Source: Streptomyces sp. NBC_01275 (lineage in GTDB: Bacteria > Actinomycetota > Actinomycetes > Streptomycetales > Streptomycetaceae). From it: 64,000 nt of DNA. The stretch covers positions 8,742,001-8,806,000 of the forward strand of contig NZ_JAPEOZ010000001.1 in the NCBI RefSeq assembly GCF_026340655.1, written 5' to 3'. A program made the position numbers and the translations under genes. This document shows, piece by piece, positions 1 to 64,000 of the stretch. The number at the start of each line of letters is the position of its first letter. Positions within the stretch are counted from its first letter, which is position 1. The notes beneath the pieces were generated by a model that did not search any database, was not told the DNA's origin, and worked only from the letters and a program-made list of their open reading frames with translations.

Positions 1-339
1 GAACTGCCAGCCCATCAACAGGGCCAGGATCACGCCGAGTTCGATCACCAGGTTGGTGGAGGCGATCTCGAAGGCCATCGCCGCCGTGAAGTCCGCGCCC
101 TTGCGGAAGAGGGAGCGCGCGAGGGCCACGGCCGCGTAGGAGCAGGAGGACGAGGCCGCGCCGAGCCCGGCGGACACGGCGAGGGTACGTGGCCGGTCGT
201 CGCCGAGCAGCCGTACGACCGTGGAGCGGCGCACCACTGCCTGCACGACGGCGGAGAGCGTGAAGCCGAGGATCAGCGCCCAGGTGACCTCCCAGGTCAT
301 CGACCCGGCAATGGACAACGCGTGCCCGATCGCCTCCAT
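1..339 (-). CDS. Permease, DUF318/ArsP_1-like (3' part outside window)
   Basis: N-terminal 113 codons of a membrane permease that reads off the left edge. The start ATG at 339 is preceded by AAGGGGTGG. A first hydrophobic segment (about residues 14-34) is followed by a Ser/Cys-rich stretch, SSSCSYAAVALARSL, and then FEIASTNLVIELGV, the conserved core I associate with predicted permeases of the DUF318 (UPF0718/ArsP_1) family. These are multi-pass inner-membrane proteins with poorly defined substrates; some members act in organoarsenical efflux. A palindromic TACCCC/GGGGTA site lies 45 bases upstream, so metal- or sulfur-responsive control is plausible. Family moderately sure; substrate unknown. 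Confidence 0.75.
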   Translation of the reverse strand, partial: MEAIGHALSIAGSMTWEVTWALILGFTLSAVVQAVVRRSTVVRLLGDDRPRTLAVSAGLGAASSSCSYAAVALARSLFRKGADFTAAMAFEIASTNLVIELGVILALLMGWQF

Positions 340-383
340 GGACCCACCCCTTCCCGAGGTGTTTCTGGTGTCGGCTGAGACCC

Positions 384-398
384 TACCCCTAGGGGGTA
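384..398. promoter_or_regulatory. CsoR/CstR-like palindromic operator
   Basis: TACCCCTAGGGGGTA is a near-perfect palindrome upstream of the permease gene. TACCCC/GGGGTA half-sites are typical of operators bound by the CsoR/RcnR/CstR repressor family (copper, nickel or persulfide sensing). No cognate repressor gene is in the window. Bases 405-573 to its right hold nothing I can identify. Confidence 0.5.
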
Positions 399-573
399 TA
401 TCTTGTGGGTCCTCGGCGTGCCTGCGCTTGAGGGGGAAGGCACTCACAGGGACTGAAGTGCCGGCCTGCCGAGTGAGTCGGTCATGGGTGCAGGCCGGGA
501 ACGTCTCCTCCCGTGCCGGTGCCGGCGGATGCTTCAGCCGCCGGAGGGCCCTGGCGCGATGATCGACAGCCAG

Positions 574-1404
574 TCAGAGCGCCGCAGCCAGCATCTGGTC
601 CATCGACGGACCCGACATCTGCAGACCCGGCAGCAGCCAGTCCTGGAACGGGGCGAGCACGGCCAGCACGAGGAGGGCGACGCCCACCGCCCAGCTGAGC
701 CAGGGGCCGCCCCGCCACAGCTTCTCCAGGAAGATCACCGCCGCCAGCCCCGCCATCGCCGCCACGTTCATGACCCCGAGCGGGATCAGGACGATCATCA
801 GCCCCCAGCAGCAGCCGACGCAGTAGAGCCCGTGGTGCGCGCCCACCCGCAGATCCTTCGCCCACGGCCGGAACCGCGCGTACCGCAACAGCTGGAACAT
901 CGGGCTGCGGCAGTGCCGCAGACAGACCCGCTTCAGCGGCCCGAACTGCTGGACTCCCGCCAGCAGGAACGCGCCCGCGCCGATCCAGCGCCCCGACTCG
1001 GGGTGGGTGTCGACCAGGTGCCCCGTCGCCGCCAGGGCCCCGTACACCAGCAGTCCGAACCCGGCCCAGGCCAGCAGATAGCCGCCGACGAATTCGGTGA
1101 GGCGCAGCGCACGGACACGGCCCGCGGTGCTGCGGTTGATCGCCTGTACCCAGGTGAGAGCCACGGGCGCCAGCGACGGCAGCATCATCGCCGCCATCAT
1201 GACCACCCACAGGAGCAGGAAGAGCGGGAGCGCCAGACCCATGGTGCCCGGCTCCATCCCCATGTCGCGGGACTGCGCGGCCGTGAGCACCCACGCCAGA
1301 GCGGCGATCAGGGTCAGAAGAAGCCAGCCGAGGGCCAGATCACGCCTCGGCAGCAGGACCCCAGGCCGGGTGGGCTCCGGCGGGGCGAGCCGGAGATGCG
1401 GCAC
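574..1404 (-). CDS. DUF2182 integral membrane protein
   Basis: A 276-residue multi-pass membrane protein. I chose the GTG at 1404 because TTGGGAGG lies just upstream; a longer in-frame start at 1452 has no such site. Hydrophobic spans follow a Pro/Arg-rich N-terminus, with the MMAAMMLPSLAP motif near residues 70-82 and a Cys/His cluster (HHGLYCVGCCWG) near residue 190, both characteristic of DUF2182 (predicted metal-binding membrane protein). DUF2182 genes commonly neighbour DUF1326 genes, as here (divergent at 1715), so the two products may work together. Biochemical role unknown. No ECF41-type promoter upstream. Confidence 0.8.
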   Translation of the reverse strand: MPHLRLAPPEPTRPGVLLPRRDLALGWLLLTLIAALAWVLTAAQSRDMGMEPGTMGLALPLFLLLWVVMMAAMMLPSLAPVALTWVQAINRSTAGRVRALRLTEFVGGYLLAWAGFGLLVYGALAATGHLVDTHPESGRWIGAGAFLLAGVQQFGPLKRVCLRHCRSPMFQLLRYARFRPWAKDLRVGAHHGLYCVGCCWGLMIVLIPLGVMNVAAMAGLAAVIFLEKLWRGGPWLSWAVGVALLVLAVLAPFQDWLLPGLQMSGPSMDQMLAAAL

Positions 1405-1714
1405 GGCATGCCTCCCAAGGACGCCCGCCGCTTCGGGGGCCGCGATGAGCACTCCGAAGACATCTCCAGCAGATCACAGAACCGCCGGCCTCAAAAGCGG
1501 AGGACCGGGACCCGGGCGGCAGCCCTCATGACAGTGACCGGGCCCACCCGGTGCGTCGACGACCGCGACGGAGGTCGCCCCAGGGCGACGTATGCGTGCC
1601 GGCGTCCCCATCAGTCCCTCCCGGTTCCCCTCGCCTCCGAAGGCCGCTTCGCTTTCGCGTCGGCGAGGAGCACCCTGGAAGTGACACCGCTCCGTACCGG
1701 AGAGGAGGAGCGAG

Positions 1715-2371
1715 ATGGCTGAGCAGACCACCAGCAGCCCGCCCTGGCGCGTGGTCGGCGACTGGTTCGACACCTGCAAGTGCGCCATACCCTGCCCGTG
1801 CACATTCGCCCAGCCCCCGTCCGAGGGCGATTGCGAGGGCGTGCTTGCCTGGCACATACGCGAGGGACAGTTCGGGGATGTCCGGCTCGACGATCTGAAT
1901 GTCCTGATGCTCGCGTCCTTCACCGGCAACGTGTGGACCGGCGAGCACACGGACCCGTATGCCGCCGTCTTCGTCGACGAGCGCGCCGACGACCAGCAGC
2001 GCGCCGCACTCGGCGCGATCTTCGGCGGGGAGGCCGGTGGCTGGCCACAGCAGTTCGTCGAGGTCTTCGGACCCGAGATGCGCGGCATGGACGTCGCTCC
2101 GATCACCGTCGAGGTCGACGAGGACCTGGGGGCGTGGCGCGCTGAGATTCCCGGCCGGGTGACCGCCCGGGCCGAGGCCCTCACCGGTCCCACCACAGCC
2201 GAGGGGGCACGGGTCCAGGTCCACAACGCCCCCGGTGCCGAGGTCGGCCCGGGACAGATTGCCACCTGGGGCCGGTCCACCACCGATCAGGCCGACGCCT
2301 TCGGCTTCAGCTGGAGCCGCAGCGGCAAGTCCAGCAAGTACTTCCCCTTCGATTGGAGCGGCCCCGACTGA
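1715..2371 (+). CDS. DUF1326 domain protein
   Basis: A 218-residue soluble protein with no signal peptide and a strong Shine-Dalgarno (GGAGAGGAGGAG). Near the N-terminus sits CKCAIPCPC, a dense cysteine cluster typical of DUF1326 and suggestive of metal binding. The rest is acidic and ends near KSSKYFPFDW, also conserved in the family. Divergently paired with the DUF2182 membrane gene, which suggests a two-part membrane/cytosol system of unknown function. No TGTCACA-type promoter was found in the 310-bp divergent region. Confidence 0.8.
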   Translation: MAEQTTSSPPWRVVGDWFDTCKCAIPCPCTFAQPPSEGDCEGVLAWHIREGQFGDVRLDDLNVLMLASFTGNVWTGEHTDPYAAVFVDERADDQQRAALGAIFGGEAGGWPQQFVEVFGPEMRGMDVAPITVEVDEDLGAWRAEIPGRVTARAEALTGPTTAEGARVQVHNAPGAEVGPGQIATWGRSTTDQADAFGFSWSRSGKSSKYFPFDWSGPD

Positions 2372-2409
2372 CGCGCGACCGGTCGGCGCTCCGGGCGGTC
2401 GGTCATCAG

Positions 2410-2520
2410 CTCAAGGTCACGCTGGACGAAGACTTCACTGGCCCACGGATCTGCGCGGCCGTCGTGGACCGGCTCACCTTCGGCGGCGACATCATCGGGA
2501 CCGGCACCGACTCCTGGCGC
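2410..2520 (+). pseudogene. IstB-like C-terminal fragment (IS21-family helper)
   Basis: The reading frame here gives ...AAVVDRLTFGGDIIGTGTDSW..., which resembles the C-terminal end of some IstB-type ATP-binding transposition helpers. The N-terminal AAA domain is absent and the fragment is squeezed between DUF1326 and the phosphoesterase. A relic of an IS21-like element; identification from memory of the family tail only. Confidence 0.45.
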
Positions 2521-2557
2521 CTTGCAGCTCCCAGCGGATGTGCCGGCCCGTGCACTG

Positions 2558-3778
2558 CTACGGCGAGGTGGGCGGGTGCGGGGAGCGGAGTACGAGCAGG
2601 GTGATCTCGCTGGGGGCGAAGACGCGGAACGGCGGGCCCCAGAAGCCGGTGCCGCGGCTGGTGTAGAGGAGGGTGCGGGGGCCGTGGTGGCTGAGGCCGG
2701 CGAGGGCGGGCTGGTCGATGCGGACGAGGTGGTGGAAGGGCCAGATCTGGCCGCCGTGGGTGTGGCCGGAGAGCTGGAGATCGATGCCGGCTGCTGCTGC
2801 CCGGTCGATGAACTTGGGCTGGTGTGCCAGGAGCAGGACGGGTAGGTCGGGGTCGGCGCCGTTCAAGGCTCCGGCGAGGTGGGCGCGGTGGCCGGCCAGG
2901 CCGGAGGACTCGGCGGTGACGTCGTCCACGCCGGCGACCACGAGGGTGTCGCCACCGCGTTCGAGCAGCAGATGGCGGTTGCGCAGCGGCTTCCAGCCCA
3001 GCTCGTCCATCAGGTCGACCCAGCCCTGGGCCTCGCTGTAGTACTCGTGGTTGCCCGTGACGTAGACACGGGCCCGAGTCGCCTGCACGGTACCGAGTGG
3101 GGCGGCCTGGGCGCGGCGGCGTTCGGCCGTGCCGTCCGCGATGTCGCCGGTGTGGCAGACCAGGTCGGCTTCCAGGGTGTTCACCGTCTCGCACACCCGT
3201 GCCGACCAGCGGGCGCGATCCAGCGGACCGTAGTGGGTGTCGGTGATGAGAACGACGCGGATGCCGTCCAACCCGGCGCCCAGGCGCGGGAGTTGCACGT
3301 CGAGTCGGCGCACGCGTGGCACACGGCGGGCCTCGGCGGACCCCCAGGCGAGCAGTACGGCGGTCACGCCGAGGACGGCCCACGTGACGATCCGGGCCCG
3401 GCCCTGACCGTCCTCGACGCCGGCCACGGTCAGGGCGAGCCGCAACAGGACGCCGAGCAGAACGGACCAGGTGAACAGGACCCAGCTGGCGCCCAGCAGG
3501 GTGTCACCGAAGATCGCAGCCCGGTCCTGGTGGCGCCGGCCGTGGCCGCGCACCATCGCCAGCGGCATACCGATGAGGCCGAGGGCGAACAGGGCGGCGC
3601 CGGCGAGCGTGACGGGCAGCGGCCAGTGCTGGCCGGTGTACAGGAGCACCCAGCAGGGCACGGCCCACAGCAGGACGGGGGCGATCAGGGGGATGTAGCG
3701 CATCAGGCGGTTCAGTCGGCTCTGCTGCGTCGCTCGCGCTTCGCCGTCGACGGGTCGGGTGTCGCTGGTGTCGGTCAC
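2558..3778 (-). CDS. Membrane-anchored metallophosphoesterase
   Basis: A 406-residue protein from GTG 3778, chosen over an upstream ATG at 3844 because GGGAGGGGAAG precedes it. The N-terminal half has about four hydrophobic helices. The C-terminal half is a calcineurin-like phosphoesterase with the expected metal ligands: DTHYG, GDIADG, GNHEYY, then a later His and SGHTHGGQ. This is the YkuE/YaeI-like layout of membrane-attached phosphoesterases; some family members cleave lipid pyrophosphates. The nearest promoter is an ECF41-type site at 4159-4185 pointing at it across a 380-base leader, so inclusion in that regulon is possible but unproven. Confidence 0.85.
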   Translation of the reverse strand: MTDTSDTRPVDGEARATQQSRLNRLMRYIPLIAPVLLWAVPCWVLLYTGQHWPLPVTLAGAALFALGLIGMPLAMVRGHGRRHQDRAAIFGDTLLGASWVLFTWSVLLGVLLRLALTVAGVEDGQGRARIVTWAVLGVTAVLLAWGSAEARRVPRVRRLDVQLPRLGAGLDGIRVVLITDTHYGPLDRARWSARVCETVNTLEADLVCHTGDIADGTAERRRAQAAPLGTVQATRARVYVTGNHEYYSEAQGWVDLMDELGWKPLRNRHLLLERGGDTLVVAGVDDVTAESSGLAGHRAHLAGALNGADPDLPVLLLAHQPKFIDRAAAAGIDLQLSGHTHGGQIWPFHHLVRIDQPALAGLSHHGPRTLLYTSRGTGFWGPPFRVFAPSEITLLVLRSPHPPTSP

Positions 3779-3784
3779 GCTTCC

Positions 3785-4158
3785 CCTCCCTGACCAGGCT
3801 GCCGTCTCGCGCACTGTATCCGGTCGCCCTCGGGCCGGCCGCACCGGCGTTCACGAGCGCGGCCCCCTTGGGGCGAAGGGTTCTCTGCGGGATGGCAAGG
3901 CTCCACCGCGGACACCGCCCGTGTGCTCCGCCGATGAGACAGAGATTCATGTCGCGATTCCTTGGCGTTGGGTTGTCGTCCGGGATGCGGAATCGGGGGT
4001 CGGCCGGGCTGCGTCGACGGTCGCGGTCGGCGGGGACCACGGCCTCAGCGGTCAGCTTGAACTGCTGGTAGAGGCCCTTGTGGTAGGCGGCGGCGTCGAA
4101 GTACTGCGCTGCGCTGGGCTGATGTAGCGGCACCGAATCGGATTGGTTTCCCAACCAG
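3785..4158 (-). other. Long untranslated stretch or gene remnant below an ECF41-type promoter
   Basis: About 375 bases separate the promoter at 4159-4185 from the phosphoesterase start. A minus-strand frame from about 4135 reads plausibly protein-like for 60 codons (QYFDAAAYHKGLYQQFK and onward) and then loses character. I do not recognise it. Given the many decayed genes here it may be the 5' remnant of a lost target gene, with the phosphoesterase now transcribed by read-through. Confidence 0.3.
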
Positions 4159-4185
4159 GACCGGGCTGCCACACAATGTGTGACA
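4159..4185 (-). promoter_or_regulatory. ECF41-type promoter (P1)
   Basis: On the minus strand TGTCACA (4185-4179), 16-nt spacer, GGTC (4162-4159). Points left toward the phosphoesterase gene at 3778 or a remnant in between. Confidence 0.75.
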
Positions 4186-4312
4186 CCGTTGGTATGGCGT
4201 GTCTGACGAAGCCGTCATCGGACGCCAACAACGCCCTTGGTGCCGGACCGGCGCCCGCCGTTCGGAAGGCTCAGCAGGTGGCGACCGGGCTGTAACAGAC
4301 GCAGCGATTTGC

Positions 4313-4345
4313 CGGTGCCGTCCGGTGCCGTCCGGTGCCGTCCGG
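4313..4345. repeat. Short tandem repeat of TGCCGTCCGG
   Basis: Three perfect 10-bp copies plus a partial one, immediately after the stop of the DUF5134-like gene. No function evident. Confidence 0.8.
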
Positions 4346-4347
4346 TG

Positions 4348-4905
4348 TCAGTGGTGCATGAGCAGCATGATGGCCGTGCCCATGGCCGTCGACCCGTGCC
4401 AGAAGCGGTCGCAAGGGCCGCCGATGCCGATGGAGACGCCCACGTCGCCCGAGGCTCCGCGCAGTCTGGGCATGTCCCGGGTCAGCGACCGGAGAGCGTA
4501 GGTCAGAAGACAGAGCGTCAGCACGCCGGTGATCGCGTCGCCGGTCCGCGCGTCCGTGACGCCGCCATGCCTCACCGGCATCCACGCCATGGCGACCATG
4601 CCGACCGCGTAGGGCGACCTCCGCACGAGGCCGACCAGTCTGGGGCCACGGCGGCTCAGGACCGAGGTCAACGGGAACCACAGTGCCACGGTGGCGAAGA
4701 AGACCGTCTGCCCCGGCGGCGGCACTTCGCTGACCCGGTGCCACGGCATCACCGCCATGACCGACGCCATGACGGTGTGCAGGAGCTGGTCGCCTCGTTC
4801 GCGCCGCCCGAAGCCTCGTGGCAGCACGACCTGCCGCAGCGCGTAGACGGCCGAGGCCGCGAACAGCGCTGTCAGCATGCCGTACACGACATCAGTGGCG
4901 CTCAT
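4348..4905 (-). CDS. DUF5134-like membrane protein
   Basis: A 185-residue protein with about five hydrophobic segments, an N-terminus of MSATDVVYGMLTALF and paired His/Met residues (MAVMPW, VRHG, LLMHH) as in the Streptomyces DUF5134 family. It lies 73 bases downstream of the cupin gene on the same strand and has no promoter of its own, so it is probably co-transcribed from P2. A shortened copy with the same two ends lies at 51142. Function unknown. Confidence 0.7.
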   Translation of the reverse strand: MSATDVVYGMLTALFAASAVYALRQVVLPRGFGRRERGDQLLHTVMASVMAVMPWHRVSEVPPPGQTVFFATVALWFPLTSVLSRRGPRLVGLVRRSPYAVGMVAMAWMPVRHGGVTDARTGDAITGVLTLCLLTYALRSLTRDMPRLRGASGDVGVSIGIGGPCDRFWHGSTAMGTAIMLLMHH

Positions 4906-4978
4906 GCCTCACCGAGTTCTCCCACGGAGCGGACAGTCCTCGTTCGCAACCGCCTTGTACGGGGCCGGCAGTGGACAG

Positions 4979-5422
4979 TCAGTCGGTGGGGCGCGGGGCG
5001 CGGAGATGGGCCCGCTGGGCCAGTTCCTCCTCCGCGACCAGTTCGAGCATGGGCTTGCCCGGCGCGCACAGCATCGTCACGACGAACCGGGTGCGCGCGT
5101 CGGGCAGCGCGTTGCCGTCCTGGTAGTGGATCGCGTCGCCGCCGGGCTCCCAGAACGTCCCGCCCGTCTCGATCACGCGCTCGGGCTCGCCCTCGAGCTC
5201 GAAACGGACGGCTCCCTCGACGACGTAACCGAACGCCGGCCCCGAGTGGCGGTGGGGCGGGCTTCCCGGGTCTCCGGGCTCCCACTCGACGAAAATGGTC
5301 ATCGCCGACGCGCCCTCGGGGACGGTGAGCGGTGCGGTGTCCTGCAGCATCTTCGCTGCCGTTTTCCATCCCTCCGAGTGGGTCTGCGGTCCGGTCCCCT
5401 GCGTCGCGTCCGTGTCCGACAT
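4979..5422 (-). CDS. Small cupin-domain protein
   Basis: A 147-residue single-domain cupin with motif 1 (HRHSGPAFGYVVEG, then E) near residues 57-75 and a second motif around WEPGGDAIHY. The His ligands support a metal-binding jelly roll, likely an enzyme or sensor for a small molecule. GGGAGG precedes the ATG. First gene after P2, which is divergent from the epimerase promoter P3; the DUF5134-like gene follows. A miniature copy lacking the cupin core is at 27227. Substrate cannot be inferred. Confidence 0.85.
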   Translation of the reverse strand: MSDTDATQGTGPQTHSEGWKTAAKMLQDTAPLTVPEGASAMTIFVEWEPGDPGSPPHRHSGPAFGYVVEGAVRFELEGEPERVIETGGTFWEPGGDAIHYQDGNALPDARTRFVVTMLCAPGKPMLELVAEEELAQRAHLRAPRPTD

Positions 5423-5477
5423 GGGTCGGCCTCCCTTGGATTCACCCGGCCATGGCCGCCATGGCCGTCATGGTGAT

Positions 5478-5504
5478 GACCGGGCTCCGCACGGATCTGT
5501 GACA
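5478..5504 (-). promoter_or_regulatory. ECF41-type promoter (P2)
   Basis: Minus strand TGTCACA (5504-5498), 16-nt spacer, GGTC (5481-5478). Drives the cupin-DUF5134 operon; 16 bases from the divergent P3. Confidence 0.85.
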
Positions 5505-5520
5505 TCCGCGGCCACATCAG

Positions 5521-5547
5521 TGTCACAACATTGGGGTGGGTCCTGTC
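5521..5547 (+). promoter_or_regulatory. ECF41-type promoter (P3)
   Basis: TGTCACA (5521-5527), 16-nt spacer, TGTC (5544-5547) followed by CTA. Drives epimerase 5633 and the aceE-like gene. Confidence 0.85.
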
Positions 5548-5632
5548 CTAGATGGTGTGAGGGACTTACGTCGCCGCGGCCTCACGAAGCCATCCGAGGG
5601 ATCGTCGACCCCTCGACAGGAAGGGGCCCGAA

Positions 5633-6373
5633 ATGCGAGTCGTTGTAGCAGGAGCCACCGGTCTGATCGGTTCCAGGACGGTCGCCAGGCTCCGGGACCA
5701 CGGTGTGGAGGTCGTGCGCCTATCGCGCCACGACGGCGTCGACGTCACGACCGGAAAGGGCCTCACCGAGGCCATACGCGGCACCGACGTGGTGGTGGAC
5801 GTCACCGACGCGCCCTCCCGCGGGGAGCTGGAGAGCCTGGAGTTCTTCGGCACGGCGACCCGCAACCTGTTGGAGACAGCGGCGGAGGCGGGCGCAGAAC
5901 ATCACGTGGTCCTGTCCATCGTGGGGGCCGAACGTCTGCAGGCGGGTTACTTCCGTGCGAAGGCACTGCAGGAGGAACAGGTGCGGCGCTCGCCCATGCC
6001 CTACTCCATCGTGCGTACGACGCCGGTTTTCGAGTCGGTGGAGTACATGGCGCGCGCGGCGACGTACGGAGACGCCGTCCATGTCGCGCCCGTACTGATC
6101 CGCCCCGTGTCGGCCGACGACGTCGCCGCCGAGATCGCCCATGTCGCCGTGGGAGTACCGCTGTTCGGTGTTCTGGAGGTCGCCGGTCCGGAGGAGCACC
6201 GCCTCGACGACCTCACCGCGAAGCTGCTGGCCGCGCGCGGCTACCTGTGGGACGTGGTCTCCGACGCCCACACCCCCTTCTTCGGCGCGATGCTCGGGCA
6301 GCGGGCGCTGCAGCCCGGGGCTGACGCCCACCTGGGGCACGAAACCTTCTCCGAGTGGCTCGCGCGGCGATGA
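5633..6373 (+). CDS. NmrA-like NAD(P)-binding epimerase/reductase (block A copy)
   Basis: A 246-residue atypical short-chain dehydrogenase. The N-terminus VVVAGATGLIGSRTV is a Rossmann dinucleotide-binding loop. The motif HHVVLSIVGAERLQAGYF and the downstream YFRAKALQEE take the place of the usual Tyr-x3-Lys site, as in NmrA/SDR_a5 proteins that sense or oxidise with NAD(P). NAD-dependent epimerases of this kind are one of the three classic ECF41 target types, and P3 lies 86 bases upstream. The aceE-like gene follows at 95 bases. A same-length paralogue at 50189 occupies the matching position in block B. Confidence 0.88.
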   Translation: MRVVVAGATGLIGSRTVARLRDHGVEVVRLSRHDGVDVTTGKGLTEAIRGTDVVVDVTDAPSRGELESLEFFGTATRNLLETAAEAGAEHHVVLSIVGAERLQAGYFRAKALQEEQVRRSPMPYSIVRTTPVFESVEYMARAATYGDAVHVAPVLIRPVSADDVAAEIAHVAVGVPLFGVLEVAGPEEHRLDDLTAKLLAARGYLWDVVSDAHTPFFGAMLGQRALQPGADAHLGHETFSEWLARR

Positions 6374-6468
6374 CGTCGGCGGCCCCCAGACGTCTCCTCC
6401 GCCCCACGCCCCACGCCCCACGACTTACGCCCGCCGCCCGCCGCCCGACGCCCTGACAGGAAACGGCC

Positions 6469-9132
6469 ATGAGTGAGCTCGACCAACTACCCGACCAGGA
6501 CACCGAGGAGACCGCCGAATGGCAGGCGTCACTCGACGCCGTCGTGCGGAACGCGGGGCCGGATCGAGCCGTGTACCTGCTGCGGCGGGTGCACGAGTTC
6601 GCGGCCCGGTCCGGCGTGTCCCTGCCCGGGCTCCTGTCCTCCGACTACATCAACACCGTCCCCGCGTCGGCCCAGCCGGCCTATCCCGGTGACCTCGCCA
6701 TGGAGTCCAGGATCACCGCCCTGAACCGGTGGAACGCGGCGGCGATGGTGACCCGCGGCGCCCGGTTCGGGCTCGGCGGCCACATATCCACCTATGCCTC
6801 GGCGGCCTGGCTGTACGAGATCGGGTTCCACCACTTCTTCCAGGGCAAGGACGGCGGGGGAGGCTCGGGCGACCAGCTGTACTTCCAGGGGCATGCCTCG
6901 CCGGGCATCTACGCCCGTGTGTTCCTCGAAGGGCGCCTGAGCGAGGCGCAGTTGGACGGTTTCCGGCGGGAGGCCGACGGTCATGGACTGCCGTCCTACC
7001 CGCACCCCCGACGGCTGCCGTGGTTGTGGGAGTTCCCGACCGTGTCCATGGGGCTCGGCCCGCTCGCCGCCATCCACCAGGCCCGGTTCAACCGGTATCT
7101 GCACGCCCGTGGCATCAAGGACACCTCCGCATCGCGCGTGTGGGCCTTCCTCGGGGACGGCGAGACGGACGAGCCGGAATCGACGGCCGCGCTGGCGCTC
7201 GCCGCCCGGGAACAGCTCGACAACCTCACCTTCGTCGTCAACTGCAACCTCCAGCGCCTGGACGGGCCCGTGCGACCGAACTCCAAGATCGTGCAGGAAC
7301 TGGAGGCCAGGTTCCGCGGAGCGGGCTGGAACGTGGTCAAGTCCCTCTGGGGCGAGGCCTGGGACCCCGTCCTGGGGCAGGACACCACCGGCGCCCTGGT
7401 CCACCGCCTCGGTGAGGTGCCCGACGCCCAGCTGCAGACGTACGCTGCCCGGGACGCCACGTACATCCGCGAACACTTCTTCACGGGCGACGCGCTCTCC
7501 GGTCTCGCCGCCGGGCTGAGCGACAGCCGGCTGACCGAACTGTTCGGCAGTTCCCGGGGCGGGCACGAACCGCTCAAGGTCTACGCCGCCTACCGGGCGG
7601 CCGTCGAGCACCGGGGCGCGCCGACGGTCGTCCTCGCCCAGACGGTGAAGGGGCACACGCTCGGCTCGGCCTTCGCGTCGCGCAACGCCAACCACCAGAT
7701 GAAGAAGCTGACCATGAAGCAGTTCCGCGAGATGCGTGATCTGCTCGAACTCCCCATCCCCGACAGCGCGTTGAGCGGCGACCTGGTGCCGTACCGGCAC
7801 CCGGGCGAGAACTCGGAGGAGGTGCGGTACCTGCGCGAGCGGCGGGCGGCGCTGGGCGGCCCCGTCCCGGTGCGCAGGGTGGTCGCGAAACCGCTGAGGC
7901 AGCCGCCGGCCCGCCCGTTCGAAGCCCTGGAGAGGGGCTTCGGCCATCAGGAGGTGGCCACCACCATGGCCCTGGTCCGCCTGGTCAAGGACCTGATGCG
8001 GGATGAGGAGACGGGACGGCGCTGGGTGCCGATCATCCCGGACGAGGCCCGCACGTTCGGCATGGAGTCCCTGTTCCCGACGGCCGGGATCTATTCGCCG
8101 GACGGCCAGACCTACGAACCGGTCGACGCTGAGCAGCTGCTGTACTACAGGGAAGCAAAGAACGGCCAGTTGATCGACGAAGGCATCACCGAAGCCGGTT
8201 CCATGGCCGAGTTCACCGCCGCGGCGACCTCGTACGCCACCCACGGTGAACCCATGATCCCGTTCTACATCTTCTACGCCATGTTCGGTTTCCAGCGCAC
8301 CGGCGACCAGTTCTGGGCGCTCGCCGACCAGATGGGGCGCGGGTTCGTCATCGGGGCGACGGCGGGCCGTACCACGATGACGGGCGAGGGGCTTCAGCAC
8401 GCCGACGGGCATTCCCATCTGCTGGCGTCCACGAATCCGGCCGCCGTGTCCTACGACCCGGCCTTCGCGTACGAGATCGCGGTGATCGTGCGGGAGGGGC
8501 TGCGCCGTATGTACGGCGACCGGCCCGAGGACGTCTTCTACTACCTCACGGTCTACAACGAACCCAAGGAGCAGCCGGCGATGCCCGCCGGGCCCGGGGT
8601 CGAGGAAGGCATCGTGCGGGGCTTCTACCTGTTCCGGCAGGCCGAGCCCGCCGGAACAGCACCACGGATCCAGCTGCTGGCCTCCGGTACGGCCATCCAC
8701 TGGGCGCTGAACGCCCAGGAGTCGCTGCTGTCCCAGTGGGGCGTCCATGCCGACGTCTGGTCGGTGACGTCCTGGACGGAGCTGCGCCGCGACGCGCTGG
8801 ACGCCGACCGGGCGCGGCTGCGGGGCGAGGAGCGCGTCCCCTATGTGACGGCGGCGCTGGCGGACGCGCCCGGGCCGGTCCTGGCGGTCAGCGACTGGAT
8901 GCGGCAGGTGCCCGACCAGATCAGCCAGTGGGTCGGCCACGACTACTCGTCGCTGGGCACGGACGGCTTCGGGCTGTCGGACACCAGGGACGCCGTACGG
9001 CGCTACTTCCGGGTGGACGCCGAGTCGATCGTCGTCGCGGCCCTGGACAGTCTGGCACGTGCCGGCGCGATCGGTACGGAGACGGTCGTGCGGGCGCGCG
9101 ACCGGTACGGCCGGCGCGAGCGAACGTCGTGA
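6469..9132 (+). CDS. aceE: Pyruvate dehydrogenase E1, homodimeric (AceE-like)
   Basis: An 887-residue protein, full length for the homodimeric E1 family. Thiamine-pyrophosphate signature GDGETDEPE near residue 225 followed by the [11 protein letters not shown] metal-site region; central transketolase-type pyrimidine domain around residues 480-700 ([22 protein letters not shown]); C-terminal domain ending near ARDRYGRR. It decarboxylates pyruvate and would feed acetyl groups to a lipoyl E2, but no E2, E3 or lipoate gene is in the window, so it must use components encoded elsewhere or act alone. Second gene of the P3 operon. A collapsed copy lies next to the paralogous epimerase at about 49.6-50.1 kb. 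Confidence 0.9.
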
Positions 9133-9144
9133 CCTCGCCGTCGG

Positions 9145-9272
9145 TCGATTCTCCCGGATTGTGGTCGGCCTCCCGTGCGATGATGATTGCGGAACTGGAG
9201 AAGAACGGTTTCATCGCGCTGCCCGAACGGCCGGATCCTTCCGTCCTGGCTGTGCGCCTCGTACGGCCATGA
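9145..9272 (+). pseudogene. Methyltransferase C-terminal remnant
   Basis: The frame ending at the TGA 9270-9272 reads SRAMMIAELEKNGFIALPER and then SVLAVRL, matching the last 40 residues of the intact methyltransferase at 45283 (SRTKVIGELEKCGFAPLPER, SVLAVRL). The 5' part and promoter are gone. It sits where block B has its intact methyltransferase. Confidence 0.8.
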
Positions 9273-9354
9273 CATGTTCTGCCAGGTGGCGCCCCGCCCG
9301 CCGTACCATGGGCAAGCGCTTGCGAGAACGGGGTCGGAACTGAAGGCGGCACGC

Positions 9355-10269
9355 ATGGGTAGCGGGGACGACACGGGCTCCCTCGACGAGGCGACGAACG
9401 TGTTCATGACCGCGCGTCCCCATCTCTTCGGCATCGCCTACCGAGTCCTCGGCAGCACCACGGAGGCCGAGGACGTGCTCCAGGAGGCGTGGCTGCGGTG
9501 GCAGGGCACCGACCGTGACGTCGTCCGCGAGCCGAAGGCGTTCCTCGCCACCGTCACCGCCCGTCTGGCGCTCAACGTGGCCCAGTCCGCCAGGGTGCGG
9601 CGCGAGTCGTACATCGGGCCCTGGCTGCCGGAGCCGGTCGACACGCGCGCGGATCCGCAGTTGGGCGCCGAGCGGGCCGAGGCGCTCGACACGGCGGTGC
9701 TCTTCCTGCTGGAGCGGCTCAACCCCGTGGAAAGGGCCGCTTACGTTCTGCGGGAGGCCTTCGACTACCCCTACCAGCAGATCGCGGACATGCTGGAGAC
9801 CAGCGAGACCAATACGCGCCAGCTGGTCAGCCGCGCGCGCAAGCACATCTCGTCGGAGCGCCGCAAGCCCGTCGAGGCCACCGAGCACCGACGGCTGATG
9901 GAGGTGTTCCTCACCGCGGCACAGACCGGCGATCTGGCCGTGCTCGAAGGCATCCTCGCCGACGACGTGGTCAGCTACACCGACGGGAACGGGCTGCGTG
10001 GGGCATCCAGGATTCCGGTCGTCGGTCTGGTGCACGTCTCCAGGTACCTTGCCGCCTTCGCCCCGCGCTTCTGGCCGCAGAAGGAGATCCACTGGGTCGA
10101 GGCCAACGGCGGGCCGGCCGCCCTCGTCTCGGCCGGCGGGACGGCCGTGGTTCTGCTGACCCTCGACATCTCGGAACGCGGCATCGAGCGGGCCATGTGG
10201 GTCATGAATCCGGAAAAACTGGCACCCTACGTGGCGTCCCTGGACGGTGGCGCCACGTTCTCCTCCTGA
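9355..10269 (+). CDS. ECF41-group sigma factor with SnoaL-like C-terminal domain
   Basis: A 304-residue extracytoplasmic-function sigma factor. Region 2 (LFGIAYRVLGSTTEAEDVLQ) at about residues 24-43, WLPEP in the linker near 95, region 4 with helix-turn-helix ([27 protein letters not shown]) at 125-170, then a SnoaL/NTF2-like extension containing YTDGNG and ending with MNPEKL. WLPEP, a DGGGK-like loop and NPDKL are the ECF41 hallmarks; in this group the tail modulates activity in place of a classic anti-sigma factor. No TGTCACA promoter precedes it, unlike its presumed targets. A primary candidate for driving the promoters in this window. Confidence 0.92.
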   Translation: MGSGDDTGSLDEATNVFMTARPHLFGIAYRVLGSTTEAEDVLQEAWLRWQGTDRDVVREPKAFLATVTARLALNVAQSARVRRESYIGPWLPEPVDTRADPQLGAERAEALDTAVLFLLERLNPVERAAYVLREAFDYPYQQIADMLETSETNTRQLVSRARKHISSERRKPVEATEHRRLMEVFLTAAQTGDLAVLEGILADDVVSYTDGNGLRGASRIPVVGLVHVSRYLAAFAPRFWPQKEIHWVEANGGPAALVSAGGTAVVLLTLDISERGIERAMWVMNPEKLAPYVASLDGGATFSS

Positions 10270-10289
10270 ACGCCGCCGTGCGCGTCACA

Positions 10290-10630
10290 AGAGCGACGGT
10301 GACCGTGACCGTGACCGGCAGGACGGCGACCCACGGGCGGGCCTCGGGGAGGGCACGCTCGGACGACGGAACCTCGACCGGGCGCTGAGCCTTATCGCGC
10401 GACAGGCCGCGCTCGATCCCACCGCGATATCCGTCGTGGCGGCCGTGGCGTTCGGCCGCAATCCGCAGAACGGCGGCTACGTCCTGCGCATCGACCTCGT
10501 CGTCGGCCGGCCGGGCGTCGCCCCCGGACGTCGCTGCCTCACTCCCGCACCGGGCCGACGCGTTGTGCCCGTACGCGAGGACGGCCTGGCGCGGCACGCC
10601 GACCACCGTCACGCCGGCCTTCCGGGGCCA
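10290..10630 (+). pseudogene. Decayed ohr gene (organic hydroperoxide resistance)
   Basis: Recognisable blocks of the intact Ohr at 44451 occur here in order but in broken frames: TATHGRASGRARSDDG, ALSLIARQAALD, VAAVAFGRNPQNGGYVLRID. A stop and frameshifts interrupt it and the catalytic-cysteine segment is lost. It lies directly upstream of P4, matching the ohr-frdA order of block B. Confidence 0.85.
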
Positions 10631-10644
10631 AGACGGCCCCGAGG

Positions 10645-10671
10645 CGTCACAGATCGCGGGACTGTCCGGTC
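10645..10671 (+). promoter_or_regulatory. ECF41-type promoter (P4)
   Basis: CGTCACA (10645-10651; the only -35 differing at base 1), 16-nt spacer, GGTC (10668-10671) then CTA. The flanks to the GTG at 10707 are similar to those of P14 upstream of the frdA remnant. Confidence 0.85.
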
Positions 10672-10706
10672 CTACTGGGTGACGACCCCAGCGATCGGAG
10701 TGGACC

Positions 10707-12437
10707 GTGGCTGTCACCGAACAACGTCTTGCCACCATGGTGCTGGTGATCGGCACCGGAGGCGCCGGCCTGCGAGCGGCGATCGAACTGGCCGAGGCCG
10801 GCATCGACGTCCTCGCCGTCGGCAAACGCCCCAAGGAGGACGCCCATACGGCACTGGCGGCCGGCGGCATCAACGCGGCACTGGCCACCATGGACCCCGA
10901 GGACAGCTGGCAGCAGCACGCCGCCGACACCCTCAAGGAGAGCTACCTCCTCGCCGATCCCCGCACCGTGGAGATCGTCGCCCAGGGCGCCGCCCGGGGC
11001 ATCGACGATCTGGAGCGCTACGGCATGGCCTTCGCCAGGGAGGAGGACGGCCGGATCTCCCAGCGCTTCTTCGGCGCGCACAAGTTCCGCAGGACCGCCT
11101 TCGCCGGCGACTACACCGGTTTGGAGATCCAGCGCACCCTCATCCGGCGCGCGGAGCAACTGGACATCCCTGTCCTGGAAGGCGTGTACATCACCCGGCT
11201 GCTGGTGCACGAGGGCACCGTGTTCGGCGCGTACGGCTTCGACCTCACGAGCGGACGGCGCTACCTGATCCACGCCGACGCGGTCGTCCTGGCCGCCGGG
11301 GGCCACACGCGCATCTGGCGGCGTACCTCCTCGCGGCGCGACGAGAACACAGGGGACTCCTTCCGCCTGGCCGTGGAGGCCGGGGCCAGACTGCGCGACG
11401 CCGAGCTGGTGCAGTTCCACCCGTCCGGCATCATCGAACCGGAGAACGCCGCCGGCACCCTGGTCAGCGAGGCCGCCCGCGGCGAGGGCGGCATCCTGCG
11501 CAACGCGCTCGGGGAACGCTTCATGGCCCGCTACGACCCCGAGCGCATGGAGCTGTCCACCCGTGACCGCGTGGCCCTGGCCGCGTACACGGAGATCAGG
11601 GAAGGGCGCGGCACGCCCAAGGGCGGCGTGTGGCTCGACGTCTCCCACCTGCCCCGGCAGACGATCATGACGCGCCTGCCCCGCGTCTACCAGACCCTGC
11701 TGGACCTGCAGATGCTGGACATCACCCGCGATCCGATCGAGATCGCGCCCACCGCGCACTACTCGATGGGCGGTGTGTGGGTGCGCCCGGAGGACCACAG
11801 CACCGACGTCCGTGGCCTGTACGCCATCGGCGAGGCGTCGAGCGGGCTGCACGGCGCCAACCGCCTCGGCGGCAACAGCCTCATCGAGCTGTTGGTGTTC
11901 GGCCGCCTCACCGGTCAGGCGGCCGCCGCGTATGCGCAGTCCCTCAAGGCGCAGCCGCGGTCGGCGTCGGCCATCGCGGAGGCCCGCGCGGAGATCGACG
12001 AACTCCTCGCCGCCGACGGGGCCGAGAACGTCCGTGCCCTGCAACGCGCCATCCGCGACACCATGACCGAGCACGCGGGCGTCGTACGCGACGAGGACGG
12101 CCTGCGCGCCGGACTGGCGGAACTCGCGGTGATCGAGAAGCGCATGGAGGCCGTCGGCATCCACCCGGACATCGCGGGCTATCAGGACCTCGCACACGCC
12201 TTCGATCTCAAGTCGGCCGCGCTCGCGGCCCGGGCCACCCTCGAATCGGCCCTCGAGCGTCGCGAGACGCGCGGCTGCCACAACCGCAGCGACTACCCCG
12301 GCCTGGATTCCGCTCTGCAGGTGAATCTCGTGTGGTCCCCGACGACGGGCGTCACCCGCGAGAGCATTCCGGCCGTTTCCGACGAGATTTCCTCGCTGAT
12401 GGAGGAAGTCTCGACCGCGGGCAAACTCGTCGAATAG
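10707..12437 (+). CDS. FAD-dependent succinate dehydrogenase/fumarate reductase-type flavoprotein
   Basis: A 576-residue flavoprotein from GTG 10707 with GGAG upstream. FAD loop VIGTGGAGLRAAIELAEAG at residues 15-33; AAGG and HPSG blocks; SEAARGEGGILRN; HYSMGGVWV near residue 350, the active-site region of the SdhA/FrdA family; C-terminal helical domain with RDTMTEHAGV and SDYPG. It would interconvert succinate and fumarate or a related dicarboxylate. No iron-sulfur or membrane-anchor subunits follow; only a broken ferredoxin-like piece at 43.6 kb in the duplicate block hints at an ancestral partner. Oxidoreductases are a classic ECF41 target class. P4 is 36 bases upstream. Confidence 0.9.
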   Translation: MAVTEQRLATMVLVIGTGGAGLRAAIELAEAGIDVLAVGKRPKEDAHTALAAGGINAALATMDPEDSWQQHAADTLKESYLLADPRTVEIVAQGAARGIDDLERYGMAFAREEDGRISQRFFGAHKFRRTAFAGDYTGLEIQRTLIRRAEQLDIPVLEGVYITRLLVHEGTVFGAYGFDLTSGRRYLIHADAVVLAAGGHTRIWRRTSSRRDENTGDSFRLAVEAGARLRDAELVQFHPSGIIEPENAAGTLVSEAARGEGGILRNALGERFMARYDPERMELSTRDRVALAAYTEIREGRGTPKGGVWLDVSHLPRQTIMTRLPRVYQTLLDLQMLDITRDPIEIAPTAHYSMGGVWVRPEDHSTDVRGLYAIGEASSGLHGANRLGGNSLIELLVFGRLTGQAAAAYAQSLKAQPRSASAIAEARAEIDELLAADGAENVRALQRAIRDTMTEHAGVVRDEDGLRAGLAELAVIEKRMEAVGIHPDIAGYQDLAHAFDLKSAALAARATLESALERRETRGCHNRSDYPGLDSALQVNLVWSPTTGVTRESIPAVSDEISSLMEEVSTAGKLVE

Positions 12438-12441
12438 GGGT

Positions 12442-12468
12442 TGTCACAAAAAGAGCCCGTGCCCGGTC
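12442..12468 (+). promoter_or_regulatory. ECF41-type promoter (P5)
   Basis: TGTCACA (12442-12448), 16-nt spacer, GGTC (12465-12468). Starts 5 bases after the frdA-like stop and gives the epimerase at 12512 its own transcript. Confidence 0.87.
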
Positions 12469-12511
12469 TCTACTGGTACAGGCATCAGGGAAACCCGAAA
12501 GGAATTCCGTC

Positions 12512-13258
12512 ATGAAGGTCGTAGTGATCGGTGGAACCGGGCTCATCGGCTCGAAGGTGGTCGCCAGGCTCGGCGAGCACGGGCACGAGGCGGTCGCGGC
12601 GGCGCCCAACACCGGCGTCAACACGTTGACGGGCGAGGGGCTGGCCGAAGTCCTGCAGGGCGCGTCGGTGGTGGTCGACGTGTCGAACTCGCCCTCGTTC
12701 GAGGACGAGGCCGTCATGGACTTCTTCCGCACATCGACGACCAATCTGCTGAAGGCGGAGACCGAGGCGGGCGTGGCGCATCACGTGGCACTGTCCGTGG
12801 TCGGCACCGAGCGCCTCCAGGGGAGCGGGTACTTCCGCGCCAAGCAGGCCCAGGAAGACCTGATCAGGGCGTCCGGCAACCCCTACTCCATCGTGCACGC
12901 CACCCAGTTCTTCGAGTTCGCGAAGGGACTCGCCGACGGGGTCACCGAGGGTGACACCGTGCATCTGCCCGACGCCAAGATCCAGCCCATCGTCTCCGAC
13001 GACGTGGCCGCGGCCGTCGGCCGCACCGCGGTCGGGGACCCGGTGGGTGGCGTGGTCGAGGTCGCCGGTCCCGAAGCGTTCCAGCTCGAGGAGTTCATCC
13101 GCATGGGACTCACCGCCCAGAACGACCCCCGCAAGATCGTCACGGACCCGCAGGCGACGTACTGGGGCGCCGAGCTGCAGGAGAACACGCTTCTGCCGGG
13201 CGCCGACGCACACATCGCCGGCACGAGGTTCGCCGACTGGCTCGCACAGCAGAAGTAG
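12512..13258 (+). CDS. NmrA-like NAD(P)-binding epimerase/reductase (second type)
   Basis: A 248-residue SDR-fold protein with KVVVIGGTGLIGSKVV at the N-terminus and HHVALSVVGTERLQ in the middle, ending in ADWLAQQK. It is a more distant paralogue of the epimerases at 5633 and 50189, with YFRAKQAQED at the catalytic-helix position. GAAAGGAAT precedes the ATG. P5 lies 44 bases upstream. Together with the two others it makes three COE-type epimerases in one window, each with its own ECF41-type promoter. Confidence 0.88.
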   Translation: MKVVVIGGTGLIGSKVVARLGEHGHEAVAAAPNTGVNTLTGEGLAEVLQGASVVVDVSNSPSFEDEAVMDFFRTSTTNLLKAETEAGVAHHVALSVVGTERLQGSGYFRAKQAQEDLIRASGNPYSIVHATQFFEFAKGLADGVTEGDTVHLPDAKIQPIVSDDVAAAVGRTAVGDPVGGVVEVAGPEAFQLEEFIRMGLTAQNDPRKIVTDPQATYWGAELQENTLLPGADAHIAGTRFADWLAQQK

Positions 13259-13330
13259 GCATTGTTTCGGGTGGCCCATTCCTCCCGGACGGGCCACCCG
13301 AGCCTTTCAACGAACGGCTCACCGGATTCC

Positions 13331-13440
13331 GCCGCAAGCCCATCGACATGTGCGCGATCGTGGCGCTGTCCGCAGAAGCGGCAGAACTGCAGACCGGGCA
13401 CCGGCGCGTCCTCGGGGGACCGCGAGTCGGTGAGCATTTA
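13331..13440 (+). pseudogene. Remnant of small coiled-coil gene
   Basis: The frame reads PIDMCAIVALSAEAAELQT, closely matching residues 9-27 of the intact 56-residue coiled-coil protein at 43092 (VDIAATVMSLAAEAGELQT). Start codon and C-terminal half are lost; the stop of the LAL gene on the other strand overlaps its end. Confidence 0.7.
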
Positions 13441-16223
13441 GGCCGACGTCGCCTCGCCTTCGAGCTGCATGGTGCGGATTTCCTTGCGGGAGGAGATGCC
13501 GAGCTTCGAGAACACCTTGCGGAGGTGCCATTCGACCGTGTGGGGGCTGATGAACAACTGGGCGCCGATCTCGGGGTTCGTGAGCCCGTCGCCGGCGAGA
13601 CGAGCGATCTGCGCCTCCTGCGGAGTGAGGGCTTCATGCGTCGCGGCGGTGCGTTTACGAACCTTCGCTCCCGTGGCCTGCAGCTCGCGTCGCGCACGCT
13701 CCGCGAATGCCTCGGCCCCGATCTGGCTGAGCATCTCGTGGGCGGCGGCCAGGTGAGCACGGGCGTCTGCGCGGCGGTTCTCGCGGCGAAGCCACTCGCC
13801 GTAGAGAAGCTGGACGCGTGCGAGCTCCGTCCGGACCTCGGTGTTGCCGAGCCGCTCGATCGCCTCCCGGTACAGAGCGTCGGCGGCCTGCCCCTCGCTC
13901 ACCAGCGCACGGACCCTGGCCGAGGTGCCAAGAGCCCAGTCGGTGCCGCTGGCCTGCGCCATGTCATGGATTGTCTGGACCGTCTCGGTTGTGTCTTCCG
14001 GTCTTCCGAGTCGTGCTGATGCCTCGATGAGCTCAACCATCGACTGGAGGTACAGGCCGAGTTCCTGTGGGTTCTCACAACCGCGCTTGGCGGCCGCATA
14101 GGCCTCCTCGTATCGGCCGAGGCCGTTGTAGAGCACCGCCGCCGCCCACTGCGTCGCGGTCACCACCTTGCCCTCCCCTCGCAGGAGGAGGTCTTGGGTG
14201 ATTGCCTCGATCGCCTGCTGGGTCTCCGACTCTCGGCCCTTCCACGGCTCGACGACCAGCGCCCCGTAGTGCGCGAAGAATCTGCTGCCGGTCGCCTCGC
14301 CGATTGCGGTCGCCTCCACGACAAGGGAGTCGGCGCCGGCGAGGTTGCCTGCGAAGACCCGATTCGACAGGCGCAGCAGGAGAGCCGACGGCAGCACGGA
14401 CAGAGTTCCCGTCTCGCGTGCCAGGTCGACCAACCCCGCCGAGAGCACGGACCAGCTCTCGAAGTCCCACGTGCTGTGAGCCAAGCGGCATGCGAGCGGG
14501 AGCCAGCCGAGACCCTCTTCCCTCGAGACCTCGTCGGTGCGGAATGCGGCCAGCGCCTCGAGCAGCATCGGCGTGCCTGCGGCGTAGCCCTCCGTGACCA
14601 CCCGTGCAAGGCCCGCCAGAAGCAGATCGTCGCGTGTCGGCTCAGCGGGCCTCGGTGCCCTCAGTACGGCCTTCGCCACTGCGAGGACGCCGCCCTTCGG
14701 GAGCCGGCCGGCGGTGAGAGCCGCGTAGATCGCGTCGCGGTAGGTTTCGCGGGCGCGCCGTGCGTCAAGCGGTTCGAGTCGCTTGGCCGCCTCGAGCAGC
14801 AGCGGCAGACCTGCGCTGGCGCTCTTCGACGCAGACATGATCTGACCGCGCAGCAGTTTCGACTGTGCAGCTCCGAGCTCGTCGAGGGGACCCAGCTCCG
14901 CCGCGTCCGCCAGCGCCCGCGCCGCGTCGAACGCGCCGGCCTGATACTTGGCCTGCGCCGCCGCCAACGCCCTGGCTCCGCGGCGTGCGGGGTCCGGGGT
15001 CAGCTCGGCAGCCCGATCGAGGAAGGTCGCCGCCGCGGCGATTCCGCCACGCGCCTGCGCCCGGTCCGCCGAGCGCTCCAGCTCGGCGGCAACCGTCTCG
15101 TCAGGCCCGGCCGTCGCACGCGCCAGATGCCACGCCCGACGATCAGGATCGAGCCGGGCATCGGTCGCGTCTGCCAACGCTCTGTGCACCTCGCGACGGC
15201 CGTCCAGGCCCGCCGCGCGATACGCCGCCGAGCGCACCAGCGGGTGCCGGAAGCGCACCCAAGTGCCGAAAGTGATCAACCCCGATGCCTCGGCGTGCTC
15301 CACGGCGGCGTCCACGACGATCCCGAGCCGCTCGGCCGCACGCCTCAACAGCGTCACGTCGCCGACGGCTCGGCGGCGGCGGTGAACAGCAGGCGTTGCG
15401 TCTCGGCCGGGAGGGACCGGACGCGGCGGAGGAAGCCCTGCTCGATCTGGCTCGACAACGGCCGCGCGTCGGGACGCACGAAGCCGTCGGTCAGGTCCAT
15501 CGGGGCCAACCCGCGAGGCAGCTCGAGCAGGGCCAGCGGGTTGCCGCGCGTCTCGGCGACGATGCGGTCGCGCACCCGCTGGTCGAGGGGCCCGGTGACG
15601 ACCGAGTCGAGGAGTGTTCGGGAGTCGCTCTCGGTCAGGCCCGTCACGGGCAGATCGGGTAGATCGGGTAGATCGGGCGGGCCGGCAACTGGCTCGCCGG
15701 CGGTCGGCTCGCGGACGGCGAAGACGAGCACGACCGACTCCGCGAGCAGCCGACGGGCAACGAACTCCAAAGTCTGCGCCGACACGCGATCCAGCCACTG
15801 CGCGTCGTCGACGAGGCAGACCAGCGGTTGGTCACCGCCGGCAGCCGCGAGGAGGCTCAGCGTGGCCAGGCCCACGAGGAACCGGTCTGGTGCATCACCA
15901 CCACGCAGCCCGAACGCCGTGCAGAGTGCGTCGCGTTGAGGCTCGGGAAGACTGTTGATGCCGCCCAGCAGGGGGGTGCAGAGCTGATGCAGGCCGGCAT
16001 AGGAGAGCTCCATCTCGGACTGGACGCCTGCAGCCCTGACGATGCGACATCCGGCGGCGTGCTCGAAGACGTAGTTCAACAGCTCGGTCTTCCCGATGCC
16101 CGCCTCACCGCGCAGGACCAGGACCCCACTTCGCCCCGACCTGGCGTCTGCCAAGAGGCCGTCCAGGACCCGGCACTCGTTTCGCCGCCCGAGGAGTCCG
16201 GCGAGTGGACCGCGGCTCGTCAT
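13438..16223 (-). pseudogene. LuxR-family LAL regulator, frameshifted
   Basis: A LAL (large ATP-binding LuxR) gene from ATG 16223, about 929 codons if repaired. Walker A GEAGIGKT near residue 40, Walker B LVCLVDDAQWLD near 135, a long helical middle, and a C-terminal LuxR HTH (LTPQEAQIARLAGDGLTNPE). At about 15366 one base is missing relative to the close paralogue at 46451 (GCCGTCGGC against GCCGGTCGGC when read on the minus strand). The frame therefore stops right after AAAEPSAT, separating ATPase from HTH. Either a recent pseudogene or a sequencing error. Gene end and flanks closely resemble the 46451 copy. Confidence 0.85.
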
Positions 16224-16617
16224 GGCAGCCTCCGTGGTCAGGATGGACCGGCGTTCGTACGTACGTCTCCGGATCGCTGCGGCCGGATTCGTGGGCGGTC
16301 AGTGCCCCGGTGGCGGGTGCGTCGGTGGGTGCGGTCGGTGGCCGGCTGCGTTCGGCGTCGCTGTCGCCGTCGGCACCCGAATGGCCATGGCCTGCTTGAC
16401 CAGCGGCAGAGTGAAGCATAGGGGCTGGTTGCAGATACCGCATCCTTGGGCATTGGTCACCCTTGGTGGCGATATAGACGCATAACGGCACCCTTCGACG
16501 TCAGCGAAACGGCCCCGACCTGCCGCCTTTCAAGCGACTGACCTACGGAGCAGAGGAGCCGGTCGTGGACGGACCGGGCAGCCGCGGTATGGGGGACACG
16601 AGGCTGCAGCGAGCCTG
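16224..16617. other. Intergenic region with sigma-gene 5' remnant
   Basis: This 394-base gap separates the LAL start from P6. Around 16540-16560 it contains GAGCAGAGGAGCCGGTCGTG, matching the ribosome-binding site and GTG start of the truncated sigma gene (GAGCACAGGAGCCGATCGTG before 34042); the following codons lose similarity and stop. I see nothing else gene-like. Confidence 0.5.
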
Positions 16618-16644
16618 TGTCACAAGATCCGGGAGTTCCCGGTC
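16618..16644 (+). promoter_or_regulatory. ECF41-type promoter (P6)
   Basis: TGTCACA (16618-16624), 16-nt spacer, GGTC (16641-16644). Drives the sigma-factor relative at 16708, implying that it is itself a target. Confidence 0.87.
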
Positions 16645-16707
16645 TTGAGGGGTAAGCCGACGCCCCTGCCGTGTGCGGGGCCGTGCGAGTGAGAGGGAGG
16701 ATGTCGT

Positions 16708-17589
16708 ATGGACCAGGGCGATGCGGTGCCGATCGCCGAGTTGTGGGAGGAACGTCGGTTCCTGCTCGACGTCGCCCGCTGGATGCTGGGCGACCCGGGT
16801 GCGGCGGAAAGCGTCGTCGACGAGGCGTATCACCGGTGGTACGGGCTGTCCGATGCGGCGCGCCGACAGGTCACCGTTCCCCGGTCCTGGCTGGCGAAGA
16901 CCGTGGGCGGGATCTGCCTGGGCCGGCTCGCACTGCCCGGCTGGGGCGCGGTCGGCCACGGAGAAGGGCACGGGGCACGGCCGTCGGAGGTGGAGGCCGG
17001 CCGGGTCGTGCTGAACGCGCTGGAGTCGCTGTCGACGGCCGAGCGCGCGGCGTTCGTGTTCCGCGCTTTCGGGATGGCCCCCGGCACGGTCGCCGACATC
17101 GTGGGCCGCTCGGAGCCCGAGCTCGCCGAGCTCGCCGACCGGGCCAGGAAGTGGCTGCGGCTGCAGCGGACCCGCTCCACGACACCGCAGCAGCATGACG
17201 CCGTCGCGCGCGCCGTGCGCCGGGCGTGCGTCACCGAGGACGGCGAGCTGCTCACGTCGTTGCTGTGCTCGGACGTCACGGCGTTCTTCGACGGTGGCGG
17301 CAAGGTACGGGCTCTGACCGGACCGGTCCACGGCAGCCGACCGGTCGCCGACAGTGTGCTGACGCTCCTGGCCCGCCGTCCGCGTACCACCCTGGCCACC
17401 CATTCCGTCAACGGCCGGACCGGCCTCGTCGCCCGCTACGGCCGCCAGGTCGCCGCCGTCATCAGCCTCGACGTCGCGAACGACCGCGTCGCCCAGGTCT
17501 GGGTCATGCTCAACCCCGACAAACTGCGGTCCTGGAACCAGTCCCGTGCCGACGGCGGCGCCGACTCGGACGAGAGCCCGGGACAGTGA
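16708..17589 (+). CDS. Divergent ECF41-like sigma factor relative
   Basis: A 293-residue protein with an ECF-sigma outline but an eroded region 2 (LLDVARWMLGDPGAAESVVD in place of the usual FRIAYRMLG...AEDVVQ) and no WLPEP linker; a shorter linker carries WLAKT. Region 4 is present (LSTAERAAFVFRAF, VADIVGRSEP). The C-terminal SnoaL-like domain keeps textbook FFDGGGKVRAL and MLNPDKLRSW, the two ECF41 tail motifs. It may be a weak sigma factor, a competitor for core polymerase, or a regulator of the true ECF41 proteins through the tail. Own ECF41-type promoter 64 bases upstream. Paralogue at 37119. Confidence 0.8.
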   Translation: MDQGDAVPIAELWEERRFLLDVARWMLGDPGAAESVVDEAYHRWYGLSDAARRQVTVPRSWLAKTVGGICLGRLALPGWGAVGHGEGHGARPSEVEAGRVVLNALESLSTAERAAFVFRAFGMAPGTVADIVGRSEPELAELADRARKWLRLQRTRSTTPQQHDAVARAVRRACVTEDGELLTSLLCSDVTAFFDGGGKVRALTGPVHGSRPVADSVLTLLARRPRTTLATHSVNGRTGLVARYGRQVAAVISLDVANDRVAQVWVMLNPDKLRSWNQSRADGGADSDESPGQ

Positions 17590-17719
17590 AGGGGACGTCA
17601 CGCCGCCGCCGTTCACACACCGTCCGGCACGGCGCCGGGCGACGTCGTCACATGGGAACGCGCATCGAGAAAGGCGGCGATCCTGCTCGGAGCGAAGAGC
17701 CAGAGCACCTGGTGAACGC

Positions 17720-18087
17720 CTTACTCCGAGACGGTCGCGGCCATGAAAGCGAGGGTTCGGCCGTCCCGGTGGACCACTACGCCCGTAGAGCCGTCGGCAT
17801 CGACCAGTTCGGGCACCGCCTCCCGCCGGAACTGCCGATAAGTTCGTCTCAGCGGCCCGGACGGGAGACCTGGCGTCACTGGATGGCGGCCCAGCAGGCG
17901 ACGACGAGCACGGGCTGACGATCTTCCGCACATTGACGAGGCTGAGCTGGAGCATGTCGGCGATCTAGGCGTAGGCGCAGTCGAACGCCTCGCGCAGCAC
18001 ATAGGCGGCGCGCTCGACGGGAGTCAGTCTCTCCAGCACCGGCAGCAGCGCCGACTCCACTGCCTCCGCGTGCTGCGCGCCGACACA
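17720..18087 (-). pseudogene. ECF41 sigma factor pseudogene
   Basis: Minus strand from about 18087: AESALLPV-like start, then [20 protein letters not shown], stop, IADMLQLSLVNVRKIVS, matching region 4 of the intact sigma at 36132 ([26 protein letters not shown]). After an internal deletion and frame change the tail resumes as ELVDADGSTGVVVHRDG against LVDANGRTGAMIHRGG. Region 2 is missing. Position and orientation mirror the intact gene in block D. Confidence 0.85.
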
Positions 18088-18091
18088 CAGC

Positions 18092-18415
18092 ATCGAGGCC
18101 ACCGCCGAGGGGCTTCAGGAGGAACCTGCCCGGCTACAGATCCAGAAGCGGGCGCTGGAAAGGGAGTTGGCCGCGGGCGTGGCTCATCTCGGGTCGGTCG
18201 GGCGTGCCTTCGCCGCCGAGCCGATCATGGCGCACTTCTCCAAGGTCGCTGACGTCGACGTACGCGCCCGTGATGTCGCGGCGGCGCTCGACCGTGACGC
18301 CGACAGCGGAAGCGTCAACGCGGTCCGCAGCACACCCGATCGCCTCGTCGCCTGCTCCCGCATCCAGCGCGCCGGCAGGGGCCTGCATCGCACATGGCGT
18401 TCTCAGGACCTGTCC
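18092..18415 (+). pseudogene. Remnant of coiled-coil/winged-helix gene
   Basis: One frame reads EGLQEEPARLQIQKRALERE, ELAAGVAHLGSV, then directly IMAHFSKVADVDVRARDVAA, AALDRDADSGSVNAVRST. These are the N-terminal coiled coil and C-terminal domain of the intact protein at 34870, joined in frame with the central Ala/Thr-rich linker (about 60 residues) missing. No start codon or stop is retained at the proper places. Confidence 0.8.
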
Positions 18416-18430
18416 GGCGGCGCACGCCGG

Positions 18431-18811
18431 TCAACGCAACGAGCCCAGGATCACCACGACGCACGCGATCATCGCCAGAGTGATCAGCGCCATCGCGACA
18501 AGTGTTCCCCGCAGCCATTGCCGGATCCGAACGTGGTGTTGCGCTTCCATCGCCTCGACGCGCTCGGCGATGTGGTCGGTCACCATGTGGGCGACGTGTT
18601 TCTGCTCGTCGACGTACCACTGCCCGATGTCCCGCTTCTGCTCGGGGGTGAGCCCCTCCACGCGCGCGGTGAGGTCCGCCACGCGGCGGCGCGTCGCTCC
18701 CATATGAGCCTCCTGATACAGGAAGCCCTCGATGTCGGTCAGGCCGCGGGCGGCCTCCTCACGTGCGGCCATGGCGTACCCCCGATGGAAACGAGAACTC
18801 CACATGGTCAT
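18431..18811 (-). CDS. Small tail-anchored membrane protein, coupled to NDH-2
   Basis: 126 residues, mostly charged helices (EGLTPEQKRDIGQWYVDEQK) ending in one hydrophobic segment (LVAMALITLAMIACVVVIL) at residues 104-122, so probably C-tail anchored to the membrane. Its ATG overlaps the TGA of the NADH dehydrogenase gene (ATGA), indicating translational coupling and joint control by P7. A role as partner or membrane tether of NDH-2 is an inference. No known family recognised. Confidence 0.7.
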   Translation of the reverse strand: MTMWSSRFHRGYAMAAREEAARGLTDIEGFLYQEAHMGATRRRVADLTARVEGLTPEQKRDIGQWYVDEQKHVAHMVTDHIAERVEAMEAQHHVRIRQWLRGTLVAMALITLAMIACVVVILGSLR

Positions 18812-20163
18812 GCCGTGCTGCCTTCCTTCGTACGGCCGGCACCCGGGTCCTGCGTCCGCCCACTCGTGACGAAGGCGTCCCGCGGGCGCTGCACGGAGGC
18901 GAGAGACACGAGATCCCGGCCTGTGAGAGCCGCCGTGAGCCAGACCGCCAGAACGCGGATCTTGCGCTCCCAGCTGGGCACCGCCAGCACGTGATAGCCC
19001 CGGTGCATCAGCCATGCCGGGAATCCCTTGATGACGATGCCCTTGTACTGGAAGACGCCCCGCCCAAGGCCCAGCGTCGCCACCACGCCCAGGCTGCTGT
19101 GGCGGTAGTTCCGGACCCGCTTCCCGCGCAGGTCGGCCACGAGGTTCTTGGCGAGGCGCCGACCCTGCCGTACGGCGTGCTGGGCGTTCGGTACCGTGCG
19201 TGCGCCCGGCACCGGCGAGGCCAGGTCGGGAATGGACGCGTCGTCCCCGGCCGCCCACACGTTCGACACCGGCTCGCTGTCCGTGCCCACGCGCAGATCG
19301 GGGCGGACCAGGAGCAGGCCGCGCTCGTCGACCGGCAGGTCCGTGTGGTTGTGCACGACCGGGTTCGAGGCGTTGCCGGCGGCCCAGACGATCAGCGTGG
19401 AGTCGTACTCCTCTCCGTCGGAGAGGAGTACGTGGCCGTCCTCGGCGGACAGCAGTTGCGTGTTCAGGTGGACATGTGCGCCGCGACGTTCCAGGTGACG
19501 CACCACCCAGGCACCCGGTTTGTCGCTCACCTCGGGCAGGATGCGGCCCCGGGCCTCGACCAGATGGAAGGACAATTCGTCCATGCTCAGCTCCGGATAC
19601 GACCTGAGCATGGCGGTCGCCAGCGACAGCAGCTCGCCGAAGCCCTCGACGCCGGAGAACCCGCCTCCCACGAACGTGACGGTGAGCAGCTTTCGCCGCT
19701 CGGGGCCGGGCGGCAGCGACGCGGCCTGGTCGAACGCGGTCATCAGCCGGTCACGGATCGCCACGGCCTCCTCCACGTGCTTGAGGCCGATGGCCCGCTG
19801 CGCCAGTCCGGGGATGGGGAAGGTGCGGGTCACGGCGCCCGCGGTGACCACGAGGATGTCGTAGCGCAGCTCGTAGGCGTCTCCGCGCACCGGGCGGACG
19901 GTCACTGTACGGTCCGCGTCACGGATCTCGGTCACGGTCCCCGCGATCAGCCGGGTACGACTCAGATGCCGCCGCAGTGAGACGACCGCGTGACGCGCCT
20001 CCACCGAACCGGCCGCCACCTCCGGCAGGAAGGGCTGATAAGTCATGTACGGGCGCGGGTCGACGACCGTGACCCGCGCCTCGCCCGGACGCAGCTTCTT
20101 CTGCAGGCCCCATGCGGTGTAGAAGCCCGCGTAGCCGCCGCCGACGATCAGAATCTCTCGCAT
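18808..20163 (-). CDS. Type II NADH dehydrogenase-like flavoprotein
   Basis: 451 residues from ATG 20163, with two Rossmann loops (ILIVGGGYAGFYTAWGL at 4-20; VTFVGGGFSGVEGFGEL near 165), the FAD-binding NVWAAGDDASIPD near 300, and a C-terminal amphipathic segment (GFPAWLMHRGYH) as in single-subunit NDH-2 enzymes that pass electrons from NADH to quinone without proton pumping. P7 is 33 bases upstream, so this is a direct ECF41-type target of the oxidoreductase class. A 4-base overlap couples it to the small membrane protein gene downstream. Confidence 0.9.
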   Translation of the reverse strand: MREILIVGGGYAGFYTAWGLQKKLRPGEARVTVVDPRPYMTYQPFLPEVAAGSVEARHAVVSLRRHLSRTRLIAGTVTEIRDADRTVTVRPVRGDAYELRYDILVVTAGAVTRTFPIPGLAQRAIGLKHVEEAVAIRDRLMTAFDQAASLPPGPERRKLLTVTFVGGGFSGVEGFGELLSLATAMLRSYPELSMDELSFHLVEARGRILPEVSDKPGAWVVRHLERRGAHVHLNTQLLSAEDGHVLLSDGEEYDSTLIVWAAGNASNPVVHNHTDLPVDERGLLLVRPDLRVGTDSEPVSNVWAAGDDASIPDLASPVPGARTVPNAQHAVRQGRRLAKNLVADLRGKRVRNYRHSSLGVVATLGLGRGVFQYKGIVIKGFPAWLMHRGYHVLAVPSWERKIRVLAVWLTAALTGRDLVSLASVQRPRDAFVTSGRTQDPGAGRTKEGSTA

Positions 20164-20196
20164 GATTCCCTCTGCTTTGTTGTCCGTCACCAGATA

Positions 20197-20223
20197 GACC
20201 GCGCAGGCCGCGCGGATGTGACA
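20197..20223 (-). promoter_or_regulatory. ECF41-type promoter (P7)
   Basis: Minus strand TGTCACA (20223-20217), 16-nt spacer, GGTC (20200-20197) then TATC. Drives the NDH-2 operon. Confidence 0.87.
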
Positions 20224-20234
20224 CGCAAGGCGAC

Positions 20235-20735
20235 TCAGGCAGTGAATTCGGATGCCTGCTTCGCGTTGTCGCCTGTCGCCGTTTCGCCCACGGCCACGGC
20301 GTTCACCGCCTTGTGGATCTCGATGGTGAGCGTGTGCACGAGTTCCGTCAGTTCCGTGTTGTGACGCAGTTCGAGTTCCTGTGCCTCGTAGTCGTGGTCG
20401 GCCTTCTTGCGGGTGAACTCGGCCTGTCGGTTCTGGCCGATCATCACGAACGTGGACAGGAAGATGGCCTCGAGCGAGACGATCAGCGTGAGCGTCTGCC
20501 ACGGGCTCTTCTCCACCCCGACCATCCATGCTGCGAACAGGACCATGTGGATGTAGACGAACCACATCGATCCGGCGAACCGGGTGATCCAGTCGGCGAT
20601 CCGCAACTGAACGTCCTCGGCACGCTCCTTCTGCACCGCGAGGTAGGCAGGGTGCTTGCGCGCCGGGGACGGGGTCTGCGACCTCGTCCGGCGCCGGTGC
20701 GTCCGGCTCGGAAGACCTCTATCGACGCGACTCAC
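20235..20735 (-). CDS. DUF1003 membrane protein
   Basis: 166 residues: basic N-terminus, DWITRFAGSMWFVYIHMVLF starting the first of two transmembrane helices (about 50-70 and 85-103), then EAIFLSTFVMIGQNRQ and a charged coiled-coil tail. This is the DUF1003 pattern. Its start overlaps the SsgA-like gene by 17 bases, so the two are likely co-transcribed. Function unknown; some DUF1003 proteins sit next to metal-stress genes. Confidence 0.85.
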   Translation of the reverse strand: MSRVDRGLPSRTHRRRTRSQTPSPARKHPAYLAVQKERAEDVQLRIADWITRFAGSMWFVYIHMVLFAAWMVGVEKSPWQTLTLIVSLEAIFLSTFVMIGQNRQAEFTRKKADHDYEAQELELRHNTELTELVHTLTIEIHKAVNAVAVGETATGDNAKQASEFTA

Positions 20736-21168
20736 CGGGGTTCCTCAGGATGTGTCGGACGGCTGCGTCCATGTCCAGGTGGCGTCCCTCGGTACCGGCG
20801 GGCACCATCGCCAGGGTTCTCCGCAGGAAGGCCTCCAGGGCTCGCGCCGAGGCGGTCACGACGACCGCCCCCTGCTTCGGACACGGGCACAGCGCGATGT
20901 GCACCCTGCCCGTCCACGGGCGCACGGAAGGCCAGACCTGGATGTCGCCGACGCCGACGAGCTTCTCCAGACCGTCCAGGAGGAGATCGCGGCCGACCAC
21001 CCAGCGCACGGTGGCGTCAGTGCACATGTGGAACGTCAGGGACACCGCGTAGGGATCGGCTCTGCCGTAGGACAGATCAAGCATCACGGGCCGGTCCACT
21101 CCTTCGGGGACGACCAGGCGGACAAGCATCCGGCACACCACCAGAGTGAAACTGTCGGGTTCTCTCAT
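20719..21168 (-). CDS. SsgA-family (SALP) sporulation/cell-division protein
   Basis: 149 residues. LDLSYGRADPYAVSLTF, then VRWVVGRDLLLDGL and VGDIQVWPS are the conserved segments of SsgA-like proteins, found only in sporulating actinobacteria, where they localise division and cell-wall machinery. ATG 21168 was chosen; the upstream frame extends without family similarity. This gene is a good taxonomic marker for Streptomyces or a close relative. It is unclear why it lies among redox genes; no ECF41-type promoter precedes it. Confidence 0.85.
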   Translation of the reverse strand: MREPDSFTLVVCRMLVRLVVPEGVDRPVMLDLSYGRADPYAVSLTFHMCTDATVRWVVGRDLLLDGLEKLVGVGDIQVWPSVRPWTGRVHIALCPCPKQGAVVVTASARALEAFLRRTLAMVPAGTEGRHLDMDAAVRHILRNPGESRR

Positions 21169-21424
21169 CACATCACCGCTCGGCAAACCGGTGGGATCAA
21201 GGGGGCTCGGAGGGCACACGGTGTGTTGCGTCGTGCGCCCGCCAGTGTGATTCAGGGACATCACGATTCTGCGAGGCCCCCGTGGGTTCGCACCATCAGT
21301 CAAATGACCCGCGAGTCGCCGCCGCAGTCACGTTACTGATGTTCGTCCTCGCGGGCCGGGTGCACGGTGAGCCCCAGCTTTCCCGCCGTGCAGCGGGAAG
21401 GACGGCACAACGTACGGAGTACCC

Positions 21425-24343
21425 ATGTCACTCGGCTCGCGCGTCGAACGGCTGCCCCGAACCCCTGCGGGACGCCTGCCCTCACGATGGCCGCAGCACC
21501 GTCCCACACCGGCACCACGCAGGGCCGTGCCCGAACCGTCGAGTGACAGGGTGCGGTTGGAGGCGGATGGGAGTCCCCCGGAGGTGGTGGGCCGTGCGCG
21601 GCAGCTCCAGGAGATCAAGGCGCTGCTCGGGCCGGGAACGGCCGCGGGCCGTGCCCTGCTGCTCTCCGGGGAGCCGGGTGTGGGCAAGAGCGTGCTGCTC
21701 GGTGAGGTCGCCAGGGCGATGTCCGGCGTGGGCGCCCAAATTCTGTCGGCCGTCGGCGTCCGGTTCGAGGCCGAACTCGCCTACGCCGGTCTTCACCAGT
21801 TGCTGTTGCCGCTGAACGACCGGTTCGAGCACCTGGGAGACACACATCGGAAGGCTCTGCTCGGTGCGCTGGGTTACGGCGGCGATCCGGTGCCCGACGG
21901 GCTTCATGTCTGCGACGCGGTGCTCTTCCTGCTGCGCCGAGCGGCAACCGAACGCACCGTGTTCATCGTCGTGGACGACCTCGCCTGGCTCGACCGGGCC
22001 AGTTCGGCGGTGCTGGGCTTCGTCGCCCGTCGGCTGTCGGGAAGCCGTATAGGATTTCTCGCCGCCTCCAGATCGGGAGCCGAGACCCCTTTCGATCGGG
22101 CCGGGCTCGCCGAGTACGAGCTGCCGCCGCTGAGTCACGACGCGGCCACGGAACTGCTCAGAGCCCGCTTTCCGGAGCTGGCCGCACCTGTACGGGACCG
22201 CGTCCTGGCGCAGGCGCAGGGCAATCCGCTGGCGCTCGTGGAGCTGCCCGCCGCGCTGAGCGACCCGCAGCGCGGCGCGTTGGCCGATCTGCCTGACGTA
22301 CTGCCCCTCTCCCCACGTGTTCGGCGCCTCCACGTTCCGCGCGTGGCCGGCCTTCCGGCCGAATCGCGCCGGATCCTGCTGCTCCTCGCCCTCGACGACA
22401 CCGGGGATTCCGGTGTCCTGCGGGCCGGATCGGAGGAGCTGAAGGTTCTTACGGCGCTGGCGGCGGAATCGGACCGCCTGATCACCGTCGACGGCACGAA
22501 CCGCCGGGTCGCCTTCCGGCATCCGCTGATGAGGGCCGCGGTTGTCGAGACCAGCACCCTGACCGAGCGCTGCCAGGCTCATCGCGCGCTCGCCGAGATC
22601 CGCGCGGAGTCACCCGAGCGGCGGGCCTGGCACCTGGGCCGGGCAACTCTCGTTCCCGACGAGCGTATTGCCGCCCTGCTGGAGGAGGCCGGGCATCGCG
22701 CCGCCCGACGAGGTGACGCCACGGCAGCGGTCGCCACCTTCACCAGGGCCGCCGAGCTGAGCCCCCGTCCCGTGGACCGAGGACGCAGGCTGACCTGGGC
22801 CGCCTACCTCGCTGCCGAGGCGACCGGCGAGCTGCGCGCGGCGTCGGAGCTCCTCGACCGCGCCCGGCGCGCGGACCCGGATCGCACCGGGTCTCCGCTC
22901 ACCGCCGCCACGGCGTCGCTCCTCCTGCTCAACGGCGGTGACGGCGACGTCGACATGGCTCACCGCCTCCTGGTGGAGGCCGTCGGGACCGGCATCCACG
23001 GACACGACGCAGAGGACGACGCAGAGGACGACGCCCTCATCGAGGCACTGCACATCCTGCAGCTGGTGTGCTGGTCCGGTGGTCGCGATGCCCTGTGGGA
23101 ACCCTTCCACGCCGCCCTCGACCGTCTGAAGCCGGCTGCTCCGCCCCTGCTCTCCGCCTGCGGCAAGACACTGGCGGACCCGGCCCGCACCGGCTTGGCC
23201 GGCCGCCAGGAACTCGACTCGATCCTCGCCGGCATCCGCAACGAGGGGGACCCGGGGCAGATCGTCCGCGTCGGTGCGGCCGCCGTCCACTCCGACCGGC
23301 CCGCAGAGCTACGGGACGTCTCCTGGCGTGTGGTCAGGCGGGGACGCCGGGGCGGCCATGTCCGCCGGCACATCGACGCGCTCATGCACCTGTGCCTGCA
23401 GGACTTCCCGACCGGCCGGTGGGACGAGGCCGAAACGCTGGCCGACGAGGGGCTGAGGGTCTGCGAGGAACGCCAATACCCGTTCTTCTCCTGGTATTTC
23501 GAGTACCACCAGGCCCTGCTCGCCGCCGTCCACGGGCACTTCGAAGAGAGCCGGAGCCTGTCCGACCGGATCACGCAGTGGGCCGTGCCTCGCGGGGTCC
23601 TGGGGGCGGTGGCCTTCGCCGACCACGCCCGCGTCCTCGCCGAACTCGGTGCGGGCGACTACGAATGTGCGTACCGCCACGCCGTGGCGATCAGTCCCGC
23701 CGGCCGACTGGCGTCCCACGCTCCGCAGGCCCTGTCGGTCTGCATGGACCTCGTGGAGGCGGCAGTGCACACCCGGCGCGCCGCTGAGGCGGAGGCGCAC
23801 GTGCAGGCGATGCGGGAGGCCGGTGTCGCGGCGCTCTCCCCTCGGCTGGCGCTGCTGGTGGCGGGCTCGGCCGCGCTCGTCGCACCCGATGACGGCGCGG
23901 TCGGACGTTTCGAACAGGCCTTGTCCGTCCCGGGAGCGCAGCACTGGCCCTTCGATCTGGCTCGGATACGGCTGGCTTACGGGGAGCGTCTGCGGCGCAT
24001 GCGCTTCGTCTCGGAGGCCCGAGCCCAACTGGACGCGGCGAACCAGGTGTTCGAGCGCCTGGGCGCCCAGCCGTGGGCCGACCGGGCCGCGGGTGAACTC
24101 CGCGCCACCCGTCGGTCCCGGACCGCAGCGAAGCACGGCTCCGCGACGCTGACCGCACAGGAACAGGAGATCGCCACACTCGCGGCTTCCGGAATGACCA
24201 ACAAGCAGATCGGCGAACGTCTCCACCTTTCGCCCCGAACCGTGGGTTCGCACCTCTACCAGCTGTTCCCGAAACTCGGAATCGCCTCACGCGCGGCAAT
24301 CAGGGACGCGCTCGCGTCTCTTCCCCCGAGTGCGGCGTTCTAG
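21425..24343 (+). CDS. LuxR-family LAL transcriptional regulator (LAL-1)
   Basis: 972 residues. Proline-rich N-terminus, Walker A GEPGVGKS near residue 87, Walker B FIVVDDLAWLD near 185, a long helical tetratricopeptide-like middle, and a C-terminal LuxR HTH (LTAQEQEIATLAASGMTNKQ, LSPRTVGSHLYQLF). LAL proteins are ATP-dependent activators, often of secondary metabolism or sugar use. GGAG lies 7 bases before the ATG; a GTG at about 21550 is an alternative. It meets LAL-2 tail to tail with only 9 bases between the stops, and the two are clearly paralogous. Confidence 0.9.
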   Translation: MSLGSRVERLPRTPAGRLPSRWPQHRPTPAPRRAVPEPSSDRVRLEADGSPPEVVGRARQLQEIKALLGPGTAAGRALLLSGEPGVGKSVLLGEVARAMSGVGAQILSAVGVRFEAELAYAGLHQLLLPLNDRFEHLGDTHRKALLGALGYGGDPVPDGLHVCDAVLFLLRRAATERTVFIVVDDLAWLDRASSAVLGFVARRLSGSRIGFLAASRSGAETPFDRAGLAEYELPPLSHDAATELLRARFPELAAPVRDRVLAQAQGNPLALVELPAALSDPQRGALADLPDVLPLSPRVRRLHVPRVAGLPAESRRILLLLALDDTGDSGVLRAGSEELKVLTALAAESDRLITVDGTNRRVAFRHPLMRAAVVETSTLTERCQAHRALAEIRAESPERRAWHLGRATLVPDERIAALLEEAGHRAARRGDATAAVATFTRAAELSPRPVDRGRRLTWAAYLAAEATGELRAASELLDRARRADPDRTGSPLTAATASLLLLNGGDGDVDMAHRLLVEAVGTGIHGHDAEDDAEDDALIEALHILQLVCWSGGRDALWEPFHAALDRLKPAAPPLLSACGKTLADPARTGLAGRQELDSILAGIRNEGDPGQIVRVGAAAVHSDRPAELRDVSWRVVRRGRRGGHVRRHIDALMHLCLQDFPTGRWDEAETLADEGLRVCEERQYPFFSWYFEYHQALLAAVHGHFEESRSLSDRITQWAVPRGVLGAVAFADHARVLAELGAGDYECAYRHAVAISPAGRLASHAPQALSVCMDLVEAAVHTRRAAEAEAHVQAMREAGVAALSPRLALLVAGSAALVAPDDGAVGRFEQALSVPGAQHWPFDLARIRLAYGERLRRMRFVSEARAQLDAANQVFERLGAQPWADRAAGELRATRRSRTAAKHGSATLTAQEQEIATLAASGMTNKQIGERLHLSPRTVGSHLYQLFPKLGIASRAAIRDALASLPPSAAF

Positions 24344-24352
24344 GTTCCAGGG

Positions 24353-27175
24353 CTACGACGAGGTGAAGGACCGTTCTGCCCGGGGTTGCTGCAGCGGCAG
24401 TGCGGTGAGGGCCTCGCCGAGGGTGACACGGGAGGTGATGCCGAGCTTCGGGAAGATCCGGTGCAGGTGGGCCGCCACGGTTCGGTGGGAGAGAAACAGA
24501 CGTTCGCCGATCTGCTTGTTGGTCATTCCGGAGGCGGCGAGTGTGGCGATCCGGAGTTCCTGCTCCGTGAGCGGCATGGTCCCCACGTCCTGGTGCGCCC
24601 AGGAGGCGGTACGGCCGGTGGCCCGCAGCTCCTCGGCCGCCCGGGCGGCCCAGGGGGCGGCCCCGAGACAGCGGAAGGTCTTGAGAGCGGCGGCGAGGTG
24701 CACCCGGGCGTCCTTGACGGCGCGTGCGCGGCGCAGGTGCTGCCCGTAGGCCAGCCGGACCCGGGCGAGGTCGAAGGGCCAGCGCTCGGCACCGGGAACG
24801 GCGAGCGCTTCCTCGAAGAAGCCCGCGGCCCGGTCCTCGGGGGCGGCGATCGCGGCCGAACCGGCGGTGACCAGTGCCAGGCGGCCGGAGATGCCGGGCA
24901 GGCCCGTCTGCCGCATCGCGGCGACATGGGCGAGTGCCTCGGCTCGCCGTCCGCTGCGGACGGCGGCTTCCACGAGGTCCATGGGAACCCACAGAGCCAG
25001 CGGGGCATGGGGGGCCAGCACTCCTGAAGGACTGATCGCCGATGCGTCGAGGTAGGCCTCCTCGTGGTCACCGCGTCCCAGAGCGGCCAGTGCCGTCATG
25101 TGCCGCGCGAAGTGCTCGATGGTCCGGGCGCCGCGGGGTACCGCCCACTGCGTGACCCCCTGCGCCAGTCGCCGCACCGTGCCGTCGTCGCCCCGAGCCG
25201 CGGCGAGCAGACCCTGGGCCCGGTGGAACTGCTGGGCCAGCAGCTGATAACCGTGCGCTTCGCAGAGCGCCAGCCCCTCCGCGGCGAGACGGCCGCACTC
25301 GTCCCACCGACCTGTCATGAAGTCGTCCAGGCACAGCACCACCAGCGCGATGAGAGCCGAGGTGACCGCGCCGCCTTCGCGCCCGTCGTCGACGACGGGC
25401 CAGAGAGCCGCACGACACCCTGTCGCCCGGTCCACGAAGAGCGCCGCCATCGCGATCCGTTCGATCCGGCTCGGGTCTGTTTCCCGGTGCAGGTCGTGGA
25501 TCACCGCATCGAGCAGGCCGAGGGATGTCGCGGAGGAGCGTGCCGGGTCGGCGTAGACCTCGCCGAGCAGTTCCTGGAGGGGAGGCATCGGCACGGTCAG
25601 CTGGGACATGGCTGCGTGATACGCGCCCCAGAGCTCGGCTCTGCCCGCGCACAGACACACCCTGCGCAGGGTGCACAGCGCCTCGAAGAGCGCCTCGTCG
25701 TCGCCGTCGGACCTGCCGTCGCGGGTCGTGATCGCACCGACGAGCAGCCGATGCGCGGTGTTGACGTCACCGTCGCGGTTGAGCAGCACCTGGGAGGCCG
25801 CGGCCGCCGCCCGCAGGGATCCCCTGAGGCCGGGGTCGGCGCGCCGGGCCTCCACGAGCAGTTCCGCCGCCGTGCGCAGCTCTCCGGCGACGTCCGCGCC
25901 CACGAAGGCGGCTTCGGCCAGCCGTCTGCCGCGTTCCGCGGGGCCGGGAGTGAGGTCGGCGGCCCGTACCAGCGCGTTGAAGGCGCCGACGGCGTCGCCG
26001 CGTCGGCGGACCCGGTGGGCGGTGTGCTCCAGGAGTGCCGCGACCCGCTCGTCCGGATCGGGTGTGGCCTCGGCCAGGTGCCACGCCCGGCGATCGGGCT
26101 GATCGGCCAGCGCCTCCGCCAGCGCGTGGTGGGCGTCCAGGCGCTGACCGCTGGTCGAGCCCGACACGATCGTCGCGCGGATCAGCGGATGGCGGAAGGA
26201 CAGCCGCCCCAGTCCTCGGTGCTCGACCCGCAGCAGCTGTGCCCGCTCCGCGGGGGCGAGAAGGGACGGCACGTCCTCGCCGGGGGCGGCGGCCCGCAGG
26301 ACCGGCAGGTCGCCGCTGTCCTCCAGCGCGGCCAGAAGCAGCAGCCGACGGGTGGGCGCCGGCATCTCCGCGACCCGGGAGGCATACAGGTCCTGCAGCC
26401 GACGGCTGAGCGGGAGCACCTCGGACAGCACCACGCCCGCGCTGCCTCGCGAGTCGTCGAGTGCGGCCGGCAGTTCCAGCAGGGCCAGCGGATTGCCCTG
26501 GGCCTGCGCGAGGACACGCCGCAGCTCCCGTCCGGCGAGCAGCGGGAACCGGGTGCCGACCAGACCGGCCGCGGCTCTGTCGTCCAGCGCAGACACGGTG
26601 AGCTCGGGAAGCCCCGCGCGTTCGAAGAAGCTCTCGAACCCCGGCCGTGAGGCGGCGAGGAGGCCTACACGGCTCCCGGTCAGCCGCCGGGCGACGAACG
26701 CGAGCGCCGCGGCGCTGGCCCGATCGACCCATTGCAGGTCGTCGACGACGAGCAGAACCGGACGGGTGCTCGCGGCCCGCCGGAGCAGCGCCAGTACGGC
26801 CCCGTAGACGACCAGCCGATCCACTGGGGCGCCGTCACCCGCGCCAAGCGCGACGGTCAGGGCCTCGCGGTGCGCCGGGTCGAGCCCGTCGCACTCGTGC
26901 AGCAACGGTTCGAGTACGTGGTTCAGTCCGGAGAAGCCCAGATCCCCGAGGAACTCGACCCCGGCGGAGCGCAGCACAAGCGCACCGGCCGCCGTCGCCG
27001 CCTTCGCCGCGGCATCCAGGAGAACGGACTTGCCGACGCCCGGCTCCCCGGACAGCAGCAGCACCCCACCGCCGCCGAGCACCTGGTCGACGTACGACCG
27101 GAGCAGCTCCAGCTCCCGGTCGCGTCCTACCAGCCCCTCGGCCGTGCTGAGCGGCACGGACCCATCACCGGCCAC
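24353..27175 (-). CDS. LuxR-family LAL transcriptional regulator (LAL-2)
   Basis: 940 residues from GTG 27175 with GAAGGGGG upstream. Walker A GEPGVGKS near residue 42, Walker B LLVVDDLQWVD near 145, helical middle, C-terminal HTH (LTEQELRIATLAASGMTNKQ, LSHRTVAAHLHRIF). Convergent paralogue of LAL-1; the shared HTH wording suggests an old inverted duplication. The miniature cupin gene lies upstream on the same strand, about 50 bases before the start, so P8 may read into LAL-2. Confidence 0.9.
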   Translation of the reverse strand: MAGDGSVPLSTAEGLVGRDRELELLRSYVDQVLGGGGVLLLSGEPGVGKSVLLDAAAKAATAAGALVLRSAGVEFLGDLGFSGLNHVLEPLLHECDGLDPAHREALTVALGAGDGAPVDRLVVYGAVLALLRRAASTRPVLLVVDDLQWVDRASAAALAFVARRLTGSRVGLLAASRPGFESFFERAGLPELTVSALDDRAAAGLVGTRFPLLAGRELRRVLAQAQGNPLALLELPAALDDSRGSAGVVLSEVLPLSRRLQDLYASRVAEMPAPTRRLLLLAALEDSGDLPVLRAAAPGEDVPSLLAPAERAQLLRVEHRGLGRLSFRHPLIRATIVSGSTSGQRLDAHHALAEALADQPDRRAWHLAEATPDPDERVAALLEHTAHRVRRRGDAVGAFNALVRAADLTPGPAERGRRLAEAAFVGADVAGELRTAAELLVEARRADPGLRGSLRAAAAASQVLLNRDGDVNTAHRLLVGAITTRDGRSDGDDEALFEALCTLRRVCLCAGRAELWGAYHAAMSQLTVPMPPLQELLGEVYADPARSSATSLGLLDAVIHDLHRETDPSRIERIAMAALFVDRATGCRAALWPVVDDGREGGAVTSALIALVVLCLDDFMTGRWDECGRLAAEGLALCEAHGYQLLAQQFHRAQGLLAAARGDDGTVRRLAQGVTQWAVPRGARTIEHFARHMTALAALGRGDHEEAYLDASAISPSGVLAPHAPLALWVPMDLVEAAVRSGRRAEALAHVAAMRQTGLPGISGRLALVTAGSAAIAAPEDRAAGFFEEALAVPGAERWPFDLARVRLAYGQHLRRARAVKDARVHLAAALKTFRCLGAAPWAARAAEELRATGRTASWAHQDVGTMPLTEQELRIATLAASGMTNKQIGERLFLSHRTVAAHLHRIFPKLGITSRVTLGEALTALPLQQPRAERSFTSS

Positions 27176-27226
27176 AGTGGCCCCCTTCGAGAACTGATGT
27201 GACGGATTCCGTCTCCGGGCCGTGGT

Positions 27227-27415
27227 TCAGTCGGCGGAAGGCCGAGGGGCGCGCAGGTGGGCCCGCTCCTCCAGCTCCTTCTCGTCGACCAGCACGGTCA
27301 TCGCCGACGAGCCCTCCGGCACGAAGGGCGGCCTGACGTCCGCGAGCATCCTGGGGCCGGTCCCTTCCTGGTCCCCGTGCTCGCCGTGCCCGCCCATTGA
27401 TTCCATCTCCGACAT
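27227..27415 (-). CDS. Miniature cupin derivative (internal in-frame deletion)
   Basis: A 62-residue reading frame with intact promoter (P8), Shine-Dalgarno (GGAGG), start and stop. Its beginning (ADVRPPFVPEGSSAMTVLV) and end (EERAHLRAPRP) match the two ends of the 147-residue cupin at 4979 (APLTVPEGASAMTIFV; QRAHLRAPRP). The whole metal-binding core of about 80 residues is absent, joined in frame near a GTCG microhomology. It cannot be a cupin; it is either a relic or an expressed short peptide. Confidence 0.75.
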   Translation of the reverse strand: MSEMESMGGHGEHGDQEGTGPRMLADVRPPFVPEGSSAMTVLVDEKELEERAHLRAPRPSAD

Positions 27416-27457
27416 CGTGTGACACCTCCGTCGATCCGACGTGCTTCACGGGAGAAA

Positions 27458-27484
27458 GACCGGGCACGGTCCGCATGTGTGACA
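27458..27484 (-). promoter_or_regulatory. ECF41-type promoter (P8)
   Basis: Minus strand TGTCACA (27484-27478), 16-nt spacer, GGTC (27461-27458). Serves the miniature cupin and possibly LAL-2. Confidence 0.87.
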
Positions 27485-27770
27485 CGGCGGGCGGAGGACA
27501 TTCAGGACGCAGTCGAATGACTCAAGCAACTCGCCGCCGGATCACCGAAGCTGAAGCTGTCCCGGACGGACGGCGAATCGTCGCCTTCGGGTGCCGAAGC
27601 CGCCATGCCCGGTGTTCCGGACTGGTGATGAGCCGGCACTTCCCCGCTTTCACACCGCATCACAACGTTAGGAATCACACCATGTCTCTTCCTCTCGTCG
27701 GCCTGCAGCGATCAGGCGGACACACGCGTCGGCGCGCGCCCCGCTGGTTCGACGGCGTGAGCGGTGCCGC
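27485..27770. other. Gap before glucokinase gene
   Basis: About 285 bases between P8 and the glucokinase start. I see no convincing gene, promoter motif or hairpin. Confidence 0.4.
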
Positions 27771-28760
27771 GTGAACGAACAGAACGGCGGTCTGACCGTC
27801 GGCGTCGATCTCGGCGGCACGAAGATCGCCGCAGGGACGGTCGACCCCGCCGGAGAGGTCGTCTCCCGTGTGCGCATCCCCACCCCGCACGACCCGGACC
27901 GGATCGCCGAGGCGGTCGCCGAGGCGGTCCAGCGGGTCCGCAGGGGCCGGGACGGCGTCCGGGCGGTCGGCGTCGGAGCCGCCGGGTACGTGGACGCGGA
28001 TCGCTCGACGGTGCGCTTCGCGCCCAACCTGGGCTGGCACGACAAGGCGATCCGGGACATCGTCCAGGAGGCCACCGGACTTCCGGTCGTCGTCGAGAAC
28101 GACGCGAACGCCGCCGCATGGGGCGAGTTCATCCACGGAGCCGGTGCCGGGCACGACGACATGCTGATGGTCATGGCGGGCACCGGCCTGGGCGGAGGCG
28201 TCATCAGCCGAGGCCGGCTCTTCCGAGGCCGCTTCGGCATGGCCGGCGAGATCGGCCACTACCGGGCGGTCCCCGACGGGCTGCCGTGCCCCTGCGGCCA
28301 GCACGGCTGCATGGAGCAGTACGCCAGCGGAGCGGCCCACACGCGCCGCGCCCGCGAGATGGCGGCCGCCGATCCGGCACGGGCCGAAGTGGTGCTCGCA
28401 CTGGGTGACGGCACCCCCTCCGGCATCGAGGGGCACCATGTCACCAAGGCCGCCCTCAGCGGCGATCCCTTCTCCCTCGAGGTGTTCGCGCGGTCGGGCC
28501 GCTGGCTGGGCCAGGTCCTCGCCGACCTCGCGTCCATCCTCGACCCGTCCGTCCTCGTCATCGGCGGCGGCCTCGGCGACACCGGCGAGCTGATCAGGCG
28601 TCCGGCCGAGATGTCCTACCGTCGGGCCCTCGGCGGCGGCGAGCACCGGGTCTACGCCGAGGTCCGCACCGCCACGGTCGGATCGGACGCCGGCCTCGTC
28701 GGCGCGGCCAACCTCGCCCGCCTTCACGAACTGCTCTCATCCCCCGCGGTCAGTCCCTGA
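27771..28760 (+). CDS. ROK-family glucokinase
   Basis: 329 residues from GTG 27771. N-terminal phosphate loop VGVDLGGTKIAAG, the sugar-binding ENDANAAAWGEF near residue 107, and the ROK zinc signature CPCGQHGCMEQYASG near residue 172. It would phosphorylate glucose or a similar hexose with ATP. A sugar transporter gene follows after 155 bases, making an uptake-phosphorylation pair that could feed pentose-phosphate NADPH to the redox genes around it (inference). In Streptomyces ROK kinases can also mediate carbon repression. No ECF41-type promoter. Confidence 0.88.
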   Translation: MNEQNGGLTVGVDLGGTKIAAGTVDPAGEVVSRVRIPTPHDPDRIAEAVAEAVQRVRRGRDGVRAVGVGAAGYVDADRSTVRFAPNLGWHDKAIRDIVQEATGLPVVVENDANAAAWGEFIHGAGAGHDDMLMVMAGTGLGGGVISRGRLFRGRFGMAGEIGHYRAVPDGLPCPCGQHGCMEQYASGAAHTRRAREMAAADPARAEVVLALGDGTPSGIEGHHVTKAALSGDPFSLEVFARSGRWLGQVLADLASILDPSVLVIGGGLGDTGELIRRPAEMSYRRALGGGEHRVYAEVRTATVGSDAGLVGAANLARLHELLSSPAVSP

Positions 28761-28915
28761 CCGTCGGCGCGCTCGCCGACAGGCACGAAGAGCGGTGCCG
28801 GGGCGCCAGTGCAGTCGTCATCCCCTTCCACGTCCTCTACGACCGGTGCGCCCGCCTGGCCGGGAGCCCCCGCCCCCACGTCCGCGCACCCGGTCCTGTG
28901 AAGGAGTCCTTGTCC

Positions 28916-30349
28916 ATGACCACGAACGCCTCCTCCAGGGGGCCGGCCCACTCACGGGCCGCGTTCCGCCCGACCGGCCTCCGGCGCATCACCTCCATCT
29001 CGGCGGCCGCGTCGATCGGCGGCTTCCTGTTCGGTTACGACAGCGCCGTCATCAACGGTGCCGTAACCGGAATCCAGCACCGATTCGATGTCACCTCCAG
29101 CGAGACGGGCACGATCGTCGCCTCCGCCCTGCTCGGTTCCGCTTTCGGAGCGGCCGTCGCCGGGCGTCTCGCCGACCGCCTCGGCCGTCCGCGCGTGATG
29201 CACCTCGCCGCCGCCCTCTTCGCGATCAGCGCGCTCGGGTCGTCCATGCCCTTCTCCGCCTGGGACCTGGGAGCCTGGCGCGTCGTCGGCGGTATGGCGA
29301 TCGGACTCGCCTCGCTGATCGGGCCCACCTACATCGCCGAGGTCGCGCCGCCCGACCACCGCGGTCGGCTGGCCTCGTTCCAACAGGCGGCCATCGTGCT
29401 CGGCATCACCGCCTCCCAGCTCGTCAACTGGGGCATCGCTCAAGGGGCCGGCGGCAAGAGCGAAAACGCGCTGGGTGCTCTGCACGCCTGGCAGTGGATG
29501 CTCATGGCCGCAGTCATACCGGCGCTCGCCTATCTGTTCCTCACCCTGCGCATCCCGGAGTCGCCGCACTTCCTCGTCGCCACGGGCCGCGAGGTCCAGG
29601 CGCTCGCCGTGCTGCGCGACCTGCAGGGCACGTACGCCGGCGCCGAGGACCGGATCGCCGAGATCCAGCACGCGCTGAAGACCGACCACAAGCCGCGGGC
29701 ACGCGATCTGCTCGACGGCCGCTTCGGGCTGCTGCCGATCATGTGGGTCGGCATCGGGCTGGCCGTCTTCCAGCAACTCGTCGGCATCAACGTCATCTTC
29801 TACTACTCGTCGCTGCTGTGGCAGTCGGTGGGCATCGACCAGGCCAGCTCCCTGCTGATCAGCCTGTCCACGTCGATCGTCAACATCGTCGGAACCGTCG
29901 TGGCGATGCTTCTGATCGACCGGGTCGGCCGCAAACCGCTCGCGCTGACCGGCTCGGCCGGCATGGCCGTGTCGTTGGCCGTCGCCGCCTGGGCGTTCTC
30001 GTACAAGACGGGCAGTGGCAGCGGTCTGTCCATTCCGGACACGCAGGGCACCGTGGCGCTGGTCGCCGCCCACGCCTTCGTCTTCTTCTTCGCGGTCTCC
30101 TGGGGTGTGGTGCTCTGGGTGATGGTCGGCGAGATGTTCCCGCTGCGGATCCGCGCCGCCGCGATGTCGGTGGCGACCGCCGCCAACTGGATCGCCAACT
30201 GGGCCGTCACCGAGAGCTTCCCCCGCATGTCGGACTGGAACCTGTCGTCCACCTACGCCGTCTACGCGGGCTTCGCCGTGCTCTCCTTCGTCTTCGTCGC
30301 CGTCCGGGTGCGCGAGACCAACGGCAGGAAGCTGGAGGAGATGGGATGA
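28916..30349 (+). CDS. MFS sugar-proton symporter (SP family)
   Basis: 477 residues, twelve predicted transmembrane helices. Family signatures: GGFLFGYDSAVINGA in helix 1, GRLADRLGRPRV in loop 2-3, PESPHFLVATGR before the central loop, FQQLVGINVIFYYSS in helix 7 and DRVGRKPL in loop 8-9. AAGGAG lies before the ATG. It imports hexose or pentose by proton symport. Overlaps the downstream WhiB gene by 4 bases (ATGA), so the two are translationally coupled. Confidence 0.9.
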   Translation: MTTNASSRGPAHSRAAFRPTGLRRITSISAAASIGGFLFGYDSAVINGAVTGIQHRFDVTSSETGTIVASALLGSAFGAAVAGRLADRLGRPRVMHLAAALFAISALGSSMPFSAWDLGAWRVVGGMAIGLASLIGPTYIAEVAPPDHRGRLASFQQAAIVLGITASQLVNWGIAQGAGGKSENALGALHAWQWMLMAAVIPALAYLFLTLRIPESPHFLVATGREVQALAVLRDLQGTYAGAEDRIAEIQHALKTDHKPRARDLLDGRFGLLPIMWVGIGLAVFQQLVGINVIFYYSSLLWQSVGIDQASSLLISLSTSIVNIVGTVVAMLLIDRVGRKPLALTGSAGMAVSLAVAAWAFSYKTGSGSGLSIPDTQGTVALVAAHAFVFFFAVSWGVVLWVMVGEMFPLRIRAAAMSVATAANWIANWAVTESFPRMSDWNLSSTYAVYAGFAVLSFVFVAVRVRETNGRKLEEMG

Positions 30350-30684
30350 CAGCGCCGCGCACCCCTCGGCTGAACAACCGTGCCCTGCCCGTCCGTTCGG
30401 CGGCTGGCTGGTGGCCGGCCGCGTCCTGCCGAGGCGCCGACATCGAGACCTTCTTCCCGCCTCCGGGCGACCTCGCGGCCGTCCAACGGGCGCTGATGAC
30501 GTGCGATCAGTGCCCGGTGCGGATTCCGTGTCGCCGGTACGCGCTCGACCACCGGGAACGGCACGGGATCTGGGGCGGTCTGACCGAGGAGACACGCGAG
30601 ACGCTCCTCCGCATGGGGCCGCCGCCGGCTGCGCACCCCCGGTCGCACGAACCCACCGAACTCGTTGTTGAACCGAGGACGTGA
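30346..30684 (+). CDS. WhiB-like iron-sulfur protein (coupled to sugar transporter)
   Basis: 112 residues with four cysteines in WhiB spacing: one in SCRGAD, then CDQCPVRIPC, followed by the GIWGGLTEE turn. Binds a 4Fe-4S cluster and acts as a redox- or NO-sensitive regulator, usually through the principal sigma factor. Its ATG overlaps the transporter stop, an unusual arrangement that ties a redox regulator to sugar uptake. The second WhiB in the window (38396) has its own ECF41-type promoter. Confidence 0.88.
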   Translation: MTAPRTPRLNNRALPVRSAAGWWPAASCRGADIETFFPPPGDLAAVQRALMTCDQCPVRIPCRRYALDHRERHGIWGGLTEETRETLLRMGPPPAAHPRSHEPTELVVEPRT

Positions 30685-30805
30685 TCAGCCCCTGCGAACC
30701 GACGCGATTTAAGTCGTTTCACCGATGGTGCACGGGCGACGAGGGTGTAATGGGCCGAGGCTAGGATGTCGTGCGACGTGACCCTCTGCACGGAGGAAGC
30801 CGCAC

Positions 30806-30862
30806 ATGCTCAGCCCAGCAGCCGGGGCCCTCCCGAGGCCGAACCCAGTACTCGCGCGATGA
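30806..30862 (+). CDS. Possible 18-residue leader peptide upstream of LAL-3
   Basis: A short frame with an excellent Shine-Dalgarno (CGGAGGAAG) and ATG, ending in a TGA that overlaps the ATG at 30859 of the LAL gene (ATGA). It encodes a Pro/Ala-rich peptide (MLSPAAGALPRPNPVLAR). The arrangement suggests that translation of LAL-3 is coupled to this leader. Not a known peptide. Confidence 0.5.
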   Translation: MLSPAAGALPRPNPVLAR

Positions 30863-33603
30863 TCGGCCGGGACGAGGAGCTGCGCATCCTGCGCAGGCTG
30901 CTGGCGGACGCGGCGGACGGACGCGGCGGTGCGCTGTTGATCCACGGCACCGCCGGCGTCGGCAAGTCGGCTCTGCTGGGCACTGTCGGCGCCGAGGGCA
31001 CCGAGGCCGGTTTCAAGGTGCTGAGCGCGGCCGGTGTGGAGACCGAGCTGTGGATGCCGTTCGCGGCTCTGCAACTGCTGCTGCAACCGGCCGCCGACGG
31101 CATCGGGAAGCTGCCGTCCCCGCACCGGACGGCGCTGGTCGACGCGTTCAGCGCCACCCAGACCGAACCCCACATCTTCCGTGTCGCGCTCGCCGTACTC
31201 GAACTGCTCGCCGACGAGGCCGACCGGCAGCCACTCCTCTTGCTCGTCGACGATCTGCAGTGGATCGACGCGTCGAGCCGGGACGTCCTCAGGTTCGTGG
31301 CCCGGCGCACCCGCGACCTCCCCGTACTGATCATCACCGCCTCTCGGCTCCACGCCCCCGACTCCTACGACCCGAGCGCGCAGCCGGATCTCCCTCTGCA
31401 ACCGCTCGCCCTGTCGGCCGCCGCCGAACTGCTCGATGCGGGCGCACCAGACCTCTCGGCGCCGATACGGGCCCTCATCCTGGAGCGCGCGGAGGGCAAC
31501 CCGCTGGCCCTGGTCGAACTGCCCAAGACGGTGCAGGACATGGCCACGCAACTGGACGATCTGCCACTGACCCAGCGGCTGGAGGACGCTTTCGCCGCGC
31601 GTACGGACTCGGTGAGCCCGGGGTGCCGCACCCTCCTGCTGGCTCTGGCCGCGGAGCCCAACGCACCACTGAATCGGCTGCTGGACGTGGCGAGCCGGCT
31701 GAGGGACACGGCGGTTTCCGTGGACGCGGTGCAGGAGGCGGTCGGGGCCGGACTGGTCGGCATGGTCGGCCGTACCCTCCGGTTCCGGCATCCGCTGATG
31801 CGTTCGGCGATCTACACCCGCGCCACGGTTCCCGATCGGCTGGCCACCCACCGCGCCATCGCCGCGGCCATGGCCGATGCCCCCGAGCACCAACTCCTCC
31901 ACCTGGCCGCCGCGACGCTGGGCCCGAACGAGGAGCTCGCCGCCCAGCTGGAACGTTTCGCCGAAACGGCGCTGGCCCGGGGCAAGCTCGCCTCGGCCGT
32001 CCCGGCCCTTCGCCAGGCGGCCGAACTGGTCCAGAACACGCGCCGCAGGACCGAAATCCTGGTCCGGGCAGTCGAGTCGGCCAGCGAGATCAACGACCGG
32101 GTCCACACCCAGTTGCTGCTGGGCCGGGCCGACATGAGCGAACTCGGTCCACTGGAGCGGGCCCGCCTCATGGTCGTGTCCGACAAGGCGGCGTTCGAAC
32201 CCGACGATCCGCACCGCCGGATCGAGGACATGGTGACCACGGCGGCCGGCGCGTTCGACACAGGAAACGTGCGGGTCGCCGAGAACCTGCTGTGGCGAGC
32301 CGCCGCCCGGTGCTTCTTCCAGGACGGCGATGTACGGGTGCGCACGCTGGCCGCGGCCGAACTGGACCGCTGGAACCCCGATCCGGACGCCCCCGTCGTC
32401 CTGACGGTACGGGCGTACACCGAACCGTACCGGCACGGCGCCGAGGTGATCGCACGGCTCGACGCCCTCCGGCCGGACCACCAGGACGGCCGGATCATGC
32501 ATTTTCTCGGCAGCGGCGCGATGGTCCTGGGCGACGTCACCCGCGCCGCCCGGTACCTGTCGCTGGCAGCCGCGGTGTGGCGGTCGCAGGGCAGGCTCGG
32601 GCTGCTCGCCCGGTCACTGGCCGGCAGTTGGCCGCGGGTGTACCTCGGTCAGCTCGATCGGGCCCGCGAGGAGTCCGGCGAAGGACTCGCCCTGGCCGAG
32701 GAGACCGGGGAATGGATCGTCTGGCTGGGGGTGAAGGCAACGGGGAGCCTGGTGGCGGCACTGCGCGGGGAGACCGAGGCCGCGGCGCGGATGCTCGGCG
32801 AGCTGCGCGCCCACCGGCTGTTCCCCGGCATGCCGTTCGCCGCCGTGATGGCGCAGCAGGTCGAGGGCCTGCTCGCGCTCTTCGACGGCCGCGCGACCGA
32901 GGCATACGAGGTTCTCGCGCGCGCGTTCGATCCGGCCGACCCGCACTACCACTCGGTCAGCCGCTGGCTGCTCGCACCGGACCTGGCGGACGCCGCGGTG
33001 GCCGCGGGAACCGTGCGGCAGGCCCGGGAACTCCTGGACGGACTCCCCGAGTTGGCTGTCCGTCTGCCCTCGGAAATGATGATGGTCGCCCAGGCCTACA
33101 CCGAGGCGGTGCTGGCGCCGGATGACACGGCGGAGGAGCGCTACACCGCGGCGCTGGCGGCGTTGCCCGCCGGCTGGGCCCTTGCGCGGGCCCGGATGCA
33201 CCTGCACCACGGCCGCCGGCTGCGCAGGCGACGGCGCAACGTCGACGCCCGGAACCCGCTGCGCAGCGCCCGCGACGAGTTCGACCGGATCGGCGCGCGG
33301 CCCTGGGCCGAGATGGCTCGCGAGCAACTCCGCGCCGCCGGCGAGTCGAGCGGCCGACGGCATGCGAACACCAGCGACCGGCTGTCGGCCCAGGAGATGC
33401 AGATCGCGGTGCTGGCGTCACAGGGGCTGAGCAACCGGGAGATCGGTCAACGCCTGTTCATCTCGCACCGCACTGTCGGAGCCCATCTGTACCGCATCTA
33501 TCCCCGCCTGGGCATCACCAGCCGCGGCAAGCTCGCCGCCGCGCTCTCCGCACTCCACGACGGACACCCGACGGCCGACTCGCCAGGCGCCGACACCGGC
33601 TGA
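30859..33603 (+). CDS. LuxR-family LAL transcriptional regulator (LAL-3)
   Basis: 914 residues from ATG 30859 (an in-frame ATG at 30766 adds 31 residues without family similarity). MIGRDEELRIL is the usual LAL opening, Walker A GTAGVGKS near residue 35, Walker B LLLVDDLQWID near 130, helical middle, and HTH (LSAQEMQIAVLASQGLSNRE, ISHRTVGAHLYRIY) at the end. It has no strong Shine-Dalgarno of its own; the upstream leader peptide overlaps its start by 4 bases. It follows the glucokinase-transporter-WhiB group and could regulate it. Confidence 0.88.
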   Translation: MIGRDEELRILRRLLADAADGRGGALLIHGTAGVGKSALLGTVGAEGTEAGFKVLSAAGVETELWMPFAALQLLLQPAADGIGKLPSPHRTALVDAFSATQTEPHIFRVALAVLELLADEADRQPLLLLVDDLQWIDASSRDVLRFVARRTRDLPVLIITASRLHAPDSYDPSAQPDLPLQPLALSAAAELLDAGAPDLSAPIRALILERAEGNPLALVELPKTVQDMATQLDDLPLTQRLEDAFAARTDSVSPGCRTLLLALAAEPNAPLNRLLDVASRLRDTAVSVDAVQEAVGAGLVGMVGRTLRFRHPLMRSAIYTRATVPDRLATHRAIAAAMADAPEHQLLHLAAATLGPNEELAAQLERFAETALARGKLASAVPALRQAAELVQNTRRRTEILVRAVESASEINDRVHTQLLLGRADMSELGPLERARLMVVSDKAAFEPDDPHRRIEDMVTTAAGAFDTGNVRVAENLLWRAAARCFFQDGDVRVRTLAAAELDRWNPDPDAPVVLTVRAYTEPYRHGAEVIARLDALRPDHQDGRIMHFLGSGAMVLGDVTRAARYLSLAAAVWRSQGRLGLLARSLAGSWPRVYLGQLDRAREESGEGLALAEETGEWIVWLGVKATGSLVAALRGETEAAARMLGELRAHRLFPGMPFAAVMAQQVEGLLALFDGRATEAYEVLARAFDPADPHYHSVSRWLLAPDLADAAVAAGTVRQARELLDGLPELAVRLPSEMMMVAQAYTEAVLAPDDTAEERYTAALAALPAGWALARARMHLHHGRRLRRRRRNVDARNPLRSARDEFDRIGARPWAEMAREQLRAAGESSGRRHANTSDRLSAQEMQIAVLASQGLSNREIGQRLFISHRTVGAHLYRIYPRLGITSRGKLAAALSALHDGHPTADSPGADTG

Positions 33604-33615
33604 CGGCGCGTGCCC

Positions 33616-33810
33616 GGCTTCAGCCCCTCGGCAGGGGTGCAGCGGCAGTATTCCGGCACCGCGGGCCGCACGGAGAACTCCCACATCGGTGTCTTCCTCG
33701 CCTACGCCGCCGGCCGCGGACGCACGCTGATCGACCGGTGGCTCTGCCTGCCCACCTCATACACGGACGACCGGGAACGCTGCCGCCGGGCCGGCACCGG
33801 CGAATGCCCG
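33616..33810 (+). pseudogene. IS701-like transposase fragment
   Basis: The frame reads [20 protein letters not shown], then [17 protein letters not shown] and [12 protein letters not shown], which closely resembles the central DDE-transposase segment of Streptomyces IS701-family elements. About 65 codons survive, without termini. The rest of this 440-base gap up to 34041 shows nothing recognisable. Confidence 0.7.
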
Positions 33811-34041
33811 AATTCAAGCGCGACGACCGTGGGACAGCGCCCTGCCCGAACTACGCACCGGTCTCGCCCTGCCCCGTATCGCTGCTGGTCAGGGCGGCTC
33901 TCGAAGCTTGGGCCACGGACCGACCACGGCACGACCACGAAGCCGCCCACGGGTTTCCAGGGTGCGATCGGCTGCCCCCGGGTGCGACGTTCGTTGTCAG
34001 CAGCCAGCGAGCCGCTGACCCACGGAGCACAGGAGCCGATC

Positions 34042-34770
34042 GTGGACGCACACCTCGTCGAAGCAAGGCAAGGTCGGGAGACGGCGGGTACGACGGCCAC
34101 CCCGACGATCGGTGACCTGGACGACGCGACGGCGGTGTTCGTCCGCGCCAGGCCTGGACTGCTCAAGATCGCCAATCGGATCGTCGGGAACGCGAGCGAG
34201 GCCGAAGACGTCATCCAGGAGGCATGGCTTCGGTGGCAGGGCACAGATCGTACGGTCGTCTCGAACCCGCCGGCGCTGCTCAGGACGACGACTGTCCGGC
34301 TGGCGATCAACGTCGTCCAGTCCGCCTGGAGACGTCGAGAATCCTGCGCCAGTCCCTGGCTTCCGGAACTGCTGGACACCCGTACGACCCCAGAGGCAGC
34401 GGCCGAGCGGCAGGACGCCGTCGAGCGAGCGGTTCTCCTGCTGATGGAAGCACTGACGCCGAGGCAACGTGCCGCGTATGTCCTACGGGAGGGCTTCGGC
34501 TACCCGCACAGCCGGATTTCCGAGATCCTGTGCCTCAGCGCCGCCAATACGCGGCAGCAGGTTACACGTGCCCACGAGCGTCTCGCTCAGAACCGACGCG
34601 GGCAGCCTGTGGATTCGGTCGCGCATCGGCGGCTTGTCCAGGCGTTCTTGGTAGCAGCACAGTCCGGTGACCTTGCGCAGCTGGAACGGGTCCTCTCCGC
34701 AGACGCCGACCACCGATCGACCTGCGGGCCGATGTCGCGCGCGGCGAGCGAGTCGTCGTCGCTGGTGTGA
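34042..34770 (+). CDS. ECF41-group sigma factor with truncated C-terminal domain
   Basis: 242 residues from GTG 34042 (AGGAG upstream). Region 2 ([20 protein letters not shown]), linker WLPEL, and region 4 ([30 protein letters not shown]) are intact. The SnoaL-like tail breaks off after about 20 residues ([20 protein letters not shown]) and ends in unrelated sequence, so the DGGGK and NPDKL motifs are gone. In studied ECF41 proteins the tail controls activity, so this form may be dysregulated or inactive. No TGTCACA promoter upstream; IS debris lies just before it. Confidence 0.85.
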
Positions 34771-34869
34771 TGCGCCGGGGAGTCCGGGATCTCGTCGTGC
34801 CCCACCTCAGATTCCCGACTGGACGGCGGGATCGACCGGAGCACCGTCAGTGCGAGGGAGCCACCGTCC

Positions 34870-35433
34870 TCACAGCGTCGGCGCACCGACTGCGCCACCC
34901 TGACGCTTGGCGCGGTAGAGGCCCCGGCCGGTCCGCTGGACACGGGAGGCGCCGACCATGCGGTCGAGGGTGCTGCGGATGCCGTTGATGCTTCCGCTGT
35001 CGGTGTCACGGCCGAGAGCCGCGGCGACATCACGGGCCCGCACGTCGACGTCGCCGACTTCGGCGAAGTACGCCATGATCTGCTCGGTGAGCTGGCCGTA
35101 TGCCTTCTGCCCGTGTGTGTCGGAGCCGGCGGCGACAGGACGTGCCGCGCCCTTGCCCCCCTGCGGTTTCCGCCGCCGTGCAGCCGCCTTCGCCGTGGTG
35201 TCCGTAGGCTCGGCGGAGGCACTGTCCGTCTGTGGTTCGGCCGACGCAGCGGCTGGGTTGAGCATCAGGACTTCGAGAGCGCTGAGGGCCCGCTGCACCG
35301 AGCCGAGATGCGCCACGACCGCGGCCAGTTCCCTTTCCAGCGCCTGCTTCTGGACCTGCAGGCGGGCCAGGTCCTCCTGAAGGCTCTCAGCGGTGATCTC
35401 GATGTTGTGCGCTGTGCGGGCTACAGAGACCAT
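34870..35433 (-). CDS. Coiled-coil/winged-helix-like protein of unknown function
   Basis: 187 residues. An N-terminal coiled coil (ESLQEDLARLQVQKQALERE, residues 17-50), an Ala/Thr-rich linker with a basic patch (ARRRKPQGGKG), then a compact C-terminal domain (QIMAYFAEVGDVDVRARDVA, residues 118-170) reminiscent of a winged helix. I take it as a dimeric DNA-binding or scaffold protein; no named family recognised. Convergent with the truncated sigma gene. A shortened relic at 18092 sits beside the sigma pseudogene, so this gene and sigma travel together. Confidence 0.65.
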   Translation of the reverse strand: MVSVARTAHNIEITAESLQEDLARLQVQKQALERELAAVVAHLGSVQRALSALEVLMLNPAAASAEPQTDSASAEPTDTTAKAAARRRKPQGGKGAARPVAAGSDTHGQKAYGQLTEQIMAYFAEVGDVDVRARDVAAALGRDTDSGSINGIRSTLDRMVGASRVQRTGRGLYRAKRQGGAVGAPTL

Positions 35434-35893
35434 GTGTTCCTCTCATCCTCAACCCTCGTGCCGCGCCCCGGCTCACGTGCGGTGACGCTCGGTCTGAACG
35501 CGGGAACGGGTTCCCCTTGACATCATATGCAGTGACCCGTTCTGCATGTGGATGCATCAGACGACCAACAGGGCAGGTCTCCGTGGTGCCGGAGGCTGCC
35601 TTGATGCGGGAGTCGACGGTGTCAATCACCACTTGAAGCTTCCGCGGCGAGGTCAGCTGCCGTGTTGACCGGCTCCTGCGTTGGTGATCCCCACTGTTCA
35701 CAACGGGCCAATGCTTAGTGTCATTGCAGGGGAACGGCTCCACCGCCTTGCACACGCGCCCTATTTGCTACCCGTATGGCCTAATTGTCTGTAGGTGATT
35801 TGGTCAAGATCGGGCGGTGCGCCCACGAGAACAGTGTGTCTTCCGAGGTCGACTTCTCCGACGGTGGCCCACGACACGTCTCTGCTCCAGTTC
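35434..35893. other. Intergenic region of lower GC
   Basis: About 460 bases between the coiled-coil gene and P9, including the most AT-rich patch of the area (about 35755-35810). A minus-strand frame near 35800-35880 reads EVDLGRHTVLVGAPP, protein-like but unrecognised. Otherwise I see nothing. Confidence 0.4.
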
Positions 35894-35920
35894 TGTCACA
35901 GGAGCGGGCCGAGCCCGGTC
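35894..35920 (+). promoter_or_regulatory. ECF41-type promoter (P9)
   Basis: TGTCACA (35894-35900), 16-nt spacer, GGTC (35917-35920) then TATG. Leads, after about 200 bases without a clear gene, into the sigma factor at 36132; positive autoregulation is suggested. Confidence 0.85.
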
Positions 35921-36131
35921 TATGAAGCAGATGCGATGGGGTCGGACGTGACTTTCAGTGACCAGAGTTGCTGCAGTACCCGAACGAGCCGTGCAGCGCC
36001 TTGTGTCCGGCAGCACCACGGCTTTCAAGGGATGGTCCTGGGACCGCTGGTCGGAGCGTCCGCTACCACGCTGAAACTGCGTGGTTGCGCCCCTGGGCAG
36101 CCGCGACCGGAGAAACGGATACCCCAAGATC

Positions 36132-37064
36132 ATGCACCTCGAACCGTCCTCTATGACAAGTGACCTTGATGAGGCTGTTTCTGTCTTCGTGCAGCACCGG
36201 AGACGTCTCTTCGGAATCGCCTACCGCGTGCTCGGCAGTGCGGTCGAGGCGGAGGACGTGGTCCAGGAAGTGTGGTTGCGCTGGCAGAAGACCGACCGCT
36301 CCGCAGTGGCCAGCCCGGTGGCCTTCCTGTCGAGTGCGACGACTCGCTTGGCCATCAACGTCGCACAATCGGCGCGCGTGCGCCGGGAGACCTACATCGG
36401 GCCATGGCTGCCCGAGCCCGTCGACACGAGTTCGGACCCGGAGGTGGGCGCGCAGCGCGCAGAAGCCTTGGAAATGGCTCTGCTGCTGGTGTTGGAGAAG
36501 CTGAGCCCCACAGAGCGGGCCGCATACGTACTGCGCGAGGCTTTCGACTACACCTATCCCGAGATCGCTGAGATCCTCCGGCTCAGCCTCGTCAATGTGC
36601 GGAAGATCGTAAGCCGTGCCCGCAAGCACCTGTCGGACGAGCAGCGCGAGAGCGTGGACACCGCGGAGCACAGACGCCTTCTGAGCGCCTTCGTCTCAGC
36701 GGCTCGAACGGGGAATGTGGCTTCGCTGGAGGCCCTTCTCGCCCCCGATGTCGTCAGTCTGTCCGACGGCAACGGTATGCGGGCTTGCGCTCGCATACCG
36801 GTGCTGGGCCGTGCCCGCGTGGCCAAACTGGCGGTCTATCGACGATTGTGGCCGGACGTGGACGTCGGGTTGGTCGACGCCAACGGCCGTACGGGTGCGA
36901 TGATCCACCGAGGCGGCGAGCCCATCGCGTTGCTGCACATCGCCGCCTCCAAGGAGGGCATTCACCAGGTGATGTGGGTGTTCAACCCGAGCAAGATCGC
37001 CGCATTCACTGCTTCACGTTCCCGCTTCTCCGCGGCTTTTGTCCCTGCATCGGCTGGTGTGTGA
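36132..37064 (+). CDS. ECF41-group sigma factor, full length, probably autoregulated
   Basis: 310 residues. Region 2 (LFGIAYRVLGSAVEAEDVVQ), WLPEP in the linker near residue 95, region 4 HTH ([30 protein letters not shown]), and a SnoaL-like tail with LSDGNGMRA and FNPSKI, degenerate forms of DGGGK and NPDKL. The start is uncertain: ATG 36132 is used, but ATG 36153 is possible and neither has a strong Shine-Dalgarno. P9 about 210 bases upstream implies that it activates itself or is activated by the 9355 sigma. Convergent with the divergent relative at 37119; a decayed inverted counterpart is at 17720. Confidence 0.9.
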   Translation: MHLEPSSMTSDLDEAVSVFVQHRRRLFGIAYRVLGSAVEAEDVVQEVWLRWQKTDRSAVASPVAFLSSATTRLAINVAQSARVRRETYIGPWLPEPVDTSSDPEVGAQRAEALEMALLLVLEKLSPTERAAYVLREAFDYTYPEIAEILRLSLVNVRKIVSRARKHLSDEQRESVDTAEHRRLLSAFVSAARTGNVASLEALLAPDVVSLSDGNGMRACARIPVLGRARVAKLAVYRRLWPDVDVGLVDANGRTGAMIHRGGEPIALLHIAASKEGIHQVMWVFNPSKIAAFTASRSRFSAAFVPASAGV

Positions 37065-37118
37065 CGGCGACGGTGTGAGGGCCCGTGCGGTGAGTAAGCG
37101 CCTCACGCCCACAGGCTC

Positions 37119-38057
37119 TCACAAGTGATCAGGACCGGCCGTCGTCCCGCTGTGACGGGCTCCGGTGGGATCTTTGCCGCCGGAGGTGGGGGGCTGGTTC
37201 CAGGGGCGCAGTTTGTCGGGGTTGAGGGTGACCCAGACCTGTGTGATGCGGTGGTCGGCGATGTCGAGGCTGATGACGGCGGCGACCTGGCGGTCGTAGC
37301 GGGCGACGAGGCCGGTGCGGCCGTTGACGGAGTGGGTGGTCAGGGTGGTGCGGGGGCGGCCGGCCAGGAGTGTCAGCAGGCTGTGGGCGACGGGCCGGCT
37401 GCCGTGGACGGGCCTGGTCAGTGCCCTGACTTTGCCGCCGCCGTCGAAGAACGCGGTGGCGTCGGGGCACAGAGCCGAGGCCAGGAGGCAGGCGTCCTGG
37501 GTAAGGCAGGCATGGCGGACGGTGCGGGCGAGCGCGTCGTGTTCTTGCGGTGTCGTGGGGTGTGAGCGCTGCAGCCGGAGGCAGTGGCGGGCCCGGTCGG
37601 CGAGTTCGGCGCACTCCGGCTCGGTGCGTCCCACGATGTCGGCGACCGTGTCGGTGCTCATCCCGAAGACGTCATTGAGCACGAACGCCGCCCGCTCGGC
37701 CGGCGACAGGGAGTCCAGTGCATCCAGCAGAACCCGGCTCACCGCCTCCGCCAGCGATGCCTGCGCTTCCTCGGCGTCGCCCGCCTCCATGAGGTAGCCC
37801 TTCCCCTGGGCGGCCGAACCCCGGTCGGGGAGGGCGAGTCGGCCCAGACAGATCCCGCCTGCGGTCTTCGCGAGCCACGCCCGCGGCGCTGTGATCCGCT
37901 GGCGTGCCGCCTCTGACTGCCCGTACCACCGACGGTAGGCCTCATCGACAACACCTTCCGCCTCACCGGGAGTGCCCAGCATCCAGTAGGCGACATCCAG
38001 CAGATACCGACGCTCCTCGAACAACTCGGCGACCGGCACCGCGTCACCGTGATCCAT
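37119..38057 (-). CDS. Divergent ECF41-like sigma factor relative (paralogue of 16708)
   Basis: 312 residues from ATG 38057 (GAGGGAGG upstream). Same architecture as 16708: eroded region 2 (LLDVAYWMLGTPGEAEGVVD), no WLPEP, region 4 (LSPAERAAFVLNDVF, VADIVGRTEP), SnoaL-like tail with intact FFDGGGKVRAL and LNPDKLRPW. Long stretches of the tail match 16708 residue for residue. It could compete with or tune the true ECF41 factors. P10 lies about 130 bases upstream and is divergent from P11, which drives a WhiB gene. Confidence 0.8.
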   Translation of the reverse strand: MDHGDAVPVAELFEERRYLLDVAYWMLGTPGEAEGVVDEAYRRWYGQSEAARQRITAPRAWLAKTAGGICLGRLALPDRGSAAQGKGYLMEAGDAEEAQASLAEAVSRVLLDALDSLSPAERAAFVLNDVFGMSTDTVADIVGRTEPECAELADRARHCLRLQRSHPTTPQEHDALARTVRHACLTQDACLLASALCPDATAFFDGGGKVRALTRPVHGSRPVAHSLLTLLAGRPRTTLTTHSVNGRTGLVARYDRQVAAVISLDIADHRITQVWVTLNPDKLRPWNQPPTSGGKDPTGARHSGTTAGPDHL

Positions 38058-38184
38058 ACGGCATCCTCCCTCTGCCCCGGCGGGGTGCCACCTTCCATGC
38101 CTCTGCTCTCGCATGGGGGCGTGAATAGTCGACGACTAAGCTCTCGCGCACAACACCTCACGTATTTCTCGGCTCAATCCGTTA

Positions 38185-38211
38185 GACCGTGTCCACGCGG
38201 ATCCTGTGACA
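38185..38211 (-). promoter_or_regulatory. ECF41-type promoter (P10)
   Basis: Minus strand TGTCACA (38211-38205), 16-nt spacer, GGTC (38188-38185) then TA. Drives the sigma relative at 37119; 58 bases from divergent P11. Confidence 0.87.
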
Positions 38212-38269
38212 TGAGCCCCAGTGATCACGAGGACGAGGGCGCTGCCGTGCTGTGCGGAACGCGGCTGTA

Positions 38270-38296
38270 TGTCACACACGGGCCGGTTGCCCGGTC
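38270..38296 (+). promoter_or_regulatory. ECF41-type promoter (P11)
   Basis: TGTCACA (38270-38276), 16-nt spacer, GGTC (38293-38296). Drives the WhiB-like gene at 38396. Confidence 0.87.
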
Positions 38297-38395
38297 TCAT
38301 CTGACAGCCCCCGACGCCCCTTCGCCGGGACGAGAAGGACCATGATCGAATTCCGGGGCCTCCATGCCGAATGACGAACCTCTGGAGGTTCTCCC

Positions 38396-38692
38396 ATGGC
38401 TGCTGAGCGAGGAGACCATGTCATGCACTGGCGCGAACGGGCAGCTTGTCTGTACGTAGAAGATCCCGATCTGTTCTTCCCGATAGGACACAGCGGGCCG
38501 ACGCTTGAACAGATCGAGGAAGCCAAGGCGATCTGCGGCCGTTGCCCCGTCATGGAGCAGTGCCTCAACTGGGCCGTGTGGGTGGAGCAGGTGGAGGGCA
38601 TCTGGGGCGGCACGACGGAGAGCGAACGTCGTGCGATAAGGCGACTCGAGGCCCGACGGGCGGCCAGGACCAGGGTCAGCACGGTGGCGTGA
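38396..38692 (+). CDS. WhiB-like iron-sulfur protein under an ECF41-type promoter
   Basis: 98 residues from ATG 38396 with GGAGG upstream (ATG 38423 is an alternative). Four cysteines in canonical order: AACLYVEDPD, then CGRCPVMEQC, followed by GIWGGTTE and a basic tail (RRLEARRAAR). Expected to bind a 4Fe-4S cluster and act with a sigma factor. Transcription from an ECF41-type promoter, divergent from a sigma relative, suggests that the regulon feeds an iron-sulfur redox switch. Confidence 0.9.
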   Translation: MAAERGDHVMHWRERAACLYVEDPDLFFPIGHSGPTLEQIEEAKAICGRCPVMEQCLNWAVWVEQVEGIWGGTTESERRAIRRLEARRAARTRVSTVA

Positions 38693-38840
38693 CGGTTCCG
38701 GCACCGCGGCTGACCCGTGGCCCGCGACGGAACAGCTTCACAGTCGGCTCTCCGAACCGGCCGGGCCGCAGTCGTAGCCCTCATGGGACCGATGCCGTCC
38801 CCTCCCGGGCCTTGCACGGGGATCCTGAGACCGCCCCGTG

Positions 38841-40019
38841 TCAGGGCTGCCGGGCAGCGTCACGCCCCGCCACGACGAGGATCGCGGCAGTCAGGAGCGT
38901 TGCGATGATTCCAGTGCAGAGCACGGGCACGGCCGTGTAGGTGGCGGCCAGGACGGCGACGACCGCGGCCAGGTGGACGATGTCGGTCGGGGCGGATGTC
39001 CGCGAGGGGTGCCGGTGCAGGAGCCGGACCAGCGCGATGAAGACGGCCACGGGGACCGTGTACGTGGCTGCGGCCTGCTGGTCGGTGAGGGCTCCGTGAC
39101 CGGCGGCACGACCGACGTTGACGGCGAGACCGGCGCCGGTGGCGGCGGCGGAGGCGAACAGGGCGTAGTGGCCGTAGCCCCACAGCATCGCGGTGGTGAA
39201 GGCGGCGAGTCGGCGTGGCGCGTTCTGATTGAAGTACAGCCACCACAACGAGAAGACCGTGAGCAGGCCGCCCATCGAGAGGAGGACGACCGCGCCGGCG
39301 TTGACGTCGGCGTGCCATGCGGTTCGCACGGCACCGGAGGCAGCGGTGACGGACTCACCGAGCACGATGAGCGTGAACAGACCATAGCGTTCGGCAATGT
39401 GATGGGGATGCCATGTGGTGTTGGCCGTGTGCTCGGCCCAGACAGGGATGGCGAGTTCAGCCGCGGCGAGAACCACGAACGAGCCGACGCCACCGTCGCC
39501 CTGCAGGGCGAAACGGGCCACCCAGCCGATCTCGACAACGAGAATGCCGAAGGCGTAACGCAGGCAGCAGCGCCGGCGCTCGGGATCCGAATGCGCCGCG
39601 CGCAGCCATTGACTTGCCATGGCCAGCCGCATGACGACATAGCCCCAGGTGATCACGGTGAAGTCGTCATGCTCGAGTGCCTGCGCGACGCCGCCTGCCA
39701 TGACGAGGGCGCCCGCGATCTGAACGAGCGTGAGAAACCGGTACGGGACATCGTCGGTGTCATAGGCCGAGGCGAACCATGTGAAGTTCATCCAGGCCCA
39801 CCAGATCGCGAAGAACACGAGCGCATAGCCGAGGACGCCGTGGCCTGTCCTGCCCGCGGAGAGCTCGTGTTCGAATGCGGAGGCGAGCTGGGCGACGGCC
39901 GTGACGAAGCAGAGATCGAAGAACAGCTCCAGTGCGGTGGCGGTTCGGTGCTCCTCGTCGGAAAGACGAGCGAGCATCGGCCGGAACCAGGCAACTCCGA
40001 CGTACGGTGACTGACTCAT
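38841..40019 (-). CDS. LtrA-family membrane protein (low temperature requirement A)
   Basis: 392 residues, about ten hydrophobic helices. Opening RTATALELFFDLCFVTAVAQ near residue 25 and ERYGLFTLIVLGESV near 210 are the LtrA family signatures. Biochemical function is unknown; named for cold growth in Listeria. ATG 40019 follows AGGAACC. Its upstream region contains CGTCACA at 40187-40181 on the right strand, but no GGTC/TGTC at 16-17 bases, so I do not call it an ECF41-type target. Confidence 0.85.
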   Translation of the reverse strand: MSQSPYVGVAWFRPMLARLSDEEHRTATALELFFDLCFVTAVAQLASAFEHELSAGRTGHGVLGYALVFFAIWWAWMNFTWFASAYDTDDVPYRFLTLVQIAGALVMAGGVAQALEHDDFTVITWGYVVMRLAMASQWLRAAHSDPERRRCCLRYAFGILVVEIGWVARFALQGDGGVGSFVVLAAAELAIPVWAEHTANTTWHPHHIAERYGLFTLIVLGESVTAASGAVRTAWHADVNAGAVVLLSMGGLLTVFSLWWLYFNQNAPRRLAAFTTAMLWGYGHYALFASAAATGAGLAVNVGRAAGHGALTDQQAAATYTVPVAVFIALVRLLHRHPSRTSAPTDIVHLAAVVAVLAATYTAVPVLCTGIIATLLTAAILVVAGRDAARQP

Positions 40020-40227
40020 GGGGGCAGGTTCCTGCGGTGCGGCGGAGAGAGAACGCGGCGCGGGCCGTGCCGCGGACCGGTGCTTCAGCAACGGCTGGTT
40101 CACAACATCCGGCCCGAGAGAGGCTACACCTGCACGACACACTGACACGATGCGTTCCACCACCGAACGCTACTGAAACAGTGTGACGAGGATGCGCGTC
40201 ACGCTGATGCCTTCTCCCGGCGAGAGG

Positions 40228-40254
40228 TGTCACAACCGAGCGTCGTGCACGGTC
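40228..40254 (+). promoter_or_regulatory. ECF41-type promoter (P12)
   Basis: TGTCACA (40228-40234), 16-nt spacer, GGTC (40251-40254) then ATA. Drives the cytochrome b gene with a leader of about 160 bases. Confidence 0.85.
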
Positions 40255-40419
40255 ATATGGGTGGAAGCGGTCCATGAGCCTGCGGCGGCGACGGTCGACC
40301 TGCCGTTCCCGCGCCGCTCGGTCCGGATGTGGCGCACATCGCCCAGGACGTGCTGTGAACGGCGCGGGCGGGGCCGTCCGGGACGGGCCCCGTGAACGAT
40401 TCATGAATGGTGGTAGGGG

Positions 40420-42045
40420 ATGGGCGACGGGAGCCAGGGAAACGAAGTGCGGCGAGTGACCAAGGGTGAAAGGGTTGCCGAATGGGCCGGTGGACGCCTG
40501 GGCGTGAACAATCCGCTCAGGGCGAAATCGCGAAGAGCCTTTCCGGACCATTGGTCGTTCATGCTGGGAGAGATCTGCCTCTACAGCTTCATCATCATCG
40601 TCGTTACGGGTGTGTATCTGACGTTCTACTTCCACCCGTCCATGAAGGAAGTGGAGTATCAGGGCAGCTACGCGCCGCTGCAGGGGCAGCTGGTGTCGGA
40701 GGCGTTCAATTCGACCATGCACATATCCTTCGATGTCCGTGGCGGCCTGTTGATCCGGCAGGCCCACCACTGGGCAGCGCTGGTCTTTGTCGCCGCCATG
40801 CTCGTCCACATGATGCGCGTGTTTTTCACAGGCGCCTTCCGTAAGCCGCGCGAGCTCAACTGGGTGTTCGGTTTCCTGCTGCTGGTCCTCGGAATGTTCG
40901 GAGGGCTGACGGGATACGATCTTCCGGACGACCTCCTGTCCGGAACCGGACTCGCGGTCGTGAACGGAACGATCCTCTCCGTCCCGATCGTCGGAACCTA
41001 CCTCTCCATGTTCCTCTTCGGAGGTGAGTTCCCTGGAAATGATCTAGTGGCACGCTTCAATACCATCCACGTTCTGCTCATCCCCGCCCTGGTGGTAGGA
41101 CTGCTTGTCGTCCATCTCCTCCTGGTTCTTCGTCACAAACACACGCAATATCCAGGTCCGGGGCGGAGCAACAAGAATGTTGTGGGTCTGCCGCCCAAGG
41201 TACGCGCCGTAAAGTCCGCAGGGTTCTTCTTCTTTGTCGCCGGTGTCATCTTCGTCATCGCTTCGGTCGCACAGATCAACCCTGTTTGGGTGTACGGCCC
41301 CTACCGTGCCGACCAGGTTTCCGCCGGCTCGCAGCCCGACTGGTACATGGGCATAGCCGACGGGCTGCTGCGGGTCATGCCCGGCTGGGAGATCGACTTC
41401 TGGGGCCACACCCTGGCTCTGGACAACCTGATCCCGCTCGCGGCCGGCGTCGGTCTCTTCCTTGCCATGGGCGCGTACCCGTTCATCGAGTCCTGGGTGA
41501 CCGATGACGACCGCGAGCAGCACCTCCTCGACCGACCGCGCAACCAACCGGTGCGAACGGCATTTGGTGTCGCATGGATCAGTTTCTATCTGGTGGCCCT
41601 GATCGGCGCCGCGAACGACATCATCGCCATCCGCTTCCACGTCTCGGTCGAATCAGTGACGTGGGCGGTTCGCGTCGGCCTCTTCGCCGTGCCCGTCACC
41701 GCTTATGCCGTAACGAAGCGGTGCGCACTCGGCCTCCAGCGCCAAGACCGCGACAAAGTGCTGCACGGCCGCGAGACCGGCATCATCAAGCGTTTGCCGC
41801 ACGGCGAGTTCGTCGAGGTGCACGAGCCGCTCAGCCAAGAACAACTGCACGTTCTCACACAACACGAGCAATACAAGCCGATCGGTCCCGGCCCTGCGGG
41901 TGACGGAGGAGGCCCGGATACGGGATCCCGCCTTGCGCAGCTCCTGCGTGCCAGGCTCAGCCGGAGCCTCTACGGCGAAGGCGCGCAGATAACCAAGCCG
42001 ACCGCGCAGGAGTACAAGGAGATCACCAGCGAACACCGACACTGA
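40420..42045 (+). CDS. qcrB: Orphan cytochrome bc1 complex cytochrome b subunit (QcrB-like)
   Basis: 541 residues, actinobacterial QcrB length, with eight or more membrane helices. Heme histidines: RQAHHWAALVFVAAMLVHMM in helix II and NTIHVLLIPALVVGLLVVH in helix IV. Quinone-site motif variant PDWYMGIADG near residue 305 and a cytosolic tail. In Streptomyces qcrB normally ends the qcrCAB operon; here neither qcrC nor qcrA is adjacent, so this is a spare copy. Control by P12 suggests that an alternative cytochrome b is made under the stress sensed by ECF41. GTG 40447 (AGGGA upstream) is a possible alternative start. Confidence 0.9.
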   Translation: MGDGSQGNEVRRVTKGERVAEWAGGRLGVNNPLRAKSRRAFPDHWSFMLGEICLYSFIIIVVTGVYLTFYFHPSMKEVEYQGSYAPLQGQLVSEAFNSTMHISFDVRGGLLIRQAHHWAALVFVAAMLVHMMRVFFTGAFRKPRELNWVFGFLLLVLGMFGGLTGYDLPDDLLSGTGLAVVNGTILSVPIVGTYLSMFLFGGEFPGNDLVARFNTIHVLLIPALVVGLLVVHLLLVLRHKHTQYPGPGRSNKNVVGLPPKVRAVKSAGFFFFVAGVIFVIASVAQINPVWVYGPYRADQVSAGSQPDWYMGIADGLLRVMPGWEIDFWGHTLALDNLIPLAAGVGLFLAMGAYPFIESWVTDDDREQHLLDRPRNQPVRTAFGVAWISFYLVALIGAANDIIAIRFHVSVESVTWAVRVGLFAVPVTAYAVTKRCALGLQRQDRDKVLHGRETGIIKRLPHGEFVEVHEPLSQEQLHVLTQHEQYKPIGPGPAGDGGGPDTGSRLAQLLRARLSRSLYGEGAQITKPTAQEYKEITSEHRH

Positions 42046-42096
42046 CACCCCTGCACACGGGTCGCAGAAGCTCCTCGGCGCCTTTCGTGGTAGGGC

Positions 42097-42363
42097 TTGG
42101 ACGTGTCCCGCCTGGCCGTGGCCGGCGACTCCGTCGGCACCACCACGGCCGCGCCGCCGACTCTCATGGCCAAGCAGCGCGGTGACGTGACCTTCGTGCA
42201 CCAGTCGCCGATGCTCAACCCGCTCCGGAGCACGCAGGCCGCAACGGCCGCGGTGCAGCAGGCCATCCACTCCCTGAGCACCGCCCTGCACGGCGACCGA
42301 CGGCGGCGGTCATGGGGAGGGCCTTCGCCGGAACGGATTCAGAGACACCGGCTCAGACGGTAG
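42097..42363 (+). pseudogene. Alpha/beta-hydrolase (esterase) remnant
   Basis: The frame reads VSRLAVAGDSVGTTTAA, then LMAKQRGDVTFVHQS, close to the nucleophile-elbow region of hormone-sensitive-lipase-type esterases (VAGDSxGGN), but with the second Gly changed and the following core missing. A tail of ATAAVQQAIHSLSTAL looks like the protein's last helix. N-terminal oxyanion motif absent. Confidence 0.65.
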
Positions 42364-42731
42364 TGGCCGAGGGGATCCCGAAGGATCCGCTGGACCTCGA
42401 CCTGATCGGCCTCGGCCCGGCCCCCGCCCCGGGCCACCCCATCCGGGTCGTTGCCGGCCCGCTGGACGGCCATGCGCACCGCGTGGATCGTGTCGAACGC
42501 CCCATCCACAACGTAGTACAGCCACAGGCGCTGGGAGTTGGCGGTGTGGAACTGCAGACCGACCAGCCACTTGCCCTGATTCACGAGGCGGGAGCCAGCG
42601 GGGACCCGCTCACCGCCTGCAGGGTCACGCCGGCTGCAATCGGAGGCGCCGGGCCCCGGAACCGTCTGGGCAGTGGGTGTGCCGACCGTGGATGCGCCCT
42701 GTGCGAGGTACCTGTCCGTCTGGAGCAACAT
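42339..42731 (-). CDS. Hypothetical protein below promoter P13
   Basis: 130 residues from ATG 42731 (GGAG 11 bases before it); an in-frame GTG at 42824 adds 31. The middle reads GKWLVGLQFHTANSQRLWLY, YVVDGAFDTIHAVRMAV, a convincing amphipathic protein segment, ending in LRDPLGHYRLSRCL. I do not recognise the family. No signal peptide or membrane helix. The GTG start would coincide almost exactly with the predicted transcription start of P13. Confidence 0.55.
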   Translation of the reverse strand: MLLQTDRYLAQGASTVGTPTAQTVPGPGASDCSRRDPAGGERVPAGSRLVNQGKWLVGLQFHTANSQRLWLYYVVDGAFDTIHAVRMAVQRAGNDPDGVARGGGRAEADQVEVQRILRDPLGHYRLSRCL

Positions 42732-42830
42732 GCTGTTCTCATCTCCGTTCCGACTCGGGCGATCACGTCGGAAGAGCGGCGTACCGTCCAGATGGGCAAG
42801 GGGTGAGGCGATTTGCCCTACCACATACTT

Positions 42831-42857
42831 GACTGGATGGAACGCTGCTTTGTGACA
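42831..42857 (-). promoter_or_regulatory. ECF41-type promoter (P13, variant)
   Basis: Minus strand TGTCACA (42857-42851), 16-nt spacer, AGTC (42834-42831), the only A-type -10 in the set. Points at the hypothetical gene 42339. Confidence 0.65.
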
Positions 42858-42970
42858 TCGGAAACCACCCTTCTACACCTTTTTGAGTCTTTTTACCGGG
42901 CTTTACTGGGCGTGCAAAGGCGCCTTTGACAGCGGCCCGCCGGTCGACATCCGCCGGCGGTGCACCGACT

Positions 42971-43002
42971 CGAGCCGGGCATCGACTTCGATGCCCGGCT
43001 CG
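42971..43002. terminator. Perfect inverted repeat, probable terminator
   Basis: A 15-bp arm (CGAGCCGGGCATCGA) and its exact complement separated by CT. It lies 90 bases beyond the stop of the small coiled-coil gene and upstream of P13, fitting a factor-independent terminator of the streptomycete type without a U-tract. Confidence 0.65.
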
Positions 43003-43091
43003 TGATGGGCCGAGTGCAGCCGGCGCCGCGCCCACTCAGCGACCGGTGACCGGAATCCGTCACCGTGATCGGCTGCGCCGAGTGCGGTCGC

Positions 43092-43262
43092 TCAAACGTC
43101 GGGACACCGGCCCAGGGCGGCGGAGATGGCGCTTATCCGCTCGTCGACGTTCACGAGTTCCTGGCGAAGCTCGTTGACACGGGTCTGCAGCTCGCCGGCT
43201 TCAGCGGCCAGCGACATGACTGTGGCCGCTATGTCGACGCGGTTCTCAGTGGCTTGGGTCAT
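43092..43262 (-). CDS. Small coiled-coil protein (56 residues)
   Basis: Sequence begins MTQATENRVDIAATVMSLAA and continues through AGELQTRVNELRQEL, with heptad hydrophobics from residue 8 to 50, so probably a helical dimer. GAAGGACACACG precedes the ATG. It follows the frdA remnant on the same strand and is probably transcribed from P14. A relic at 13331 lies in the corresponding place of block A. Too short for standard gene filters; function unknown. Confidence 0.65.
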   Translation of the reverse strand: MTQATENRVDIAATVMSLAAEAGELQTRVNELRQELVNVDERISAISAALGRCPDV

Positions 43263-43443
43263 CGTGTGTCCTTCTGCGGGGGAATCCCAGGTGCGTCCGG
43301 TGATGAGAACTGCTGGAGCATGCGACGCAGGGGGAGCCCGGCGGCTGATGCGCCGACAGGCAGCTCTCCTTGCCGACCGTGAGGACGTCGATCCCGGCTT
43401 CAGTCAGTTCGATTGTGGAAAGACGTTGTTCGGTGATAGCCAC
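43246..43443 (-). pseudogene. frdA-like flavoprotein remnant with intact promoter
   Basis: A 65-codon frame from GTG 43443: VAITEQRLSTI joined to ELTEAGIDVLTVGKE. The intact protein at 10707 has VAVTEQRLATM, then the FAD loop VIGTGGAGLRAA, then IELAEAGIDVLAVGK, so the nucleotide loop was removed in frame. After GKES nothing matches. The 36 bases before the GTG, including P14, closely resemble those before 10707. Confidence 0.85.
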
Positions 43444-43478
43444 GCTCTGCTCCGATTGCCTGGGGTGTCACTCACTAC

Positions 43479-43505
43479 GACCAGGCCCTCCCCGGATCTG
43501 TGACA
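43479..43505 (-). promoter_or_regulatory. ECF41-type promoter (P14)
   Basis: Minus strand TGTCACA (43505-43499), 16-nt spacer, GGTC (43482-43479) then GTA. Counterpart of P4. Confidence 0.87.
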
Positions 43506-43643
43506 CCTTTTCGCTGGCGCCGTCGTGAACTCGTCCGAAGACGCCGCTCACTGACCGGCGTCACGGCAGGATGCGGTCCAGGGGGATGTCCGGGTCGGCC
43601 GAGGAGCACGTCGTCGATGTCCGCCCCGGAGGTGATGAGGGAG

Positions 43644-43770
43644 GGACCGGATCGGGCCGGCAACAGGACGCTCTACATCAACCCCTCCGAGTGCGTGGAC
43701 TGCCGTGCCTGCGAGCCGGTCTGCCCGGTCGAGGCCATCTTCTACGAGGAGGACGTGACGCCCCTGCGCG
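43644..43770 (+). pseudogene. Seven-iron ferredoxin fragment
   Basis: Frame reads RTLYINPSECVDCRACEPVC, PVEAIFYEEDV: a Cys-x2-Cys-x2-Cys-x3-Cys-Pro cluster-binding loop typical of Streptomyces 7Fe ferredoxins. The first cluster region and the C-terminal half are missing and the frame dissolves into sequence opposite the osmC gene. Confidence 0.8.
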
Positions 43771-43799
43771 GGGGCGGCGGGGGACTGTGCCGGGCCGGG

Positions 43800-44222
43800 T
43801 CATTCCGGCACAGCCCGGCTGTGGGACGCGCGGGGCCTCGCCGCCACAGTGGGCACGGTGACGACCGTGGCCTCGTTGGTCAGGAGACGGTGCACAGGAC
43901 AGCGCCCGGCAACTGCCAGCAGTTGCCTGATGTGGGCAGGTTCCAGATCGCCGGTCAACCGGATGTTCTTGACGATCTGTCCTTGTGGATCGAACCGCAC
44001 CGCCACGTCGACTTGGTCGAGCTGCCAACCGTGCCTGTCCGCGAACGCCCGGACGGTCATGGAGGTACACGCCCCGAGCGCGGCCAGAAGCAGTTCTCCG
44101 GGGGTCGGCCCCGTATCGGTGCCGATGGGCTGGGGTTCGTCCGCGGTCAGCGTATGAGGGCCGACCGCAAGGGAACGGGCGAGGCGCGGGCCTTCACCTA
44201 CGGACACGATGCGTGCGTTCAT
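43800..44222 (-). CDS. OsmC-family peroxiredoxin-like protein
   Basis: 140 residues from ATG 44222 (GAGAGGAAG upstream). GPTPGELLLAALGACTSMTV near residue 40 carries the first reactive Cys and GRCPVHRLL near 110 the second; the paired cysteines reduce organic hydroperoxides in the OsmC/Ohr superfamily. This is the YhfA-like rather than the Ohr branch. Its own ECF41-type promoter (P15) lies 100 bases upstream. The Ohr gene next door has another, so two related peroxide-detoxifying enzymes are separately wired into the same regulon. Confidence 0.88.
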   Translation of the reverse strand: MNARIVSVGEGPRLARSLAVGPHTLTADEPQPIGTDTGPTPGELLLAALGACTSMTVRAFADRHGWQLDQVDVAVRFDPQGQIVKNIRLTGDLEPAHIRQLLAVAGRCPVHRLLTNEATVVTVPTVAARPRASHSRAVPE

Positions 44223-44321
44223 CAGTCTTCCTCTCGGGCGAGGCGGACCGCCGTGCGGCTGGTGATCACCCAGCGGGGCGGAGTTGCGTCGGGACGCTGT
44301 GGCTCGTCCCTTCACTGCTAG

Positions 44322-44348
44322 GACAGGAAGGCTCACGCTCGTGTGACA
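44322..44348 (-). promoter_or_regulatory. ECF41-type promoter (P15)
   Basis: Minus strand TGTCACA (44348-44342), 16-nt spacer, TGTC (44325-44322) then CTA. Drives osmC. Confidence 0.86.
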
Positions 44349-44450
44349 CGTTTTCCACGACAGGAGTCGTCGTGTGCCGGCATGCGGCACACGAAGGCTA
44401 CTGAAACAGGCTGGAACGGCACACGGCTGAGCAGGCAGCCGGGCCGGAGG

Positions 44451-44948
44451 TCAGGAAGCCAGCGTGATGGTTGTCGGCGTTCCCTGCCAGGCCATCCTCG
44501 CGTAAGGGCACAGCGAATCGGCCTTGCTCAGGAGCGGGGCGGCGATCTCAGGATCGATGCCGGGCCACTTGACCACCAGGTCGACGCGCAACAAGTAGCC
44601 GCCGTCTCCCGGGTCGCGCCCGAAGGCCACGGTTGCCTCCACAAAGATCGCGGCGGCGTCGAGCGCGGCCTGTCGTGCCACCAGGCTCAGCGCCCCGTGG
44701 AAGCAGGCGGCAAAGCCGGCGGCGAACAGCTGCTCGGGATTCGTCCCCTGGCCGTCTCCCCCCAGTTCGGCGGGCATGCGCAGGTCGAGATCCAGGACTC
44801 CGTCGGCCGAGCGTGCTCTTCCCGAGGCTCGCCCGTGACTCGCTGTCCCACCGCTCACGGTCACCGTCGTGGTGTAGAGGGGGGCGAAGAACTCCCCGTC
44901 GAAGTCCTTGTCGGTGGACAGGTTGGGCAGCCGGATCTGCTCGGTCAC
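44451..44948 (-). CDS. ohr: Organic hydroperoxide resistance protein (Ohr/OsmC fold)
   Basis: 165 residues from GTG 44948 (GAGGGAG upstream). Ohr signatures: TVSGGTASHGRASGRARS, NPEQLFAAGFAACFHGALS with the peroxidatic Cys near residue 82, and LCPYARMAWQ with the resolving Cys near the C-terminus. Detoxifies lipid and alkyl hydroperoxides using lipoylated partners. Interesting here because the AceE-like E1 in block A also works with lipoyl proteins. P16 is about 210 bases upstream. Block A holds its wrecked copy at 10290. Confidence 0.9.
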   Translation of the reverse strand: MTEQIRLPNLSTDKDFDGEFFAPLYTTTVTVSGGTASHGRASGRARSADGVLDLDLRMPAELGGDGQGTNPEQLFAAGFAACFHGALSLVARQAALDAAAIFVEATVAFGRDPGDGGYLLRVDLVVKWPGIDPEIAAPLLSKADSLCPYARMAWQGTPTTITLAS

Positions 44949-45160
44949 CGCATGGCTCCCTCAGCGCCGCCGTACACGGTCGGGCGCGAAGCCGGCATCG
45001 ATGCGGGAAGTCCGCTGTCTGCCGGCGTCGGCATGTCACACCGACACGCCACGCGAGACGCCCAGCCATGGGCAGAACCCATCGAACCAACTAGGTCACA
45101 TGCCATGTCTTGTCCACCTTCATGTCGTCGGCGACGCCCCGGGTTCCGGTACAGCCAGTT

Positions 45161-45187
45161 GACCGGCAAGTCACTCCCGATGTGACA
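45161..45187 (-). promoter_or_regulatory. ECF41-type promoter (P16)
   Basis: Minus strand TGTCACA (45187-45181), 16-nt spacer, GGTC (45164-45161). Drives ohr after a leader of about 200 bases in which I see no clear gene. Confidence 0.85.
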
Positions 45188-45282
45188 CCGCAAGAGCTCG
45201 GGAGTCCCGGCGTAGCCGTTTTCCATCTGGGCCGGAACGTCGTGAGCTGATCGCCCAGTCGCGACTGTCTCCCGGGCGCCCG

Positions 45283-46053
45283 TCATCGCCGCCTGAGCCG
45301 CACCGCCAGCACGGAGGCATCGGCCCGCTCGGGCAGCGGGGCAAACCCACACTTCTCCAGCTCCCCGATCACCTTCGTACGGGAAGCCGGCCACATCCAG
45401 AACGTTTCGTTGTGCTCTCGCAGCACCACGCCCTCACCCCGTACCCAGTAGTCGAAGCGTGTCCGAATCCGGTTCACGTCGGCCGACGCCACCATGCGTC
45501 CCCCGTACTCGTGCCGGCCGACCCTCTGGGTCGGGAGGACATGTGTGGTCTCGTGATGCGGGAGGCGGGCAGGCGGCAGCTGGATGAGCAGCACGCCTCC
45601 CGGCACGAGCGCCTCGGCGACGGCCGGCCACAGGGCCTGCCGCGAAGCCGGGTGAAGACAGGCGATCGTGTTATGGCATATCGCTACATCGGCCACCTCG
45701 TGCAGGCCGGCCTCGCCGAGCGTGTGGGGGTAGACCGTGACCCGCATTCTCAGGTCGGCGGGCAGGGATGCGAGACGCGTCATCAGAGGGGAACGCATGG
45801 AACGCGTGGGCTCGACGGCGTGCACGGAGACCTGCGACTCCATGAGGCTCATCAGCGTGGCACGTCCCGTTCCGGCGCCCACATCCAGTACGCCGACACG
45901 GGCTTTCCTGACATCGCCCCGGTACAGCCGGCGTACGCGCGCCCCGTCCTGCTCGGCCTGCAGGACGTCGTAGAACTCGGCACTGATCGCGTAGGCGTCC
46001 TGCTGCCCCCGGCCGATGGGGTCAACGGACACATCTGATAGGGAAGGGTGCAT
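45283..46053 (-). CDS. Class I SAM-dependent methyltransferase
   Basis: 256 residues from ATG 46053. Motif I VLDVGAGTGRATLMSL near residue 53, acidic end of strand 2 in VHAVEPT, motif IV region DVAICHNTIACLHP near 125, post-I GGVLLIQLPPAR. The tail SRTKVIGELEKCGFAPLPER matches the relic at 9145. Substrate unknown; resembles small-molecule or quinone-like methyltransferases. P17 ends about 10 bases before the ATG, so the transcript is probably leaderless or nearly so. Confidence 0.88.
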   Translation of the reverse strand: MHPSLSDVSVDPIGRGQQDAYAISAEFYDVLQAEQDGARVRRLYRGDVRKARVGVLDVGAGTGRATLMSLMESQVSVHAVEPTRSMRSPLMTRLASLPADLRMRVTVYPHTLGEAGLHEVADVAICHNTIACLHPASRQALWPAVAEALVPGGVLLIQLPPARLPHHETTHVLPTQRVGRHEYGGRMVASADVNRIRTRFDYWVRGEGVVLREHNETFWMWPASRTKVIGELEKCGFAPLPERADASVLAVRLRRR

Positions 46054-46062
46054 ATACAGCAA

Positions 46063-46089
46063 GACAGGCCATGCGACTCATCTGTGACA
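46063..46089 (-). promoter_or_regulatory. ECF41-type promoter (P17)
   Basis: Minus strand TGTCACA (46089-46083), 16-nt spacer, TGTC (46066-46063). Very close to the methyltransferase ATG at 46053. Divergent from P18, 55 bases away. Confidence 0.86.
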
Positions 46090-46144
46090 GCGGGGCCCAG
46101 GCAGGCACACCTTTACCGCCGTGACCGTCGTGATGACTTGCGGG

Positions 46145-46171
46145 TGTCACATCCTCGGCCCCGGTCCGGTC
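46145..46171 (+). promoter_or_regulatory. ECF41-type promoter (P18)
   Basis: TGTCACA (46145-46151), 16-nt spacer, GGTC (46168-46171) then TA. Its present downstream sequence is a broken oxidoreductase. Confidence 0.85.
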
Positions 46172-46189
46172 TACCTAACAACAGGTGTG

Positions 46190-46400
46190 GCTTCGAAGCT
46201 CGTGAGGGTCTTGCCGAAGGAAGCCTTGATGCCCATGCGGAGGGTCGTGTCTTCGTGGACGAGTTGCTGCGCAGCGTCACCGACGAGCGGATCTTCGCCG
46301 TGGGCGACTGCCCGGGGGCCGCAGGCCCGAGCCGTACTCCCTGCGTACGTGGCACGGCGCGTCAGCCTCGAAGTACGGCTCCCGCAAGGCCATCGGTGCC
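46190..46400 (+). pseudogene. FAD-dependent pyridine-nucleotide oxidoreductase remnant
   Basis: The frame reads GRVFVDELLRSVTDERIFAV, then GDCPGAAGPS, matching the FAD-binding block (VDxxLRSV...VFAVGDC) of NDH-2/disulfide-oxidoreductase-type flavoproteins. Only this segment survives, directly below the well-preserved promoter P18. The end overlaps nothing coding until the LAL stop at 46451. Confidence 0.75.
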
Positions 46401-46450
46401 TGAACGCCGCAGTGCTGCCTGACGGATGCACGGACTTCCCCGGCCGCGGA

Positions 46451-49216
46451 CTAGGCCGACGTCGCCTCGCCTTCGAGCTGCGTGGTGTGGATCTCCTTGC
46501 GGGAGGAGATGCCGAGCTTCGAGAACACCTTGCGAAGGTGCCATTCGACGGTGTGGGGGCTGAGGAACAACTGGGCGCCGATCTCGGGGTTCGTGAGCCC
46601 TTCGGCGGCGAGACGAGCGATCTGCGCTTCCTGTTGTGTGAGGGCCGTGGGCGTCGCGACGGTATGTCTGCGGACCTTCGCTCCCGTGGCCTGCAGCTCG
46701 CTTCGCGCGCGTTCGGCGAACGCCTCGGCCCCCATCTGGCTGAACATCTCGTGTGCGAGGCCCAGCTGGGCACGGGCGTCGACTCGGCGGGTCTCGCGGC
46801 GCAGCCATTCGCCGTACGAGAGGTGTGCGCGGGCGAGTTCCACGCGGATGCGGGTGCGGCCGAGCCGCTCGATCGCCTCGCGGTAGAGATGCTCCGCGGC
46901 GTCGCCCTCGCTCAGGAGCGCCCGCGAGCGCGCTTCCACGCCCAGTGCCCAGTCTGTGCCACTGGCTTGTGTCGTCTCCGAGAGCTGCTCGAGCGCGTCG
47001 GCTGCCAGCTCGGGGGAACCGCTCCGTGCGGCCGCCTCGACCAGCTCGGCCAAGCCCCATTGCGGCGAGGCGAACTCCCACTGATGGGCGGCTGCCTGTT
47101 GGGCCGCAGCCAGTGCTTCCGTGTATTGGCCGAGGCCGTTGCAGAGCACCGCGTGGTACAGGTGCGTGACGGTGACGGCGGCCCCCTGGCCGCGCGGCAC
47201 GGCCTCGGTCATGATCGAGTCGATCAGCGTGCGGGCCTCGTGTTCGCGACCACGCCAGGCAGCCAGGCCGAGCGGCATGACCCGCGCCGGGGTACTCCCA
47301 GTCGCCGCACACACCGTTCCCACCTCCTCGATCAGCGACGCGGCCGCCGTGAGCTCCCCGGCGAGGAGGTGCATGTGTGCGCGGGATTCGAGCACATCGG
47401 GGAGGGTGCTGAGCGCGCCGGCCTCGCGGGTGATCGTCACGTGACGGGTCGCGACCACGTGCCACCGCTCGTCGTCCCACAGATCCGAAGCAAGAACCGA
47501 TGCGAGCCAGAGCCAGCGCAGCGCCTCCTGAACGGGTATCTCCTCGTCGCAGAACGCTTCGAGGACTTGCTCCATCATCGGCGCGGCAGCCGAGTATCCG
47601 TCGGTGAGACGCACGGCAAGGGCATCCAGCAGCATGTCGGGCATCCGCGGCAGCTGCGGCGGCGGCGCGCCGCGGGCAGCCTTGCCCACCTCCCGCAGGC
47701 CTGGGCCCCGCGCCAGGCGGCCGGAGAATATCGCCGCCGCGATGGCGTCCAAGTAGGTCTCACGGGCGAGTGCGACGTCGAGGCGGCCGAACCGGCGAGC
47801 GGCGGCGAGCAGCAGCGCAGAAGCCTCACTGCCGCGGTTCTGGGCGAACGCGATCTGGGCATGCAGCACATCGATCCGCGCGCGCCCGAGCTCATCGAGG
47901 GGTCCGGCCTCCGCTGTGGCAAGGAGAGCAGCCGCCGGCTCGAACGCCCCGGCGTGGAGCTTGGCCTGTGCAGCACCCACGGCGCGATGCGCACGTCGGG
48001 CAGGATCTTGCGTCAGCGTGGCCGCGCGCTGGAGGAACGCGGCCGCCGCCGCGATGCCGCCGCGCGCCTGAGCCCGGCCCGCGGAGCGCTCCAACTCGGC
48101 AGCCACCGTCTCGTCGGGTCCCGAGGCCGCGCCGGCCAGATGCCAGGCCCGACGATCGGGATCGAGCTGAGCGTCGGTAGCGTCGGCCAGTGCCTTGTGC
48201 ACCGCTCGACGGTCGCTCGGGCCCGCCGCGCGATAGGCCGCCGAGCGCACCAGCGGGTGCCGGAACCGTACCCGGGTGCCGAGTGTGATCAGCTCCGCTG
48301 CGTCGGCGTGCGACGCAGCTGCGTCGGCGTCGATACCCAGCCGTTCGGCCGCACGCCGCAACAACGTCACGTCGCCGACCGGCTCGGCGGCCGCGGTGCA
48401 CAGCAGACGTTGTGTCTCGGCCGGAAGCGACTGAACGCGGCGGAGGAATCCCTGCTCGATCTGGCTCGACAACGGTGACGCGTCCGGACGCCCGAAGCCG
48501 CCGGCCAGCTCCGCTGCGGTCAACCCGCGAGGCAGCTCGAGCAGGGCCAGCGGGTTGCCGCGTGACTCGGCGACGATGCGGTCGCGCACCCGCTGGTCGA
48601 GCGGCCCGGTGACGACCGAGTCGAGGAGTGTTCGGGAGTCGCTCTCGGTCAGCCCCGTGACGGACAGCTCGGGGAGGCTGCCAAGGGCCTGGCCGGCGCT
48701 GGGCTCGCGGAGGGCGAAGACGAGCACGACCGATTCCGCCAGCAGTCGGCGGGCGACGAACTCCAAGGTCAGCGCCGATGCGCGATCGAGCCACTGGGCG
48801 TCGTCGATGAGGCAGACCAGCGGCTCGTTCCCTCCGGCGTCCGCCAGGAGGCTCAGAGTGGCCAGGCCCACGAGGAACCGGTCGGGCGCATGGCCGGCGC
48901 GCAGCCCGAACGCTGTGCCGAGTGCGTCGCGTTGAGGCTCGGGCAAATGGTCAAGGCCGACCAGCAGAGGAGCGCAGAGCTGGTGCAGGCCGGCGTAGGA
49001 GAGCTCCATCTCGGACTGGACGCCGGCAACCCTGACCGTGCGGCATCCAGCACGATCGAGGAGGTATCTCAACAGCGCGGTCTTCCCGACCCCTGCCTCA
49101 CCGCGCAGAACCAGGACCCCACTACGCCCAGCCCTGACACCTGCCAAGAGGTCATCGAGAGCCCGGCATTCGTTATGCCTGCCGAGGAGTCCGGCTCTTG
49201 AAGCACTCCTCGCCAT
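46451..49216 (-). CDS. LuxR-family LAL transcriptional regulator (LAL-4)
   Basis: 921 residues from ATG 49216 (GGGAGCTGCC upstream; an ATG at 49228 is weaker). Opening SRAGLLGRHNECRALDDLL, Walker A GEAGVGKT near residue 40, Walker B LVCLIDDAQWLD near 135, long helical middle, HTH (LTQQEAQIARLAAEGLTNPE, LSPHTVEWHLRKVF) at the C-terminus. Closest relative in the window is the frameshifted gene at 13438; this copy is open throughout, so the frameshift there is a real difference between paralogues or an error. It interrupts the inverted block B between the aceE and methyltransferase positions. Confidence 0.9.
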   Translation of the reverse strand: MARSASRAGLLGRHNECRALDDLLAGVRAGRSGVLVLRGEAGVGKTALLRYLLDRAGCRTVRVAGVQSEMELSYAGLHQLCAPLLVGLDHLPEPQRDALGTAFGLRAGHAPDRFLVGLATLSLLADAGGNEPLVCLIDDAQWLDRASALTLEFVARRLLAESVVLVFALREPSAGQALGSLPELSVTGLTESDSRTLLDSVVTGPLDQRVRDRIVAESRGNPLALLELPRGLTAAELAGGFGRPDASPLSSQIEQGFLRRVQSLPAETQRLLCTAAAEPVGDVTLLRRAAERLGIDADAAASHADAAELITLGTRVRFRHPLVRSAAYRAAGPSDRRAVHKALADATDAQLDPDRRAWHLAGAASGPDETVAAELERSAGRAQARGGIAAAAAFLQRAATLTQDPARRAHRAVGAAQAKLHAGAFEPAAALLATAEAGPLDELGRARIDVLHAQIAFAQNRGSEASALLLAAARRFGRLDVALARETYLDAIAAAIFSGRLARGPGLREVGKAARGAPPPQLPRMPDMLLDALAVRLTDGYSAAAPMMEQVLEAFCDEEIPVQEALRWLWLASVLASDLWDDERWHVVATRHVTITREAGALSTLPDVLESRAHMHLLAGELTAAASLIEEVGTVCAATGSTPARVMPLGLAAWRGREHEARTLIDSIMTEAVPRGQGAAVTVTHLYHAVLCNGLGQYTEALAAAQQAAAHQWEFASPQWGLAELVEAAARSGSPELAADALEQLSETTQASGTDWALGVEARSRALLSEGDAAEHLYREAIERLGRTRIRVELARAHLSYGEWLRRETRRVDARAQLGLAHEMFSQMGAEAFAERARSELQATGAKVRRHTVATPTALTQQEAQIARLAAEGLTNPEIGAQLFLSPHTVEWHLRKVFSKLGISSRKEIHTTQLEGEATSA

Positions 49217-49367
49217 GGCAGCTCCCATATCAACGCACTCCGGCCGGTATGGTAGTACGTTTCACGATCGCTGCGCCTGCGGTGGTTGTGTGAGCAAGAT
49301 GAGTTCCGGCACAACCAGTGTGGCGCGTGCTACTCCCCGTGATGGCCGCCTGATCCGGATTTCGAAG

Positions 49368-49595
49368 GCACGGCGGCCGGTTGGAGCCGCTGCCCGACCG
49401 GGAGCCGGAGAGACTCGCCACCCGGCTCGCCCAGCACCCGCAGATCAAGGTGGTCTGCCGTGACCGGGCCCCCTTCCATGCCCAGGGAGCCTCGCTCCGG
49501 AAGCCCTCGTCGGGCGCATCCGCTCCTTTGCCCGGATGCTCACTCAGCGCGAAGGCAGGCAGATCACTGCTTCGGGTCGGACGACGGCTCGGACG
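49368..49595 (+). pseudogene. ISL3-like transposase remnant
   Basis: Two separate frames carry transposase-like pieces: EPLPDREPERLATRLAQHPQ then IKVVCRDRAPF (the DDE-domain segment with the ISL3-style LPDR.. and VVCRDRA motifs), followed in another frame by RIRSFARMLTQREGRQITA, near the end of such transposases. The middle is deleted. No terminal inverted repeats found. Confidence 0.65.
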
Positions 49596-49638
49596 GCGGC
49601 TCGGACGGAGGGTCGGACGGAGGGTCGGACGGCGGGTC
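49575..49638. repeat. Tandem 12-bp repeat, about five copies
   Basis: Imperfect copies of GGCTCGGACGGC (variants GGGTCGGACGGA). In one frame they would encode Ser-Asp-Gly-Gly repeats, but they lie between an IS relic and the aceE relic and are probably non-coding. Confidence 0.8.
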
Positions 49639-49639
49639 G

Positions 49640-50145
49640 CCCCCGACAGCGCCGCCTTCACCTAGGGGAGGCGCTCCTCACCCCGCGGCCGCGCCCGGTC
49701 AGAGCTCAAGGCGTCGCGGCGCAGCTCCGTCCAGGACGTCACCGACCAGACGTCGGCGTGGACTCCCCACGGGGACAGCAGAAGCTCCTGGGCCCTCAGC
49801 GGCCAGTGGATGGCCGTGCCGGAGTCCAGCAGCTGTATCTGCGGTCCGGCGCCATGGGGTGCTGCCTACCGGAACGGGTACACGCGCCCTCCAGGAACGC
49901 GCGGTGATGCCGGTTTCCATGGCGAGACGACCCGGATAGGGGGCCGGGACGGCGCCGGGATCGTGCTGATGCAGTCCGAGGACACAAGCCCGGGCAGGCC
50001 CGCTCCGGACATGGCCGCGTACGCGTGCACGCTCCGCAGCAGGTACACGGCGCGGTCTGGCCCGGCATGCCTGATGACGGCGTCGTGTGATGCATGCCAT
50101 TGCCTCGTTCCCTCGGCGTCGGGGCCGGGCAGCTGGCCGGCGGCC
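49640..50145 (-). pseudogene. aceE-like pseudogene with large internal deletion
   Basis: From about 50145 leftward the frame reads [32 protein letters not shown], as at the start of the intact gene at 6469 ([31 protein letters not shown]). It then jumps, after about 95 codons, to [40 protein letters not shown], matching intact residues of about 740-790, and stops. More than 600 codons are lost. It follows epimerase 50189 as the intact gene follows epimerase 5633. Confidence 0.9.
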
Positions 50146-50188
50146 GTCCGGACGAGATGTGCGCGGGAGGCAGCGCCGTGTCCGCGCG

Positions 50189-50929
50189 TCAGCGCTGCGC
50201 GAGCCATGCGCTGAAGGTCGTGTGACCGATGTGGGTGCCCGGTCCGGGCAGAAGCGCGCGCTTCCCCACTTCGGCGGCGAGGAGCCTGGCGCGCGCATCG
50301 GTGACGACACTTCTGGCGTCGCCCTTTGCGGCTAGGAGCTTCGCCGTGAGGTCGTCGAGGCGGTACTCCTCGGGGCCGGCCACCTCGAGCGTGCCCAACA
50401 GAGGCAGTCCCACAGCGACATGCGCGACGGCGGCGGCGACGTCGTCCGTTGCCACGGGACGGATCAGCGCAGGCGCGACGTGGACCCCGTCCGGGCGTGT
50501 GTCCGCCAGAGCCATGGCCTCGAGGGACTCGAAGGAGAGCGCGGCACGCACGATCGAATGAGGGATCGAAGACCGCCCTGCCTGGTACTCCTGCAACTCT
50601 TTCGCAAGGAAGTAACCCGACCGCAGCCGCCCGGCTCCCGCCACCGACAGGACCACGTGATGCTCGACGCCGGCCGAGGCCGCCGCGGCCAGGAGGTTGG
50701 CCGTCGCGATGCGGAAGAACCGCAGACCGGCTTCCTCGGTGCGGGTGGGCGCGTCGGTGACGTCCACCACCACCTCGGCACCGCGCAAGGCCTCGCCGAG
50801 ACCGCTCCCCGTGATCACGTCGACACCATGGCGGCGTGAGACGGGCACGACTTCCACACCATGGTCACGGAGTCTGGCAACCGTCCTGGAGCCGATCAGC
50901 CCCGTGGCCCCTGCGACAACGACTCTCAT
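50189..50929 (-). CDS. NmrA-like NAD(P)-binding epimerase/reductase (block B copy)
   Basis: 246 residues from ATG 50929 (GGGAGGAACC upstream). RVVVAGATGLIGSRTVARLR at the N-terminus, HHVVLSVAGAGRLRSGYF in the middle, FSAWLAQR at the end; collinear with and the same length as the 5633 protein. P19 lies 59 bases upstream, divergent from P20. Intact in both blocks, unlike most of its neighbours, so the two copies may have split substrates or conditions. Confidence 0.88.
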   Translation of the reverse strand: MRVVVAGATGLIGSRTVARLRDHGVEVVPVSRRHGVDVITGSGLGEALRGAEVVVDVTDAPTRTEEAGLRFFRIATANLLAAAASAGVEHHVVLSVAGAGRLRSGYFLAKELQEYQAGRSSIPHSIVRAALSFESLEAMALADTRPDGVHVAPALIRPVATDDVAAAVAHVAVGLPLLGTLEVAGPEEYRLDDLTAKLLAAKGDARSVVTDARARLLAAEVGKRALLPGPGTHIGHTTFSAWLAQR

Positions 50930-50987
50930 CCCGGTTCCTCCCGTCGAGGGGTCAGCGACCCCGACCCCGTGTACGTGCACTACATAC

Positions 50988-51014
50988 GACAGGGCTCACA
51001 CCAAGGTTGTGACA
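50988..51014 (-). promoter_or_regulatory. ECF41-type promoter (P19)
   Basis: Minus strand TGTCACA (51014-51008), 16-nt spacer, TGTC (50991-50988) then GTA. Drives epimerase 50189; counterpart of P3, which also has TGTC. Confidence 0.86.
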
Positions 51015-51048
51015 CCGAGCGGGGGAGCGTCACAGGAGTGACGACATC

Positions 51049-51075
51049 TGTCACACGAGCATGGCTTACGTGGTC
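51049..51075 (+). promoter_or_regulatory. ECF41-type promoter (P20)
   Basis: TGTCACA (51049-51055), 16-nt spacer, GGTC (51072-51075). Drives the miniature DUF5134 gene; counterpart of P2. Confidence 0.86.
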
Positions 51076-51141
51076 TTCACTTCGAGAGACGACCACGGAG
51101 GTGCAACACAGTGTCAAGCTCCGTGGGAGAGCACGACGAGC

Positions 51142-51456
51142 ATGATCGCCACTGACGTCGTGTGCTCCATGCCGACCGTGCTGTTCGCGGCCGCAGCTGT
51201 TCACGAGCTGCGGCACCGTGGCCGCCACCCACGCCGTTCACTCCACGGGGGAGCCGGCCACCCAACGATGCGGGCACCGGGGTACCGGTGCCCGCATCTC
51301 CTGGTGTGCGCCCTGAGGTCGCTCATGTGCGACATGCCGGGGCTGCGACGGAGTACGGGCGCCGCGACGAGTTCTTCCACCAAGAAGCTCTACGGCCACT
51401 TCTGGCAGGGCGCAATGCACCTGGGAACGGTCGTGATGCTCCTCATCCGTCAATGA
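51142..51456 (+). CDS. Miniature DUF5134-like gene (internal deletion)
   Basis: 104 codons, open from a good start (GGGAGAG before ATG) to stop. Beginning MIATDVVCSMPTVLFAAAAV and end LLVCALRSLMCDMPGLRR, FWQGAMHLGTVVMLL match both ends of the 185-residue gene at 4348 (MSATDVVYGMLTALF; LLTYALRSLTRDMPRLR; FWHGSTAMGTAIMLL). About 80 central residues, with most membrane helices, are replaced by a short basic stretch. Promoter P20 is intact. Could be a relic or an expressed truncated membrane peptide. Confidence 0.75.
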   Translation: MIATDVVCSMPTVLFAAAAVHELRHRGRHPRRSLHGGAGHPTMRAPGYRCPHLLVCALRSLMCDMPGLRRSTGAATSSSTKKLYGHFWQGAMHLGTVVMLLIRQ

Positions 51457-52141
51457 CAGTGCCATGCCGACCGGAGAAAGAGACGTGATGACGCCGATGA
51501 TCCGCAGAGCCGTGATTCCCGCCGCCGGGCTGGGCTCCCGGCTGCTGCCGCTGGCCCGGCAGGGCCACATCACGTACCTGGACCAGTACGGCCCGTACGG
51601 CAACGGCACCCCCGTGCTGAACGCGGGGCAGCCGGTCGGGGAACGCCTTGGCAGCCTCCTCCTGAGACAGGCCGGCCCGGAAGACGGCGATCAGCGCGGG
51701 GCGGGTCGACTCGTCCTCGCAGAAGGAGAGGAAGGTCCGGGCGATCCGCGCCCCGCGATCCCTCAGCCCGGCCTCCGGCTTCTCGTCCGTACGGGAGTCG
51801 AAGCGGAGGGACATGTCGATCCGGGAGGAAACGGCTTCCTGGAAGAGGCCGTCCTTACTGTTGAAGAAGTGGTGGACCAGTGCCGGGTCCACCTGCGCCT
51901 GCCGAGCGATTGCGCGCATCGTCGTGCCCGAATAGCCCTTGGCGGCGAAGAGTTCGAGTGCGGCCGCGAGGATCTCAGCCCTGGTACTGCTCTTTCCCGG
52001 ACGTCGGCCGCCGCCCCCTGAGAGCCGCCTCCCGGGGGATGCGGCAACGGGGCGGGCGGTGTTGCCGTTCGGGCAGGGGTCCCCGGCTCCGTCGCCGAGC
52101 GTGGAGGGCCCTACGCTGCGCACCGTGGCCGGGCCCCTCAT
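51443..52141 (-). CDS. TetR-family regulator with chimeric C-terminus
   Basis: The frame has 232 codons, but only the part right of about 51625 looks genuine. TetR HTH at residues 50-95 (TRAEILAAALELFAAKGYSG, MRAIARQAQVDPALVHHFF), then the start of the ligand domain (FLSFCEDESTRPALIAVFRA). After KAFPDRL the frame runs antisense through the galU remnant and loses meaning, so the ligand-binding domain is cut to about half. Its ATG overlaps the hydrolase stop by 4 bases, placing it at the end of the P21 operon. Confidence 0.7.
   Translation of the reverse strand: MRGPATVRSVGPSTLGDGAGDPCPNGNTARPVAASPGRRLSGGGGRRPGKSSTRAEILAAALELFAAKGYSGTTMRAIARQAQVDPALVHHFFNSKDGLFQEAVSSRIDMSLRFDSRTDEKPEAGLRDRGARIARTFLSFCEDESTRPALIAVFRAGLSQEEAAKAFPDRLPRVQHGGAVAVRAVLVQVRDVALPGQRQQPGAQPGGGNHGSADHRRHHVSFSGRHGTVIDG
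51488..51625 (+). pseudogene. GalU-like nucleotidyltransferase remnant
   Basis: From ATG 51488 (GGAGAAAGAGACGTG before it) the frame reads IRRAVIPAAGLGSRLLPL, the nucleotide-binding start of UTP-glucose-1-phosphate uridylyltransferases, then jumps to QYGPYGNGTPVLNAG, a later segment of the same family. The rest is absent. It follows the miniature DUF5134 gene by 31 bases, so probably the same transcript. Confidence 0.7.
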
Positions 52142-53076
52142 GGCAACGGGTCGCCTGGCGCGGCGGTCGCGCCGAGATAGGCGCGGATGGCCGCGATCAC
52201 AGTGTCGGCGGTGCGGTCAAGGTGGCTGCGGCCGTCGGGCAGCTGAGCCGTCGGGCTGATGTAGCTGCGCGGCCCGACGTGCGTGGCCGGGTCGAGCCGA
52301 TGCACGGTGATCTTCCCGGCGCGGTCGGCCCGGTTCCATCCACTACTACGGAACAGTCGCCAGCGCTGCGGGAAGATCCAGGTGCCGACCCGCTCGATCC
52401 GGTCGCTCGCGCTGGTGAGCCGATGCAGGTGCTCGGCATGGGTGAGATCGTTGGCGCCGTTGTGGAAGCCACCGAGCGTGATCAGCAGGAGTGGGCAGCG
52501 TAGCTGGGTGTGCAGCTCGTCGACCGCACCGGTGGCGACCTGGGCGCCGCCGCTGTAGCTGAGCAGCACCACGGGTGTACCGCTGTCGGGCCGGTAGCCG
52601 GCGAGCCGGAGCTGAGTGGCGATCTGGGAGCCGACGGCCCGGTTGTACAGGGGGCGGTAGCGGTGGTCGGCGGCGACGAAGGTCTGCACGACGTTGTGCA
52701 GGAAGAGCAGCAGCCCGATGCGGCGGCGCAGCCACGCCCACACCGGCCGGTCGGCGAGTGGGTCGGCCAGTGGTGAGTAGGGCTGCACTTGTCCCAGCAC
52801 CCGTAGCTCCGGCGCTCCGGCGATCAGGGCCTTGACCAGTTGGCCCCCGTCGCGGCTGTCCCGGACGCGGCGTTTGCCGATGCCGTCGAGGTAGACCAGG
52901 TAGGCATCGGGGGGACTGTCAGGGTCCGCACCCCGGGCGTAGGGAACGCCCTCCGGGAGTTCGGTGACAGGGGCCCGCCAGCCGGCGCCGTAGGCAAGAA
53001 CCTCGTAGCGGGCCAGTAGAGCTTCAGCCAGCAGAGCAGGCCCGATCACGCCGCCCCAGAGCAAGAAGTCGTTCAT
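52138..53076 (-). CDS. Alpha/beta-hydrolase-like membrane-associated protein
   Basis: 312 residues from ATG 53076. N-terminal hydrophobic helix (LLWGGVIGPALLAEALL), then a cytosolic domain whose VVLLSYSGGAQVATGAV near residue 175 is a G/S-x-S-x-G nucleophile elbow; a later DPATHVGPRSY and terminal His-containing segment complete a possible catalytic triad. Reads like a lipase/esterase acting near the membrane. Overlaps the upstream gene by 4 bases; part of the patatin-glycosyltransferase operon. Confidence 0.65.
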   Translation of the reverse strand: MNDFLLWGGVIGPALLAEALLARYEVLAYGAGWRAPVTELPEGVPYARGADPDSPPDAYLVYLDGIGKRRVRDSRDGGQLVKALIAGAPELRVLGQVQPYSPLADPLADRPVWAWLRRRIGLLLFLHNVVQTFVAADHRYRPLYNRAVGSQIATQLRLAGYRPDSGTPVVLLSYSGGAQVATGAVDELHTQLRCPLLLITLGGFHNGANDLTHAEHLHRLTSASDRIERVGTWIFPQRWRLFRSSGWNRADRAGKITVHRLDPATHVGPRSYISPTAQLPDGRSHLDRTADTVIAAIRAYLGATAAPGDPLP

Positions 53077-53561
53077 GCGATCGACTCCGGCGCTGCGGTC
53101 GCGCTGATCCTGACGACAAGACGCCGAACGGCCTCCACGGCGAGACCGAGCCCGGTCCCAGCGACGGCGCAGCAACCAGCGGCACTCCACCAGCCCAGCC
53201 CGCTCGCCGCGGCGAGCGGGCCGACCAGACCGGCCCCGACCCCCACAAAGAGCAAGAAGTGGAGCAAGGGCCCGAGCAACGGGAACGCCAGGACGGCGGC
53301 GAGCACCAGCGGGGCGACCAGGCTCGGTGTCCACACCAAGCCGGTGCCCGGTGGCGGTGAGGACAGCACCAGCTCGGCCAGCGTCCACGCGGTCAGCGGC
53401 CACAGAGCGAACACGACACCCTCGACGACGCCGGCAGGCAGCAGCAACCCCGCCACGAAAGTTCGCGACATGCCAGGCCTGCGCGCTACCAGAGGCAGGA
53501 TGCGCCCGGCGGTCTCCGACACCCCGGCGAACAGCAGCAGGACAACGACGGCGGGCGACAT
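53073..53561 (-). CDS. Small integral membrane protein in lipid/glycosyl operon
   Basis: 162 residues with about four transmembrane helices (AVVVLLLFAGVSETAGRIL, VVEGVVFALWPLTAWTLAEL and two Gly/Leu/Ala-rich spans). No family recognised. Start ATG overlaps the glycosyltransferase stop by one base and its stop overlaps the hydrolase start by four, so it is tightly co-translated with both. Probably the membrane component of the pathway encoded by the operon. Confidence 0.65.
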   Translation of the reverse strand: MSPAVVVLLLFAGVSETAGRILPLVARRPGMSRTFVAGLLLPAGVVEGVVFALWPLTAWTLAELVLSSPPPGTGLVWTPSLVAPLVLAAVLAFPLLGPLLHFLLFVGVGAGLVGPLAAASGLGWWSAAGCCAVAGTGLGLAVEAVRRLVVRISATAAPESIA

Positions 53562-54787
53562 CACTCGGCCTCGCTGTGAGGGAGCGGCGGAGCCGACGGA
53601 CCGACCGGGCCGGCCGTCTGCAGGTACCGCTCGAGTTCGTCGGCGGCGCGCCCATGTCCACCCGCCTCGCGCTGGGCGGTCCGCAGGGCGCTCGCGGCTG
53701 CCCGGAACCGGGGCTCGTGAAGGAGGCGCCGGGCGAGGACACGCATCGAGCCCCTTGCGACGTCCTGGGTACGCATCGACAGGCCGGCGCCCAGCTCGAC
53801 GACGCGCCGGGCCACCATCGGCTGGTCGGCGCCCTGCGGGACCACCAGCAGCGGAACCCCGGCGTACATGGCCTCGTTGACACTGTTCATCCCGCCGTGG
53901 GTGACGAACAGCGCCGCGCGGGCCAGCACCTCCGGCTGCGGCACGAAGCGGCGGGCGAGCACGTTGGAGGGCAGTGGCCCGAGCGCGTCGGGATCGGTCT
54001 GCCCGGTGGCGACGACCACGGTGCCGCCCAGCGGGGCGAGCGCGGTGGCAAAGCTGCGCAGCAGCTGTGGGTCGGCGTTGAACACCGTGCCCAGCGAGGC
54101 GTACAGGACCGGGTCCTGCAGCCGATCGGCCGGGAACGACGGGTCGAGCGGTCGGGCGCCGATGCTTGGGCCGACGAACCGATACGACTCGTCGAAGTCC
54201 TCGACGGCAGGCTGGAACGCCCGTGAGGTGTAGACCAGGTTGAGCGGTCGGCGGATGTTCGCCACGTCGAGCAAAGGCAACCCCCGTGCGTCGAAGCGAC
54301 GGTGCAGCGCCCAGCGGGACCGCAGGTAGCCCTGGACGCTGCGGGGCTGAGCCATCGCTGCGGTCAGCAGGTCCCAGGAGCCACGGGTGGGGCTGGGAAC
54401 ATGCCGGTTGAGGGCGAACGTGGTGAACGACGAGGCTGCCGGCACCCCGAGCTCGCGGGCGGCGACCGCGCCCCACAGACAGGCACTGTCGTGGACGATC
54501 AGGTCGGGTCGGTCGCGGCGCAGGTCGGTGAGCACGGTGGGCAGCAAGCGCACGGCGGTGCTCGCGAGCGCCTCCATCCACGTGACCGGCGTCGGCGGAT
54601 CGGGGAGCGGCTGATCGCCCCCGGGGTAGAGGTGCACGGTCGCGCCGGTGGCCTCGATCTCCCCACGGAACGCGGGCGAGGTGTGGTAGCTGACGGCATG
54701 GCCGCGTCGAACGAGCTCGGCCACGACCGGCAGCGTCGGGTTGACGTGCCCGTGCATGCCGATGTTGAGGAACGCGATGGTACTCAC
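53561..54787 (-). CDS. MGT-type glycosyltransferase (GT1 family)
   Basis: 408 residues from GTG 54787. N-terminal acceptor domain opens with IAFLNIGMHGHVNPTLPVV; C-terminal donor domain contains ASLGTVFNADP and the plant-like signature VTHGGMNSVNEAMYAGVPLL, then PQGADQP near residue 350. Transfers a sugar from a nucleotide donor to a small lipophilic acceptor such as a macrolide or lipid. The GTG overlaps the patatin stop (GTGA). With patatin and hydrolase it suggests glycolipid or lipid-remodelling chemistry (inference). Confidence 0.88.
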   Translation of the reverse strand: MSTIAFLNIGMHGHVNPTLPVVAELVRRGHAVSYHTSPAFRGEIEATGATVHLYPGGDQPLPDPPTPVTWMEALASTAVRLLPTVLTDLRRDRPDLIVHDSACLWGAVAARELGVPAASSFTTFALNRHVPSPTRGSWDLLTAAMAQPRSVQGYLRSRWALHRRFDARGLPLLDVANIRRPLNLVYTSRAFQPAVEDFDESYRFVGPSIGARPLDPSFPADRLQDPVLYASLGTVFNADPQLLRSFATALAPLGGTVVVATGQTDPDALGPLPSNVLARRFVPQPEVLARAALFVTHGGMNSVNEAMYAGVPLLVVPQGADQPMVARRVVELGAGLSMRTQDVARGSMRVLARRLLHEPRFRAAASALRTAQREAGGHGRAADELERYLQTAGPVGPSAPPLPHSEAE

Positions 54788-55782
54788 AGGTCGACTCCCA
54801 CTGTGGAACAAGTTGACGCCTCGCCCGGGCCGGCGGATGCCGCCGAAGAATCGTCGACCCGGTACAGCCCCGGCCCGTTGATGCTCAGCCCGTCCAGAAA
54901 GCGCCCCGCCGCGCGGCAGGCGGTGCTGATCAGCCGCTGGGAATGGCCGAAGTCCCACGGGGCGGGCCACGTCTCGATGCCGGTCGGCAGCACGACGGTC
55001 GGGATGCGCCGGGACACCTCGTGCAGATCACGCTCGATCTGGTGGTGCAACAGCAGTAGCCCGGCCCGGGCGGCGACCGCACCGGCCCGTCGGCGCGGAT
55101 TGGCGGGGCGCAACGGTGAGCTCTCCGGCCCGGCCGCGACCACCACCACGCTGGCCGCCCCGGCCTGCTGGGCGGCCAGTACCGGGACGTAGGCGATCAC
55201 CCCGCCGTCGACGAGCGTCCGGCCCTCACGATCCACGGGGGGCAGCATCCCGGGAATGGCCGCGCTGGCCAGCAGCGCGGACTCGAGGTCTCCGTGGTCG
55301 AGCAGCACCGGAGCCCCGGTGGCCAGGTCCATGGCCACCGCGGTGAACGGGACCGCCAACTGCTCGATCCGCGACGGCAGCCCAGCCCGTGCGATCAGCC
55401 GACGCAGGCCGCGATCGGTGAAGATGCCGGCCCGTGAGGACAGGTAGCCGAGCGGATACACCTCACGGCGACGCAACTGGGTCCACACGTGGTCCAGCCA
55501 CGGCGCGGCCCTGTCGGGGTGGGCGGCCGCGATGGCCCCGTTGAGGGCGCCCACCGAGGTTCCGATGATCAGGTCCGGGACGAATCCGCGCTGCTCCAGC
55601 GCGTATCCGACACCGACATGCGCCGCCCCGAGCACGCCACCGGCGCCCACCACCACGGCCACGGGCCGGGGAAGGGCGCTCAATCCGGCCGACGTCGGGT
55701 CCACGGGCGGCCTGCTCGTCGCCGCCTCGCTGAGGCCGAAGTGCGCCGACGAGGCTGGTCTTCGGCGACGAGAAACCCTCAT
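54784..55782 (-). CDS. Patatin-like phospholipase
   Basis: 332 residues. Oxyanion Gly-rich loop (VVGAGGVLGAAHVGVGYAL) near residue 45, nucleophile elbow GTSVGALNGAIAA near 76 with the catalytic Ser, and the catalytic Asp in LVDGGVIAYVPV near 195. This is the full patatin Ser-Asp dyad, giving an acyl hydrolase acting on membrane lipids. AAAGGTGG precedes the ATG. First gene of a five-gene overlapping operon starting at P21, about 50 bases upstream. Confidence 0.9.
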   Translation of the reverse strand: MRVSRRRRPASSAHFGLSEAATSRPPVDPTSAGLSALPRPVAVVVGAGGVLGAAHVGVGYALEQRGFVPDLIIGTSVGALNGAIAAAHPDRAAPWLDHVWTQLRRREVYPLGYLSSRAGIFTDRGLRRLIARAGLPSRIEQLAVPFTAVAMDLATGAPVLLDHGDLESALLASAAIPGMLPPVDREGRTLVDGGVIAYVPVLAAQQAGAASVVVVAAGPESSPLRPANPRRRAGAVAARAGLLLLHHQIERDLHEVSRRIPTVVLPTGIETWPAPWDFGHSQRLISTACRAAGRFLDGLSINGPGLYRVDDSSAASAGPGEASTCSTVGVDL

Positions 55783-55830
55783 GATCCACCTTTCTCACCA
55801 CTGCACCGAATCGGATGGGTCTCCCCACTA

Positions 55831-55857
55831 GACCGGGCAGCCATACGATGTGTGACA
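55831..55857 (-). promoter_or_regulatory. ECF41-type promoter (P21)
   Basis: Minus strand TGTCACA (55857-55851), 16-nt spacer, GGTC (55834-55831) then TAGT. Drives the patatin operon. Its outer flank resembles that of P1 (both carry TGTGTGACACCG). Confidence 0.87.
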
Positions 55858-55985
55858 CCGTCGGCTCAGGCGCAGGCGAAGCTGTCATTGAGGGCATGCG
55901 GGAAAACAGTGTGAGTTTGCGAAAACATGGTGTGATCGAGACAGGCGGAATGCTCAGCAGTTCTGACGGACTCATCCATGTTCGC

Positions 55986-56781
55986 CCTCACGGCCTCACG
56001 GCCTCACGCCCTCACGGCCTCACGGCCTCACGGCCTCACGGCCTCACGGCCTCACGGCCTCACGGCCTCACGGCCTCACGGCCTCACGGCCTCACGGCCT
56101 CACGGCCTCACGGCCTCACGGCCTCACGGCCTCACGGCCTCACGGCCTCACGGCCTCACGGCCTCACGGCCTCACGGCCTCACGGCCTCACGGCCTCACG
56201 GCCTCACGGCCTCACGGCCTCACGGCCTCACGGCCTCACGGCCTCACGGCCTCACGGCCTCACGGCCTCACGGCCTCACGGCCTCACGGCCTCACGGCCT
56301 CACGGCCTCACGGCCTCACGGCCTCACGGCCTCACGGCCTCACGGCCTCACGGCCTCACGGCCTCACGGCCTCACGGCCTCACGGCCTCACGGCCTCACG
56401 GCCTCACGGCCTCACGGCCTCACGGCCTCACGGCCTCACGGCCTCACGGCCTCACGGCCTCACGGCCTCACGGCCTCACGGCCTCACGGCCTCACGGCCT
56501 CACGGCCTCACGGCCTCACGGCCTCACGGCCTCACGGCCTCACGGCCTCACGGCCTCACGGCCTCACGGCCTCACGGCCTCACGGCCTCACGGCCTCACG
56601 GCCTCACGGCCTCACGGCCTCACGGCCTCACGGCCTCACGGCCTCACGGCCTCACGGCCTCACGGCCTCACGGCCTCACGGCCTCACGGCCTCACGGCCT
56701 CACGGCCTCACGGCCTCACGGCCTCACGGCCTCACGGCCTCACGGCCTCACGGCCTCACGGCCTCACGCCCTCACGGCCTC
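55986..56781. repeat. Octamer tandem array, about 100 copies of GGCCTCAC
   Basis: Nearly perfect head-to-tail copies of the 8-bp unit over about 796 bases. The only variants I see are near the two ends (GCCCTCAC near 56008 and 56768). The plus strand is open in all frames and would encode Leu-Thr-Ala-Ser-Arg-Pro-His-Gly repeats; the minus strand has TGA in every frame. The adjacent membrane gene takes its stop codon from the first repeat unit. I consider the array non-coding. Confidence 0.95.
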
Positions 56782-57887
56782 GCGCCGTGCAGGATCGCGG
56801 CAGACGTGGCAGACGTGGCAGACGCGGCGATCCGGTCGAGCAGGAACAGCGCCGCGACGCACAGAGCGATCCAGACCGACAGCACCACGACACCGTTGAC
56901 CAGCCCGTCGTGGTGGAAGTAGGCAAGCCCGTCCAGGGCGCGGACGCCGACGCCCGGAGGCATGACCGAGGCGAGGGGCTTCAGCCAACCAGGCAGAAAT
57001 TCGGGCGGCAGTACGCCACCGCTGCTGGCGTTTCCCATCACCAGCATGAAAATCGACGCAAGCAGAACCCCGATCGGGCCGAAGATCCGGATCAAGAGGA
57101 TGGTGGCTGCCGCCACAGCCCCCGCCATCAGCGCCACAAGGCCCGCGATGCCCAGAAAGGGACCGGGTATGGCTCCGAAGGCCGTACTCGCGATGAGGGC
57201 GGTCGCCAGCCCGCCGACGGCCGCGAACAGCGCCAGACTGCTCACGCGCTGCCCGAAAGAGAGGCGCGGTGCCACTTGGTAGGTCACCTGGCCGAAGAGG
57301 AACCCTGCGAGCACCAGCCCGAATGAGGCATAGAACACCGACAGGCCCCGGCTGTCCCCGCTCGAGAGCGGAAGGATGTCGACCACGGGCCATTTCTCGT
57401 CTGTCGGCTGACAGCCCGGGGCGCACGGACTGGCGAGCGGAGTCACCAGCGCGGACACCGCGGGGCCGTTGGCGCCCGCATACACGATCCTGGGATCGCC
57501 GTCGTCGGCCAACAGCGCGGCATAGGCCTGGCGGTGCTCAACCGCCAGACGGGCCGAGGCGTTGTCCGGGTACCGGTCGACCTGGAAGCCGTCTGGCGAG
57601 ACACGCTGCAGCCGGACGTCGAAAAGCGCCGCGGTCCTGTCGGATGCGGCGACGGCGACCGGCAGTCGGTGCGCCTGAGGCGTATGGAAGGCGGCGAGGA
57701 AAACGCTGACGAAGACCAGACCAATCGTCAGCACCGTGATCACGGGCTTGAGCACCGCCTGCGGACCGGTCAGCCCCGGCCGTTCGGGTGGGGCGTCGGT
57801 CTGCGCTCCTTGATGGTGGCGGTGTCGCTCTGGTCCAGGGTCGGGGTCGGGGAGATGACTTTGACCTGTGGTGTCAGTGCTGGGCAT
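56772..57887 (-). CDS. DUF3533/ABC-2-like membrane protein
   Basis: 371 residues. A cytosolic Pro/His-rich start, first transmembrane helix near residue 50, an extracellular domain (PVAVAASDRTAALFDVRLQR onward) to about residue 195, then five or six helices (LSVFYASFGLVLAGFLFG through WIALCVAALFLLD). This is the YhgE/Pip-like, DUF3533 layout. Divergent from the marR gene, which likely represses it. The C-terminus ILHGARP and stop come from sequence at the octamer array border, so repeat expansion may have altered its end. Confidence 0.75.
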   Translation of the reverse strand: MPSTDTTGQSHLPDPDPGPERHRHHQGAQTDAPPERPGLTGPQAVLKPVITVLTIGLVFVSVFLAAFHTPQAHRLPVAVAASDRTAALFDVRLQRVSPDGFQVDRYPDNASARLAVEHRQAYAALLADDGDPRIVYAGANGPAVSALVTPLASPCAPGCQPTDEKWPVVDILPLSSGDSRGLSVFYASFGLVLAGFLFGQVTYQVAPRLSFGQRVSSLALFAAVGGLATALIASTAFGAIPGPFLGIAGLVALMAGAVAAATILLIRIFGPIGVLLASIFMLVMGNASSGGVLPPEFLPGWLKPLASVMPPGVGVRALDGLAYFHHDGLVNGVVVLSVWIALCVAALFLLDRIAASATSATSAAILHGARP

Positions 57888-57907
57888 GGCTCCTCGACCT
57901 TCATCGT

Positions 57908-57933
57908 GTAAGTTGGCTTATAAGTCACCTTAC
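57908..57933. promoter_or_regulatory. Candidate MarR operator
   Basis: GTAAG (57908-57912) and CTTAC (57929-57933) flank a partly symmetric TTATAA centre between the divergent membrane-protein and marR genes. AT-rich palindromes at this position are typical of MarR binding. Confidence 0.55.
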
Positions 57934-57947
57934 ATGTGGAGGCGTTG

Positions 57948-58421
57948 ATGGCGGTGAAGGATCCCAGTGAGCGCATCGGCTACCTGATCTGGCAGCTCTC
58001 ACAGGCGTACGCGCAGCGCCTCGAACGGGTGTTGCGCCCGCTCGGACTGACCCAGGCGCAGTTCAGTGCGCTCGTCCGATTGAGCCGGGACGGGGCGATG
58101 TCCAGTGCCGAACTCGCCCGCCGCTGTGGCGTCACCGCCCAGTCCATGGGCGCGGGACTGCGGAGTCTGGTCGAGCGTGGACTCGTCGAGCGGCGTCCCC
58201 ACCCCACTCACGGGAAGATCATCGAAATGTGCGTCACACCTGCGGGCGAGGCACTGGCACTGCGGGGCGAGACCGCGCTCGAACCGTGCGAGCAGGAGAC
58301 CCTGCAACCGTTCCTGCCCCGGGAGCGGGAACAGGTACGCGCTCACCTCCGTCGCATGCTCGGAGCCCTCAACGCCCCGGCGCTGGGACCGGACGACCGG
58401 GATCAGCACGGCGGGACATGA
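57948..58421 (+). CDS. MarR-family transcriptional regulator
   Basis: 157 residues from ATG 57948 (GGAGG upstream). Winged-helix core: LTQAQFSALVRLSRDGAMSS, AELARRCGVTAQSMGAGLRS at residues 30-70, wing around RPHPTHGK, flanked by N- and C-terminal dimerisation helices. Likely represses itself and the divergent membrane gene, released by a small ligand. Confidence 0.88.
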   Translation: MAVKDPSERIGYLIWQLSQAYAQRLERVLRPLGLTQAQFSALVRLSRDGAMSSAELARRCGVTAQSMGAGLRSLVERGLVERRPHPTHGKIIEMCVTPAGEALALRGETALEPCEQETLQPFLPREREQVRAHLRRMLGALNAPALGPDDRDQHGGT

Positions 58422-58590
58422 GCTGCGCACGGCTCAGATCGAACTGGTACCGACAACGACCGTGAACTTCAACGGCCGCCTTTCGTGGGGAGGCGGTGTC
58501 GGTGACCGTCGACGAACGTGACCGTCTCGTCGAACGGTGCCCGGCCCGTACGGGTGCAGCTGTGCAACCCTTCGGCGCGGAGACTGCCGG

Positions 58591-59064
58591 TCAGCCGAAC
58601 TGGCCAGGCTGGTAGTCGCCGGCGGGCTGCTGGGTGACGACGTTGACGCGGTTGTAGGCGTTGATGACGGCGATGAGGGAGATCAGGGCGACGAGTTGGT
58701 CCTCGTCGAAGTGCTTCGCCGCGTTCGTCCAGGCCTCATCGGTGACACCGCCGGCCGCGTCGGCGATGCGGGTGCCCTGTTCAGCCAGTTCCAACGCGGC
58801 GCGCTCGGCGTCGGTGTACACCTTGGCCTCGCGCCAGGCCGCGACCAGGTGGAGGCGTTGCATGGCCTCTCCCGCCGCGATGGCGTCCTTGGTGTGCATG
58901 TCGGTGCAGAAAGCGCAGCCGTTGATCTGACTGACGCGGATCTTCACCAGTTCCTGGGTCGCGGCCGGCAGTGTCGAGTCCGAAGCAACCTTGTTGGCTG
59001 AGTTGATGTGCTTCAACGCCTTTCCCGCGAGGGAGTGGCCGAAGTAGTTGAGGCGCGATTCCAC
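58591..59064 (-). CDS. Carboxymuconolactone decarboxylase/AhpD-like protein
   Basis: 157 residues from GTG 59064 (AAGGAG upstream). NGCAFCTDMHTKDA near residue 50 is the AhpD-type Cys-x2-Cys-x3-His redox centre; surrounding helices match the CMD family. Acts as a peroxidase-linked thiol reductant or related enzyme. CMD proteins are the commonest target of ECF41 sigma factors, so its position 37 bases after P22 is strong support for the regulon reading. Confidence 0.92.
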   Translation of the reverse strand: MESRLNYFGHSLAGKALKHINSANKVASDSTLPAATQELVKIRVSQINGCAFCTDMHTKDAIAAGEAMQRLHLVAAWREAKVYTDAERAALELAEQGTRIADAAGGVTDEAWTNAAKHFDEDQLVALISLIAVINAYNRVNVVTQQPAGDYQPGQFG

Positions 59065-59100
59065 AGTGATCTCCTTGCCGCCTGGCGGATGCACACTATT

Positions 59101-59128
59101 GACCGAGGCGCCATGGCGATGTGTGACA
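59101..59128 (-). promoter_or_regulatory. ECF41-type promoter (P22, 17-nt spacer)
   Basis: Minus strand TGTCACA (59128-59122), 17-nt spacer, GGTC (59104-59101) then AATA. The only copy with a 17-base spacer. Confidence 0.75.
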
Positions 59129-59490
59129 GGAAGTCGGGTGTGGCGTGCATCTCATGTGCCGCGTTTCCGATGGCCTCGGTGGAGGCGAAACCTGTAGGGA
59201 TGAGGACGAAGAAGCAGGCAGAATCCGTACCTGTGGACATCCGCCCGTCCCATCGCGTGCTCCCTGCGCGCGGCCCTGACCATTGCCGGGCCCGGGGGCC
59301 CACCCCGGAAATCGTGGTCAGGCGTCAAGGGTGTGACAAGGTGTTATCTCACACGGTATGTTTCAGTGTGTGCCTCGACGGAGGTCGCACAATGCGTGCA
59401 GCAGCCGCCTTCCGCCAGGCTGGGTCCCCGCGGCGCGGGCGAGGGCTGCCGCGGGGCGCGCCGCAGCGGCTGCCACGTCGTTTCGCGTGC
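59129..59490. other. Intergenic region without clear gene
   Basis: About 360 bases between P22 and the rrf2 stop. TGTGACA occurs at 59332-59338 without a matching -10. A plus-strand ATG at 59391 with GGAGG opens a basic frame running antisense into rrf2; not convincing. Confidence 0.4.
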
Positions 59491-59952
59491 TCAGTTCAGT
59501 GCGGAGCGCACTACTTGCCGGACCATCGGGGAGCGGTCCAGCTCCGCTCTGATATCGGCAAGACACTGAGCGGCCAGTGCCTGGTGCCATGCCTGTTCCG
59601 CCCGGCGCATGGCCGCGTTGACGGCGCATGCGCCCGTCGGCGGCGGTGACAGCTCGCCGATCTTGCCGGAGCAGCGGATCTCGGTGCAGCGAAAGACCTC
59701 GGTGTCTCCCTCGATGGCCTCCACCACATCCAGGAGGGTGATGTTCTCAAGGGGTCTGGCCAGACGGAACCCTCCGCGCGGCCCGGGCACGGAGACCACG
59801 AGCCCGGCACGGGCCAACTGCTGCAGCTGTTTGTTGAGGTAGGAGGAGGAGAGGCCGTGGGCCTCGGCGAGCTGGCCGCTGCCCACCGGCCCGCCTCCGA
59901 TCATGTCCAGGTTCAGCAGTGTGTGCAGAGCCCACTCGACACCTTTAGCCAT
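59491..59952 (-). CDS. Rrf2-family iron-sulfur transcriptional regulator
   Basis: 153 residues from ATG 59952 (ATG 59958 equally possible; no Shine-Dalgarno, perhaps leaderless). N-terminal winged helix (VEWALHTLLNLDMIGGGPVG, AEAHGLSSSYLNKQLQQLAR), then RCTEIRCSG and GACAVN with three cysteines around residues 90-107, as in the Fe-S sensors NsrR, IscR and RsrR. Likely senses redox or NO and represses itself and the divergent flavoprotein 60181. Palindromic GGACAT-TAC-ATGTCC lies 12 bases before its start. Confidence 0.88.
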   Translation of the reverse strand: MAKGVEWALHTLLNLDMIGGGPVGSGQLAEAHGLSSSYLNKQLQQLARAGLVVSVPGPRGGFRLARPLENITLLDVVEAIEGDTEVFRCTEIRCSGKIGELSPPPTGACAVNAAMRRAEQAWHQALAAQCLADIRAELDRSPMVRQVVRSALN

Positions 59953-59963
59953 TCGCATAATAC

Positions 59964-59978
59964 GGACATTACATGTCC
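59964..59978. promoter_or_regulatory. Candidate Rrf2 operator 1
   Basis: GGACATTACATGTCC, a perfect 6-3-6 palindrome beside the rrf2 start. Suggests autoregulation. Confidence 0.6.
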
Positions 59979-60051
59979 AGGATCGAAGCTCGGCGCTCGC
60001 TGCTGACCTGCGGATTCCGTTCGGCAGGGGCGGTGGCCTCGCTAATAGATC

Positions 60052-60088
60052 TTGACATTTAATATCCAGGATAGTTAGTGTCCAGGAT
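60052..60088 (+). promoter_or_regulatory. Promoter and operator of the flavoprotein gene
   Basis: TTGACA (60052-60057) with a weak -10 (TTAGTG) 17 bases on. TCCAGGAT occurs at 60065-60072 and again at 60081-60088, the same octamer as at 59976-59983 next to rrf2. Repetition of the element at both promoters points to shared Rrf2 control; the TTGACA type promoter contrasts with the ECF41-type ones. Confidence 0.55.
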
Positions 60089-60180
60089 GTGCGGTGCGGG
60101 CCCTCGGGAGGCCCCCGCAGTAGACAGCCCTGCTCACGGAGCACCGGCTTCTCGCTTCGACTTCGAAAATGGGGAAGTTC

Positions 60181-61386
60181 ATGAAGGATGTCCTGGTCAT
60201 CGGCGGAGGCTTCGCCGGCGTGTGGAGCGCGGCAGGAGCCGTACGCGCCGCCCGTGAGGCGGGCGGCCCCGGCGACGAAATACGGGTGACGCTGGTCAGC
60301 GGCGGCGATGATCTGGTCATCCGCCCCCGCCTCTACGAGGACGCCCCCGAAGGTATGCGGGTCGCCCTCGACCGCATCCTCGGACCGATCGGCGTACGCC
60401 GCGTCACGGCGACCGTCACAGGGATCGACACCGAGGCGCACACCGTACGTGCCGTCGGACGTGCCGGCGAGGAACTGGACATGGCCTACGACAAGCTGGT
60501 GCTGGCCACGGGTAGCCAGCTCGTACAGCCCGACTTCCCGGGCTCGCAAGAAGTCTTCGACGTCGACACCCTTCCCGCGGCGGCCGCCCTCGACAACCAC
60601 CTGCGGAGGCTGCCCGAACAGGCATCCTCTCCGGGCCGCTACACCGCCGTCGTGGTCGGCGCCGGTTTCACCGGTCTGGAGATCGCCACCGCACTGGGCG
60701 AACGGCTCCGCGCGATCGCCGACCGCGACAGCGCGGCGGAAGACGTCCGGGTCGTCCTGGTCGACCGCGCCGGCGTCGTGGGCCCGGAGCTCGGCCCCGG
60801 CCCCCGCCCGAACATCGACGACGCGATCGACGAACTGAAGATCGAACGACGCCTGGGACGCACTGTGGCATCGGCGACCCGCCGGGACGTCACCCTCTCG
60901 GACGGCGAAGTGATCTCCGCGGCGACCGTCGTGTGGACGGCCGGTATGGCCGCGAGCCCGCTCACGGCCCAGATCCCCGGCGAACGCGACCGGCTGGGAC
61001 GACTCGGAGTGGACGCGCACCTCAGGGTCATCGGAGTTCCCGACGTCTACGCGGCGGGCGACACCGCGCTTGCCCCCGCGGAAGACGGCTACTCCACGGT
61101 GCAGTCCTGCCAGCACGCCCTGCCCATGGGCAAGTTCGCCGGACACAACGTGGCGGCCGACCTCCTGGGCAACACCCTGCTGCCCTTCACCCCCGACCCC
61201 TACGTCACCTGCCTCGACCTCGGCCTCGCCGGTGCCGTCTTCACCGAAGGGTGGGACCGCAAGATCGCGCTGACCGGGCAGGAGGCCAAGACCCTCAAGC
61301 GGAACATCAACGCGATCTGGATCTACCCGCCGACTGACGACCCGGAGCAGATCCTCGCCCAGGCGGGCCGCTTCTCCAACGGCTGA
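60181..61386 (+). CDS. NAD(P)/FAD-dependent oxidoreductase (NDH-2-like)
   Basis: 401 residues from ATG 60181 (GGGGAAG upstream; ATG 60169 is possible). FAD loop VLVIGGGFAGVWSAAGAV, NAD loop AVVVGAGFTGLEIATALGE near residue 155, DVYAAGDTALAP near 295, and a C-terminal segment ending KRNINAIWIYPP. NDH-2-like enzymes of this subfamily oxidise NADH with quinones or other acceptors. Divergent from rrf2, which is probably its redox-sensing repressor. Not under an ECF41-type promoter, unlike the NDH-2 at 18808. Confidence 0.88.
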   Translation: MKDVLVIGGGFAGVWSAAGAVRAAREAGGPGDEIRVTLVSGGDDLVIRPRLYEDAPEGMRVALDRILGPIGVRRVTATVTGIDTEAHTVRAVGRAGEELDMAYDKLVLATGSQLVQPDFPGSQEVFDVDTLPAAAALDNHLRRLPEQASSPGRYTAVVVGAGFTGLEIATALGERLRAIADRDSAAEDVRVVLVDRAGVVGPELGPGPRPNIDDAIDELKIERRLGRTVASATRRDVTLSDGEVISAATVVWTAGMAASPLTAQIPGERDRLGRLGVDAHLRVIGVPDVYAAGDTALAPAEDGYSTVQSCQHALPMGKFAGHNVAADLLGNTLLPFTPDPYVTCLDLGLAGAVFTEGWDRKIALTGQEAKTLKRNINAIWIYPPTDDPEQILAQAGRFSNG

Positions 61387-61516
61387 CAGCGGACCAGCGA
61401 CGTCTTTTCGATCGCCGAGCCGTGCGCGGTGGCGTGCTCACCGCCAGGCGCTGGAATGCATCGTCGTCACAGTCGTCGAGGGCTACCGCGCCACAGTCGG
61501 CGCCGGCGTGCTCGCC

Positions 61517-61558
61517 GTGGGCCATGAGCCACCGACCCGTCGGCGGTTCATGGCCCAC
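61517..61558. terminator. Long hairpin, probable terminator
   Basis: Arms of 19 bases (GTGGGCCATGAGCCACCGA and its complement with two mismatches) around a CCCG loop, 130 bases after the flavoprotein stop. Could end that transcript or be an IS-derived relic. Confidence 0.55.
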
Positions 61559-62041
61559 AGGGCTGATGGTCCGTCAGTCGGGTCGGCAACGGGTCAGTGT
61601 GAGCCCTGACAGCGTTTCTGCAGGTCAGAGCCGTGAGTGCCGTGCCGGGGTCAGCAGATGGTCAGCATGAGGCCGGACGGTGTCCCGGCTTGCCGACCTC
61701 CACCCGTGGCAAGGGTCTCTGCGCCGTCCGGCGCCCCGCTCGGAAGGCTTGATCCGTCAGCGGTCCTGTCCTCCGGTCGGCAGATCCGGCGGTGCGCTCC
61801 AGTCCGCCCACGCCCAAGTGGTGTACCGCCGGAGGAGCGGCCGTGGCGCCATGTGCCCCGCAGTCGCAATGCCTTGTCCGGCGCCCACGAAAACACTGCC
61901 GAGCTGCGGCAGTTGCCGGCTCCGGCCCTCCCGCAGGTCACCGTTCAGGACACAAACCGGCCAACGTGATGGCCTAATATCCGAATCGACAACAGAGGGC
62001 GTCCTGGCTCGTGTGCACATCCATGGGAGGGAGAGGATCAC
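61559..62041. other. Intergenic region before the terminal LAL gene
   Basis: About 480 bases. No frame gives a recognisable protein and I see no ECF41-type promoter or repeat. A GGAGGGAGAGGA purine stretch near 62025 is the ribosome-binding site of the next gene. Confidence 0.4.
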
Positions 62042-64000
62042 TTGCCCCCCAAGGACCCGGACCGTGCGAACGGCGCCGTTCTCGTCGGCAGGCACACGCA
62101 GATCGAGTGTCTTTCCGCGGTCGTACAGGATCTGACCGACGGCCGGGGAGCGTTCCTGGAAGTCACCGGTGAGCCGGGGATCGGCAAGACCACACTGCTC
62201 GGCCTGCTCGCCGAGCGGGCAGCCGGGGCAGGGGCACTGGTGGCGCGCGTCCACGCCGCGCGCGGTACGACACAACCCGGCCAGGTCATCACAGAGGTGC
62301 TGGATGCCCTGGAGGCGCGGGATTCCCCGATCGCCCGGGAGCTCGGCGCCGGGGCGGATGCCGAGGTGCGCAGCGTACTGGGGCGCTGGGCGGCGCGGCG
62401 CGGCGGCGTGCTGGTCCTCGACAACGTGCATCTGTGCGACGAGCAGTCCGCGAGACTGATCGCGCAGCTCGTGCGGACACCCCCGCCCGGCCCGTTCGTC
62501 CTGGCGCTGGCGCACCGCCCGCGGCAGTCTAGCCCGGTACTGAGAGAAGCGCTCGAACACGGAGTCGAGACCGGCTCGGTCATCCGCCTGGCCCCGTCCT
62601 CCTTGGACCTCCCGGCGATATCCGCCTTGCTCGGCCATGGGGGGTCTCACACCGACACCACCTCCCCGCACGCCTTCTCCCACTCGGCGCGTGACCATGC
62701 GTACACCGAGTGGCGCGCCTCCCCGGCACCCGTGGTCGACGGCACTTACGCCGAGCAGTTGCACGCCGCCTCCTGCGGCAACCCGCGGATGCTGCGGATC
62801 CTGGTCGCGGCACGGTGGGACCCGGACGAGTGGCCGCTGAGTCCCGGTCCGGACCGGGACGGCATGCTCCGGGAGGCTGTCTCCGTCGTCGCCGAGCTGG
62901 ACTCCGTTACCGCTGACGCCGCGCTCTCGATCCAGGTCGCCGCCGTTCTCGGTGATCCTTTCCTGCCGGACGACGTCGCTGCGGTCTCCGATCTCGGCCT
63001 GGAACGGACCCTCGCAGCGTTCACCGAACTCGTCGAAGCGGACTTGATACGGCCGCTGCCCTGGGGCGGCGGCTACGTCTTCCGGCACCCGGTGCTCGGT
63101 CACGTCGCCCTGGAACACGCTTCGCCGTCCCGGCGCGTCAACGCCCACAGGCGGGCCCTGGATCTGCTCACCACGCGAGGAGCGTCGGCGCTCCGACGTG
63201 CCCGGCAGGCCGAGCACCTGGTGGGCGCGGGCAGTGCGCAGGCCCGGCAGGTTCTGGTCGAGGGCGCGGCGGAGGCGATGGCCAAGTCCCCGGCCGTCGC
63301 TGCCCGCTGGCTGCGCCTGGCGCTGGACCACCTGCCCGCCGGGGACGTGATCAGCGCCCCCCGGGTCGTTCTGGTGCTGGACTGTTGCCGGGCCCTCAGC
63401 GCCGTGGGCCGCCTGCAGGAAGCCCGTTCCCTGGTGCACGATGTGCTCCGGCATCAGTCGGATCTCTCCGAGGACCTGCGGCTGAGTGCCTACGCCGTCT
63501 GCGGAGAGCTGGAGCGGCTGCTGGGCCGCCACCAGGAGGCCGAAGCAGTGGTCCGGACGGCACTCGACCTCGTACCCCGCCCACTGCCGGTTCCGCTGTC
63601 GGCGCCGGTGGTCGAACTGATCACCGCATACGGGCGAGTGCAGTTGTTCCGGGGCGCCTACGGCGAGGCACGTGACGTGGTCCGCGAGGCGGCGGAGGCG
63701 GCCGGAGCCGTCGGCCCGGCGGTGCCCTACCTGCGGGCCCTGGGCGCCCTCGGCGATACCCAGCTCGGGCTGCTGCCCGAGGCCGTCGCCGAGGTCACCG
63801 AGTGTGCGCGGATCGTGGACGCCCTGCCGGACGCCGCTGCCGTCACCATGCCCGACGTCCTGGCCATGCTCGGCTGCGCGGAGTTGTTCCAGGAGCGGTT
63901 CCATGACGCCTACCGGCATCTGGAACGAGGACTGCAGGCAACCACGGGCGCCACCCGGAGGTTCATCCGGATCAACCAACTGGTGGCCCTGTGCCATCTC
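62042..64000 (+). CDS. LuxR-family LAL-type regulator, N-terminal part (runs off right edge)
   Basis: An open frame of 653 codons from TTG 62042 to the window end without stop. GAVLVGRHTQIECLSAVVQD, Walker A GEPGIGKT near residue 44, a Walker B-like GGVLVLDNVHLCDE near 125, then helical tetratricopeptide-like sequence. The C-terminal HTH would lie outside the window. More divergent from the other five LALs than they are from each other. Start uncertain; chosen for the GGAGGGAGAGGA upstream. Confidence 0.8.
   Translation, partial: MPPKDPDRANGAVLVGRHTQIECLSAVVQDLTDGRGAFLEVTGEPGIGKTTLLGLLAERAAGAGALVARVHAARGTTQPGQVITEVLDALEARDSPIARELGAGADAEVRSVLGRWAARRGGVLVLDNVHLCDEQSARLIAQLVRTPPPGPFVLALAHRPRQSSPVLREALEHGVETGSVIRLAPSSLDLPAISALLGHGGSHTDTTSPHAFSHSARDHAYTEWRASPAPVVDGTYAEQLHAASCGNPRMLRILVAARWDPDEWPLSPGPDRDGMLREAVSVVAELDSVTADAALSIQVAAVLGDPFLPDDVAAVSDLGLERTLAAFTELVEADLIRPLPWGGGYVFRHPVLGHVALEHASPSRRVNAHRRALDLLTTRGASALRRARQAEHLVGAGSAQARQVLVEGAAEAMAKSPAVAARWLRLALDHLPAGDVISAPRVVLVLDCCRALSAVGRLQEARSLVHDVLRHQSDLSEDLRLSAYAVCGELERLLGRHQEAEAVVRTALDLVPRPLPVPLSAPVVELITAYGRVQLFRGAYGEARDVVREAAEAAGAVGPAVPYLRALGALGDTQLGLLPEAVAEVTECARIVDALPDAAAVTMPDVLAMLGCAELFQERFHDAYRHLERGLQATTGATRRFIRINQLVALCHL

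Follow-up and report, generated by a model that had tools for sequence, protein, structure and literature searches.

ECF41 sigma factors such as Ecf41 of B. licheniformis and R. sphaeroides and SigJ of M. tuberculosis use promoters with a TGTCACA -35 word, a 16-nt spacer and a CGTC -10 word, have SDR and carboxymuconolactone decarboxylase genes behind their sites, and carry a WLPEP linker and a SnoaL C-terminal domain, of which DGGGK is a conserved motif. In the available text of the published descriptions, this large group, of which S. coelicolor alone has 13 members (PMC3426412), serves a single target gene or operon, NPDKL is given as a group motif (PMC7730460), the protein is reportedly kept inactive through contact of its NPDKL end with the WLPEP linker within one chain, onto which that end folds back, and no inducing condition was known when the group was described. 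The locus analyzed here, from Streptomyces sp. NBC_01275, shares the -35 word, the spacer, the SnoaL domain, both gene types and, in one class of proteins (A), the WLPEP linker. It differs in having about 20 sites in one island instead of one target, in a G/TGTC -10 word, and in the linker motif and NPDKL being found mainly on separate proteins, of classes A and B, respectively.

SigO-RsoA of Bacillus subtilis is a two-subunit sigma with its sigma domains shared out between the subunits; here too, two sigma-like proteins would serve one promoter system, although the complete core seems to reside in A and the regulatory domain in B. In the PhyR/NepR/EcfG system PhyR mimics a sigma factor and thereby pulls off the anti-sigma; it likewise exemplifies a non-working sigma-like protein that regulates a sigma factor, whereas B is proposed to act on A itself. 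In ECF56 SigG1-RsfG of Streptomyces tsukubaensis, as far as the text of PMC7730460 describes it, a SnoaL-bearing sigma has a separate antagonist encoded adjacently; this neighbour-encoded protein (RsfG) is the point of likeness, and the lack of NPDKL in SigG1 itself the difference.

The promoter array of the window

Between 4159 and 59128 of the window, which is the whole 64,000-nt stretch of DNA analyzed, 21 exact TGTCACA-N16/17-NGTC matches were found, compared with a mean of 0.58 and a maximum of 4 in 100 dinucleotide shuffles; the pattern admitted spacers of 15–18, and every match had 16 or 17. Addition of a CGTCACA site at 10645 gives 22 sites (Table 1), with a spacer of 16 nt in 21 cases and 17 nt in one, and with GGTC (17), TGTC (4) or AGTC (1) as the -10 word. 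All 22 had been located and described in this way by an earlier note on this DNA, and the density that it had proposed to compare with shuffled sequence was not reached there. When spacers from 5 to 39 were scanned only 16 stood out, with 20 sites against 2 for the next highest. The genome-wide scan that the note had also proposed, carried out with the site pattern, returned 34 occurrences, of which 21 fall within this 55 kb, whereas the remaining ~10.4 Mb hold 13; a reversed control pattern returned 5.

In agreement with the note's observation that the sites mostly face gene or remnant starts, a same-strand gene or remnant could be assigned downstream of 20 of the 22, with remnants only at 43505 and 51049. 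Site 46145 has no recognisable gene downstream, and the nearest candidate for site 4185 is a metallophosphatase ~310 nt off, which is not common to the eight other islands described below. The SDR, aceE and sigma A1 genes that follow site 5521..5547 presumably form one operon, and the true start of the OsmC-like gene probably lies further in. An additional CGTCACA-N17-GGTC at 41131, within the cytochrome b gene, is probably a chance match. Searches of the window for tRNA and tmRNA genes and, at gathering threshold, for Rfam families gave no match.

Table 1. Promoter sites and genes of the array, in window coordinates
Feature	Position	Strand	Remark
Promoter site TGTCACA-N16-GGTC	4159..4185	-	no conserved gene close downstream
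DUF5134 gene	4348-4905	-	with cupin gene behind site 5478-5504
Cupin gene, family F11	4979..5422	-	behind site 5478-5504
Promoter site GGTC	5478..5504	-	
Promoter site TGTC	5521..5547	+	before SDR, aceE, sigma A1 genes
NAD(P)-binding oxidoreductase, SDR/epimerase-like, family F0	5633..6373	+	
Pyruvate dehydrogenase E1 (AceE) isozyme	6469..9132	+	without own site; identity 73% and 60% to two others in genome
ECF41 sigma, class A1	9355..10269	+	WLPEP present, DGNGL, NPEKL; start as in earlier note
Promoter site CGTCACA-N16-GGTC	10645..10671	+	
Fumarate-reductase-like FAD flavoprotein, family F2	10707..12437	+	
Promoter site GGTC	12442..12468	+	
SDR gene	12512..13255	+	shares 78-81% identity with five F0 proteins from other islands
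Promoter site GGTC	16618..16644	+	
Pseudo-sigma, class B	16708..17589	+	no WLPEP; FDGGGK, NPDKL
Broken remnant of class A2 sigma	17643..18096	-	convergent to B gene
Pyridine-nucleotide-disulphide oxidoreductase, family F8	18859..20190	-	limits from alignment with other islands
Promoter site GGTC	20197..20223	-	
Promoter site GGTC	27458..27484	-	before small ORF 27227-27415, then large LuxR-type regulator
ECF41-like sigma core without SnoaL motifs, A3-like	34100..34770	+	start uncertain; within ORF 33610-34770
Promoter site GGTC	35894..35920	+	
ECF41 sigma, class A2	36132..37064	+	YIGPWLPEP present, DGNGM, FNPSKI
Pseudo-sigma, class B	37119..38114	-	likely start near 38057; convergent with A2 gene, 54 bp apart
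Promoter site GGTC	38185..38211	-	before B
Promoter site GGTC	38270..38296	+	before WhiB-like gene 38396-38692
Promoter site GGTC	40228..40254	+	
Cytochrome bc1 b subunit (QcrB) isozyme, family F6	40420..42045	+	66-67% identity to two others in genome
Promoter site AGTC	42831..42857	-	before ORF 42339-42824
Promoter site GGTC	43479..43505	-	before family F18 remnant (43280-43107)
Promoter site TGTC	44322..44348	-	before OsmC-like gene 43800-44390
Ohr family peroxiredoxin	44451..44948	-	121.8 bits, cut-off 88.85
Promoter site GGTC	45161..45187	-	before Ohr
SAM methyltransferase	45283..46062	-	
Promoter site TGTC	46063..46089	-	
Promoter site GGTC	46145..46171	+	no recognised gene downstream
SDR, family F0	50189..50980	-	paralogue of 5633-6373
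Promoter site TGTC	50988..51014	-	
Promoter site GGTC	51049..51075	+	before DUF5134 remnant (51247-51447)
Patatin-like lipase and glycosyltransferase genes	53561..55782	-	behind site 55831-55857
Promoter site GGTC	55831..55857	-	
Carboxymuconolactone decarboxylase / AhpD-like gene	58591..59094	-	
Promoter site GGTC, 17-nt spacer	59101..59128	-	

Recurrence of the array in Streptomyces

At least 10 TGTCACA-N16-GGTC sites were present in 28 of 295 Streptomyces genomes (hereafter site-rich). Eight further islands were inspected, in which the sites precede the same gene families as in the window, and clustering of the sites, the 16-nt spacer and G/TGTC recur across all nine. A unique island is ruled out by these observations, and with it the singular array of this size that the earlier note had seen. 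Its other readings, of a clustered set of ECF41-type promoters, of the gene types behind the sites and of a -10 shift from CGTC to G/TGTC, were borne out in the window and hold in the other islands examined. In the nine islands a site precedes 11 of 11 flavoprotein genes of family F2 (in 9/9 islands), 8/8 QcrB genes (F6), 7/7 ferredoxin genes, 7/7 cupin genes (F11, in 6 islands) and 7/8 Ohr-type genes, and none of the 15 LuxR-type ATPase or 13 family F3 genes; these family counts depend on the gene caller used, which missed the SDR gene 12512-13255 and misplaced several starts. A called gene lay at -30 to +300 nt for 115 of 157 sites, against 78 if flipped and 15% of random positions. Combined, the shuffles, the genome-wide count and this gene-position test rule out the array as a chance product.

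A B-centred set of 75 named loci, with S. canus and S. brasiliensis among their hosts, was drawn from the best 80 of 145 relatives. It gave 400 sites with a spacer of 16, 6 with 15 and 7 with 17; the -10 words of the 400, which A would recognise, were GGTC (319), TGTC (70), CGTC (only 8, a deviation from ECF41) and AGTC (3). Not all 400 are independent, because some loci repeat or overlap: L111, L115, L117 and L145 are the already inspected islands G111, G237, G020 and G131, and L108 and L136 overlap on one contig. Under a stricter word, 385 of the sites from these best 80 of 145 relatives differ in sequence, and among them ATG or GTG stood 6 nt after GTC in 66 and 7 nt after it in 90, as compared to 3–18 at each offset from 8 to 27. 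Transcription from the sites may generally be leaderless, but downstream of site 20223 an ATG further on is also compatible. A recurring ECF41-type regulon is well supported by these data, and the 22 sites of the window and the gene families shared by the nine islands speak against the single target of the available published text.

Two classes of ECF41-like proteins

The earlier note had accounted for the array by one or two plain ECF41 sigma factors (9355, 36132). This reading found no support. The window holds five ECF41-like ORFs, with starts at about 9355, 16708, 34100, 36132 and 38057 (minus), and the remains of a sixth, broken one on the minus strand at 17643-18096; among them is class B, which the note had not distinguished and which looks more like a regulator than a sigma factor. 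Among 39 ECF41-like ORFs of the nine islands, 20 were classed A and 17 B, and two that were short or motif-free were dropped; five ORFs of the 75 loci were left unclassed. Class B has lost the linker, has kept a SnoaL domain with DGGGK and NPDKL, and is often found beside A. In the 75 loci (best 80 of 145 relatives) WLPE was present in 88/100 A and 0/83 B ORFs, and DGGGK and NPDK in 1/100 and 7/100 A ORFs; these loci had been retrieved with DGGGK/NPDKL patterns, and the presence of both motifs there is partly by selection. The region 2.2 Gln was conserved in 60/60 A proteins and in 8/8 other ECF41-like proteins of this genome, and in 0/71 B proteins.

Loss of motifs on the A side is graded. 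The K of DGGGK and the D of NPDKL were each present in 4/8 other ECF41-like proteins of this genome, and the D of NPDKL in 6/27 A1 and 1/33 A2 proteins. A strict rule by which A always lacks and canonical proteins always have DGGGK/NPDKL was dropped; some ordinary ECF41s also vary in these motifs, and A1 consequently falls within ordinary ECF41 variation, and A2 and the truncated A copies are the clear cases. The A proteins P0001 (332.9 bits) and P0004 (325.0) met the cut-off (323.25) of NCBIfam model TIGR02957 (SigX4), which we take to stand for ECF41; with SigJ model NF007214 (cut-off 271) P0001 passed (274.6) and P0004 fell below (262.2). Identities across sigma2/linker/sigma4/SnoaL were 87/89/82/69% for A2 and 63/18/61/69% for B.

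Class B (E<=1e-60) was found in 33/295 genomes; 25 of these belong to the 28 that are site-rich (Fisher p 3e-26). Three site-rich genomes, G105, G149 and G153, with 10, 11 and 18 sites, lack a full B match; B is thus not needed for every array. A2 (>=440 bits) was found in 25 of 76 genomes searched, all of which also have B. In G222 and G230 A1-like genes occur without any GGTC site, and the A1-like gene of G230 keeps NPDKL. In the 75 B loci (best 80 of 145 relatives) the nearest A was within 500 bp in convergent orientation in 24 and tandem downstream in 13, and lay beyond 500 bp in 21; in 11 the flank retrieved contained no A, and 3 were left unscored. For 27 adjacent A2-B pairs a mirror-tree correlation of 0.66 was obtained, versus <=0.28 in 2000 permutations, to which no weight is given as shared species history may explain it. 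The SnoaL domain of B resembles that of A no more than that of canonical proteins (27–31%), and an origin of the two classes by splitting of a single gene is therefore unsupported. Class B, defined here by its own motifs, may correspond to a group of the 2021 ECF reclassification, such as ECF205 or ECF294, which also have SnoaL-like extensions.

Candidate mechanism and alternatives

The reading that we favour, with a probability a little above one half (0.53), is that an ECF41-derived split A-B system drives the recurrent islands, B restraining A2 in trans. Such a system would drive many operons from TGTCACA-N15-C(G/T)GTC promoters, its ECF41 function being divided between two kinds of protein. 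Class A, with its sigma core and (Y)IGPWLPEP linker, would recognise the TGTCACA sites with 16 ± 1 spacers and direct RNA polymerase to them, so placing the sites under the control of the island sigma genes. Class B, in which the sigma core has degenerated and in some members is deleted in part, the WLPEP linker is missing and the SnoaL domain bears DGGGK and NPDKL, would most likely restrain A, as an ECF41 regulatory domain in trans: its NPDKL would contact the WLPEP linker of the neighbouring A2, and the restraint would be released when the SnoaL pocket meets a signal. Adjacency and motif complementarity point only indirectly to such a putative anti-sigma role. Since most B genes carry an island promoter, A would be expected to induce the protein that restrains it. 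The output would be a redox and energy programme of Ohr/OsmC peroxidases, AhpD-like proteins, WhiB, oxidoreductases, second copies of QcrB and AceE and, in other islands, ferredoxin FdxA. Somewhat short of even odds is the further suggestion that the NPDKL-WLPEP clamp, once intramolecular, now acts between A2 and a ligand-sensing pseudo-sigma B that lost its sigma role, a change that would have accompanied the expansion of ECF41 control from a single target to a whole island.

Alternatively, though this is unlikely, A would run the regulon and B would be a co-activator or signal-loading subunit needed by A2, not a restraint. Truncated A copies without SnoaL adjoin B in several islands, which speaks for this reading; against it, A1 is present in site-rich genomes without B (G149 and G153 have A1 only), and partly shortened proteins were about 20- and 120-fold more active in the available account of Wecke et al.

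It is less likely still that B is a second, diverged sigma factor recognising the same or related promoters, the large ECF41 regulon being real. B aligns along SigJ 5xe7, 16/17 members match Sigma70_r2, albeit weakly, and 9/17 match region 4. Full sigma-4 was recognisable in 82 of the 93 B frames with a sigma-2 motif, which were scored with a sigma-4 profile (12/105 B domains, without that motif, were left out). The sigma regions have dN/dS <1: by rough estimates from distant pairs, the sigma-2-like region has a median of 0.37 versus 0.33 for the SnoaL domain of B, indicating purifying selection on a region for which a pure SnoaL regulator would have no obvious use. Against a sigma role stand the loss of the region 2.2 Gln and WLPE, and the scores of both window B proteins (P0005, P0002), which fall below the NCBIfam cut-offs of SigX4 and SigJ. 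In addition, at least the first half of sigma-4 is missing from 9/93 frames, corresponding to 8 changes on the tree, and in 5 of these (5 changes) hardly any is left; NPDKL is kept in 9/9 and the promoter in 6/9. Two others (L120, L139) kept most of sigma-4 and lost mainly the linker.

A very improbable alternative is that the sites serve ordinary fused ECF41 sigmas elsewhere in the genome, the island sigmas being decaying copies. Canonical ECF41s have the same -35 word and one A copy of the window is broken, but the -10 word differs from CGTC, the A2 sigma core has a dN/dS of about 0.1 (a rough value from distant pairs), and ECF41-type matches to P0005 (E<=1e-20) occur in 290/295 genomes, whereas high site counts follow A and B. 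Operators for another regulator, such as the WhiB or LuxR-type ATPase regulators encoded in the islands, or mobile repeats are the least likely reading, given a spacer that is constant in length but mostly free in sequence, a -35 word of ECF41 type, the start-codon or start-site peak at 6–7 nt and the presence of LuxR-type genes in 6/9 islands only.

If the split A-B reading is true, ECF41 became a split sigma-regulator pair alongside its growth to an island-wide regulon, and B has stopped being a sigma factor, with at least half of sigma-4 lost in about eight lineages. An island with about 20 promoters provides a measurable output for ECF41, and a separate SnoaL protein would allow the sensing step to be purified and ligand-screened in the absence of the sigma factor. 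That core respiratory and central enzymes (QcrB, AceE, FdxA) are supplied as second copies hints at a programme for bypassing damaged or inhibited housekeeping versions.

The promoter array and its recurrence in Streptomyces

The array lies where the earlier note put it, with 21 matches to TGTCACA-N16/17-NGTC at 4159–59128 as compared with a mean of 0.58 (maximum 4) in shuffled sequence; addition of a CGTCACA site at 10645 yields the 22 sites counted there (17 GGTC, 4 TGTC and 1 AGTC). The genome (10,435,000 bases) contained 34 matches, 21 within 55 kb and 13 elsewhere, versus 5 for the reversed pattern. At one outside site (1096220), carrying a CGTC −10 word, an ordinary ECF41 gene begins ca. 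42 bp downstream. Two promoter regions of the window, 4159–4185 and 55831–55857, are similar also outside the motif, with ATCCGATT downstream in both, which suggests duplication.

The array is not singular: at least 10 matches to TGTCACA-N16-GGTC were found in 28 of 295 Streptomyces genomes (site-rich genomes), in each of which the reversed control gave at most two. The remaining genomes mostly showed 0–3 matches, and about 30 showed 4–8. These counts are genome-wide; clustering was examined in the islands read, nine including that of the window. In all nine the spacer peaked at 16 nt, and the −10 word was almost always G/TGTC, with CGTC found once.

The consensus was refined using 75 named loci (1,458,811 bases) surrounding genes of class B, defined below, from the best 80 of 145 relatives. 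Spacers of 15, 16 and 17 nt occurred in 6, 400 and 7 sites, and one of 11 nt in 74, an excess that we read as a recurring TGTC five bases ahead of the true −10 word. The proposed preference for G/TGTC over CGTC was upheld in these loci (GGTC 319, TGTC 70, CGTC 8, AGTC 3), and 385 distinct sites gave the consensus TGTCACA-N15-C(88%)-G/T-GTC. With GGTC at spacer 16, single-base −35 variants were enriched at the first base (39) and less so at the last (18). In the 385 sites, ATG or GTG followed GTC at an offset of 6 nt in 66 and 7 nt in 90, compared with 24–40 at 1–4 nt and 3–18 at 8–27 nt, a peak consistent with transcription starts, with leaderless start codons, or with the two combined.

Genes associated with the sites

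Across the nine islands, 139 of 157 sites had a called same-strand gene at −250 to +450 nt. Under a stricter interval (−30 to +300 nt) the figure was 115, as compared with 78 for flipped sites and 15% at random positions. Site centres lay more than 60 nt within a called ORF in 33 of 157 cases, as compared with 77% of all bases. Among 36 families present in at least three islands, a site precedes at least one member in 24 and none in 12. Families recurring behind sites comprise SDR oxidoreductase, FAD flavoprotein, QcrB cytochrome b, Ohr/OsmC, ferredoxin, ferredoxin reductase, WhiB, cupin and methyltransferase; no member of the ferredoxin and ferredoxin reductase families was found among the called genes of the window. 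By contrast, LuxR-type ATPases lacked a site in 15 of 15 cases, a figure to be read with caution given that the window gene at 24353–27175 follows a site with a small ORF alone between. Family F3 (ca. 190 aa in the window), present in all nine islands, had a promoter before none of its 13 genes; NCBIfam yielded nothing for it, and no Pfam model reached its cut-off.

The cytochrome b scored 730.3 bits with the NCBIfam model for actinobacterial QcrB (cut-off 500), the E1 1252.6 with that for AceE (859.9), the peroxiredoxin 121.8 with that for Ohr (88.85), and a ferredoxin from another island 148.4 with that for FdxA (125). The genome encodes two additional QcrB, 66–67% identical to that of the island, and two additional AceE (73% and 60%). 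None of six AceE genes in the nine islands has its own site; located after the SDR gene, AceE is presumably in one operon with it. The regulon is likely a redox or respiratory stress response.

Other features of the window are collected in the Table. The ROK-family and sugar-transporter stretch, with very high third-position GC, lacks family counterparts in the eight further islands and is possibly an unrelated insertion. At least five large LuxR-type regulators are crowded in the island.

Table. Features of the window
Feature	Position	Remark
PpoB2 copper chaperone and DUF1326 genes	574–2371	immediately outside array
LuxR-type ATPase regulator	13438–16223	AAA_16 + GerE; appears split into two frames
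Second B	16708–17589	faces broken A2 copy
LuxR-type ATPase regulator	21425–24343	AAA_16 + GerE
LuxR-type ATPase regulator	24353–27175	AAA_16 + GerE
ROK-family and sugar-transporter genes	27771–30349
LuxR-type ATPase regulator	30766–33603	AAA_16 + GerE
Transposase-like DDE_5 stretch	33610–33805	may be an old insertion
F3 member	34870–35433
A2	36132–37064	convergent with B, 54 bp apart
B	37119–38114
LuxR-type ATPase regulator	46451–49228	AAA_16 + GerE

Two classes of sigma-like protein and their pairing

The earlier note proposed one or two ECF41 sigmas; five ECF41-like ORFs were found in the window. Two classes accommodate 37 of the 39 ORFs of this type read across the nine islands. Class A (20) carries a sigma core plus WLPE, and either DG(N/G)G(I/M/L/V) and NP(A/E/S/R)K or no C-terminal domain; class B (17) lacks WLPE, and D-G-G-G-K and N-P-D-K-L are invariant in all 17. 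In the 75 loci (best 80 of 145 relatives), WLPE, DGGGK and NPDK occurred in 88, 1 and 7 of 100 A ORFs and in 0, 81 and 81 of 83 B ORFs; since B loci were partly retrieved by DGGGK/NPDKL patterns, the last two B counts are biased for focal genes, whereas the missing WLPE is unaffected. Motif variation in subclass A1 overlaps that of ordinary ECF41 proteins. Upstream of the A3-like sigma core of the window lies the DDE_5 stretch in the same open frame, making the true sigma start ambiguous.

By sequence, SigJ (5xe7) is the nearest solved structure to both classes. All 13 A proteins compared with Pfam matched both sigma domains, and of 17 B proteins 16 matched region 2 and 9 region 4. Pairwise identities for sigma2/linker/sigma4/SnoaL were 87/89/82/69% in subclass A2 and 63/18/61/69% in B. 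Region 2.2 of sigma factors contacts RNA polymerase; a Gln in this region was present in 60/60 A and in 8/8 other ECF41-like proteins of the genome, and in 0/71 B. Median dN/dS for sigma2/sigma4/SnoaL was 0.09/0.14/0.29 in A2 and 0.37/0.39/0.33 in B. Thus, the A2 core is the most constrained of the regions compared, and B is constrained throughout, so that its sigma-2-like part probably has some role.

With a cut-off chosen here (E ≤ 1e-60), B was present in 33 of 295 Streptomyces genomes, including 25 of the 28 site-rich ones; this is a minimum, because weaker matches in G045, G067, G207 and G220, none site-rich, turned out to be shortened B. A search with P0004, an A protein of the window, covered 76 of these genomes (33 with B, 3 site-rich without B, 40 without a GGTC site). 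A-type matches of at least 312 bits were found in 32 of 33 B genomes (exception G165) and in 2 of 40 without a GGTC site (G222, G230); G185 gave a partial match of 250 bits. A2 (≥440 bits) was detected in 25 of the 76, all with B. In the 75 loci (best 80 of 145 relatives), B and its nearest A were no more than 500 bp apart in 40 (24 convergent, 13 tandem downstream, 3 overlapping ORF calls) and farther apart in 21; 11 had no A within the fetched flank and 3 were unscored. Against the A–B model outlined below count the A1 overlap already noted, the site-rich genomes without B, G149 and G153 (with an A-type match ≥312 bits) and G105 (without), and also G230, whose A1-like sigma with WLPEP and NPDKL occurs with neither GGTC site nor B and is possibly near an ancestral single-protein form. 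Of 197 genomes sampled from six genera of the order, 16 carried B (E ≤ 1e-58), all of them Streptomyces; the named scan (best 80 of 145 relatives) adds one Streptacidiphilus and one Actinacidiphila.

Loss of sigma-4 in some B proteins and a possible mechanism

Among 93 distinct B frames bearing the sigma-2 motif, 11 were 42–60 residues shorter than P0005, one of the window B proteins, between that motif and FDGGGK. All 82 unshortened frames matched at least 60% of a 68-position sigma-4 profile built from B proteins (lowest score 40.8 bits). Two shortened frames (L120, L139) retain most of sigma-4; the other nine match only from position 37 on, the first half or more being gone, and five of these have almost no sigma-4 left (≤17.4 bits). 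On a SnoaL-domain tree the nine require 8 changes and the five near-total losses 5, indicating repeated loss. NPDKL is retained in all nine, seven of which were retrieved by similarity rather than motif, and an island promoter lies within 700 nt upstream of six, as of 64 of 82 unshortened B. Left out of this count were a G410 homologue (L186, contig 110), lacking sigma-2 instead and with an island promoter just upstream, and apparently broken partial B in G165 and G063. B thus falls outside the ECF41 sigmas, and is probably not a sigma factor.

In ordinary ECF41 proteins, the distal NPDKL motif is described in PMC7730460 as the connection between the SnoaL domain and the YVGPWLPEP linker. According to a 2012 study (PMC3426412), trimming of the C-terminus raised activity about 20-fold or 120-fold and complete removal abolished it, a second protein was apparently not required, and members of the group as a rule control a single gene or operon. 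A proteins are ECF41 by model match, linker and, presumably, −35 word, but differ in the −10 word and in a many-gene set. In the islands, the two ends of the NPDKL–linker contact mostly belong to separate, adjacent proteins. Read most simply, B would restrain A2 in trans and, being under an island promoter, would provide feedback, though its effect on A2 could be in the opposite direction.
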